Shown piece after piece: positions 1 to 38,712 of a stretch of DNA of 38,712 nt (position 1 is the first letter of the stretch; each line of letters opens with the position of its first letter). The notes beneath the pieces were generated by a model. The model saw only the letters and a list, made by a program, of their open reading frames with translations. It ran no database searches and had not been told where the DNA came from. Position numbers and translations under genes: made by a program. The DNA is from Magnetococcales bacterium (GTDB taxonomy: Bacteria > Pseudomonadota > Magnetococcia > Magnetococcales > Magnetaquicoccaceae). The stretch is from the NCBI GenBank assembly GCA_015231775.1, contig JADGAY010000009.1:1-38712 (forward strand). The letters run 5' to 3'.

Positions 1-725
1 CCCAGCCGCGCACCGGCAAGACCATGCTCATGCAGAGCATCGCCCACGCCATCGCCGAGAACCATCCCGAGGTGATCCTTCAAGTGTTGCTCATCGATGA
101 GCGACCCGAGGAGGTGACCGACATGAAGCGGTCGGTCAAGGGTGAGGTGGTCTCTTCCACCTTCGACGAACCGGCCACCCGTCACGTTCAGGTGGCGGAG
201 ATGGTCATCGAGAAGGCCAAACGGCTGGTCGAACACAAGCGTGACGTGGTGATCCTGCTCGACTCCATCACCCGTCTGGCGCGCGCCTACAACACCGTGG
301 CCCCCTCTTCCGGCAAGGTGCTCTCCGGTGGTATCGACGCCAACGCCCTGCAGCGTCCCAAGCGGTTTTTCGGCGCGGCGCGCAACATCGAGGAGGGTGG
401 ATCCCTCACCATCATCGCCACCGCGCTCGTGGAGACCGGTTCGCGCATGGACGAGGTGATCTTCGAGGAGTTCAAGGGCACCGGCAACATGGAGGTGAGT
501 CTGGATCGCAAGCTTGTCGAGCGGCGCATCTTCCCGGCCATCGACATCGCCCGTTCCGGCACCCGCAAGGAGGAGCTGCTGATCGACAAGGACGATCTGA
601 GCAAGCTTTGGGTGTTGCGTCGCATCCTGTTGCCCATGGGCTCTCAGGATTCGATGTCTTTTCTCCTGGACAAAATCAAGGCAACCAAGAATAATGCGGA
701 ATTTTTCTCCAGCATGAACAATTGA
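1..725 (+). CDS. rho: Transcription termination factor Rho, C-terminal part (5' end outside window)
   Basis: This is the ATP-driven hexameric RNA helicase that ends transcription at Rho-dependent sites. The reading frame is open from base 3 and begins inside the Walker A loop (PRTGKT), so the N-terminal RNA-binding domain and the start codon lie upstream of the window. Visible in the remaining part are the Walker B region ([16 protein letters not shown]), the Q-loop/R-loop region around [27 protein letters not shown] (listed as a region, residues about 95-121 of the visible frame), and the family-typical [20 protein letters not shown] stretch. The ORF ends at TGA 723-725, and rpmE follows 19 bp later on the same strand. 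A rho gene close to hemE and dnaQ is common near alphaproteobacterial origins. Identification is secure; only the length is incomplete. Confidence 0.97.
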
Positions 726-744
726 TGGTCAAGGAAGGACAGCC

Positions 745-975
745 ATGAAAAACGATATCCATCCCCAGTACAAAGACGTCACCTACACCTGCATTGGTTG
801 CGGTCATGTTTTCAAGACCCGTTCCACCGGTTCGGATCTGACCTTGGGCGTCTGCTCGGAGTGTCATCCCTTCTACACCGGCAAGCACAAGCTGGTGGAC
901 ACCGCGGGTCGTGTTGAGCGGTTCATGCAGAAGTATGGCAAGCAGCAGTACACTGGCAAGCAAGCCAAGCACTGA
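745..975 (+). CDS. rpmE: 50S ribosomal protein L31, zinc-binding (C+) type
   Basis: L31 is a small protein of the large ribosomal subunit that bridges towards the small subunit. The 76-residue product starts MKNDIHPQY and carries cysteines in CIGCG (residues about 16-20) and [11 protein letters not shown] (about 38-48). This is the four-Cys pattern of the zinc-containing form; the first pair is spaced CxxC rather than the CxC seen in E. coli. GRVERF near residue 56 is also typical. A purine-rich AAGGA stands about 8 bases before ATG 745. It follows rho closely and is followed by a hairpin terminator at 1003-1040, so rho-rpmE may be one transcript. The C-terminal tail ([10 protein letters not shown]) is basic, as usual. 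Confidence 0.97.
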
Positions 976-1002
976 TTGATCTTGGGGAAGCAGGGGGGGG
1001 TG

Positions 1003-1040
1003 AAGGGCGTGGGACATTCGTTCCACGCCCTTTCTCTGTT
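1003..1040 (+). terminator. Intrinsic terminator after rpmE
   Basis: AAGGGCGTGG at 1003-1012 pairs perfectly with CCACGCCCTT at 1023-1032, leaving a 10-base loop. It is followed by the T-rich TCTCTGTTTG. The position, about 30 bp after the rpmE stop, fits a rho-rpmE terminator. Confidence 0.75.
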
Positions 1041-1101
1041 TGTGATTTCCGGATGATGGAGCGTCGAGCCCTGGCGGGCGGTGGTGCGTGGGTTTGAGGT
1101 T

Positions 1102-1142
1102 CCAGGGGACGTGGGACCGAAGCTCTTCGGCTTGATCCCTGG
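1102..1142. other. Nested hairpin in the convergent gap between rpmE and petC
   Basis: CCAGGG 1102-1107 can pair with CCCTGG 1137-1142, and inside it CCGAAG 1117-1122 pairs with CTTCGG 1125-1130. The layout (a CCAGGGG arm near a small hairpin with TTCGG) loosely recalls module A of repeat family R1 seen at 9303 and 14144, but the match is degenerate. It may be an eroded copy or chance. Confidence 0.3.
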
Positions 1143-1154
1143 ATCTCCACCCAA

Positions 1155-1179
1155 CAAAAAACCCCCCGTTTCCGGGGGG
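1155..1179 (-). terminator. Intrinsic terminator of the petABC operon
   Basis: Read on the minus strand, CCCCCCG (1179-1173) is followed by a GAAA loop and CGGGGGG (1168-1162), then a run of Ts (complement of the A-run 1155-1161). A seven-pair GC stem, a GNRA-type loop and a T-tract make a strong terminator. It lies 35 bp after the petC stop codon. Confidence 0.9.
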
Positions 1180-1213
1180 CTCTTTGGCTTTCATCCAATC
1201 TCAAACCCATCCA

Positions 1214-2041
1214 TCAGTGAACCTTGGCCCAGATGCGCCGCTTGACCGCATAGAACATCACCGTCAAGATCACCAGATACAACATCACCTTGAGACCAAG
1301 CGCCTTGCGCTCCATGAGGGTCGGCTCGGCAGCCCAGGCCAGAAAGGTCACCACATCCTGGGACATCTGCTTCAACGAACTTTCCACCCCGTCCGGATAG
1401 GTCACCGAACCATCGTTGATCGGCTGCGGCATGGCCAGAAAATGACCTGGGAAGTACTTGTTGAAGTTCTCATTGGCCTGAATGCGCGTCAGGATCTCCT
1501 TGACCTTGTCGGGTTGATGGGCATCCACCCCCAACGCCGAAGAGAGCTCCTTCAACTCGCCTTCCGACAGAACGCCATCCTCCATCACCTTCTGCACCAG
1601 GGCACGATCGGCATCGGTCAGATAGCCGGTCAAAACCGCGTAGGTGTAATCCTCATACCCCTTGCGCGCCTTGGTGATCAAAGAGAGATCCGGCGGCAAG
1701 ACACCAAAGGTGTCCTTGGCGGCCACGGGATCCATGGGGCTGGTCATGCGGTCCTTCTTGTTGTGACTCTGCGCCTCGGCCAACGCGATCACCTCGGCCT
1801 CGGAAAAGCCAAACTGCTTTAATGCGTCGAACTTGATGTACTTGATGGAGTGGCAGGCCATGCACACCTCCACCGCCACGCGGGCACCACGCTTGAGGGC
1901 GGCTTGATCGAACTGCCCGAAGATCCCGTGAAACCCCCAGGACTGCGTGGGCAGCGCGGGACCACCGGAGGCCAAAGCCGGTTGGGGAAGAACCACCGCC
2001 GCCGCCAGGGCCACGGTTTTAAGGAATTTCATGAAGTCCAT
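1214..2041 (-). CDS. petC: Cytochrome c1 of the bc1 complex
   Basis: This is the haem c subunit of ubiquinol:cytochrome c oxidoreductase; it takes electrons from the Rieske protein and passes them to soluble or membrane-bound cytochrome c in the periplasm. The 275-residue product has an N-terminal signal peptide (hydrophobic residues about 9-24), one haem c attachment motif C60-M-A-C-H64, and the distal axial Met in FLAMPQPI (Met about 204). A C-terminal membrane anchor (residues about 252-268) ends in a basic tail. Residues about 140-190 form a charged, helical insertion before the Met ligand region (DADRALVQK to EILTRIQAN). It is the last gene of petA-petB-petC, 18 bp after petB, and is followed by a strong terminator. 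Confidence 0.97.
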   Translation of the reverse strand: MDFMKFLKTVALAAAVVLPQPALASGGPALPTQSWGFHGIFGQFDQAALKRGARVAVEVCMACHSIKYIKFDALKQFGFSEAEVIALAEAQSHNKKDRMTSPMDPVAAKDTFGVLPPDLSLITKARKGYEDYTYAVLTGYLTDADRALVQKVMEDGVLSEGELKELSSALGVDAHQPDKVKEILTRIQANENFNKYFPGHFLAMPQPINDGSVTYPDGVESSLKQMSQDVVTFLAWAAEPTLMERKALGLKVMLYLVILTVMFYAVKRRIWAKVH

Positions 2042-2059
2042 GTTGGCATGCTCCCCTTC

Positions 2060-3274
2060 TTACAAACTTTTGGGCACGGGTTGGGGTTTCTCGATATCGA
2101 ACGCGGTGATGATCCACAACAGGATGAAATACCCGAAGTAGATGGCCGTGCAGGTGCGACCCACGACGATCAACGGCAGGGCGCCGTTGAAACGGGTGGC
2201 ATCCGCCGGATTGTACCCCACCCAGCCCAACAGGAAGCAGTCGATGACGAAAATCCAAAAGAGTTGACGGCTCAACGGACGATAGCGGAACGAACGAACC
2301 GGGGAGCGATCCAGGAAAGGCAGGATAAACAGAATGGCGATGGCGGCGATCATGGCGATGACACCGGCCAGCTTGCTGAAAGATCCCAAAAAGTCAATCG
2401 AACGCAGGATGGCATAGAAGGGAAGGAAATACCACTCTGGCACGATGTGGGCCGGGGTCTGCATCGGATTGGCCGGGATGTAGTTGTCCGGTTCCAGGAA
2501 GAAGTTGGGAATGAAGAAGACAAAGGCGCAATAAACCAGCAAAAACACCCCCATCGCAAAGAGATCCTTGATGGTGATGTAGGGGTGGAACGGGATGGTA
2601 TCCTTGTGCTCGTCGAGATCGATGCCATCCGGATTGTTGGAGTGGACCGCGTGCAGGGCCCAGAGGTGGATGATCACCACGCCGAAGATCACGAAGGGCA
2701 ACAAGAAGTGCAAGGCGAAAAAGCGGTTCAGAGTGGGATCACCCACCGCGAAACCACCCCAGATCCAGATGACCAGCTCCTCGCCAACCACCGGAATGGC
2801 GCTCATCAGGTTGGTGATCACCGCGGCGCCCCAGTAGGACATCTGACCCCAGGGCAGGACATAGCCCATGAAGGCGGTGGCCATCAGGAGGAAGAAGATG
2901 ATGATCCCGAACCACCAGAGGATCTCGCGGGGGGCGCGATAGGAGCCGTAGTACATGCCACGCAGGATGTGGACGTAAACGGTGATAAAGAAGAAGGTCG
3001 CGCCGTTGGCGTGCATGTAACGCAACAACCAGCCGTAGTTGACATCACGCATGATGTGTTCGACCACATCAAAGGCTTGATTGGCGTCCGCCTTGTAGTG
3101 CATGGCCAGGAACAGCCCGGTCAAGAGCATGACAATGAGACAAAAAAGAGCCAATGAACCAAAAACCCACCAATAGTTGAGGTTTTTGGGCGTTGGGTAT
3201 TCGGTGGCTTGACTTTTGATCAAAGCCGTGACGGGCAGACGAGCATCCACCCAATCCATGATCGATTTAGACAC
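2060..3274 (-). CDS. petB: Cytochrome b of the bc1 complex
   Basis: This is the membrane core of the bc1 complex, carrying haems bL and bH and both quinone sites (Qo and Qi). At 404 residues it is a full-length bacterial cytochrome b with eight predicted membrane helices. Diagnostic motifs are [11 protein letters not shown] and [19 protein letters not shown] in the N-terminal half, [20 protein letters not shown] for the second pair of haem histidines, and the Qo-site PEWY at about residue 275. It is fused as one polypeptide, as in Proteobacteria, not split into b6 and subunit IV. It lies between the Rieske and cytochrome c1 genes. Confidence 0.98.
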
Positions 3275-3343
3275 CGTGAGGACTCCTTGCGTGGCGCACT
3301 TTTTGGTGAGGATGGTTCTTCATGAGGCGTTTCATGGTCCGGA

Positions 3344-3916
3344 TCAGCCGACCGACTTGCCGATCACGAGGGTCTTGTCATCCTTGAAGGCATAGAAGGG
3401 GACTTCAAGGTTCTTGGGAGCCGGACCTTGACGGATACGTCCCGAGGTATCGTAGTGGGAGCCGTGGCAAGGACAGAGGAAACCACCGAAATTGCCGGTG
3501 CCGATCGGTTGCGGCACGCAACCCAGATGGGTGCAGATGGCCAAGAGCACGAGATATTCCGGCTTTTGGGCCCGCTCGGCATCCTTGGCCGGATCCGGCA
3601 GTTTTTCCGCGTCGCCCTTTTTGGCGGAGGCGATCTGCTCGTCGGTGCGGTGAAGGATGAAGACCGGCTTGCCCTGCCAAGGCACGGTGATCATCTGACC
3701 CTTGCCGAGGGCGCTGATGTCCACTTCGGTGGTGGCCTGGGAGAGGACATCCGCGGAAGGGCTCCAGGAGCGGATGAAGGGCCAGGCCGCGCCAGCGACA
3801 CCGACCGCGCTGACCGCGCCGGTGGCCAGGATCAGAAAGTCGCGGCGGCTCTCCTCCTCGGGTTGTTCCGGAACCGGTGAATGGGAATGGGCCGTTGAGT
3901 GTGCGGAAGCGGACAT
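3344..3916 (-). CDS. petA: Rieske iron-sulfur subunit of the bc1 complex
   Basis: The Rieske subunit takes one electron from quinol at the Qo site and moves it to cytochrome c1. The 190-residue product starts [11 protein letters not shown] and has a twin-arginine-like [10 protein letters not shown] followed by a single hydrophobic segment (Tat-dependent membrane anchor). The [2Fe-2S] cluster is held by CTHLGC and CPCHGSHYD, with the usual Cys and His pairs and the disulfide cysteines. The frame stays open upstream to a TTG at 3958, but ATG 3916 gives the standard N-terminus. No good Shine-Dalgarno is visible before it; AGGTC about 9 bases upstream is the best candidate. It is first in the petABC operon. 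Confidence 0.96.
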
Positions 3917-4102
3917 GAAGTTCTTGACCTGTATCAAAAAGGAGGTGATGCGAACCAAGCCGGTTCAAACCTTGCCACTATTTCAAATTGATGGCTTGGA
4001 GTCAAGCCCTTTCCATGGAAAATTTTCCACAAAAAGTCTGGCTTTTTTAAAAAAATTAAGGCAATATAGGAATTCTGGACAAAATCATTATCACCAGTAT
4101 GG

Positions 4103-4315
4103 ATGACCAACATGGAATGGAAACGTGAAAAACCCAAAGAACAGGGCTGGTTCTGGTGGAAACCGGTCCCTAACTATGCCGAGGCGGTCTTGATCAAACA
4201 AGGATTCGTCTATCGGGTCGGCGTGGTGGAGGGCAAACAGCTTGGTTTGTGCGTGGGTCAATGGATGGGTCCCATCGAACCATCCGCCCCTGGCATGGGC
4301 GCCATGCCGGGTTGA
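4103..4315 (+). CDS. Small conserved-looking hypothetical protein
   Basis: The 70-residue product starts MTNMEWKREKPKE and has an aromatic cluster GWFWWKP near residue 15. A middle section (AEAVLIKQGFVYRVG) and GQWMGPIEPSAPG near the end follow. The pattern of GW-W at the start, a short beta-rich middle and W-GPI-P at the end resembles small uncharacterised proteins of phage and genomic islands, so I regard it as real, but I can give no function. ATG 4112 is an alternative start; neither has a strong ribosome binding site. It lies between the divergent petA leader and a strong hairpin at 4344. Confidence 0.6.
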   Translation: MTNMEWKREKPKEQGWFWWKPVPNYAEAVLIKQGFVYRVGVVEGKQLGLCVGQWMGPIEPSAPGMGAMPG

Positions 4316-4343
4316 CGGATTCACCGATTGCCTGGCGATCCAA

Positions 4344-4374
4344 GGATCCGGGAGCCTTTCGCGCTCCCGGATCC
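4344..4374. terminator. Strong hairpin between convergent genes
   Basis: GGATCCGGGAGC (4344-4355) pairs perfectly with GCTCCCGGATCC (4363-4374) around a 7-base loop. There is no long T-run, so termination is inferred from its location between the plus-strand small ORF and the minus-strand Nif3 gene. Confidence 0.6.
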
Positions 4375-4450
4375 ATTCAAATCTTCGAAGTTCCCCCCGT
4401 CTGATCGGAATCGGTCTTCAACCCATCCAATCGGGTTGATACCCTTCCCG

Positions 4451-5209
4451 TCAAATCGGGTTGGGAATGTCGATGAATTGAAACGCCAGGCCAAATTGGC
4501 GCTCGAGCAGCGCGCCCACCGCCATCACCCCGAATTTTTCGGTGCGATGGTGGCCAGCGGCAATCACATGAATCCCCTCTTCACGGGCAAAGTGATAGAT
4601 CGGCTCGGACGGTTCGCCGGTCAAAAACAGATCCGCTCCCAGATCCTTGGCCTCGCGCACCAATTCCGGCGCGCCACCCGAACAGACCGCCACGCGACGA
4701 ATCCGGTCCGGTCCGAACGGCAACACCAGCGGTTCCCCTCCCAAAATTTCACGCACCCGGATGACAAATTCCTCGATCGACATGGGTTGGTCGCTCTCCC
4801 CGATGCTGGAAAGATGGGAGCCTTGATAAAATCCGAATGGAATTGTTGGTTTTAAGTTGAATTTTTTCAATATCATGGCATTATTACCGTATTCGACGTG
4901 CTTGTCGATTGGCAGGTGATAGGCCATGAGGGTCAGATCGCGTTCCAGCAAAAAAGCGAGCCGCGCCTTTAAATTGCCCTGTACCACACGAGAATCCTTG
5001 TTCCAAAACATTCCGTGATGTACCAAAATCAGATCCGCCGCCTTTTCATCCGCGGCACGGAACAGATCCATGCAGGCCGATACGCCTCCAATCACCCGGC
5101 TCACCTTGTCGTGACCGCGCACCTGCACCCCGTTGGGGGTGTAATCGGCGATGGAGGAGACTTGCAGGGTTTCGGCCAAAAACCGTTCCACTTCCGTGAG
5201 AGTTGTCAA
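4451..5209 (-). CDS. Nif3-like dinuclear metal centre protein (YbgI/DUF34 family)
   Basis: This family forms toroidal hexamers with a two-metal site in each subunit; the cellular role is still unclear, although several members are annotated as GTP cyclohydrolase I type 2. The 252-residue length is normal for the short form. The metal-site motifs are H64-H65 in LVHHGMFW, the HLPIDKH stretch at about 98-104, and GHHRTEKFG near residue 220. The start is a TTG at 5209, supported by a good AAGGAG eight bases upstream and by alignment with the family N-terminus. It is divergent from the unknown gene at 5262, with only 52 bp between them. Confidence 0.93.
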   Translation of the reverse strand: MTTLTEVERFLAETLQVSSIADYTPNGVQVRGHDKVSRVIGGVSACMDLFRAADEKAADLILVHHGMFWNKDSRVVQGNLKARLAFLLERDLTLMAYHLPIDKHVEYGNNAMILKKFNLKPTIPFGFYQGSHLSSIGESDQPMSIEEFVIRVREILGGEPLVLPFGPDRIRRVAVCSGGAPELVREAKDLGADLFLTGEPSEPIYHFAREEGIHVIAAGHHRTEKFGVMAVGALLERQFGLAFQFIDIPNPI

Positions 5210-5213
5210 GGGT

Positions 5214-5243
5214 TTGACTCCTTAAATATCTGAATTTTATTAA
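5214..5243 (+). promoter_or_regulatory. Candidate sigma-70 promoter for the 5262 gene
   Basis: TTGACT (5214-5219), an 18-base spacer and TATTAA (5238-5243). Transcription would start about 10-12 bases before ATG 5262, giving a very short leader. No Shine-Dalgarno is visible there. Confidence 0.45.
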
Positions 5244-5261
5244 AATGCGTGTATGTGACCG

Positions 5262-6368
5262 ATGACTGAAATCGACAATACCTTCACTGTTCTGCATGCC
5301 GATCCCGAGGAGCGGGAGCAGGTGCTTTCCGATCCCTATTGGGCGTCGCGGGATAAAATTCTGAAACTGCTTTTGAACTACACCTTGATCGAATCGTTCA
5401 AGAAGTTCGTCAAGCGGCAGATGCCCTATCCCTATGTCTCGCCCTCGATGGTGCGTCCTCGGGCTGCCACGGCCAGTCGCGAGTATACCTTGCACAATAC
5501 CTGTCTGATCACCCTTTTGGATTCGCCCTTGCCAAGCAATCTGAAAAAGCATTTCCGTTGTCGGGAGGGGAATCGGGTCACCCGGGAGAACATCGTGGAC
5601 GTGGCCCCGGATCTGCCCTTTTTGGAAAGTTACTGCGATTCCCATCGGGATTCAAGCCACCCGGCCTTTGTGAATCTTCTGCGCATGCTCCTGCCCCTGG
5701 ACTATTCGCTGTTGATCCAGAATACCGCCGCGCCTGGGGATCCGGCAAAAAAATTCGAGCTGAGCAATTTCCATGTACGCATCGAACGGTTGACGGACAA
5801 CGCCTTGCGGCATCTGGGCATCCATTTGAACTATCTCGAACGCTCCTTGCGTGAAAAAGGGGATGTTTTCATTGAGACGTTGGAGAAGAAGCTCTACGAA
5901 TACTATCACTTCTACCACAACGCCGGCGGGCGTCGTGCCGCTGCCGTGCATGCGGCGCAGTTGTTGTTGCGGGAGAAATTACCTGGAACCATTCTGGTCG
6001 GCTCGCAACAGGACCGTCGTCTCACCCTTTTGACCGTGCATGGCAAGAGTCAGCAAACCTCGGTGGAGCAGTACTTCCTGATCAAATTGAGCAGTACCGC
6101 GGTATCCGAATTGATCGATCTGGGTCATGCGCACCGCATCGATGTTCAGAAAAATTTTCTGATTTCGATCGATGATGAACATGAGGGATTGGTGGTGCTC
6201 AAGGCCGAATATGAGCACACCGAAGCGGCCAAACCGACATTGAGTAACAAACCTCGGGATATCGAGCAGATTCACGGGGATTGGTTGCAATTGAAACGGG
6301 AGAGCATCGTTCCGATCACGCCGCATGAGACGACGCGGATTGGTTATTCGTTTGCCTATCGGTCGTGA
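5262..6368 (+). CDS. Hypothetical protein, 368 residues, family not recognised
   Basis: I do not recognise this protein. It has no signal peptide, no membrane segment and no nucleotide-binding or catalytic motif that I can identify. It looks soluble, charged and mixed alpha/beta. Residues about 200-215 (EKKLYEYYHFYHNAGGRR) are rich in aromatic residues and lysine and are followed by an alanine-rich helix, which could be a nucleic-acid or partner-binding surface, but that is speculation. Codon use looks like that of its neighbours, and the frame is intact from ATG 5262 to TGA 6366-6368. It is divergent from the Nif3-like gene and lies immediately beside the candidate origin at 6369-6790. Confidence 0.8.
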   Translation: MTEIDNTFTVLHADPEEREQVLSDPYWASRDKILKLLLNYTLIESFKKFVKRQMPYPYVSPSMVRPRAATASREYTLHNTCLITLLDSPLPSNLKKHFRCREGNRVTRENIVDVAPDLPFLESYCDSHRDSSHPAFVNLLRMLLPLDYSLLIQNTAAPGDPAKKFELSNFHVRIERLTDNALRHLGIHLNYLERSLREKGDVFIETLEKKLYEYYHFYHNAGGRRAAAVHAAQLLLREKLPGTILVGSQQDRRLTLLTVHGKSQQTSVEQYFLIKLSSTAVSELIDLGHAHRIDVQKNFLISIDDEHEGLVVLKAEYEHTEAAKPTLSNKPRDIEQIHGDWLQLKRESIVPITPHETTRIGYSFAYRS

Positions 6369-6473
6369 GGGGTGGATTCCAAGGTGGCGGGGTTCAAGGG
6401 GAGATGCGGTCCCAACCGGGGTTTCCCTGTCATCCCCGCGACCCTGGGGAGTCCTGAACCACGACGTCAAACA

Positions 6474-6511
6474 TTCATCCACAACCAACTGTCGATCACC
6501 TTGTGGATGAA
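6474..6511. promoter_or_regulatory. Inverted pair of DnaA-box-like sites
   Basis: TTCATCCACAA (6474-6484) and TTGTGGATGAA (6501-6511) are perfect inverted copies separated by 16 bases. Each contains TCATCCACA, one mismatch from the DnaA consensus. A hairpin or a different dimeric regulator is the alternative. Confidence 0.5.
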
Positions 6512-6648
6512 CAGAGGCAGAAACTGGGCAAAAGCCTCTCCGAGACCGTCAACACCCACGGCCTGCACAGTTCATCCCCTGATCCATCCACGCGTCATGC
6601 CCAGGGGATTGGATAAAATTTAATCTCTATTTCAACATGTTATCAAAT

Positions 6649-6657
6649 TGATCCACA
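6649..6657 (+). promoter_or_regulatory. Third DnaA-box-like site
   Basis: TGATCCACA, one mismatch from TTATCCACA. It lies in the AT-rich part and overlaps a small palindrome, ATCAA-A-TTGAT (6642-6652). Confidence 0.4.
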
Positions 6658-6685
6658 ATTAGGGCCACACTCCTTCTACCATCTT

Positions 6686-6714
6686 TTGATTTATATAAGA
6701 AAATAGCTTATAGA
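6686..6714 (+). promoter_or_regulatory. Candidate sigma-70 promoter of hemE-hemN
   Basis: TTGATT (6686-6691), a 17-base spacer and TATAGA (6709-6714). The spacer contains TATAAG and CTTATA as an inverted repeat (6694-6712), a possible regulator site. The predicted start lies about 70 bases before hemE, on the edge of the candidate origin. Confidence 0.5.
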
Positions 6715-6790
6715 ATAACCTCGACCAATCATTCGTCACCACGTTTCCTCACCCAACTCCATCAATCCCAAGGATCTTGAAGCAAAATCC

Positions 6791-7858
6791 ATGCCCACGA
6801 CCGAACCGAATCATCGTTTCCTGAGAGCCTGTCTGGGATTGCCCACCGATCGGGTGCCGATCTGGATCATGCGTCAAGCAGGTCGGTATCTGCCCGAATA
6901 CATGCAGGTACGCCGGGAAGCCGGTGATTTTCTCTCCTTGTGCAAAAATCCCGAATTGGCTGCCAAGGTGACCTGGCAGCCCATCGAACGGTTCGGTTTG
7001 GACGCGGCGATTCTCTTTTCCGATATCCTGGTGGTCCCCGAGGCCATGGGCATGGGGTTGAGTTTCGGCACCGGGGAGGGCCCGATTCTCAATCCGCGCA
7101 TTGAAACATCTGGCGATGTGGAACGGTTGCACGCGCCGGATCCGGAAAAGGATCTGAAATACGTCATGGACGCCATCCGGACGATTCGCGGGTTGCTCGC
7201 GGACCGGGTGCCGTTGATCGGTTTTTCCGGCAGTCCCTGGACTCTGGCCACCTACATGGTCGAAGGTGGATCAAGTCGCACGTTCACCCGTGTTCTTGGC
7301 CTGTTGCGCGAACATCCCGAGGTGATGCAGCGGCTGTTGGATCGGTTGGTCGAGGCGGTGACCGACTATCTCAACGCCCAGATCCGTCACGGGGTGCAGG
7401 CGGTTCAGATCTTCGATACCTGGGGCGGGGTGCTCGAGCACGATGAATTTTTGAACTTCTCCCTGGAGAGCATGCGCCGCATCGTGGCCGGATTGCGTCG
7501 TATCGGACCGGATGGAATGCCGGTTCCGGTGATTCTGTTTGCCAAGGGGTGTGGGGAGCATCTGGAGGCCATGGCCGAGAGCGGTTGCCAGGTGGTGGGA
7601 TTGGACTGGACCACGGATATCGGTTCGGCGCGTTTGCGGGTTGGCGGCAAGGTGGCCTTGCAGGGCAACATGGATCCAGGCTTGTTGCGCGCTTCGTCGG
7701 AGGAGATCAAGCAGGAGGCGGAACGGATCCTGCGGGCGTATGGTCCCCATCCGGGACACATCTTCAATCTGGGTCACGGCATTTCTCCAGATTGTCTGCC
7801 CGAACGGGTGGCGGGGCTGGTCGAGGCGGTGCGGAATTTTTCGTTTCAGGAGTCTTGA
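6791..7858 (+). CDS. hemE: Uroporphyrinogen decarboxylase
   Basis: HemE removes four carboxyl groups from uroporphyrinogen III to give coproporphyrinogen III in cytosolic haem synthesis. The 355-residue length is standard. The N-terminal signature RVPIWIMRQAGRYLPEY (about residues 18-34) is intact, and the catalytic aspartate lies in AILFSDILVVPEAMG (about 76-90). FSGSPWTLATYMVEGG and the C-terminal GHIFNLGHGI are also characteristic. It begins 70 bases after a plausible promoter and is followed 7 bases later by hemN, whose ribosome binding site lies inside the hemE end. Its position beside the candidate origin repeats the alphaproteobacterial arrangement. Confidence 0.98.
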   Translation: MPTTEPNHRFLRACLGLPTDRVPIWIMRQAGRYLPEYMQVRREAGDFLSLCKNPELAAKVTWQPIERFGLDAAILFSDILVVPEAMGMGLSFGTGEGPILNPRIETSGDVERLHAPDPEKDLKYVMDAIRTIRGLLADRVPLIGFSGSPWTLATYMVEGGSSRTFTRVLGLLREHPEVMQRLLDRLVEAVTDYLNAQIRHGVQAVQIFDTWGGVLEHDEFLNFSLESMRRIVAGLRRIGPDGMPVPVILFAKGCGEHLEAMAESGCQVVGLDWTTDIGSARLRVGGKVALQGNMDPGLLRASSEEIKQEAERILRAYGPHPGHIFNLGHGISPDCLPERVAGLVEAVRNFSFQES

Positions 7859-7865
7859 TCAAGCC

Positions 7866-9278
7866 ATGCGTGATGCCATCGTCATATCCCAGGAGGTTCG
7901 ATTCGACCGTGCCTTGATCGAAAAGTATGATCGGGCCGGACCGCGTTACACCTCCTATCCCACGGCCCCGCATTTTCACGAGGGGTTTGGCCCCGAGAAT
8001 TTCAGGCGTGAGATCACCCGTTCCAGCGTTGAAAAGCCGGATCGTCCCCTTTCGTTGTATCTGCATATCCCGTTTTGCGACACGGTTTGTTATTACTGTG
8101 CCTGCAACAAGATCATCACCCCGGATCGCGCCCGCGCCGTGCCGTATCTGGATGCTCTGATTCGTGAAATCGAGTTGATGGCGCGGAATTTCACCCCGGA
8201 GCGGCGGGTACGGCAGATCCATTTCGGTGGGGGCTCCCCGTCTTATCTGACCCTGGAGCAGACCACCCGGTTGTGGAGCGCGTTGCGGGATCATTTTCAT
8301 CTTGTTGACAAACACGAAGGTGAATACGGTATTGAAGCGGATCCGCGTGAGTGTCCCGAAGGCACCATCGCCCGGTTGGGGGAGATCGGTTTCAACCGCG
8401 TCTCCTTTGGGGTACAGGATCTGGAACCGGCGGTACAGAAGGCGGTCAATCGCATTCAGCCTCTCGAATTGACCCAGCGTTGCGTGGAGGAGGCGCGTGC
8501 CAACGGTTTTCATTCGATCAATCTGGATCTGATCTACGGTCTTCCGTTGCAGACCGAGGCCTCGTTCATGAAGACCCTGGAAGTGGTGATCACCGAGCTG
8601 CAACCGGACCGGTTGGCGGTGTTCAACTATGCCCATCTGCCCCAATATTTCACCCCACAGCGTCGCATCGATGCCAATCAGTTGCCGAGTGCCGAGGTGA
8701 AACTGCGCATTCTCGAACAGACCATCTCCCGTCTGTTGGCCGCGGGTTATGTCTATGTCGGCATGGACCATTTCGCCAAACCGGATGACGAGTTGGCCAT
8801 GTCGCAGCGTTTGGGCACCTTGCATCGCAATTTCCAGGGTTACACCACCCGTGCCGAGTGTGATCTGGTGGGATTGGGTTTGACCTCGATCAGTCAATTC
8901 GGTCATGCGTATGCTCAGAACTACAAGACTTTGCCGGAGTATTATGCCCGCATTGATGCCGGGGAGTTGGCGATTTTCCGGGGATTGGAGTTGAATGCCG
9001 ATGATCGCATTCGTCGGGATGTGATCATGCGGTTGATGTGTGATTTCCAGTTGGATCGGCAATCGACCGGGGAGCGGTTGGGGATTGATTTCGACCAATA
9101 TTTCGTTGCGGAGCGTGGAGAGATCGCCCGGATGGTTCAGGAAGGGTTGTTGGAGGATGATGGGCGGTGTATGCGGGTGACGGCTGGGGGGCGGTTGTTG
9201 ATTCGCAATGTCTGCATGGCTTTTGACTGGTATTTGGCCAACGGGCCGCAGAAGAAGGCGTTTTCCAAGACGATTTAA
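7866..9278 (+). CDS. hemN: Oxygen-independent coproporphyrinogen III oxidase (radical SAM)
   Basis: HemN decarboxylates coproporphyrinogen III to protoporphyrinogen IX without oxygen, using S-adenosylmethionine and a [4Fe-4S] cluster. The 470-residue product starts MRDAIVISQE and has YDRAGPRYTSYPTAPHF, typical of true HemN. The cluster motif is C71-DTV-C75-YY-C78, followed by the fourth conserved cysteine (C80), also typical of HemN. GGGSPSYL and the C-terminal HemN domain follow. The frame is open far upstream inside hemE, but ATG 7866 gives the family start and has GGAG 9-12 bases before it. It is co-transcribed with hemE. It covers only the anaerobic form of this step; I see no hemF in the window. 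Confidence 0.96.
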   Translation: MRDAIVISQEVRFDRALIEKYDRAGPRYTSYPTAPHFHEGFGPENFRREITRSSVEKPDRPLSLYLHIPFCDTVCYYCACNKIITPDRARAVPYLDALIREIELMARNFTPERRVRQIHFGGGSPSYLTLEQTTRLWSALRDHFHLVDKHEGEYGIEADPRECPEGTIARLGEIGFNRVSFGVQDLEPAVQKAVNRIQPLELTQRCVEEARANGFHSINLDLIYGLPLQTEASFMKTLEVVITELQPDRLAVFNYAHLPQYFTPQRRIDANQLPSAEVKLRILEQTISRLLAAGYVYVGMDHFAKPDDELAMSQRLGTLHRNFQGYTTRAECDLVGLGLTSISQFGHAYAQNYKTLPEYYARIDAGELAIFRGLELNADDRIRRDVIMRLMCDFQLDRQSTGERLGIDFDQYFVAERGEIARMVQEGLLEDDGRCMRVTAGGRLLIRNVCMAFDWYLANGPQKKAFSKTI

Positions 9279-9302
9279 AGCAAACGGTTGAACGGGCGGG
9301 GT

Positions 9303-9499
9303 CCAGGGGCCCATGGCCCCTGGTGGGATCCAAGGGCAAAACCCTTGGGACTTGTCTTTTTTCTTTGTCCCTTTTCTTTGTCTTTTTTCTTTAAGGCGCG
9401 CTTTTACAAAGAAAAAAATTTCACGTTTTTTGTGAAATTTTTTGCGCGCCAGCCTTGGAAGAGGGATCGTTTTGCGGTTTTGGCAAAACGATCCCTCTT
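9303..9499 (+). repeat. Repeat family R1, copy 1 (modules A, C and D)
   Basis: This fills the 338-bp gap between hemN and the PPO gene. Module A has two hairpins: CCAGGGGCC with GGCCCCTGG (9303-9323), then CCAAGGG 9330-9336 with CCCTTGG 9342-9348, followed by a T-rich tract that could terminate hemN transcripts. Module C has an outer GGCGCGC 9395-9401 with GCGCGCC 9444-9450 and an inner 12-bp stem 9413-9424 / 9432-9443. Module D is a perfect 17-bp stem 9459-9475 / 9483-9499 with a 7-base loop. The same plan recurs at 13774, 14064 and 28003 with different but still complementary stems. Confidence 0.85.
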
Positions 9500-9566
9500 T
9501 GCCTTGCGTTGAAGTGGGTCGCCGGATGCGGCTTGTGTTGTGATTCGCAAAAAATCCGAAAAGTTA

Positions 9567-9596
9567 TTGTTCAGGAACTTCCCGAACCCCTATAAC
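9567..9596 (+). promoter_or_regulatory. Candidate promoter of the hemY-dnaQ pair
   Basis: TTGTTC (9567-9572), an 18-base spacer and TATAAC (9591-9596). The predicted start is about 14 bases before the ATG. GTTC-AG-GAAC in the spacer is a small palindrome. Confidence 0.4.
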
Positions 9597-9616
9597 CACA
9601 ATCAAATCATGGGATC

Positions 9617-11044
9617 ATGAATACCACGAACCCCGGCCACACCCTGATTCTCGGCGGCGGCATCTCCGGCCTCTCTCTTGCCTGGTTTCTGCACCAACGC
9701 GGTCAACCCGTCACCGTGCTCGACGCGGGCAATCGTCCTGGCGGCTCGATCCGCACCGAACACGATCAGGGCTATCAGATCGAACTGGGCCCCAACTCCA
9801 CCTTGCAAAAAACCGGTGATGATGATGCCCTGGGCCGCCTGGTCAAGGATTTGAACCTCGATGATCGCCTGATCGAAGCCTCTTCGGTCTCCTCGAATCG
9901 CTATGTCATGCATCGCGGTCGTTTGAAAGCCTTGCCGGACTCGCCGCCGAAATTCATTCTTTCCACGATTTTTTCCCCGTGGGCCAAGGTGCGGCTTTTG
10001 GCCGAACCTCTGATCGGCTGGGTGCTCCACGAGGAGCATATCGCCGAATTCGTGACCCGACGCCTGGGCCGGGAGTTTCTCGATTATGCCATCGAACCCT
10101 TCATCTCTGGAGTCTATGCCGGCGATCCACGCAGCCTCTCGATCGCGGCGGCGGCACCCAAGGTGCACCAACTGGAGCAGAGCTGGGGATCCCTGATCAT
10201 CGGCGGCATCATGGTCGGCAAGAAAAACAAGGCGATAGGGGTTCCACGCGGACGGCTGGTAACCTTGGATGGGGGGCTGGAACTGCTGCCGGCCACGATC
10301 GCCGCGCGCCTGCCCGCCGGCACGGTGCGAACCGGAACCGAGGTGATCACCGTGCGTCCGGAAGCGTCCGGTTGGCAGGTGGAGTGGCGCGATGCTCAAG
10401 GGGCACGGGGTTTGGAGCGGGCCGAACGGGTGGTTCTGGCCATGCCGTCCCACGCGGCGGCCAAGGCGCTCTTCACCACCCTTCCCGCCGCCAGTCAACT
10501 GTTGGCAGGTATCGCCTACGCACCGATCGCCTCGACCGCGATGGGTTATGCTCGTGACCAGGTGAGCCATCCGTTGGATGGATTCGGGGTTCTTTTGCCC
10601 CGCCGCGAACGGGTTCGTCTGCTTGGTGCGCTCTTCTCCTCGTCGCTCTTTCCAGGACGCGCGCCGGAAAACAAGGTGCTGGTGACCAGCTTCATTGGCG
10701 GGGCCATGGATTATCAGGCCCTGACCATGCCCGATCCGGCGCTTGAAGCCTGGGTGCGCAAGGATATGGCCGAGATCCTGGGGATTCGCGGCGAACCGGA
10801 ATTTTTCCGCATGACCCGCTATCAGCAGGCCATTCCGCAATACAACGTTGGCCATTTGAAACGGATCAAGGCGTTGGACAAGGTTCTCAAGGCCTATCCG
10901 GGGATTCATACCCGCGCCAACTGGCGCGATGGCATTTCGGTGTCGGATTGCGTGCTCAATGCCGAAAAGCTGGCCAGGCGTCTGACCGGCGAGCTGCCGG
11001 AGGAGCCGGAAGAGAAGGAGGAGGAGGAGGTACCCACCGAATGA
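9617..11044 (+). CDS. hemY: Protoporphyrinogen oxidase, FAD-dependent (HemY/PPOX type)
   Basis: This enzyme oxidises protoporphyrinogen IX to protoporphyrin IX with FAD and oxygen, the penultimate step of haem synthesis. The 475-residue product opens with the dinucleotide-binding motif GGGISGLSLAWFL (about residues 13-25) and the second FAD motif RPGGSIRTE. ELGPNS, ISGVYAGDP and a C-terminal GIS-SDCVLNAEKLA segment are all typical of PPOX. The acidic tail (EEPEEKEEEE) is unusual but probably harmless. The stop codon overlaps the dnaQ start (ATGA at 11041-11044), so the two are translationally coupled. Some databases name this family HemG. With hemE and hemN it gives three steps of the pathway in one place. 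Confidence 0.94.
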   Translation: MNTTNPGHTLILGGGISGLSLAWFLHQRGQPVTVLDAGNRPGGSIRTEHDQGYQIELGPNSTLQKTGDDDALGRLVKDLNLDDRLIEASSVSSNRYVMHRGRLKALPDSPPKFILSTIFSPWAKVRLLAEPLIGWVLHEEHIAEFVTRRLGREFLDYAIEPFISGVYAGDPRSLSIAAAAPKVHQLEQSWGSLIIGGIMVGKKNKAIGVPRGRLVTLDGGLELLPATIAARLPAGTVRTGTEVITVRPEASGWQVEWRDAQGARGLERAERVVLAMPSHAAAKALFTTLPAASQLLAGIAYAPIASTAMGYARDQVSHPLDGFGVLLPRRERVRLLGALFSSSLFPGRAPENKVLVTSFIGGAMDYQALTMPDPALEAWVRKDMAEILGIRGEPEFFRMTRYQQAIPQYNVGHLKRIKALDKVLKAYPGIHTRANWRDGISVSDCVLNAEKLARRLTGELPEEPEEKEEEEVPTE

Positions 11045-11748
11045 CCCGTTTGATCGCCCTGGATACCGAAACCACCGGGCTTTCCGCCAGCAAGGGGGAT
11101 CGCATCGTCGAGATTGGCTGCGTGGAGCTGATTCACATGCGCAAGGGGGCGACACGGCAATGGTTCATCAATCCGGAGCGACCGATTCCCGCCGAGGCGA
11201 CCCGCATTCATGGCATCACCGATGAGAAGGTGGCCAATGAACCGATTTTCAAGAAGATCGCCGAGGATTTTTTGGCCTTTATCGGTTCGGATCAACTGGT
11301 GATTTACAATGCCGGATTTGATCTGGGCTTTCTCAATGCCGAACTGGCGCGGATCAAACGACCCTTGCTGGATGGCTCACGGGTGATCGATGCCTTGATG
11401 TTGGCAAGGAAACGTTTTCCCGGAGCCAAGGCTGATCTGGATTCGGTCTGCAAGCGGTTCAAGATCGACAATGCGCATCGCAAGTTGCATGGCGCGTTGT
11501 TGGATGCGGAGCTGTTGGCCGAGGTGTACGTTGCCTTGAATGGCGGCGCGCAATTCACGATGGATTTGACCGGTGGGGTTGAGGAGGTTGCCGTCAAGGT
11601 CGCGACCACCTCAGAGCAGGCGACAAGCGTGGGGGGTGTGGTTCGTCCGGTGCGTGTCTGGCCGGTCGCCAGGGAGGAGGAGTTGGCCCATGCCGCGTTT
11701 TTGGAGTTCATGCAGAAGGAGCATGGTGGTTGTTTGTGGAGCAATTGA
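11041..11748 (+). CDS. dnaQ: DNA polymerase III epsilon subunit (proofreading 3'-5' exonuclease)
   Basis: DnaQ removes mispaired bases during replication as part of the polymerase III core. The 235-residue product is a DEDDh exonuclease: ExoI D8-T-E10-TTG, ExoII NAGFD94-LGF, ExoIII H150-GALLD155. The C-terminal tail after residue 170 is low in similarity, as usual for the linker that binds the alpha subunit. ATG 11041 overlaps the PPO stop by ATGA. dnaQ near hemE and aroE matches alphaproteobacterial origin regions. The frame is intact. Confidence 0.93.
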   Translation: MTRLIALDTETTGLSASKGDRIVEIGCVELIHMRKGATRQWFINPERPIPAEATRIHGITDEKVANEPIFKKIAEDFLAFIGSDQLVIYNAGFDLGFLNAELARIKRPLLDGSRVIDALMLARKRFPGAKADLDSVCKRFKIDNAHRKLHGALLDAELLAEVYVALNGGAQFTMDLTGGVEEVAVKVATTSEQATSVGGVVRPVRVWPVAREEELAHAAFLEFMQKEHGGCLWSN

Positions 11749-11781
11749 GTGGCTTAAGCGGTCAGAGTGGGAAATGAAGCG

Positions 11782-12867
11782 ATGTCTGGATACGACGTAA
11801 AACGCATTCTGGTGACCGGTGGGGCCGGCTTCGTCGGGTCGAATCTGGCCATGGCCTGCAAACGCGACCTGCCCGACACCGAGGTGATCGCCCTCGACAA
11901 CCTCAAACGGCGCGGCTCGGAACTCTCCCTGGATCGACTGCGACGGGGTGGGGTGAGATTCCATCACGGCGACATCCGCTGCCCCGAGGATCTCGACAGC
12001 CTCGAACCCGCGGACCTGATCCTCGAATGCTCGGCGGAACCAAGCGTGCAGGCCGGTTACGGCGGCTCCCCGGCCTATGTGATCCATACCAACCTCTCCG
12101 GCACCATCAATTGCCTGGAGTACGCCCGCAAACACGACAGCGCGTTGATCTTCCTCTCCACCAGCCGGGTCTATCCGATCGCGGGGTTGCGTCAGATCCC
12201 CATGCAAGAAGAGGCCTCACGCCTGGAGGTGGCCGAGGGTGCCCACGGCATCGGCTGGTCACGGGCTGGTATCCGCGAGGAGTTCCCCCTGACCGGAAGC
12301 CGCTCCATCTACGGTACCACGAAACTGGCCTCGGAACTTTTGATCGAGGAGTACCGTGCCATGTACGGCCTGAAAACCATCATCAACCGTTGCGGCATCC
12401 TGACCGGACCCTGGCAGATGGGCAAGGTGGATCAGGGGGTGATCGTGTTGTGGATGGCCCACCATTTTTTCAACCTGCCTCTGGGGTACATCGGCTTCGG
12501 CGGCACGGGCAAGCAGGTACGGGATTTGTTGCACGTTGATGATCTGTATGATCTGTTGCGGGTGCAGATGGCGGATCTGGCGCGTTATTCCGGGATGGTG
12601 GCCAATGTGGGTGGGGGTCGTGAGGTTTCGGTGAGTCTGAGCGAGTTGACCGACTGGTGCCAGCGCATCACGGGAAACGTGGTGCCGCTGCGTGCGGATC
12701 CGGTGACACGGGATTACGACATCCCCTATTACATCACCGACCACGCCCGGATCACCCACGCCACGGGCTGGACGCCAAAACGCGGGGTCGAGCAGACTTT
12801 GCGGGAGATTCATGGGTGGATCCAGACCAATCGGGAGATGCTGGCCCCTCTGTTCGGAGTCGCCTGA
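11782..12867 (+). CDS. NAD-dependent nucleotide-sugar epimerase/dehydratase, CDP-paratose 2-epimerase-like
   Basis: This extended short-chain dehydrogenase probably acts on a nucleotide-linked sugar for a surface glycan. The 361-residue product has the NAD motif TGGAGFVGSN (about residues 12-21), a catalytic Ser/Thr region FLSTSRVYP and the active-site Y-GTT-K in SRSIYGTTKLASE. The long insertion between SRVYP and SRSIYGTTK and the GIL-GPWQMGKVDQG stretch resemble CDP-paratose/CDP-tyvelose 2-epimerases more than GalE, but the substrate is uncertain. The frame extends to a GTG at 11767; ATG 11782 is preferred from alignment. It sits between dnaQ and aroE, with which it has no obvious pathway link, so it may be a local insertion in an otherwise conserved order. 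Confidence 0.85.
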   Translation: MSGYDVKRILVTGGAGFVGSNLAMACKRDLPDTEVIALDNLKRRGSELSLDRLRRGGVRFHHGDIRCPEDLDSLEPADLILECSAEPSVQAGYGGSPAYVIHTNLSGTINCLEYARKHDSALIFLSTSRVYPIAGLRQIPMQEEASRLEVAEGAHGIGWSRAGIREEFPLTGSRSIYGTTKLASELLIEEYRAMYGLKTIINRCGILTGPWQMGKVDQGVIVLWMAHHFFNLPLGYIGFGGTGKQVRDLLHVDDLYDLLRVQMADLARYSGMVANVGGGREVSVSLSELTDWCQRITGNVVPLRADPVTRDYDIPYYITDHARITHATGWTPKRGVEQTLREIHGWIQTNREMLAPLFGVA

Positions 12868-12887
12868 TACCAATCGTTGACAGGAAC

Positions 12888-13748
12888 ATGATGGAAAAAA
12901 CACATCTTTACGGCGTGATCGGGGATCCGATCCACCACTCCCTCTCTCCCTTCATGCATCAGCTCGCCTATGCCGAGCTGGAGATGTCCAACCATCGTTA
13001 TCTGCCGTTTCATGTACGCGCGGAGCGGCTCGTCGAGGCGGTACGTGGCATGGCGGCGTTGGGAATCCAAGGGTTCAACGCCACCATTCCCCACAAGGAG
13101 AACCTGGTTCCCCTGATGGATGAGCTTGATTCTTTTGTCCAGGTGATTGGCGCGGTCAATACCGTGAAGATCGATCCCACGGGCCGGATGACCGGGTACA
13201 ACACCGATGCTTACGGCTTTATCACCAATTTGCGTGAGATCTTTTCCGAATCCTTGCGGGATCTCGACATCCTGGTGCTTGGAGCCGGGGGGGCGGCGCG
13301 TGGGGTGTTGGCTGGATTGTTACAGGAGGGGGCGAATCGGATTGTGGTGATGAATCGCACCTTGAACCGGGCCGAGGCGCTGGTGGAGCGGTTACGGGTT
13401 CACTTTCCCGACCAGCCGGTCACCCCTCAAGCCTGGACGAACCGGTTGCCGGCCTGTCGTCTGTTGATCAACACCACCAGTCTGGGGATGGGGGATGATG
13501 ATGGATCGGTGCCGGATTTGCGTGATTTGGTAGCGGATGCCTTGGTGTATGATATCGTCTATGCCCCGCCGGTCACGCCGCTATTGGCGGTGGCGCGTGG
13601 TCGTGGATTGCGGGTTGAGAATGGTTTGGGGATGTTGATTCATCAAGGCGCCAGGGCCTTTGAGATCTGGACCGGGCGGGTGATGCCGGTAGCCAAGGTG
13701 CGCAAGGGATTGAAGGAGCGGATGGGGGTGGCGGAGTTGGGTGGGTGA
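12888..13748 (+). CDS. aroE: Shikimate dehydrogenase (NADP+)
   Basis: AroE reduces 3-dehydroshikimate to shikimate in the aromatic amino-acid pathway. The 286-residue product has the shikimate-binding GDPIHHSLSPFMHQ (about residues 12-25) and GFNATIPHKE with the catalytic lysine. The NADP motif is GAGGAARGVLAGL, and NTTSLGM follows. ATG 12888 and ATG 12891 are adjacent; AGGAAC just upstream suits the second slightly better. A C-terminal extension (RKGLKERMGVAELGG) is short and basic. It ends in the convergent, repeat-filled gap before the pentaheme cytochrome gene. Confidence 0.96.
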   Translation: MMEKTHLYGVIGDPIHHSLSPFMHQLAYAELEMSNHRYLPFHVRAERLVEAVRGMAALGIQGFNATIPHKENLVPLMDELDSFVQVIGAVNTVKIDPTGRMTGYNTDAYGFITNLREIFSESLRDLDILVLGAGGAARGVLAGLLQEGANRIVVMNRTLNRAEALVERLRVHFPDQPVTPQAWTNRLPACRLLINTTSLGMGDDDGSVPDLRDLVADALVYDIVYAPPVTPLLAVARGRGLRVENGLGMLIHQGARAFEIWTGRVMPVAKVRKGLKERMGVAELGG

Positions 13749-13773
13749 GATGAGGTGAGGTTTCTAACGTGTG

Positions 13774-13969
13774 CGGGGGACGGGGGGCCGAAGGTCCCCG
13801 GCAGAGGTTCGGAGACGGAGTCTCCGAGGTTTTGCCTTTGCTTTTGACTTGTGTCTTTGGCGCGCTCTTCAAAAAAGCGTTTTTTCGCGCCCTTTGCGAA
13901 AAAACGCTGCGCGCAGCCATGTTTGTGGGATCGTTTCGCGTTTTTGGCGAAACGATCCCACAAACATGG
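13774..13969 (+). repeat. Repeat family R1, copy 2 (modules B, C and D)
   Basis: This copy begins 25 bp after aroE. Module B has a G-rich/C-rich hairpin around 13782-13800 and TCGGAGAC 13809-13816 with GTCTCCGA 13820-13827. Module C has an outer GCGCGC 13860-13865 with 13909-13914 and an inner AGCG-rich 13-bp stem 13876-13888 / 13896-13908. Module D is a perfect 23-bp stem 13917-13939 / 13947-13969. Compared with copies 1 and 3, most stem positions have changed on both arms together. It is arranged head to head with copy 3 (14064). Confidence 0.85.
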
Positions 13970-14016
13970 CCCAAAAAATTGGCCACCGGAGGTGGCTATC
14001 GGGAGTCGAGCAATTC

Positions 14017-14053
14017 GCCCCCTCCTTATGCCCTGACGGGCAACGGAGGGGGC
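14017..14053. other. Nested palindrome between two inverted R1 copies
   Basis: GCCCCCTCC (14017-14025) pairs with GGAGGGGGC (14045-14053); inside it GCCC pairs with GGGC. It lies at the centre of symmetry between R1 copy 2 and the inverted copy 3. Confidence 0.5.
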
Positions 14054-14063
14054 ACATGAGACC

Positions 14064-14189
14064 GCGCGCTTGCGCCCTTTTTCGCAAAAATCGCGAAAAA
14101 GGGCTTATCGTGAAAAGCGCGCGAAAGTCAAAAAAACAAAATCCCAAGGGCTTCGCCCTTGGATCCCACCAGGGGCCATTGGCCCCTGG
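14064..14189 (-). repeat. Repeat family R1, copy 3, inverted (modules A and C)
   Basis: Read on the minus strand: CCAGGGGCC-aat-GGCCCCTGG (14189-14169), CCAAGGGC-gaa-GCCCTTGG (14162-14144), a T-rich tract, an outer GCGCGC (14122-14117 with 14069-14064) and an inner 12-bp stem GCCCTTTTTCGC / GCGAAAAAGGGC (14104-14093 / 14085-14074). Its T-rich tract is placed to act as a terminator for transcripts on the minus strand, whereas the converging pentaheme gene ends at 14212 on that same strand. Confidence 0.85.
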
Positions 14190-14211
14190 ACCCCGCCAGT
14201 CGAACCTCATC

Positions 14212-15504
14212 TTACAACGTCACTTCCGCCTTGCCGACCAGGGCCGGGGTTTTCAACGCGTCCGGCAACTGATCGCCGATCTTCTCCATCATCGGCTTGG
14301 AGATCAGATTGAAATACAACTCGGCACGCACCACCTTGACCCCGGAAACCGGAATCGGATAACTCAACACCCGCTTTTCACCCGGTTTCAAACGGGAATC
14401 CGGACCCAGCTTGGTGGCCTGGGGCGGCATGACCGGCTGGTTTTCGTTGTTGAGCAGCTTCAACATGAACAACGCCTGGGGATCCTCCTTGCCCGGATCC
14501 TCCTTGAAGTTGCTCCAGATCACCTCGCCCTTGTCGTTCAACGCCTGCACCTTGAGCACCAGATTGCGGAACGGCGCACTGTTGGGCATGGTGTGCAACA
14601 GGGTGTTCTTGAGGATGATGGTTGCCTTGAGCTTGCTCTCCTCGTCCGAGGTGTACATGGAGAGGGCCAGGGATTTTTGCACCTTGTCCGGATCGTGACC
14701 ACCAAGGATCTCGTGGCTGGCAACACCATTGATCACCGGCATGTGACACGATTGACAGGTGGGCACCACGACATCGCGACTCTCCTTGACCACCTTGCCC
14801 TTGACCTTGGTCTCACGCACATCCTTGCCGAGCAGCAGATCACCGATGGTGCAGACCGCCACCTTCTGGGGGTTGATCATGGTCTGATGGCAGCCCAAGC
14901 AGATGTCGGAACTCTTGAAGAGCCCCGGATTGGCGCGATGCGGGAAACTGTTGACCTTGGGCTCCTTGTCGCCACCCGGAACCACCACCGGCTCCTTGCC
15001 CCGCCAGGCCCCTTCCGGACCCTGGAGGCTGTCCTTGGAGTATTCATAAGCCGAGGCGCCGAAGTTCAATTTGCCATTCTCGGCCTCGATCCCCTTGAAC
15101 GCGGTCATGGTGTGACAGGCGACGCAGTTGACACCCTCGGCATACATGGGTTTGGAATCGAGCTTGGTAGTCTTGTCGCGGGCGGCAATGGGGGCGTGAC
15201 ACTGCAAACAGGCGGGAAAGGATTTGGTGACCTTGTGGGTGACCCCCTCCTGGGAGGGATCGCCGGCCTCGTTGCGATAGACCGCGCCATGGATGGGATC
15301 GGTCAAGGCAGTGCTTTTGGCATGCATGGAGCCCTGCCATTGCTGGTAGATCTCCTGGTGGCATTCGCCGCAATTGACCGAGGGGATGTGCTTCAAGGGA
15401 GGCCGTTCGCTCTCCGCCGGGTTATCCGAAGCCCAAACCGTCACGGCGGAGAGCAACAGGGCTCCCAACAGCAACGCCAATCCACCTCTTCCCTGCACGA
15501 CCAT
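14212..15504 (-). CDS. Periplasmic pentaheme cytochrome c, cytochrome c554-like
   Basis: This is an exported electron carrier or multihaem redox enzyme. The 430-residue product has a signal peptide (hydrophobic 9-24, cleavage near VWA-S) and five CxxCH motifs: CGECH (C45), CLQCH, CVACH, CLGCH and CQSCH. They are concentrated in the first 250 residues, with several free histidines (for example GSMHAKS and HEILGGHD) for distal ligands. The last 180 residues have no haem motif and look like a beta-sandwich domain (NTLLHTMPNSAPFRNLVLKV). The haem spacing recalls the cytochrome c554/c-prime family; donor and acceptor are unknown. A GGGAG stands 8-12 bases before ATG 15504. No partner redox gene is adjacent. 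Confidence 0.88.
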   Translation of the reverse strand: MVVQGRGGLALLLGALLLSAVTVWASDNPAESERPPLKHIPSVNCGECHQEIYQQWQGSMHAKSTALTDPIHGAVYRNEAGDPSQEGVTHKVTKSFPACLQCHAPIAARDKTTKLDSKPMYAEGVNCVACHTMTAFKGIEAENGKLNFGASAYEYSKDSLQGPEGAWRGKEPVVVPGGDKEPKVNSFPHRANPGLFKSSDICLGCHQTMINPQKVAVCTIGDLLLGKDVRETKVKGKVVKESRDVVVPTCQSCHMPVINGVASHEILGGHDPDKVQKSLALSMYTSDEESKLKATIILKNTLLHTMPNSAPFRNLVLKVQALNDKGEVIWSNFKEDPGKEDPQALFMLKLLNNENQPVMPPQATKLGPDSRLKPGEKRVLSYPIPVSGVKVVRAELYFNLISKPMMEKIGDQLPDALKTPALVGKAEVTL

Positions 15505-15636
15505 TGAAAAATCTCCCGATTGAAGTCAATCCTTGCCTTCCCCTCAAAGGCACCGGACATCATATCAGAGTGCCCGGCGCGACTCCAGGAGACAATCGGG
15601 ATTGGTGACCGCTGCGTGAACGTTTATCGTGTCATC

Positions 15637-18210
15637 TCATTCCATCCAGCGCACCTCCCTGCCATCCCAATCCGCCACCATCCGTCCGCCAGGCCGACAC
15701 CGACCCGCCAGCAACGCCTCGGCCAAGGGATCCTGCAAACGTCGCTGCATGAGTCGTTTCAACGGACGGGCACCGTAGTGGGGATCATACCCCTCCTCGG
15801 CCAACCACCGACGCAGGGCCGGCGTGATCTCCAGGGTGATCCGCTGCCGTGCCAGGGCATCCTGGATCCGTTTGAACTGAATTTCGACGATCGCCTCCAT
15901 CTGCTCGGCGCGCAAGCGCTGAAAAAAAATGATCTCATCGAGTCGGTTCAAGAACTCCGGCTTGAAGGCCTGTTGCAATTCGGCCATCACCTGGCCGCGG
16001 GTGGCTTCGGAGAGCGTATCTCCCGCGGTGATCAGATGGCGCGAACCGATGTTGGAGGTCAGAATGATCACCGAGTTCTTGAAATTGACCACCCGGCCCT
16101 GGGAATCGGTCAAACGGCCATCGTCGAGGATCTGCAACAGGATGTTGAACACATCCGGATGGGCCTTCTCGATTTCGTCGAACAGCACCACCCCGTAAGG
16201 ACGCCGCCGCACCGCCTCGGTCAACTGTCCCCCTTCGTCAAACCCCACATAGCCGGGCGGCGCGCCGATCAGACGCGCGACCGAATGTTTTTCCATGTAT
16301 TCGGACATGTCCAGCCGGATCATGGCACGGTCGTCGTCAAAGAGAAAATCGGCCAGGGTCTTGGTCAACTCGGTCTTGCCCACGCCAGTCGGTCCCAGAA
16401 ACAGAAACGATCCCATGGGACGATTGGGATCGCCCAAACCGGCCCGTCCGCGTCGCACCGCCCGCGCCACGGCGGAGAGCGCCTCCTCCTGACCGACCAC
16501 CCGTTCAGCCAGACGCGTCTCCATCGACAACAGCTTGTCCCGCTCCCCTTGGAGCATGCGCGCCACCGGAATGCCGGTCCAACGCGCCACCACCCCGGCC
16601 ACCTCCTCCTCGCCCACCTCCTCACGCAACAGACGATCCGCGGTCGGTTCGGCGGCGGCCTGGTCCAGGCGTTGCGTCAGATCCGGGATGATGCCGTATT
16701 TGAGCTCCCCGGCGCGACTCAGATCGCCGCGCTGCTCGGCGTCGGTCAACTCCTGACGGGCCTTTTCCAAACTTTCCTTCAATTTGCGTCCCGCATCGAT
16801 CAGCGCCTTCTCTTGACTCCAGCGCAAGGTCAAGACCGCCGATCGCTCCTTTTCGTCCGCCAAATCGCGCTCCAGTTGCGTCAGACGCTCACGGGAGATC
16901 GGATCGCTCTCCTTGGAGAGCGCGGATCGTTCGATCTCCAGTTGCAGGATGCGTCGATCCAGCTCATCGATCGCCTGGGGCTTGGAGGTGATCTCCATGC
17001 GGATGCGCGCCGCCGCCTCGTCGATCAGGTCAATGGCCTTGTCTGGCAGAAACCGATCGGTGATGTATCGATCCGACAAGGTGACCGCCGCCACGATGGC
17101 GCCATCGGCGATGCGCACGCCATGATGCAACTCGTAGCGCTCCTTGATGCCGCGCAGAATCGAGATCGCATCCTCCACCCCCGGTTCGCCGATCAGCACC
17201 GGTTGAAAACGGCGCGCCAGGGCTGAATCCTTTTCCACATGCTTGCGGTACTCATCGAGGGTGGTGGCTCCCACGCAGTGCAGATCCCCCCGCGCCAGGG
17301 CCGGCTTGAGCAGATTGGAGGCATCCATGGCCCCATCGGCGCGACCCGCGCCCACCAGGGTGTGCATCTCGTCGATGAACAGCACCACCCGTCCGTTGGC
17401 GTCGCGCACTTCGTTCAACACCGCCTTGAGCCGCTCCTCGAACTCGCCGCGATACTTGGCCCCGGCGATCAGGGCGCCCATGTCGAGCGCCACTAAACGG
17501 ACGTTCTTCAACGACTCCGGCACGTCCCCACGCACCACCCGCAAGGCCAGACCCTCGACGATCGCGGTTTTGCCCACCCCGGCCTCGCCGATCAGGACCG
17601 GATTGTTCTTGGTGCGGCGTGACAGCACCTGAATCGCCCGACGGATCTCGTCATCCCGTCCGATCACCGGATCCAATTCACCACCGCGCGCCAGTTCAGT
17701 CAGATCGCGACCATATTTCTCCAACGCCTGGAAACCGCTCTCCGGATCCGCGGAGGTGACCCGGCGGTTGCCGTTGATCTCGGCCAGGGTGCGTCGTATC
17801 GTCTCCAGGCCCACCCCGAGCCGTTTGAGCAGGTCGGAAAGCTCCCCCTCCTTCTCCCGTGTCATGGCCATGAGAAAATGTTCGGTGGAGACATACGCAT
17901 CGCGCATCTCCCGAGCCAGGGTATCGGCATCGGCCCATAACGCCTGCATGCGCCGGGAAAAGAGGATCTGATCCGCGCCCGATCCCTCCACCCTGGGGAA
18001 CCGCTCCACCAGGCTGGTCAGCTCCTCCTCCAGGCGCGGCGTGGCGATTCCCATCTTGTCGAAGATCGGGCGGATCATGCCATCCCGTTGTTCAAGAAAC
18101 GCGAGCAGCAGATGTTCCGGTTCCAGGCGCTGTTGACGTCGGCCTGCCGCCAGGCCGATGGCCTGTTGCAGGGCCTCTTGGGATTTGGTGGTCAAGCGTT
18201 CCTGTTGCAT
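15637..18210 (-). CDS. clpB: ClpB disaggregase (Hsp104 family AAA+ chaperone)
   Basis: ClpB is a hexameric ATP-driven chaperone that extracts polypeptides from aggregates together with DnaK. The 857-residue length equals that of E. coli ClpB. In order: the Clp N-domain (1-145), AAA1 with Walker A GEAGVGKT and Walker [16 protein letters not shown], the coiled-coil middle domain (about 400-530, charged heptads), AAA2 with Walker A GPTGVGKT and sensor region [11 protein letters not shown], and a short C-domain. There is no IGL/F loop for ClpP, as expected of ClpB. AAGGAA lies upstream of ATG 18210. A clear heat-shock promoter lies 61-89 bases upstream, so RpoH control is likely. Confidence 0.98.
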
Positions 18211-18270
18211 GGCGTGGCATTCCTTGATTGGGGCGGGTCATGCGGTAGGCATGATCTCTTTGGAGTAACG

Positions 18271-18299
18271 AAATAGGTATGGGGAGAGGGAATTACAAG
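18271..18299 (-). promoter_or_regulatory. RpoH (sigma-32) heat-shock promoter of clpB
   Basis: On the minus strand CTTG (18299-18296), an 18-base spacer and CCTATTT (18277-18271). This matches the alphaproteobacterial sigma-32 form CTTG-N17/18-CYTATNT. It lies 61 bases before the clpB start. Confidence 0.8.
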
Positions 18300-18341
18300 G
18301 TGGGGGGGGGATTATTCAGGATTCGGGGGTGAACGGGTGAT

Positions 18342-18364
18342 GGGGTCCAGGGGCAAAGCCCTTG
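18342..18364 (+). repeat. Truncated R1 module A beside the IS110 scar
   Basis: GGGGTCCAGGGG followed by CAAAGCCCTTG matches the start and end of module A with the middle missing. It stops abruptly where IS110-like sequence begins, which suggests insertion into, or deletion within, an R1 element. Confidence 0.55.
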
Positions 18365-18367
18365 ATG

Positions 18368-18456
18368 TGATGGACCCATCCTCCTGACAACGGCTTCGTT
18401 TTGAGCCAAAATGGTAATGTCACCAACATTTACCAGGCCAGGAGGAGGGTCCATCA
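18368..18456 (+). promoter_or_regulatory. Structured leader of the IS110-family remnant
   Basis: TGATGGACCC-a-TCCTCCTG (18368-18386) pairs with CAGGAGGA-GGGTCCATCA (18439-18456), 18 pairs with one bulge. The 3' arm contains the GGAGG ribosome binding site and the A of the start codon ATG 18456. Between the arms GGTAA-TGT (18413-18420) pairs with ACA-t-TTACC (18426-18434). In a transcript this would hide the start site. It may also be what remains of an IS110 left-end guide (bridge) RNA region. Confidence 0.55.
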
Positions 18457-18877
18457 TGCACACTATAACGGTCGGCGTTGATTTGGCAAAGCAGGTTTTT
18501 CAGTTCTATGGCGTCAATGAGCAAGGCAAGCGGGTTATAAACGCGCGCGTAGGCCGTGATTCAGTCATGGAGCAATTTATAACAAGCCTCCGATGCTGGT
18601 TGGCATGGAGGCGTGCGGAGGAGCGCATTACTGGGCACGTGAGATAACCAAGCTCGGACACGAAGTCCGGTTGATGCCGCCACATCGGGTTCAACCGTAC
18701 ATCCAGGGCAACAAGAATGATCGCAACGATGCGCGTGGCATCTGCGAGGCGGTAACCAGGCCCGGTATCCCGAGTACACCAACTGCAACCGGCGCCGACA
18801 ACGACGACGCAACCGCATGCGACTGCCCGAAAAAGGGGGAAATGAAGGAGGACGTGATTGCAAAGATGGACGAGTAA
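18456..18877 (+). pseudogene. Broken IS110-family transposase (N-terminal part only)
   Basis: IS110 enzymes are DEDD recombinases with a RuvC-like N-domain. From ATG 18456 the product reads MHTITVGVDLAKQVFQFYG, with the catalytic Asp in VGVD, but near 18590 the frame changes: MLVGMEACGGAHYWAREI and NKNDRNDARGICEAVTRP continue in another frame, so at least one base has been lost. After EAVTRPG (about 18770) the family similarity stops and unrelated codons run to a stop at 18877. The C-terminal Transposase_20 domain with the catalytic serine is absent. A full enzyme is about 340 residues, so well over half is missing. Confidence 0.85.
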
Positions 18878-18976
18878 AGGGCAAAAATCCTCATGGAATC
18901 GATATGTTGCGAGAGGTATCTGATTGCAAAAGAGGACGTGTGAGACATTCTGGCCAGAAACGGTTATGGTTTAGCC

Positions 18977-19359
18977 ATGGACACCCACCTGCTCACCCTG
19001 GAACCTCGTCAACTGCTTACCCCTTTCGCGGGGTTGCGCATCCGGCATGCCGCCAGCCTGGATCGGCTCATGCAAGCCATGGCCGATGCCGGTCAACTGG
19101 TTCCGGTGTTGGTCATTCCCGGGCAACAACCCCAACAGTGGCTTCTGATCGACGGCTACAGCTTTGCGACTGGGACCGGAAGATGCCTGGATGGAAGATC
19201 TGAGGATCATCGGTCACATGCTTCACCGGCTGCGTCAATCGGTGGTCACGCTCTTCTCCTCCGGTGGTACGCACGACCATCAATCTTTTCAGGCCATCCT
19301 GGCCCGCACTGCCCATGATTTCGCCCGTCTCCAGGAAGAAGTACTCAAGGTGACCGCCC
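18977..19359 (+). pseudogene. Broken ParB-like passenger gene of the IS21-type element
   Basis: ATG 18977 opens a product whose first 61 residues resemble the ParB N-terminal domain: QLLTPFAGLRIRH, LMQAMADAGQLVPVLVI, then QQWLLIDGY, where ParB-like proteins continue with RR. Right after LIDGY the similarity breaks. From about 19163 a different frame reads ALRLGPEDAWMEDLRIIGHMLHRL and runs into the istA start. I infer an internal deletion with a frameshift. In related IS21-type elements, as I recall, a ParB-domain gene stands directly before istA, which would make this a passenger or accessory factor of the element; that is memory, not shown here. Confidence 0.6.
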
Positions 19360-20748
19360 ATGATCTCCCAGGAACTTTGTCAGACCATCCTCGCCATGCA
19401 CCGGAACGGCCTCGCCATTCGCCAGATTGCCCAACAGTTGAAACTCTCCCGCAACACGGTGCGGGAGGTGGTGCGGGGCTCGCGGGAGGAACCGGCTCCC
19501 ATCGCTGTTCCATTGCAGCCCCTGGTTGATCTACTGCCGGAACTCTACCGGCACTGCCGAGGCAATGCCGTGCGCATTCAGGAGGTATTGCATCTCGAAC
19601 ATGGGCTGGAGGTACCCTACAGCACCCTGACGCGTCTGATCCGTCAGGAGTCGCTGCGCAAGCAACCGCAGCGCGTGGGCGAATACCATTTCGCCCCAGG
19701 CGAGGAGATGCAGCACGACACCTCGCCTCACCGGGTGATGCTGGGAGGCACACAGGTCACCGCCCATTGCGCCACCCTGGTTTTGGCCTACAGTCGTCGC
19801 CTGTTCGCATGTTATTTTCCGGTTTTTACCCGCTTCGAGGCGAAGATCTTCCTGAGCGAGGCACTTCGGTTCATGCAGGGAGCCTGTTCGCGCTGCGTCA
19901 TCGACAACAGCAGCGTAATCGTTGCCTCCGGCAGTGGCACCGAAGCCAGGATCGCCGCCGAGATGGATGCCTTTGCCGCAACCTTGGGGTTCGCGTTCAT
20001 GGCCCATGCTGTGGGGCGACCGCAGCGCAAGGGTCGCGTCGAACGTCCCTTCCACTACATTGAGCACAATTTTCTGGCAGGTCGCAGCTTTGCCGACTGG
20101 GACGAACTCAATGCCGAACTGCTGCGCTGGTGTCGGGATGGCGCCAACCAGAAGGTCAAGCGGGTTCTGGGCACCACGCCGGAGGCGGCCTATCTCATGG
20201 AGCGTCCTCATCTGACGGCACTGCCCGAAAACTTTCCACCGGTTTTCCAGATAGAGCACCGGGTGGTAGACCTGGAGGGGTGCATTACCCTGGAAAGAAA
20301 CCGCTATTCCGCGCCGGATCGTTTGATCGGGAAGCGTGTGGATGTCTACAAACACGATCGACAGGTACGTATTTTTTTTCAGGGACGGCAGGTGGCCGAA
20401 TACCGTAGACTGGTGGGACAGCGTGATGGTCGGGTGATCTTGCCGGAGCATCATCGGGAATTGCCTCGTCGTCCTTCTGCCACCACGCCATCGGAGGAGG
20501 AGCGCCTGCTCACGGGCATGGATGCTGCTCTTGACGATTACCTGATTCAGATCAAAAGCAGAGCGCACGGACGGGGGGTGGTTCGCATGCGTCGTCTGTT
20601 GGCGCTCAAGCGTACCTATCCACCGGAGCCGTTCATGGCTGCGATACGCACCGCTCGTGAATACGGATTGTTCGATCTGGCACGCCTGGAACGGATGATC
20701 CTCAAGCAGGTGGCTGGGGATATTTTCGCCCTGGAGGTGGACGCATGA
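19360..20748 (+). CDS. istA: IS21-family transposase IstA
   Basis: IstA is the DDE transposase of IS21 elements and works with the AAA+ helper IstB. The 462-residue protein has an N-terminal helix-turn-helix (IRQIAQQLKLSRNTVREVV, about residues 21-39), then a DDE core. Candidate catalytic residues are Asp in EMQHDTSPH, Asp in CVIDNSSVIV and Glu in RKGRVERPFHYIE. A C-terminal beta-barrel region follows (NRYSAPDRLIGKRVDVYKHD). The length and frame are intact. It overlaps istB by four bases (ATGA). The start ATG 19360 follows AAGG at 19348, just before a TGA. Confidence 0.93.
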   Translation: MISQELCQTILAMHRNGLAIRQIAQQLKLSRNTVREVVRGSREEPAPIAVPLQPLVDLLPELYRHCRGNAVRIQEVLHLEHGLEVPYSTLTRLIRQESLRKQPQRVGEYHFAPGEEMQHDTSPHRVMLGGTQVTAHCATLVLAYSRRLFACYFPVFTRFEAKIFLSEALRFMQGACSRCVIDNSSVIVASGSGTEARIAAEMDAFAATLGFAFMAHAVGRPQRKGRVERPFHYIEHNFLAGRSFADWDELNAELLRWCRDGANQKVKRVLGTTPEAAYLMERPHLTALPENFPPVFQIEHRVVDLEGCITLERNRYSAPDRLIGKRVDVYKHDRQVRIFFQGRQVAEYRRLVGQRDGRVILPEHHRELPRRPSATTPSEEERLLTGMDAALDDYLIQIKSRAHGRGVVRMRRLLALKRTYPPEPFMAAIRTAREYGLFDLARLERMILKQVAGDIFALEVDA

Positions 20749-21464
20749 GCGCCGGAGTCCATTATCTGATGACCACGCTGCAGCTCAAAGGGATGGCCTC
20801 TGTTCTGGAACGGGAACTGATGCGTGCGGAACGGGAAGGAACTTCCGTGTCGGAGGTGCTGGAGCGACTGCTGATGGAAGAGTCCCGGCACCGGCAGGAG
20901 CAGAGCATGGCCTATCGTCTGCGTCAGGCCAGAATGCCCTGGGATTGGAGCCTTGAATCGTTTCCTTTCCAGCGGCAACCAGGGGTCAGTCAGGCGCAGA
21001 TCCGACAACTGGCCAGCCTTGCCTTTCTCAAACGTGCGGAAAATGTGGTCTTCATCGGTAATCCCGGCACTGGCAAGACCGGCCTGGCCATCGCCCTGCT
21101 GCGCCAATCACTGATCAACCAGCATCGCGGGCGATTCTACAATGCCCAGGATCTGATGAACGAACTCTATGCTTCGCTGGCCGACCGTTCCACCTCGCGG
21201 CTTCTCAAGCAATTGGCCTCCTACGACCTGTTGGTCATCGACGAATTGGGCTACCTGACCCTCAAACCGGAACAGGCCAACGCCTTCTTCAAGCTCATGG
21301 ATCTGCGCTACGGCAAAAAATCCACCCTCATCACCACCAATCTGGATTACCCGGAATGGTACGAACTGTTCCAGCGCAAATCCCTGGTCGAGGCCCTCCT
21401 GGACCGCCTCCAGCACCTCTGCACCACGATCCGCATCTCCGGACCCTCTCTGCGCGCTTCCTGA
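20745..21464 (+). CDS. istB: IS21-family AAA+ helper ATPase IstB
   Basis: IstB binds target DNA and stimulates IstA, and is related to DnaC/DnaA-type AAA+ proteins. The 239-residue product has Walker A GNPGTGKTGLA (about residues 104-114), Walker B YDLLVIDELGYL (about 158-169) and a sensor region STLITTNLDY. The N-terminal helical segment (VLERELMRAEREG) is typical. The ORF is intact and overlaps istA by ATGA, implying coupled translation. With istA intact, the protein-coding part of the element looks functional although its left end was not found. Confidence 0.95.
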   Translation: MSAGVHYLMTTLQLKGMASVLERELMRAEREGTSVSEVLERLLMEESRHRQEQSMAYRLRQARMPWDWSLESFPFQRQPGVSQAQIRQLASLAFLKRAENVVFIGNPGTGKTGLAIALLRQSLINQHRGRFYNAQDLMNELYASLADRSTSRLLKQLASYDLLVIDELGYLTLKPEQANAFFKLMDLRYGKKSTLITTNLDYPEWYELFQRKSLVEALLDRLQHLCTTIRISGPSLRAS

Positions 21465-21474
21465 TTTCCCCCCC

Positions 21475-21554
21475 TGCGTTCCCTGCGGCAATTTTTCCAA
21501 CCAGCTTCTTTTTCTCCCTGTCGCTCCCTGCGGCAATCTTTCCACCCACCAGCT
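21475..21554 (+). repeat. Imperfect direct repeat just after istB
   Basis: TCCCTGCGGCAATTTTTCC (from 21480) and TCCCTGCGGCAATCTTTCC (from 21525) are nearly identical. They lie 10-90 bp after istB and just before the terminal 22-bp repeats, and are probably part of the element's right end. Confidence 0.5.
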
Positions 21555-21576
21555 CACTTCATCACCCGCGCACTTC

Positions 21577-21622
21577 GTGGGTCACTTTTCGTGAGCACGG
21601 GTGGGTCAATTCCCGTGAGCGC
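21577..21622 (+). repeat. IS21 right-end direct repeats
   Basis: Two 22-bp copies with a period of 24 bp: GTGGGTCA-cttttc-GTGAGCAC (21577-21598) and GTGGGTCA-attccc-GTGAGCGC (21601-21622). Multiple terminal repeats are normal IstA binding sites in IS21 elements. Confidence 0.6.
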
Positions 21623-21632
21623 CGACAATCAA

Positions 21633-22025
21633 CGAACCTTGAGGTCGATTGAAAGGAATATATATATAAATCAAAGTCAAAACCAGCCGCTTTCATTTAG
21701 GTTCTGACTTGATCGGGAGTACGGAAGGAGAGATTAACCAACCACAGCGACGAATTTACCCACCAGGAACGCGGGAATCAGAAAAATTGATGCACAACAG
21801 GTAAGACCGGCTTTTTCAATCCTGTGAAGTCCCATGGCCGAATACAGGCCGAGCCCTTGATAAGGATGAAAAAGCGCGTATGAACATCATGGCCGGAGGT
21901 GACGAACCAAACGCCTCATAAACAGGCCGTATATATGGGTGCAGTCCATTCCTGTCCAGTCATCAATTTTGTCGAATTTCCTTGCGTCGGAGGATGGGTC
22001 CATATATGGGACTTTGATTTTGGCG
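21633..22025. other. Gap with no recognised gene
   Basis: About 390 bp between the IS21 right end and R1 fragment. It is AT-richer than the surroundings, with a run of TA dinucleotides near 21659-21667. Short open frames exist but none has a recognisable product. I see no tRNA or riboswitch. Confidence 0.4.
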
Positions 22026-22071
22026 CTGCCTCCGAACCTCTGCCGGGGACCTTCGGCCCCCGGACCCCCGC
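22026..22071 (-). repeat. R1 module B fragment, minus strand
   Basis: On the minus strand it reads GCGGGGG-tccgggggccgaa-GGTCCCCGG followed by CAGAGGTTCGGAGGCA, matching the module B start of copies 2 (13774) and 4 (28003). The second module B hairpin is cut after its first arm. It lies between convergent istB and the radical SAM gene. Confidence 0.75.
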
Positions 22072-22098
22072 AAACGTTTTTCGTGATCTTCTGGCCCC

Positions 22099-23436
22099 TT
22101 ACCTTGCCAGATGCTCGAACTTCAACTGCCCATCCGTGGCCCGCACATAATGTTCGTCCAAACGGGCGGAAGGATAAGCATGCAAAAACTTCTGCCGGCT
22201 CAAGGTGTGCAACGGCGCCCCCTCGATCTCCGCGCAACCCGACTTTTGAATCGAATCGAGGGGCAGGGTGAGAATGTAATCCTCGGTACGCCGTACCTGC
22301 TCCGGGGTCTCGCCCGGCAATCCGAAGGTGAAGGTTCCATGCAACGTCATGCCCACCCGCCGGATCTCATGGGCCACCCGACGCGCCTCCTCCAGATTCA
22401 GCCGCTTGTTGACGATCTTGTCCACCACCTCCTGATCGCCACTCTCGAACCCGACTTTGACGCCGAAACAGCCGCTCTCCTTCATCTCTTGCCATAGATG
22501 GAAACCGGAGGTGTCGGATCGGCACATCGCCGACCAGGGAACCTTGAGCTTGCGCATGATGGCACACACCTTCTCGACATGTCGATCGCCGAGATTGAAG
22601 GTGTCGTCGTCAAAGTAGATGGATTTGAAATGGTATTTTTCCACCAACTCGGTCAGGAAGGCCTCCAGATAGTCGCCGCTGTAATGACGCACGAACCGCT
22701 TGCCCGCCCCGTCCGGATCGTTGCCGGTCATGGTGGCCGGCCAGACGCAGAAGATACATTTGAAGGGACAACCGCGACTGCTCAACACCTGGGCGTGCGG
22801 AGCGCACTGCCCGACCGGATTGCTGTCCCAGTACCGGTAGGCATAAAGATGGTCGAAATAGGGAAACGGCGCGCTGTTCATCTCCTCCAGGGTGAGCAGG
22901 TCGAAATCGATCAGACCCGTCTCTCCCTGAACGGCCCGCACCACCCCCTTTTCATACTCGCCCCGTATCGCGGCCTGGATGTTGGGCGCGGCGTTGAAAA
23001 GCGCTTCGCCAAGCGAGGTGATCGGTCCGGTGACGATGAAACGGGTGTGGGGCAGACGCGCGGCGATCTGACGCAGAAGATCCCGATCATGCTCCCAACT
23101 CGGCGAGGCCGATTCGATGACGATGACCTCGAATCGCTCCCGTTCCAGATAGTCGAAATATCGGCCATACGATTCGCGCAGGGCGATGCTGTCGCGAAAC
23201 ACCACCGGTACCTCCAGGGCCCTGGCGGCGTAGGTGGTGGCGTAGCCCATGAAGAAAGGGTAGGGGAGATAGGAGCCGAATTCAAAACGATCCGGCGGAA
23301 TGGCAAGCTGATAGGTGAACGGCCAACGGGATCCGGCCCGAACCCCGGCCCGCCATCCCAAAAGCTGGGACTCCTGATTCGGAACCGTGGTGGTGATCTC
23401 CTGCCACCAGGGGGGATTGCTGAACAGGATCTTCAT
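22099..23436 (-). CDS. B12-binding-domain radical SAM enzyme
   Basis: This is a BchE/HpnP-type radical SAM protein of unknown substrate. The 445-residue product has an N-terminal cobalamin-binding-like domain (KILFSNPPWW, then FMGYATTYAARAL and VIVIESASPSWEHD) and the cluster motif CPFKCIFC in SSRGCPFKCIFCVWP (about residues 220-230). A TIM-barrel core follows, with DDDTFNLGD and VGFESGDQEVVDKIVNK. The DxHxxG cobalamin motif is not evident, so cobalamin use is uncertain. A GTG at 23442 (reading MTM) is possible, but ATG 23436 is preferred. It begins right after the glycosyltransferase stop (TGA 23443-23445), so the two are co-transcribed and may modify the same glycan or lipid. Confidence 0.88.
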   Translation of the reverse strand: MKILFSNPPWWQEITTTVPNQESQLLGWRAGVRAGSRWPFTYQLAIPPDRFEFGSYLPYPFFMGYATTYAARALEVPVVFRDSIALRESYGRYFDYLERERFEVIVIESASPSWEHDRDLLRQIAARLPHTRFIVTGPITSLGEALFNAAPNIQAAIRGEYEKGVVRAVQGETGLIDFDLLTLEEMNSAPFPYFDHLYAYRYWDSNPVGQCAPHAQVLSSRGCPFKCIFCVWPATMTGNDPDGAGKRFVRHYSGDYLEAFLTELVEKYHFKSIYFDDDTFNLGDRHVEKVCAIMRKLKVPWSAMCRSDTSGFHLWQEMKESGCFGVKVGFESGDQEVVDKIVNKRLNLEEARRVAHEIRRVGMTLHGTFTFGLPGETPEQVRRTEDYILTLPLDSIQKSGCAEIEGAPLHTLSRQKFLHAYPSARLDEHYVRATDGQLKFEHLAR

Positions 23437-23442
23437 CGTCAC

Positions 23443-24681
23443 TCACCCCGCGTGCCCGGCGTGCCAGGAGAGAATGGTGTCGAGCAGACGCGGCGGACCG
23501 TTCAAGGCGTCCCATTGTCGAGAGGCGAGCTTGGCGCGCGCGGCCAGGGTATCGAAGTGCTGCAACCCGGTGAGGATGCCCTGCAACACCACGTCGGCAT
23601 CGGCGCGCTCCGATGGGTCGTCGTAGATGATTCCAGGTCCACCGAACTGCTGTACCAGGTTGGCCAAGGTGGTGCGCGACGGGACCACCAGCGGAATGGC
23701 ATTGGCGATCGCCTCGCTGGCTACCGCGGAGTAGGTGGAGACGAAATGATCCCGATAGTAGGGACAGACGATCAGATCGGATTGCTCGAGTAGTGGCCCC
23801 CACAGCTCCGGTCCGGCGGTGCGCTCTTCGAGGATGAGACGATGATCCCCCAGGGCAATGGCGCGCAATTGGTTCTGAAGATCCACGCAGAGATCCGGCG
23901 CGCCGTTGTGGACCAGGACACGCACATCCGGAACCAGGCTCAAAAGCCGTCCAACCACCTCGGGAACCAGTCCGAACCCCTTTTCCAGACGTTGATGACC
24001 GAGCAGGGAGACCGTGATGGGACGGGTGCCGACACGCTCGCGGCAGGTGGTGAGGGTGCCGTTGGAGAGCGGCAACACATGCATCGGATGATCGAACAGC
24101 TTTTCATAGATGGCCGAGGCCTGGGAATCGAAGGTGGCCAGACGCAACCAGCCGTGATCCGCCGGGGTGAGGAGCTTCTTGGCCACGAACCGCAGCAGCA
24201 AGGGCCGGGGATCGTTCTGATAACGCACCGCCAGTTCAATGTTGCCGTTTTCGCTTTCTTGTGGAACCAGACCGGCGAAATGGCCAAATTCGATGATCAT
24301 CGTGGGACGCTGGTCCATGGGGAAGGTTTGGATCCAGCTCACCGCGGCCTGAAACTGCGCCGGTCCCGCGGAGTTGACGAAGATGATGTCATCACGACTC
24401 ACACCATGCAAACCGGAGAAATCCTCCTGGGTGACCCTGGCCACGAAATCGAAGTTGCTCAACCAGCCGCACAAGGGATCGGTGTCGTAGACGCCGTAAG
24501 GGTTGCAGCGAAACCAGGGCACGGCCAACAATTCGTCGCGCAGCTCGGGTTCGATGTGGTTGTAGGCCAAAATGGCCGAGGGGATGCCACGTCGCTTGGC
24601 TTCGTGGACCATGTGGCGACACGAGTTGGCGTGGTGACCCAGATTGTTGGTCAGTCCGGCATCGGCGTAGAGAAAGTTCAT
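23443..24681 (-). CDS. GT-B type glycosyltransferase (family 1/4-like)
   Basis: It probably transfers a sugar onto a surface polysaccharide or lipid carrier; donor and acceptor are unknown. The 412-residue product starts MNFLYADAGLTNNLGHHA, with a nucleotide-fold N-terminal half that has HANSCRHMVHEAKRRG. The C-terminal Rossmann domain contains TVSLLGHQRLEKGFGLVP, DVRVLVHNGAP and a donor-site-like SDLIVCPYYRDHFVSTYSAVASEAIA with the acidic E typical of GT-B enzymes. The frame is open to 24762, but ATG 24681 gives the natural start. It sits beside the IS21 scar, so this pair may belong to a variable region. Confidence 0.85.
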   Translation of the reverse strand: MNFLYADAGLTNNLGHHANSCRHMVHEAKRRGIPSAILAYNHIEPELRDELLAVPWFRCNPYGVYDTDPLCGWLSNFDFVARVTQEDFSGLHGVSRDDIIFVNSAGPAQFQAAVSWIQTFPMDQRPTMIIEFGHFAGLVPQESENGNIELAVRYQNDPRPLLLRFVAKKLLTPADHGWLRLATFDSQASAIYEKLFDHPMHVLPLSNGTLTTCRERVGTRPITVSLLGHQRLEKGFGLVPEVVGRLLSLVPDVRVLVHNGAPDLCVDLQNQLRAIALGDHRLILEERTAGPELWGPLLEQSDLIVCPYYRDHFVSTYSAVASEAIANAIPLVVPSRTTLANLVQQFGGPGIIYDDPSERADADVVLQGILTGLQHFDTLAARAKLASRQWDALNGPPRLLDTILSWHAGHAG

Positions 24682-24727
24682 GGAACGATGGCATCCTGGC
24701 TGATAGGGTTTTGGTCTCGCTTTTTTT

Positions 24728-24744
24728 CTCCTTTTGAAAAGGAG
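24728..24744. other. Short palindrome in the glycosyltransferase leader
   Basis: CTCCTTTT-g-AAAAGGAG. On the minus strand it lies about 50-65 bases upstream of the glycosyltransferase ATG. The AAAAGGAG arm is Shine-Dalgarno-like but too far from the start to act as one. Confidence 0.35.
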
Positions 24745-24851
24745 GTTTGGCGATTTTCGCATACTTTCTTTAAATGCAAAAGGGGTGACGCTGATATGCG
24801 TTAATCAAAACATTTTTGACCCAAATCATGACTCCCCATGCAGGAAAATTC

Positions 24852-24880
24852 TTGACATAAGAAAATGGGGAAGTTAGAAA
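24852..24880 (+). promoter_or_regulatory. Sigma-70 promoter of the M23 peptidase gene
   Basis: TTGACA (24852-24857, perfect), a 17-base spacer and TAGAAA (24875-24880). The predicted start is near 24887, giving a leader of about 140 bases that contains the small ORF at 24932. Confidence 0.7.
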
Positions 24881-24931
24881 GAATGATTTATGCCCCTCCG
24901 TCAGCTTATAAATCGTATTTAGGGGTTTTCA

Positions 24932-25012
24932 ATGTCAACTCGGACCGCGAATTGCAAGGGGCCGAATGACATGGTGAAGCAGACGGAAGTGATAGATCAA
25001 CTGCTTGATTAA
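24932..25012 (+). CDS. Possible 26-residue leader peptide
   Basis: ATG 24932 opens a 26-codon frame that reads MSTRTANCKG and ends EVIDQLLD-stop at 25012. AGGGG lies 9 bases before it. It ends 13 bases before the M23 gene's ATG 25026, a spacing suited to translational coupling. It could be a regulatory leader, a small protein or chance. No homology is recognised. Confidence 0.35.
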   Translation: MSTRTANCKGPNDMVKQTEVIDQLLD

Positions 25013-25025
25013 AGTGGAAAAAAAT

Positions 25026-26942
25026 ATGCAATTATCCTCCACGAAATGGTTGCGCAAAACGCTGTCGGCCTTGTTGATCCTGACGGCGACCCAGGTTGCC
25101 CAGGCGAGCACGGGTGGAAATCAGTCCCAGGACTATTTCCGCAAGATGCTCAAAAGCGAGGATCGCAACTCCCAGGCATCGCGCATCGACGATCCGATTG
25201 CCGAGGGACGTGGCGAGGTTTCGCGCATCCCTTCGACTCCGGTTCGCCTGGCGTCGCTGGTGCCGATCCAAACCGTGGTCGAACCGCAACGTACCGCCTC
25301 CAAGACCCGGGTGGTCATCGAGCGGATCCGGCGCGATGATACCTACGTCGAATTGATGCAGCGTCAAAACATTCCCAGAAAAACCGTCAAGCTTTTCGCG
25401 CTCAAGGCCAAGCCGCTCTTCGATCTCCAGCAGCGTCTGCGCACCGATACCCCGGTCAAATTGACCTTCAATCAGAACAACCAGTTGATCGGCTTCAGCT
25501 ATCCGGTGGAGCGCGATCAGACCCTGCGCATCGCCATGGATGAGCAGGAGCGCATCACCGCCACCCTGGAAGCCAATCGTCAGCCGCCGCCGCAACCGGT
25601 CGCCTCCGAGGACAACAAGCCGGAGAGCCAGACCGAGGCCAAAAACGACAAGAAAAACGACAATCGGAACACGGATGAGGATTCGTCCAACAACGAGATC
25701 ATCGTTGAGGACGAAACCGCCATGTCCGACGATGACGAAGACGACTCCTCCCCGCCGATTGCCGAGGCTCTTTCCCGTGAGTTCGCGGGTCTGATCGTCA
25801 CCACCAAGGAGATCACCATCCGTCCGGGCGACTCCCTCGGTTCGCTGTTGGCGCGGCGTCATGTTCCCAATTTGACCGCCCTCCAGCTCTCCAAGTCGGC
25901 CCGTCCGGTGTATGATCTGGCCAAGCAGCTCGCGCCGGGGAAGACCATCACCCTCTCCTTCGCGCCGAACGGCAACCTGATCGGCATGATGTATCCGGTG
26001 GATCGCGAGCGCACCTTCTGGATCACCAGCCGCGACGGCAAGCACTTCACCGCCAAGTTCGAGAAGAAAATGCTCGATGTGCGGTTGGAGTCCATCGACG
26101 GCACGATCCGCAACGAGCGGTCGCTGTTCGTCGCCGCCAAGCGTGCCGGGTTGTCGCGCAATCTGGCCATCAAGCTGACCGGTCTGTTCGAGTGGGACAT
26201 CGACTTCGCCCGTGATCTGCACCCTGGCGACCATTTCACCATCGTTCAGGAGGGTCTCTTTTACAAGGGCAAGCGGGTACGGGACGGGGATATCGTGGCC
26301 GCCGAGTTCACCAATCAGGGCCAATTGTTCCGTGCCGTGCGTTACATCGATCCGAACGGCCATGTCGGTTATTATGACAAGGACGGCAACAACGTGCGCA
26401 AGATGTTCATCCGCGCGCCCATGGACTACACCCGCGTCTCTTCGGTCTTCTCGAGCAACCGTCTGCATCCGGTCTATGGGTTCAACCGTGCCCACAAGGG
26501 TGTCGATTATGCCGCGCCGGTGGGAACGCCGGTGCGTGCCGCAGGTGAGGGCACGATCGAATCCGTCGGCTATCAGGGCGGGTATGGCAACATGATCGTG
26601 GTGCGTCACAGCCCCAAGTTCAGCACCGCTTATGCCCATCTAAGCTCCTTTGCCAGCGGCATGCGTCAGGGGCAGCGGATTCGTCAAGGTGAGGTGATCG
26701 GTCGGGTGGGTGCCACGGGCACGGCCACCGGTCCGCATCTTCATTATGAGGTTCGCATCAACGATCAGCAGGTCAATCCCTTCACCGTGCAGTTGCCCTC
26801 CAGCGGTCCGGTGGAGAAGCGCTTTCTCTCCGACTTCCGCAATCAGAGCAACCAGTTGATGACGTTGCTCAAGAAGCGCAAGACGGGTGATGTGACCCAT
26901 CTGGCCTCGGCGGTGCTGACGCAGCGTTCCCAGTCGCGGTAA
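25026..26942 (+). CDS. Secreted peptidoglycan endopeptidase, M23 family (MepM/OapA-like)
   Basis: This enzyme cuts peptide cross-links in peptidoglycan during growth or division in the periplasm. The 638-residue product has a signal peptide (residues about 8-29, ending QVAQA). Two related OapA/LysM-like modules follow: one near residues 95-185 and one near 255-350 (each with a D-Y/S-L start, an R/K-P-[LV]-[YF]-DL motif and a G-F/M-YPV-R stretch). Between them lies a strongly acidic, asparagine-rich linker (DEDSSNNE and MSDDDEDDSS). The M23 zinc site is H490-xxx-D494 and H571-L-H573. The start ATG 25026 is preferred over a TTG at 25005 because GTGGA stands 9-13 bases before it. Confidence 0.92.
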   Translation: MQLSSTKWLRKTLSALLILTATQVAQASTGGNQSQDYFRKMLKSEDRNSQASRIDDPIAEGRGEVSRIPSTPVRLASLVPIQTVVEPQRTASKTRVVIERIRRDDTYVELMQRQNIPRKTVKLFALKAKPLFDLQQRLRTDTPVKLTFNQNNQLIGFSYPVERDQTLRIAMDEQERITATLEANRQPPPQPVASEDNKPESQTEAKNDKKNDNRNTDEDSSNNEIIVEDETAMSDDDEDDSSPPIAEALSREFAGLIVTTKEITIRPGDSLGSLLARRHVPNLTALQLSKSARPVYDLAKQLAPGKTITLSFAPNGNLIGMMYPVDRERTFWITSRDGKHFTAKFEKKMLDVRLESIDGTIRNERSLFVAAKRAGLSRNLAIKLTGLFEWDIDFARDLHPGDHFTIVQEGLFYKGKRVRDGDIVAAEFTNQGQLFRAVRYIDPNGHVGYYDKDGNNVRKMFIRAPMDYTRVSSVFSSNRLHPVYGFNRAHKGVDYAAPVGTPVRAAGEGTIESVGYQGGYGNMIVVRHSPKFSTAYAHLSSFASGMRQGQRIRQGEVIGRVGATGTATGPHLHYEVRINDQQVNPFTVQLPSSGPVEKRFLSDFRNQSNQLMTLLKKRKTGDVTHLASAVLTQRSQSR

Positions 26943-26964
26943 GGGGTGACCCAGGACGTGGATG

Positions 26965-26992
26965 AAAAAAGAGGGGATCTCCCCTCTTTTTT
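26965..26992. terminator. Strong bidirectional terminator after the M23 gene
   Basis: AAAAAAGAGGGGA (26965-26977) and TCCCCTCTTTTTT (26980-26992) are a perfect 13-bp inverted repeat with T-runs on both strands. Confidence 0.92.
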
Positions 26993-27112
26993 CGTTTTTG
27001 GGACCGCGGCACAGTTCAGATTTTCAACGGTCGCGGAGGGCGAAGGTTCCCGAACCCGCGCAATGGTCCATCCATTCGATCCATGACACCCGCGAGCCGG
27101 ATTCATCCTGCC

Positions 27113-27988
27113 ATGAACCAACCCGCCATTCCCGCCACCTGGACCATTCGTACCCTGCTTGCCTGGAGCACCCCCTGGCTTGGTCAGCGGGGCATCGACT
27201 CCCCGCGTCTGGATGGTGAGTTGTTGCTGGCCAAGGCGCTCGGGTTGCGTCGCATCGATCTGTTCCTTGACCCGCACCGACCGTTGACCCCCACGGAGTT
27301 GGGCGCCTTCAAGGCCTTGATCGTGCGTCGAGCCGCGCGTGAGCCGGTGGCCCATATTCTGGGGATGCGGGAGTTTTGGGGCATTGAATTTGAATCCAGC
27401 GGCGCGGCCTTGATTCCCCGTCCGGAGACCGAATTGCTGGTTGAAACGGTTCTGGCCCATTTCCCGGACCGTTCGACCCCACTGGCGATTTTGGAGCCGT
27501 GCGTGGGGAGTGGTGCGTTGTTGTGTGCGTTGCTCAAGGAGTATCCCCAGGCCGAGGGGGTTGGGAGTGATCTATCCGCCGAAGCGTTGGCGTTGGCGCG
27601 GTGCAATGTGGAGAGGTGCGGTCATGCGGCGCGTGTGACGCTTGTTGAAGGGGATCTGGACGCGTCCGTGGCTGAAGAAAGGGAATTTGACGTGGTGGTG
27701 GTCAACCCGCCGTACATCGCGTCTGGCGAGCTGGAGGGGTTGCAACCCGAGGTACGGGATTGGGAGCCGCGTTTGGCATTGGATGGCGGGGCGGATGGTT
27801 TGGTGTTGTTGAAGCGGTTGCCGGCGTTGTTCCGGCGGCGCATGCGTTCGGGCGGGGTGGCGGTGACCGAGATTGGGTATGATCAGGGGGAGGCGGTGGT
27901 GGCGTTGTTTCGGCGTGATGGATTCGAGGGGGTTGAGTTGTTGCGGGATTATCATCGGTTGCCGAGGGCGGTGGTGGTGAGAGGGTAG
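27113..27988 (+). CDS. prmC: Release factor glutamine methyltransferase PrmC (HemK)
   Basis: PrmC methylates the glutamine of the GGQ motif in release factors RF1 and RF2. The 291-residue product has a helical N-domain that binds the factor (WTIRTLLAWSTPWLGQRGIDSPRLDGELLL) and IPRPETELLVE. The SAM-binding region is EPCVGSGALLCALL, where most family members have LGTGSG, and the catalytic NPPY lies in VVVNPPYIA. The frame extends to ATG 27083; neither start has a good ribosome binding site, so the choice rests on the N-terminal alignment. It is followed at once by an R1 repeat. prfA, the usual neighbour, is not in the window. Confidence 0.93.
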   Translation: MNQPAIPATWTIRTLLAWSTPWLGQRGIDSPRLDGELLLAKALGLRRIDLFLDPHRPLTPTELGAFKALIVRRAAREPVAHILGMREFWGIEFESSGAALIPRPETELLVETVLAHFPDRSTPLAILEPCVGSGALLCALLKEYPQAEGVGSDLSAEALALARCNVERCGHAARVTLVEGDLDASVAEEREFDVVVVNPPYIASGELEGLQPEVRDWEPRLALDGGADGLVLLKRLPALFRRRMRSGGVAVTEIGYDQGEAVVALFRRDGFEGVELLRDYHRLPRAVVVRG

Positions 27989-28002
27989 GGGGTAAACCGT
28001 CG

Positions 28003-28190
28003 CGGGGGACGGGGGGCCGAAGGCCCCCGGCGGAGGTTCGGAGGCAGAGCCTCCGAGACTTTTTCTTTGACTTTTCCTTTGACTTTGGCGCGCTCTTCAA
28101 AAAAGCGATTTTCACGTCTTTTGTGAAAATCGCTGCGCGCAGCCTTGGAAGATGGGTCGTTTTGCGCAGTTGGCAAAACGACCCATCTTC
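28003..28190 (+). repeat. Repeat family R1, copy 4 (modules B, C and D)
   Basis: Module B: GGGGGCC 28012-28018 with GGCCCCC 28022-28028, and TCGGAGGC 28038-28045 with GCCTCCGA 28049-28056. Module C: outer GCGCGC 28088-28093 with 28135-28140 and inner AGCGATTTTCAC (28104-28115) with GTGAAAATCGCT (28123-28134). Module D: an 18-bp perfect stem 28148-28165 / 28173-28190. Against copy 2, changes on one arm are matched on the other, for example GAC/GTC to GGC/GCC in module B. It lies between convergent prmC and the ABC ATPase gene. Confidence 0.88.
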
Positions 28191-28209
28191 GCCTTGCCCA
28201 AAACAGCGT

Positions 28210-28824
28210 TTACACCTTACCATCCATCCTGACCACCCGCTCGCCAAACAACCCGGCCCGTCCCTCCCGACTGGTGAACACCACCGACGCCACCCCATGC
28301 GCGTGACAGAATTCCCGCAAATCTTCGGCCAATGCTTTCTCGCCCGTATCCGACAAGGGATTGCCCGGCTCGTCGATCAACACCAATCGCGGACGCAAGG
28401 CATAGAGAATGGCCACGCCCAGCCGATATTTCTCCGCCGAGGAGAAGAGATGCCAACCCCGATCCCAACACCCCGCGTCAAGCCTGGCACGCCGCAACGC
28501 CGCTTCGACATGCTCGTTTAAACCAGCGCCATGCAACCCGCGCGCAGCCGGGGCCAAACCCACCTCCTCACGCGGGGTGGCACAGAGAAACCGCAACTCC
28601 GGCACGCGAAACAGTACCCCAACACCCCCAACGTCAGGCCGGATCACCGAACCGGACGCAGGCTCGATCAAGCCGGCCATGACGCGCAACAACCGACTCT
28701 TGCCAACCGACTCCGGCCCGAGAATCGCCACCCGCTCCCCGGCCCGTACCACCAGATCAAGCGGAGACGATCCCTGGGACAAACGCGCCGCGCGCAAGGT
28801 CAACAACGGATCCGAAATGGTCAC
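28210..28824 (-). CDS. Lone ABC-type ATPase with a degenerate signature motif
   Basis: The 204-residue product has Walker [12 protein letters not shown] (about residues 36-46), a Q-loop-like region and Walker [10 protein letters not shown] with the catalytic glutamate. The expected LSGGQ signature is replaced by [10 protein letters not shown], and there is no H-loop histidine that I can place with confidence. It is short for a transporter ATPase and no permease gene is adjacent. It starts at GTG 28824, overlapping the sensor kinase stop by four bases (GTGA), with GGGGAGG just upstream. Tight coupling suggests a joint function with the kinase. A CbiO/EcfA-like transport subunit or a regulatory ATPase are both possible. 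Confidence 0.75.
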
Positions 28825-30746
28825 GCCTCCCCCATGCGCCCGGCCAGACGATAAACCGACTCCAACAACGCGGAGGCCCGATAGGGCTTGGTGAGAAAGG
28901 CATCCATGCCCGCGGTCAACCCGCGTGCCATCTCTTCTTGCAACGCGCCGGCGCTCACCCCGAGAATCGGTACCCTGGCGATCGCCTCGCCCAATACGCC
29001 GTCCCGGATCAAGCGCGTGGCCACGATGCCATCCATGTCCGGCATCTGCACATCCATCAACACGATGTCGTAAGGGTCGGAACGGAGTTTTTCCAGAGCC
29101 TCGCGACCATCCTCGGCCTGTTCGACCTGGTGACCGTCGCGGCTCAGGATGTGCGCGGCCAGTATGCGGTTGTCCACCCCGTCATCCACCACCAGAATCC
29201 GCAACGGACGGCTGGCGCCACCCGCATCAGCCAGGGAGTCCATGCCCGAGGTGATGTCGTGGATTGGGTCGGGGGTGGTACAGGGCTGGAAACGGGCCAG
29301 GAAGTGAAAGGCGCTGCCCTCGCCTTCGCCTCGACTCTCCAGCCACAGACGACCATGCATCATGGTGGCCAACTGACGGGAGATGGTCAATCCCAATCCC
29401 ACGCCGCCGAAACGCCGGGTGGTGGAGAGATCGGCCTGGCTGAAACGGTCGAAGATCAGCTCCTGCTTCTCCAGGGGAACCCCGACGCCGGTGTCGATGA
29501 CGGTGAAATGGAGCGCGATCGGCCAGGAGGGCTCCGACGGATCATCCGCCAGGTTCATGACGACGCGAATGTCGCCGCGCTCGGTGAACTTGATGGCATT
29601 GCCAACCAGGTTGACCAGAATCTGTCGCAGACGCAACGCATCCCCACGCACCCGAACCGGCACCTGGGGATCGATGTCGTGATGCAGGGCCAACCCTTTG
29701 CTCAACGCCGGGGCGCTCAGGATTTCACACACCATGAGCACCACCTCGCGGGGATTGAAAGAGGTCACCTCCAGACGCAACGCGCCGGCCTCGGCTTTGG
29801 AAAAGTCCAGGATGTCGTTGAGAAGCGCCAGAAGCGAATGGCTGGAACGCTGGATGATCTCCACGTATTGACGCTGCTCGGCGGTCAACTCGGTGACAGC
29901 CAACAGATCGGTCATGCCGATCACGCCGTTCATCGGGCTGCGGATCTCATGGCTCATGACCGCCAGAAAGGAGCTTTTGGCCTGATTGGCCGCCTCGGCG
30001 GCCTTGCGGGCGCGATCGAGTTCCGCCTGACGACTCAGGGCGGCGTGGGATGCGCGGATGTCACGACGCATGCCATCCATGGCCGCGGCCAGCCGACCCA
30101 TCTCATCGGAGGAACCGGGCAGGACAATGACCGTCTCCAGATCCCCTTGCCCCAGGGCCTTGGCGTGGCGGTCGAGACGACGGATCGGATCCGTGACGAT
30201 TTTTTTCAACAGGAGGGATAATGAAATGCCAAGAACAATGAAGATGGCCAGAAACGAGGCGATCAACAGGCGAATGCGCGAAGAGGCGGCCAGATCGGCG
30301 TTGCGGGTCAGAAGACCGACCTCCACCTTGCCGATCGGCTCGGTATCCGTGGGCTCGACGAGCACATCGACACGAAAAAGCCGTACCGTGCCGCTGAGAG
30401 CCAGGGAGAGGGAATCGACCGTGTTGAGATCCGGCGCCTGGGCGATCACCCGGCCATTGGCATCGAGAATGCGCACGAAACCAACGTCGTATTGGGTGCG
30501 GGTGAGTCGCTTGACGTAACTGGCCAGAACAATGTCATCCAGGGTGAGCAGCGGCTCGATGGAAAAGATGGCCGCCGCCTCGGCCAGGGCGGCACCCTGA
30601 CGCTGGATGCGGTCCGACAGGGCCCGTTGTTCGGCGACCACCGCGTTCCAGCTCATCAGGACCGTCGGAATGGCCAGCAACAACAAAGTCGAGCCGATCA
30701 GCTTGACATCCAGACGCATGCGTTGCCAGATTCGTATGAAGAACAT
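28821..30746 (-). CDS. Membrane-bound hybrid sensor histidine kinase
   Basis: A two-component sensor that phosphorylates its own receiver domain. The 641-residue product has a first membrane helix (about 14-33), a periplasmic sensor region of about 140 residues, a second helix (about 178-200), then HAMP, HisKA with the phospho-His in [14 protein letters not shown] and HATPase_c (N box [10 protein letters not shown] boxes DTGVGV and GVGLGLTI). A C-terminal receiver follows with the phospho-Asp in [14 protein letters not shown]. There is no Hpt domain or separate regulator beside it. The start ATG 30746 is chosen because the upstream extension (to 30851) looks non-conserved. It overlaps the lone ABC ATPase by GTGA. 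Confidence 0.88.
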
Positions 30747-30901
30747 GCCCGTTGTTTCAACCCGAATGAGTGGTTCCGACGCATCATTTCGCCGGATCCG
30801 CCACGAGGACGGTCCGGGGTTGGGGCGGTGAAGGTCCATGCCGGTTTGCAACTATGACATGCCCCACCGGAACAAAACAAGCGCAACGATGGTCCGCTCC
30901 C

Positions 30902-30941
30902 TTGCAAATTGGAGATAAAGAGGTAATTATCATAATTTACC
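30902..30941 (+). promoter_or_regulatory. Candidate promoter with overlapping dyad upstream of phaB
   Basis: TTGCAA (30902-30907), a 17-base spacer and AATTAT (30925-30930). A dyad GGTAATTAT-c-ATAATTTACC (30922-30941, one-base bulge) covers the -10. If used, the phaB leader would be about 220 bases long. The match to consensus is only moderate. Confidence 0.35.
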
Positions 30942-31051
30942 ACCATCCGGACGCAAGAACGATTCTGGATGCGCAAAATGGTAAAGACCCAATCGCAATA
31001 AAAGGGGCGGGCCACGTCGATCATCGACGCTGGCATGGGGGGTCGCTCTGG

Positions 31052-31091
31052 CCGTGGAATCCGTTCGGTTCGCCAAGGGCCGAATCCACGG
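31052..31091 (+). other. Hairpin in the phaB leader
   Basis: CCGTGGA (31052-31058) pairs with TCCACGG (31085-31091), and TTCGG inside pairs with CCGAA, with a small internal loop. It lies about 70 bases before phaB. There is no T-run, so it is not an obvious terminator. Confidence 0.35.
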
Positions 31092-31160
31092 CGTCATGGA
31101 ACCAACCGCCCGCAAGATTGATCCTAGGGACAACCGGTAACGAACAAGGAGAATGGAATC

Positions 31161-31907
31161 ATGAGCAAAAGAGTTGCATTGGTGACGGGTGGCGCGGGCG
31201 GAATCGGCACGGCAATCTGTCGTGCACTGAGCAAGGAAGGATATCGGGTGGTCACCACCTGCGCGCCGGTCTTCGAGTGCCCCAACCTCGATGGATGGAA
31301 ACAATCCATGCGCGATGAAGGGCTCGACATTCCGGTCTATGAGGCCGATGTGGCCGATTTCGAGTCGTGCAAGCAGGCGGTCGAGAAGATCGAAGCCGAG
31401 GTCGGTCCGGTGGATGTGCTGGTCAACTGCGCCGGCATCACCCGCGACAGCGTGCTCAAGAAGATGACCCCGGATCAGTGGAATCAGGTGATCGGCGTCA
31501 ACCTCGACAGCGTTTTCAACCTCACCCGTCAGGTCTTTCCGGGCATGCTGGATCGCGGTTTTGGCCGCATCGTCAACATCGCCTCGGTCAATGGCCGCAA
31601 GGGTCAGTTCGGTCAGGCCAACTACTCGGCGGCCAAGGCCGGCATGCACGGCTTCACCATGGCCGTGGCCCAGGAAGGGATCCGCAAGAACGTCACCTGC
31701 AACACCATCAGCCCTGGCTACGTGGCCACGGAAATGGTGAAGAAAATTCGCGAGGACGTGCTGCAATCCATCATCGCCCAGATCCCCGCCGGTCGTCTGG
31801 CCGAACCGTCGGAGATCGCCCGGGTCGTGGCCTTCCTGGCCGCGGAAGAGTCCGGCTTCATCACCGGCGCCAACATCGACATCAACGGCGGTCAGTTCAT
31901 TCACTGA
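31161..31907 (+). CDS. phaB: Acetoacetyl-CoA reductase (NADPH)
   Basis: PhaB reduces acetoacetyl-CoA to (R)-3-hydroxybutyryl-CoA, the monomer for PHB. The 248-residue short-chain dehydrogenase has the cofactor motif TGGAGGIGTA (about residues 9-18), NCAGITRD, the catalytic Ser in VNIASVNG and Y-SAA-K in NYSAAKAGM. FGQANYSAAKAG and ISPGYVATEM are typical of PhaB rather than FabG. AAGGAG lies 9 bases before ATG 31161. It heads phaB-phaR-phaP-phaE-phaC. No phaA (beta-ketothiolase) is present in the window. Confidence 0.94.
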   Translation: MSKRVALVTGGAGGIGTAICRALSKEGYRVVTTCAPVFECPNLDGWKQSMRDEGLDIPVYEADVADFESCKQAVEKIEAEVGPVDVLVNCAGITRDSVLKKMTPDQWNQVIGVNLDSVFNLTRQVFPGMLDRGFGRIVNIASVNGRKGQFGQANYSAAKAGMHGFTMAVAQEGIRKNVTCNTISPGYVATEMVKKIREDVLQSIIAQIPAGRLAEPSEIARVVAFLAAEESGFITGANIDINGGQFIH

Positions 31908-32029
31908 TCGTCCCCCACCCGTGGGCGTGATCGCCGGATTGATGTTCGCCCAGGCCGGGGAACCGCATGCAACCCTCGCGGTTCCCCCGGCCTCTCATCA
32001 ACGGGTCGGAAGAGGAGAGGCTCCATTTT

Positions 32030-32485
32030 ATGGATGAGATCCCGGTTCGCATCATCAAAAAATACGCCAACCGACGTCTGTACGATACCGAGCAGTCGGC
32101 TTACATCACCTTGGATGGGGTACGCGACCTGGTGATGAACCGCGTTCCGTTCCAGGTGGTCGATAACCGTACCGGTGCTGATTTGACCCGTCTGATTTTG
32201 TTGCAGATCATCAGCGAACAAGAGGACAAGGGCCATCCGGTCTTCGATTCCGATGCCTTGCAGATGATCATCCGGTTTTACGGCGATACCTTGCAAGAGG
32301 CGCTCGGCGAATGGATGAAACAGAGCCTGGATGCCTTCATGACTCAAAAAAATATCTTCCAAACCGCGCCCGATCCATTGAGTCTGATCAGCGAAATGGG
32401 GCGGCGCAATCTGGAGATGTGGCACTCCCTGCAAGGAAGCCTCGTCTCCCTGACTCTCGGCCCCACGCCCAAGAAAAAAGAGTAA
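32030..32485 (+). CDS. phaR: PHA synthesis regulator PhaR
   Basis: PhaR binds DNA at phasin and its own promoters and lets go when it binds nascent PHB granules, so phasin is made only when polymer is present. The 151-residue product has the conserved N-terminal domain IIKKYANRRLYDTEQSAYITLDGVRDLV (described as residues about 7-34) and the PHB-accumulation regulatory middle section (DLTRLILLQIISEQED). The start ATG 32030 follows GGAGAGG at 10 bases and fits the family; the frame is open further upstream to 31967. It lies 122 bp after phaB and directly before the phaP promoter it probably controls. Confidence 0.93.
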   Translation: MDEIPVRIIKKYANRRLYDTEQSAYITLDGVRDLVMNRVPFQVVDNRTGADLTRLILLQIISEQEDKGHPVFDSDALQMIIRFYGDTLQEALGEWMKQSLDAFMTQKNIFQTAPDPLSLISEMGRRNLEMWHSLQGSLVSLTLGPTPKKKE

Positions 32486-32545
32486 TGCCGTTACCTGGCT
32501 GCACAGGCGGGAAAAATTTTTTTCTCCTTGCCTGCAAAAAATCTA

Positions 32546-32575
32546 TTGACAGGGTTGGTTGCATTCAATTATGCT
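32546..32575 (+). promoter_or_regulatory. Sigma-70 promoter of phaP
   Basis: TTGACA (32546-32551, perfect), an 18-base spacer and TATGCT (32570-32575). Transcription would start near 32582, inside the dyad below. Confidence 0.7.
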
Positions 32576-32602
32576 GCACCGCAACATTGTTGCATTGCAG
32601 CA
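32572..32602 (+). promoter_or_regulatory. Likely PhaR operator over the phaP promoter
   Basis: A 31-bp dyad: TGCTGCA-N2-GCAAC-ATT-GTTGC-N2-TGCAGCA, with perfect arms. It contains CTGC-N3-GCAA, close to the CTGC-N3/4-GCAG sites described for PhaR of Paracoccus and Rhodobacter. It overlaps the -10 and the predicted start, a repressing position. Confidence 0.7.
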
Positions 32603-32645
32603 AACTGCGACGACATGTGCACTCACTCGATAAGGATCAATCACA

Positions 32646-33005
32646 ATGGACAATAACAAGGTTGCTGAACGCATGACGGAATTGACCAAGCGGATGATGG
32701 ATTCGATCACCGATCTGCAAAAAATCAACGATCGCACCGTGCAGGAACTGACCAAGCAACAGCTCGAGGCCGCCGAGGGTTTCATCACCGCCGGTGCCCG
32801 GCAGCTTAAGGATCTGAGCTCCGCCAAAACCATTCAGGAAGCGGTCTCCACCCAGGCGGACATCGCCACCAATCTGGGCAAAATGATGGTCGAGAATGCC
32901 AAGCGCACCATGGATGTGCTGACCCAGGGGCAGAGCGAACTCAAGGATCTGATCGAAAAGAACATCACGAAACTGGTGGAAGAGGCCAAGGCCGGATTGG
33001 AATAA
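32646..33005 (+). CDS. phaP: Phasin (PHA granule-coating protein)
   Basis: Phasins coat PHA granules and set their size and number. The 119-residue product is almost entirely helical and rich in Ala, Gln, Lys and Glu, with heptad-like repeats (TELTKRMMDSITDLQ, QAD, ENAKRTMDVL). It has no cysteine or tryptophan, as usual in phasins. AAGGAT lies 9 bases before ATG 32646. The gene has its own promoter with a probable PhaR operator and its own terminator (33079-33108), so it can be made to a higher level than its neighbours. Confidence 0.88.
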   Translation: MDNNKVAERMTELTKRMMDSITDLQKINDRTVQELTKQQLEAAEGFITAGARQLKDLSSAKTIQEAVSTQADIATNLGKMMVENAKRTMDVLTQGQSELKDLIEKNITKLVEEAKAGLE

Positions 33006-33078
33006 TCCGGGGTCGTTTTTGCCGGCATCGGGGCGACCTCCGCATCTGGCGCGAGGTGGGACCAACAGCTCCGCAGTA

Positions 33079-33108
33079 ACGGCGCAGGGACGCGCCGTCC
33101 AATTTTTT
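33079..33108 (+). terminator. Intrinsic terminator of phaP
   Basis: ACGGCGC (33079-33085) pairs with GCGCCGT (33092-33098) around a 6-base loop, followed by CCAATTTTTT. Confidence 0.85.
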
Positions 33109-33210
33109 GATCAGGATTCTCGGTCACAATAACGATACTAGTTATTGAAATTGAACAACAATTCCATTCATCAAGTCGATATAAGCTGTTTCATAAGAAA
33201 ACTTGCATGG

Positions 33211-33260
33211 TGGGGGGAGACCCCCGCCCCGTGGCGATCTCTTCGGGAGTGCCACGGTAA
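33211..33260 (+). repeat. Repeat family R2, copy 1
   Basis: A G-run/C-run hairpin (GGGGGGAGACCCCC) is followed by CCGTGGC (33229-33235) pairing with GCCACGG (33251-33257), an inner CTC-TTCG-GGAG and then GGTAA. It lies 30-80 bases before phaE, so it is in the phaE leader if that gene has its own promoter upstream. Confidence 0.75.
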
Positions 33261-33293
33261 GGCCGCTGATGAATCCCCTTCAAGGAGTCGAAC

Positions 33294-34553
33294 ATGGACA
33301 ACAATCCGTTTACCGGTGACTGGATGGCCGGATGGCAGAACCTGCAACGCAAAATGTGGGAAGATTGGTCGGAGGTGACGCAAAGCTCCTGGTCCAACTC
33401 CTGGCAGCAGGACAATCCGATGAATTTTTTCAAGGATGGGATGAGCGGGTGGCAGAAGATGTTCGCCATGCCGCAGGCGACGCCCGAGGTGATGGCCATG
33501 CGTCACGCCATGGGCTCGATGGAAGAGTTCATGCGCATGGGTCGTGAAGTGTTCAAGATGTTCCAGAACATGTCCGAGGGGGCCAACCTGACGCAGGATT
33601 GGACCGCCCAGCTCGACAAGTCGATTCAGCAGGCCAAGGCGATGTTCAGCCAGGGTCAGGATTCGTTTCAGGGTGCCATGGGTCAGTGGGGCAAGCTCGA
33701 TGGCATGAACGCCATGATGGGCAACCCCATGATGAACAACCCCATGAAGGCGTGGAGCGATTTTCTGAACACCAATCCGATCTTCGCCAACGACACGATG
33801 CGTGGCATGCTGGCGGGTGGTCAGGCCTCGGAAGAGGCGATGATGCGTTTTCTGTCGGTTCCGGGCGTGGGATTCAACCGCGAACGGCAGGAGAAGATGC
33901 AAGAAGGGATGCGGTTGATCCTGGAGTATCGCAAGACGTTCGAAGAGTTCCAGAAACTCATGAACGAGACCTCCAAGAAGGCCCTCGACAAGCTGCACAA
34001 GAAGCTGTTGGAGATGGGCGCCGAGGGCAAGCCGTTGCAGAGCATGCGTGATCTGTATGTGCTGTGGGTGGATTGCAACGAGGAGGCGAATGCGGCCACG
34101 GTCACGACCAAGGAGTACAACGAGATCAATTCGCGCATGATGAATGCGTTGATGCGGGTGCGTCGCAACATGGCGGAAAACATGGATAGCGCCATGGGGT
34201 CGATGAACCTGCCGACGCGGCGCGAACTCGACAGCGCCCATCGTCAGATCGCCTCCCTGCGTCGTCGTCTCTCCGCGCTGGAGGATGCTTTGCAGGAGCT
34301 TAAGGGAAAGGATTCGAGCGCGGAGATTCACGCTCTGCGCGATGACATGGAAAAGCTCGGCGTGCGTCGTCTGCGGGATGAGTTGGCGGATCTGAAGCGT
34401 CAACTGGAGGAGTCGTCGTCTGCCCCGACCCTGTCGGTGGTGGAGAGTGTCGGCACGGAAGCGACCCCGGAGAAATCGGCCATCAAAAAGACGGTGCGTA
34501 TCGGCAACGCCAAGCCGGCCATGGTCGCCGCGCCCGCCAATAAAGGAGAGTAA
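33294..34553 (+). CDS. phaE: Class III PHA synthase subunit PhaE
   Basis: PhaE is the non-catalytic partner needed by class III PhaC. The 419-residue product is helical and rich in Met, Gln and Trp in its N-terminal half (DWMAGWQNLQRKMWEDW). The family region MNLPTRRELDSAHRQIASLRRRLSALE is present near residues 306-332 and is the most reliable mark of PhaE. The last 60 residues are a low-complexity, coiled-coil and linker tail. GGAG lies 9-12 bases before ATG 33294. phaC follows 3 bp after its stop, so the two subunits are made together. Confidence 0.92.
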   Translation: MDNNPFTGDWMAGWQNLQRKMWEDWSEVTQSSWSNSWQQDNPMNFFKDGMSGWQKMFAMPQATPEVMAMRHAMGSMEEFMRMGREVFKMFQNMSEGANLTQDWTAQLDKSIQQAKAMFSQGQDSFQGAMGQWGKLDGMNAMMGNPMMNNPMKAWSDFLNTNPIFANDTMRGMLAGGQASEEAMMRFLSVPGVGFNRERQEKMQEGMRLILEYRKTFEEFQKLMNETSKKALDKLHKKLLEMGAEGKPLQSMRDLYVLWVDCNEEANAATVTTKEYNEINSRMMNALMRVRRNMAENMDSAMGSMNLPTRRELDSAHRQIASLRRRLSALEDALQELKGKDSSAEIHALRDDMEKLGVRRLRDELADLKRQLEESSSAPTLSVVESVGTEATPEKSAIKKTVRIGNAKPAMVAAPANKGE

Positions 34554-34556
34554 GCC

Positions 34557-35621
34557 ATGTTTCCGTTTGCCATCAATCCGGAAAAGGCCGTGGAAGAGCT
34601 GACCCGTTTCAACAAAAAGCTCGCCGCCGGACTCAAGACCTTCACCGAGGTGGGCCAGATCGAATCGGGCATCAGCGCCAAGGAAGCGGTCTATCGCGAG
34701 GACAAGGTGACGTTGTATCACTACACCCCGAAGGTGGAGAATCCGCATCGGGTGCCCATCCTGGTGGTGTATGCGTTGGTCAACCGTCCCTACATGGCCG
34801 ATCTGCAGGAAGATCGCTCCATGATCAAGGGGTTGCTCGACGAAGGCATGGATGTCTACCTGGTGGACTGGGGCTATCCGGATGCTTCGGATCGCTACCT
34901 GACCATGGATGATTACATCAATGTCTATCTGAAGCACTGCGTGGATTACATCCGCGAGAAGCATGACATCTATCGGGTGAATCTGCTCGGTATCTGCCAG
35001 GGCGGCACGTTCAGCCTCTGCTTCACGGCGTTGCATCCGGATCGGGTGCGCAATCTGGTTCCCATGGTCACCCCGGTCGATTTCCACACCCCGGACAACC
35101 TGTTGAGCCAGTGGGTTCGCAACGTGGATGTGGATCTGCTGGTCGATACCCTGGGCAACATCCCAGGCGATCTGCTGAATGTCACCTTCCTGTCGATGAA
35201 CCCTTACCGGTTGACCGGCCAGAAGTATCTGGACATGGTGGATCTGCTTGACGACAAGGTGAAGTTGAAAAACTTCCTGCGCATGGAGAAGTGGATCTTT
35301 GATTCGCCGGACCAGGCGGGCGAGACCTTCCGGCAGTTTGCCAAGGATTTCTTCCAGAAGAACGGTCTGATCAAGGGAAGCGTCAAAATCGGCGAGCGTC
35401 GGGTGGATCTGTCCAACATCACCATGCCGGTGTTGAATGTGTTCGCCACCAAGGATCATCTGGTGCCGCCGAACGCCTCCAAGGCCCTCAAGCAGTATGT
35501 GGGCAGCAGCGACTACCATGAATTCGCCTTCAATGGTGGTCACATCGGTATCTATGTGAGCGGACGCTCTCAAGCGGAAGTTCCACCGACCATCGCCAAT
35601 TGGCTGAAAGAGCGGGGTTGA
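34557..35621 (+). CDS. phaC: Class III PHA synthase catalytic subunit PhaC
   Basis: PhaC polymerises hydroxyacyl-CoA units on the granule surface. The 354-residue length is that of class III enzymes (class I are about 590). The lipase-like box is G-I-C147-Q-G-G with the catalytic cysteine; the other triad members are D300 in ATKDHLVPP and H329 in GGHIGIY. These nearly match the positions known in Allochromatium vinosum. AAAGGAGAG directly upstream of ATG 34557 is a strong ribosome binding site lying at the phaE end. It is followed by an R2 repeat and hairpins at 35651-35764. Confidence 0.97.
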   Translation: MFPFAINPEKAVEELTRFNKKLAAGLKTFTEVGQIESGISAKEAVYREDKVTLYHYTPKVENPHRVPILVVYALVNRPYMADLQEDRSMIKGLLDEGMDVYLVDWGYPDASDRYLTMDDYINVYLKHCVDYIREKHDIYRVNLLGICQGGTFSLCFTALHPDRVRNLVPMVTPVDFHTPDNLLSQWVRNVDVDLLVDTLGNIPGDLLNVTFLSMNPYRLTGQKYLDMVDLLDDKVKLKNFLRMEKWIFDSPDQAGETFRQFAKDFFQKNGLIKGSVKIGERRVDLSNITMPVLNVFATKDHLVPPNASKALKQYVGSSDYHEFAFNGGHIGIYVSGRSQAEVPPTIANWLKERG

Positions 35622-35650
35622 TCCCCCTCCGTTTGACCTGATGGCGGGAG

Positions 35651-35721
35651 GCCCCCATGCGCATGGGGGCTCCTCGCCTCACCCCCCATCCGTGGCGCGT
35701 CTTCGGGCGTTTCCACGGTAA
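35651..35721 (+). repeat. Repeat family R2, copy 2, also the phaC terminator region
   Basis: GCCCCCATGCGCATGGGGGC (35651-35670) is a perfect 20-base palindrome, followed by CTCACCCCCCATCCGTGG, then CCGTGG (35690-35695) pairing with CCACGG (35713-35718) around a C-UUCG-G loop, and GGTAA. It begins 30 bases after phaC and could end its transcript, though there is no T-run. Confidence 0.75.
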
Positions 35722-35726
35722 CGCGA

Positions 35727-35764
35727 GGCCCCGGTTGTCATGCATGGATGCATGGACCGGGGCC
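35727..35764. other. Long GC-rich hairpin after R2 copy 2
   Basis: GGCCCCGGT (35727-35735) with ACCGGGGCC (35756-35764), and inside it CATGCAT (35739-35745) with ATGCATG (35748-35754). There is no T-tract. It is possibly a bidirectional barrier or part of the R2 insertion. Confidence 0.6.
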
Positions 35765-35941
35765 GAGCACCCCCCTCCGAATGTTTCCGTTTTCCCCCCC
35801 AATTTTGTCGTTGTCCGAATCAGGCTTCGGTATCACAATCCAAGGGATGTTTGATTTGGATACCGGATCGGCTTGTCCATCCACATTTACCATGACAGCT
35901 TTCCGATACGCCGGCGCGCATGGGATCATGTTCCCATCCAT
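35738..35941 (-). CDS. Doubtful 67-residue ORF
   Basis: From ATG 35941 the minus strand encodes 67 residues (MDGNMIPCAPAYRKAVMVNV, then QADPVSKSNIPWIVIPKP). The composition is protein-like, but there is no clear Shine-Dalgarno, codon use is less GC-biased than the neighbours, and it overlaps the hairpin at 35727. I do not recognise a family. Confidence 0.2.
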   Translation of the reverse strand: MDGNMIPCAPAYRKAVMVNVDGQADPVSKSNIPWIVIPKPDSDNDKIGGENGNIRRGVLGPGPCIHA

Positions 35942-35992
35942 CGCCACGAACGGAACATTCCAGAGATGGCTATCATCGCGGAGCAAACCACC

Positions 35993-37132
35993 ATGCACGG
36001 TCACGGCTTCTCCTGGTATCGGCTGCGCGCCATGATGTTCAAGGAGTTCATTCAAATGCGCCGGGATCGTCTCACCTTTGCCATGATGGTGATGATCCCG
36101 ATGGTGCAGTTGATCCTGTTCGGTTTTGCCATCAACTCCGATCCCAGGAATCTGCCTACCGCCATCCTGGATCGGGATCACGGACCCTTTGGGCGCTCTC
36201 TGATGGCGCAGATGCAGGCTTCGGGCTATTTTCGGGTCACCGAGAGCATCGACGATGACGTTCGGATCGAAGAGAGTCTGGCGCTGGGCCGGGTACAGTT
36301 CGTGGTGACCATTCCGGAAGGGTTCTCCCGTTCCGTGGCGCGGGGCGAGCGTCCGGAGCTGTTGATCGAGGCCGATGCCACCGATCCCGCCGCCACTTCC
36401 AATGCCCTGGGCACGGTAAGCGCCCTGGTCTGGCACGCCATGGATCGGGAGTTGACCGGACCGCTATCCGGGTTGCGCGTCGGGTACCCGCCGTTCGACC
36501 TCAAGGTGCATCGACGCTATAATCAAGAGGGAATCACCCAGTTCAATGTGGTGCCGGGGTTGATGGGGGTGGTGTTGACCATGACCATGGTGATCATGAC
36601 TGCGTTGGGAGTGACCCGCGAGCGGGAGCGCGGCACCATGGAGAATCTGTTGGTCACCCCGTTGCGACCCGCGGAGGTGATGCTGGGCAAGATTCTGCCG
36701 TATGTGGTGGTGGGCTACATTCAGATGAGTCTGATTCTGGTGGCGGCGCGGGTGATCTTCGATGTGCCGGTGGTGGGCAACATCCTGGTGTTGATGTTGG
36801 CGAGCGTGGTGTTCATTGCCGCCAACCTGGCGGTGGGATTCACCTTTTCCACCCTGGCCCGCAATCAGTTGCAGGCCATGCAGATGGGATTTTTTTATTT
36901 TTTGCCAAATATTCTCCTCTCCGGATTCATGTTTCCGTTTCGCGGCATGCCCCAGTGGGCGCAGAACATCGGCGAGGTGTTGCCCTTGACCCATTTTTTG
37001 CGCATCGTGCGCGGGGTGATGCTCAAGGGGAACGGGCCGGTGGAGATCATCGGCGAGGTGGGGGTGTTGGGGTTGTTCATGCTGGCGGTGAGCATCCTTG
37101 CGCTCAGGCGGTATCGGGAGACGTTGGATTGA
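35993..37132 (+). CDS. ABC-2 type transporter permease (YhhJ/YbhR-like)
   Basis: The 379-residue membrane protein has an N-terminal helix (FAMMVMIPMVQLILFGFAI, about residues 27-45), a large extracytoplasmic domain (about 50-185) and five more helices in the C-terminal half. These include NVVPGLMGVVLTMTMVIMTALGVTRERERGTMENLLVTPL, which has the coupling EREGTME motif of ABC-2 permeases. No ATPase or membrane-fusion gene is beside it, which is unusual for this family. ATG 35993 is preferred because GGAG stands 10-13 bases before it; ATG 35966 is possible. It probably exports a drug, lipid or polysaccharide. Confidence 0.88.
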   Translation: MHGHGFSWYRLRAMMFKEFIQMRRDRLTFAMMVMIPMVQLILFGFAINSDPRNLPTAILDRDHGPFGRSLMAQMQASGYFRVTESIDDDVRIEESLALGRVQFVVTIPEGFSRSVARGERPELLIEADATDPAATSNALGTVSALVWHAMDRELTGPLSGLRVGYPPFDLKVHRRYNQEGITQFNVVPGLMGVVLTMTMVIMTALGVTRERERGTMENLLVTPLRPAEVMLGKILPYVVVGYIQMSLILVAARVIFDVPVVGNILVLMLASVVFIAANLAVGFTFSTLARNQLQAMQMGFFYFLPNILLSGFMFPFRGMPQWAQNIGEVLPLTHFLRIVRGVMLKGNGPVEIIGEVGVLGLFMLAVSILALRRYRETLD

Positions 37133-37153
37133 TCGACCCCCGATCCCCGGCCC

Positions 37154-37504
37154 TCACGGCTCGACGATGATCGTCCCCTTCATGCGGTTTTCGTGCGGGG
37201 TGCAGTGATAGGGATAGGTGCCAGGCGTGGTGAAGAGATGGCTCCAGCTCTCGCCGGGAAAGAAATCGGCGGAGATGAACTGGCCTGCCTCGTCGCTGGC
37301 CACGGCATGATAGGTGGCGCCAGCCTCGTTGTTCTTCCAGGTGACGGTGGTACCGACCCGCACGGTGAGGGTGGCCGGATGAAAGGCCATTTTCTGAATG
37401 CTCACCTCCACCGGAGCGGGTGGCTCCCCGGCCTGGATGGCACCTGGAGAGAGACAGAGCAAGGCGGTCAACAACCAACCATGATGGAATCCAGACACGT
37501 TCAT
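37154..37504 (-). CDS. Periplasmic cupredoxin (type 1 copper protein)
   Basis: This is a small blue-copper electron carrier. The 116-residue product has a signal peptide (about 10-25, ending IQAG) and a plastocyanin/pseudoazurin-like fold with ligands H66 (TYHAV), C101 and H104 (YHCTPH) and M108 (RMKG). AAGGAG stands 4-9 bases before ATG 37504, a strong ribosome binding site. It lies 17 bp after the LysR gene on the same strand, so the two are probably one transcript. The redox partner is unknown; it may connect with the bc1 complex or the pentaheme cytochrome. Confidence 0.88.
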   Translation of the reverse strand: MNVSGFHHGWLLTALLCLSPGAIQAGEPPAPVEVSIQKMAFHPATLTVRVGTTVTWKNNEAGATYHAVASDEAGQFISADFFPGESWSHLFTTPGTYPYHCTPHENRMKGTIIVEP

Positions 37505-37521
37505 GGTCTCCTTCCGTTGGT

Positions 37522-38445
37522 TCAAATGGTAAACTTTTCTTTGATCTTGGCGCACTCGCCCTGGGCATAGGAGAGAAACTCCTCCACCGCCTTGGAGCGG
37601 AATTTCTGCTTCTGAAAGACAAAATTGAGCTTGCGCTTGATGGTCCCTTCCTTGAGGCGACGCAGCACCAGGCTCTTGAGCTGGACCTCCTTGCGCAACG
37701 CCATGGTCGAGACGATGCTGAACCCCACGCCGCCTTCGACCGCGGCCTTGATCGATTCGGTGGCGCCCATCTCCAGGATGAGGTCCAACTGGTCGTAATG
37801 GATTCCGAATTTGCTCAACTGTTCGGTGATCACCGCGCGCGTTCCCGATCCCTCTTCGCGGGAGACGAACGGATACTCCTTGAGTCGATGCACCGGCACC
37901 TCCTCGAGCTTGGTGAACGGATGATTCGGGGACATGATCAGCACCAGCTCATCCTCCATGCAGGAGGAGACCACGATGTTTTTATTGCTGATCGGCCCTT
38001 CGATCATGCCGATGTCGATGGTGGCGTCCTCGAGCTTGCGCACCACGGTGCGGGTGTTGTGAACGGTCAGACGTATCTGCACGCCGGGAAAACCGTCGTG
38101 ATACCCGCTCAGGATGCGCGGCAGGAGGTACTCCCCCAGGGTGGTGGTGGCGCCGAGCTTGATCACCCCACGGGTCACGCCGGTCATCTCGTTGATGGCC
38201 TTTTCCGTCTCCCGATAGAGTTCCAGGATCCGGTCCGCGTAACTGAAGACCATCATGCCCGCCTCGGTGAGGGAGATGCGGTTGTGATGGCGATCAAAAA
38301 GGCGCGTGTTGAAGTGCTCTTCGAGCTGGCGGATCTGGAACGTGACGGCGGGCTGGGTGAGATAAAGCTCTTCAGCCGCGCGGGTGAAGGAGAGGTGTTT
38401 GGCCACGGAGTAGAAAACCCGGAGCCGGGTATCGGAAAAGCTCAT
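37522..38445 (-). CDS. LysR-family transcriptional regulator (CysB/CbbR-like)
   Basis: The 307-residue product has the LysR winged helix-turn-helix at residues about 5-62 (FTRAAEELYLTQPAVTFQIRQLEE with the recognition helix TQPAVTFQIRQLE), a linker helix and a periplasmic-binding-protein-like effector domain (IDIGMIEGP, SREEGSGTRAVI, GVGFSIVSTMA). The pattern resembles CbbR/CysB-type regulators, but the effector is not known. It usually controls a divergent gene; upstream here is only the R2 tandem array and then the window end, so its target may lie outside. It is followed by the cupredoxin, possibly co-transcribed. Confidence 0.92.
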   Translation of the reverse strand: MSFSDTRLRVFYSVAKHLSFTRAAEELYLTQPAVTFQIRQLEEHFNTRLFDRHHNRISLTEAGMMVFSYADRILELYRETEKAINEMTGVTRGVIKLGATTTLGEYLLPRILSGYHDGFPGVQIRLTVHNTRTVVRKLEDATIDIGMIEGPISNKNIVVSSCMEDELVLIMSPNHPFTKLEEVPVHRLKEYPFVSREEGSGTRAVITEQLSKFGIHYDQLDLILEMGATESIKAAVEGGVGFSIVSTMALRKEVQLKSLVLRRLKEGTIKRKLNFVFQKQKFRSKAVEEFLSYAQGECAKIKEKFTI

Positions 38446-38557
38446 GGGATGATCTGCCTTCTGACGGTAAACCGAAAGCGATTGGGGAATTGGTCCGATA
38501 TGCTAAAAAAAAATTTGATGGATGTATAGGAAAAAAGGGTTCAGCATGCACATTCAT

Positions 38558-38712
38558 GATGAGGGGAGCCCCCCCTCACCCCCCACCTGTGGAGCACCCT
38601 TCGGGAGTTCCACGGTAAATTTGCAGGATGGGGGGAGCCCCCCCTCACCCCCCACCCGTGGAGCACCCTTCGGGAGTTCCACGGTAAATTTGCAGGATGG
38701 GGGGAGCCCCCC
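38558..38712 (+). repeat. Repeat family R2, 69-bp tandem array (runs off the window)
   Basis: Two complete units of 69 bp start at 38558 and 38627 and a third begins at 38696, differing at only three positions that I could see. Each has a G-run/C-run hairpin, CTCACCCCCC, GTGGA pairing with TCCAC around CCCTTCGGG, and GGTAAATTTGCAG. There is no spacer between units, unlike CRISPR. The number of units is unknown because the window ends. Confidence 0.92.

What the first reader, a model, noticed from the sequence alone, without database searches (positions are those of the whole stretch)
9303..28190. R1: a dispersed multi-hairpin repeat with covarying stems
Four copies (9303-9499, 13774-13969, 14064-14189 inverted, 28003-28190) share one plan: A or B hairpins, T-rich tract, GGCGCGC stem, inner hairpin, AGCC, long perfect D stem. 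The stem sequences differ between copies, but both arms change together. The inner module C stem is AGCGTTTTTTCGC in one, AGCGATTTTCAC in another and GCCCTTTTTCGC in a third, each with its exact complement. Paired change shows selection for, or copying of, structure and not sequence. I know of no described element with this plan.
Basis: seen in the sequence. Interest (0 to 1): 0.75.

Follow-up and report, generated by a model that had tools for sequence, protein, structure and literature searches.

The report
Order-wide mobile terminator-hairpin repeat
A family of non-coding DNA elements, present about 150 times in this bacterial genome and also found in relatives of the same order, sits at the ends of genes with a terminator-like hairpin and keeps several hairpins almost perfectly paired although their sequences keep changing; it looks like a new, unnamed kind of REP/BIME-like repeat.

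Summary
Models built from the copies give 154 non-overlapping hits in the 3.82 Mb host genome (103 L-type, 51 R-type; 41 L/R tail-to-tail pairs) and hits in 22 of 60 relatives, all in its order (probably Magnetococcales).
C and D stems are about 99% Watson-Crick while their sequences differ; 14 of 26 pairs covary beyond a tree-based null. G.T is not clearly favoured over A.C (16 vs 15; fixed frame 15 vs 8), double transversions outnumber double transitions, and four copies show block conversion of one arm to the complement of the other. I lean to arm-to-arm copying at DNA level plus constraint on the plan, but RNA-level selection is not excluded.
A unit stands between hemN and the next gene, where 9 of 9 congeners read have none; an orthologous unit in the nearest relative keeps its place with its stems changed on both arms. 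Units lie behind genes (2 of 54 in divergent gaps). No Rfam, plasmid or phage match; Y1 transposase does not track it. Best reading: a new BIME/REP-like mobile element carrying a terminator; mobiliser unknown.

The parts
9303..9348 (+). two A-type terminator-like hairpins (9303-9323 and 9330-9348) of the single L unit behind hemN
9350..9393 (+). T-rich (pyrimidine) tract
9395..9450 (+). L core: GGCGCGC outer stem, 5' bulge, C hairpin with 7-nt loop
9459..9499 (+). D hairpin, 17 bp, 7-nt loop
13781..13828 (+). B-type terminator-like hairpins (13781-13801 and 13808-13828) of the L half of the heterodimer behind the shikimate dehydrogenase gene
13829..13858 (+). T-rich tract
13860..13914 (+). L core with C hairpin (13 bp, 7-nt loop); on the minus strand the C hairpin plus T run is terminator-like
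13916..13970 (+). D hairpin, 24 bp perfect, 7-nt loop; compared with L111 the outer 5' arm is changed in a block to the complement of the 3' arm
13982..13996 (.). short central hairpin GCCACC-GGA-GGTGGC in the linker between the L and R halves
14009..14124 (-). R half: core 14064-14122 (C hairpin GCCCTTTTTCGC..GCGAAAAAGGGC) and E hairpin within 14009-14063
14143..14189 (-). A-type terminator-like hairpins (14143-14163 and 14169-14189) of the R half, behind the convergent cytochrome gene
28010..28057 (+). B-type terminator-like hairpins (28010-28030 and 28037-28057) of the single L unit behind prmC
28058..28086 (+). T-rich tract
28088..28140 (+). L core with C hairpin (12 bp, 7-nt loop)
28148..28190 (+). 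D hairpin, 18 bp, 7-nt loop
22008..22079 (-). remnant: B-type terminator hairpins without a core, running straight into an inverted T tract
   Evidence: (I2, I3)

Best explanation
The feature is a dispersed, non-coding, mosaic palindromic element confined, as far as searched, to one bacterial order (probably Magnetococcales): a new family of the REP/BIME kind that carries its own terminator-like hairpins. One half-unit reads: terminator-like hairpin(s) of interchangeable type A, B or F; T-rich tract; outer GC stem with a 5' bulge; C hairpin; short spacer; D (or E) hairpin. Two unlike halves, L and R, often stand tail to tail. SHOWN: copy number, plan, mostly 7-nt T-rich loops in fixed orientation, settlement at gene 3' ends, presence between hemN and the next gene where congeners have none, near-perfect Watson-Crick stems whose sequence turns over on both arms. 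INFERRED: (i) the unit ends transcription from one or both sides and so is tolerated mainly behind genes; (ii) it is copied as a unit by a DNA mobiliser not identified here; (iii) the arms are kept complementary chiefly by one arm templating the other (template switching at the hairpin, or repair of a folded single-strand intermediate), while selection or the mobiliser keeps loop, apex, stem base and stem length.
For: Family and range. Same plan with unlike sequence in other species. Loop of 7 nt in 101 of 139 C and 117 of 139 D hairpins; 215 of these 218 loops have more T than A in the element's sense, 1 is equal, and the 2 A-rich ones come from one misoriented call. 41 L/R tail-to-tail pairs, 32 of them with model hits 35-43 nt apart; 3 L/L, 0 R/R. 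Gene ends: of 54 units with both neighbours called, 23 convergent, 29 co-directional, 2 divergent; none of 86 inside a gene; in the window 5 of 20 gaps of 50 nt or more are divergent (Fisher P 0.014). Gain: no element between hemN and the next gene in 9 of 9 congeners read. Mismatches in C+D stems of 132 distinct elements (one misoriented): 3795 WC, 16 GT, 15 AC, 12 other. Differences between near D stems: 154 double transversions, 95 double transitions, 6 other double, 44 one-sided. Footprint: 13916-13970 has the same 3' arm as L111 but an outer 5' arm changed in a block to its exact complement; L113, L119 and L124 share that state. The unit behind shikimate dehydrogenase is shared with G007 in place and in its A-type terminator, yet C, D and R-half stems differ on both arms (read by eye).
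Against: The G.T/A.C argument is weak: in a fixed frame the counts lean to G.T (C 11 positions 3:1, D 15 positions 12:7; together 15:8, P 0.21), D position 16 alone gives 14:10, and the contrast with the upstream terminator hairpins (10:2) is not significant (P 0.085; fixed frame 0.43). At some stem bases G-C, G.T and A-T all occur at one place, as RNA-level drift would give. Loops were never seen inverted, though inversion is one trace of template switching. No mobiliser found: Y1_Tnp is absent in G002 (93% complete) and G036 (100%), which have the element. No target-site duplication or sharp ends could be fixed. Elements were chosen partly by their pairing, which lifts the paired percentage. 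5 of 17 co-directional single units lie antisense. Terminator-like sites number 3, 4 and 3 against shuffle means 1.4, 1.7 and 0.8 (sd 1.1, 1.5, 0.8), a modest excess.
Confidence: 0.46

Rival explanations
1. A structured cis-acting RNA of mRNA 3' ends (terminator plus stabilising or protein-binding hairpins); the stems are kept by selection on the RNA through ordinary compensatory change.
For: Units lie behind genes; loops keep one orientation; strong covariation; fixed-frame mismatches lean to G.T 15:8, not significantly; 12 of 17 co-directional singles are sense (P 0.14).
Against: No clear G.T excess in C and D stems (16:15); double transversions exceed double transitions; the hemN site lacks it in 9 of 9 congeners read; C and D lie beyond the terminator-like site, so they may be little transcribed.
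Confidence: 0.27
2. A plain two-way transcription terminator system that the host uses, homogenised by gene conversion between copies, without being a mobile element.
For: Terminator-like sites on both strands; 23 of 54 units between convergent genes; stems turn over in place at an orthologous site.
Against: Of the four convergent gaps of 50 nt or more in the gene list, two hold the core, one only a remnant and one nothing; the unit stands between hemN and the next gene, which overlap or nearly abut in congeners; terminator hairpins also stand alone.
Confidence: 0.15
3. A REPIN proper, moved by a RAYT/TnpA-REP Y1 transposase.
For: High copy, intergenic, unlike halves in tail-to-tail dimers, hairpin with bulge; one 109-aa Y1 frame in the own genome.
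Against: Y1_Tnp is missing in 5 of the 23 genomes with R1 hits, among them G002 and G036 (three others are 74-76% complete), and present in 24 of the 38 without R1 hits; no GTAG or CGTC tag seen at the hairpin feet in the consensus.
Confidence: 0.08
4. Chance or assembly artefact.
For: Many copies lie at contig ends.
Against: found in 23 separately held genomes. Contig ends are what repeats do to assemblies.
Confidence: 0.01

Closest known systems
REP / BIME / REPIN repeats with RAYT (PMC3733652: passages read; PMC8266576: outline and abstract; PMC3116915 and PMC2817692: search listing with start of abstract)
   Same: High-copy extragenic palindromes, joined as dimers, mostly between convergent or co-directional genes, with sequence types that differ between species.
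   Different: A half-unit is about 200 bp (about 430 bp as a dimer) with several hairpins, terminator-like hairpins and a T tract. D stems reach 15-24 bp (described REP stems: 5-13 bp for GTAG, 8-9 bp for CGTC, PMC3733652). No GTAG/CGTC tag seen; not tracked by Y1_Tnp.
Hairpins made or kept by template switching (Monttinen and Loytynoja 2022, PMC8794818: abstract, part of the introduction and the section on footprints of compensatory mutations read)
   Same: Multi-base change of one arm to the exact complement of the other; double changes without a wobble step.
   Different: There: RNA genes along a phylogeny. Here: about 150 paralogues in one genome, with a hypervariable middle stem between a fixed apex and base, and no inverted loops seen.
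CGTC-tagged REPs without a dedicated transposase (PMC3733652, passages read)
   Same: Dispersed palindromic dimers with no assigned mobiliser.
   Different: There 8-9 bp stems, 4-5 nt loops, a CGTC tag and mainly head-to-head dimers; here longer stems, 7-nt loops, no such tag, tail-to-tail dimers (my own naming of the ends).
Intrinsic terminators (recalled definition)
   Same: A/B hairpins followed by a T-rich tract at gene ends.
   Different: The C, D and E hairpins and the dimer plan are no part of a plain terminator.

Membership tests
REP/BIME | high-copy, extragenic palindromic repeat in mosaic or dimer arrangement | tested here: met
   154 hits, 108 units, 41 L/R pairs; none inside a called gene among the 86 units with a stretch held
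REP/REPIN | GTAG or CGTC tag at the hairpin foot | tested here: not met
   consensus of 30 L and 15 R copies shows AGCCTTGG and GGTCTCATGTGCC before D/E and no such tag (read by eye, not searched)
REPIN | associated RAYT (Y1_Tnp) gene | tested here: not met
   5 of 23 genomes with R1 hits lack PF01797, two of them 93% and 100% complete
Rfam structured RNA | match to a curated covariance model at its gathering score | tested here: not met
   no match of any of 4227 families over the window
intrinsic terminator (A/B part) | GC hairpin followed by T-rich tail | tested here: met
   9329-9349, 13808-13828, 28037-28057 on plus, 14163-14143 on minus, numbers only modestly above shuffles
intrinsic terminator (A/B part) | stops transcription | not testable with these tools
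   no expression data
MITE-type transposable element | filled versus empty orthologous sites | tested here: met
   hemN site: own filled, 9 of 9 congeners read empty; prmC site empty in G007
MITE-type transposable element | terminal inverted repeats and target-site duplication | tested here: inconclusive
   only a short ACNGTYRC-like stretch before many B hairpins, by eye; no duplication could be fixed
RNA under compensatory selection | excess of G.U over A.C in the sense strand | tested here: inconclusive
   16 GT vs 15 AC within called stems; fixed frame 15 vs 8, P 0.21; upstream terminators 10 vs 2, P 0.04, or 7 vs 2 in distinct stems, P 0.18

The most novel reading that the evidence does not exclude
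A mobile terminator of one bacterial order that spreads through a folded single-strand intermediate in which each hairpin is proofread against itself, so that every new copy starts with perfect stems. The hypervariable middle of the D/E stem is then free sequence held only by self-templating, between an apex and base read by an enzyme not yet known.
Probability: 0.2. Interest if true: 0.78.

Novelty: new variant of a known kind. Interest (0 to 1): 0.5.

Why it matters
It is an element family not found described in the searches, spread through an order of bacteria and carrying a terminator-like hairpin to gene ends. With about 150 paralogues in one genome and copies in many species it offers a natural experiment on an open question: whether perfectly paired stems evolve by stepwise compensatory change or by one arm copying the other. 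It also warns that covariation alone need not prove a functional RNA.

Tried and rejected
Rfam family: rejected. Y1/RAYT mobiliser: does not track. Plasmid or phage origin: no match. Naming the host: the order name rests on one best named match of HemN (56% identity). The R1 model found nothing in the 80 named loci fetched there (674,441 bases, Magnetococcales locus L031 included), nor R2 in L031, so no named genome with the element was seen. Genes between inward-facing copies on C243 and C160: ORFs listed, no family search run; no transposase recognised by eye; not pursued. The alignment of the hemN site misplaced the right flank; that claim rests on the sequences printed. Part of the output was cut, so some shikimate dehydrogenase loci were not seen; output was also cut. 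Structural caller: 210 chains, 71 without a T-rich upstream stretch dropped; among the 139 kept, 7 were sequence repeats and one was misoriented. For 22 of 108 units no stretch with flanks was held; of the 86 others 54 had both neighbours called by my own simple gene caller. The R2 list typed into held 51 of the 126 hits, those scoring better with R2 or not found with R1. Both models were built from copies of this genome, and searches over 40 genomes used stricter filters and capped candidates (61 scored per genome, 12), so counts in other species are lower bounds.
Full report
WHAT IS THERE. The host genome (G000, 3.82 Mb, 389 contigs, 89% complete) probably belongs to Magnetococcales: the best named match of the HemN-like protein is a Magnetococcales MAG at 56% identity; that is the only basis for the name. 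A DNA search with one copy gave 64 matches in the own genome, with 40 of 128 candidates scored.

ANATOMY. Reading the copies side by side gives a half-unit: one or two GC-rich hairpins of type A (CCAGGGGCC..), B (CCGGGGGCC.. plus TCGGAGGC..) or F (CTGGGAGATTC..); a T-rich tract; GGCGCGC; a bulge on the 5' side; the C hairpin; GCGCGC; a short spacer; and a D hairpin (L type) or E hairpin (R type). L and R halves often lie tail to tail. A short hairpin of 5 bp or more was found by rule in the 60 nt after D/E in 43 of 90 own elements. In the window, about 13774-14205 is such a heterodimer, while 9303-9499 and 28003-28190 are single L units.

NUMBERS. Models R1 (30 L copies) and R2 (15 R copies) gave 143 and 126 hits at E up to 0.001 in the own genome. 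Merged without overlap these are 154, of which 103 score as L and 51 as R, in 108 units: 41 L/R tail-to-tail pairs (40 as plain pairs, one inside a three-part unit), 3 L/L and no R/R; 32 of the 41 have model hits 35-43 nt apart. In relatives R1 hit 23 of 61 genomes, own included, all of them in the same order, and 0 of the 13 genomes from outside the order. R2 was run only inside the order: 21 of 40, own included. A draw of 299 genomes of the phylum gave 22 with R1 hits, all in the order. In other species the plan is the same while many stem sequences differ.

COVARIATION. On the sequence-based alignment A1, 99.4% of 990 cells pair and 15 of 33 pairs change on both sides; no shuffle of 500 and no slide comes near. 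Against 100 simulations along a tree of 81 distinct rows, 14 of 26 pairs exceed the 95th percentile of the null maximum, 3 exceed the per-pair 95th percentile only, and 9 nearly invariant ones do not. A caution: rows for one search were found by a structural caller, and the outer-stem register can slip by a base.

WHAT KIND OF PAIRED CHANGE. If the sense-strand RNA were what selection sees, G.U should be tolerated more than A.C. In the called C and D stems of 132 distinct elements there are 3795 Watson-Crick pairs, 16 G.T, 15 A.C and 12 others. In a fixed frame over distinct stems the numbers are 3:1 (C, 11 positions) and 12:7 (D, 15 positions), together 15:8, P 0.21. The upstream terminator hairpins give 1556 Watson-Crick, 10 G.T, 2 A.C and 2 others, or 505, 7, 2 and 2 in distinct stems. 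The contrast between the two classes is not significant (P 0.085, or 0.43 with the fixed frame). So these counts show no clear RNA-level signature in C and D but do not exclude one. Between D stems that differ at one or two of 15 places, 154 paired differences are double transversions, 95 double transitions, 6 other double changes and 44 one-sided (13 G.T, 8 A.C, 23 other; comparisons are not independent). The D/E stems have a conserved apex and base and a hypervariable middle of about 5-8 bp that is nearly always paired.

FOOTPRINTS OF COPYING. L111 and window 13916-13970 have the same 3' D arm, but the window copy has a block of its 5' arm changed to that arm's exact complement, lengthening the stem from 16 to 24 bp. 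L113, L119 and L124 show the same state; whether these are separate events is not known. Such multi-base perfection is what template switching predicts (PMC8794818; abstract, part of the introduction and one results section read). Against it, no inverted loop was seen among correctly oriented elements.

ORTHOLOGOUS SITES. In 9 of 9 congeners where the hemN end was read (G001-G004, G006-G010; no orthologue hit in G005) the next gene, an amine-oxidase-like (hemY-like, name inferred) gene, follows without the element: the stop codon overlaps the next start in the six checked by pattern, and G007 has a gap of about 70 nt. In the own genome the whole unit, A-type terminator included, stands between them. 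The prmC site is empty in G007. The shikimate dehydrogenase site holds an L/R unit in both G000 and G007, with matching flanks and A-type terminator, but with C, D and R-half stems changed on both arms (read by eye). So units are gained, and once present their stems can turn over in place.

PLACE AND LIKELY EFFECT. Of 86 units with flanks held, 54 have both neighbours called: 23 convergent, 29 co-directional, 2 divergent; none of the 86 lies inside a called gene. In the window, 5 of 20 gaps of 50 nt or more are divergent, so divergent gaps are under-used (Fisher P 0.014). Terminator-like sites were found for the A/B hairpins in the sense direction and, in the L copies at 13860 and 28088, for the C hairpin plus T run in the other direction; counts per region are only modestly above shuffles. 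A two-way terminator that travels would be tolerated behind genes and harmful inside operons or before promoters. This is inference; no expression data were available.

WHAT IT IS NOT. No Rfam family at gathering score. No plasmid or phage match. Not a REPIN by the tests run: no GTAG/CGTC tag seen in the consensus, and Y1_Tnp does not track it. It works much like a BIME: dispersed, palindromic, dimeric, at gene ends. It is filed as a new variant of that kind, with the mobiliser unknown. No paper describing it was found in four searches, which cover open-licence PubMed Central only; of the papers listed I opened two (PMC3733652 passages, PMC8266576 outline and abstract) and saw only listings of the rest.

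Noticed in passing
window 35658-35726, 38555-38623, 38624-38692; also inside the E hairpin of L135 and L139: Another dispersed repeat (38555-38692 is a tandem pair, 96% alike); a similar stretch (GTGGRACTCCCGC..GGGAGGTCCACGG) sits inside the R-type E hairpin in two copies (likeness judged by eye).
   Followed up: no
window 22008-22079: B-type terminator hairpins on the minus strand running straight into an inverted T tract, without a core: looks like a deletion remnant of a unit.
   Followed up: partly
window 21465-21548: Two 39-nt direct repeats 45 nt apart, 79% alike, behind the gene ending at 21464.
   Followed up: no
L278 (G008, behind prmC): An F-type hairpin with following T-rich stretch appears twice in tandem without any core: terminator modules also occur alone.
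   Followed up: no
L223 (C243) 1144-3131 minus: A 474-aa frame that by eye resembles an AAA/OLD-type ATPase (recalled likeness, no family search), with a 188-aa neighbour, lies between two inward-facing L elements.
   Followed up: no
contig ends of G000 (for example C45, C53, C207, C312, C357): Element copies coincide with contig ends, so they probably break the assembly and the true copy number may be higher.
   Followed up: no
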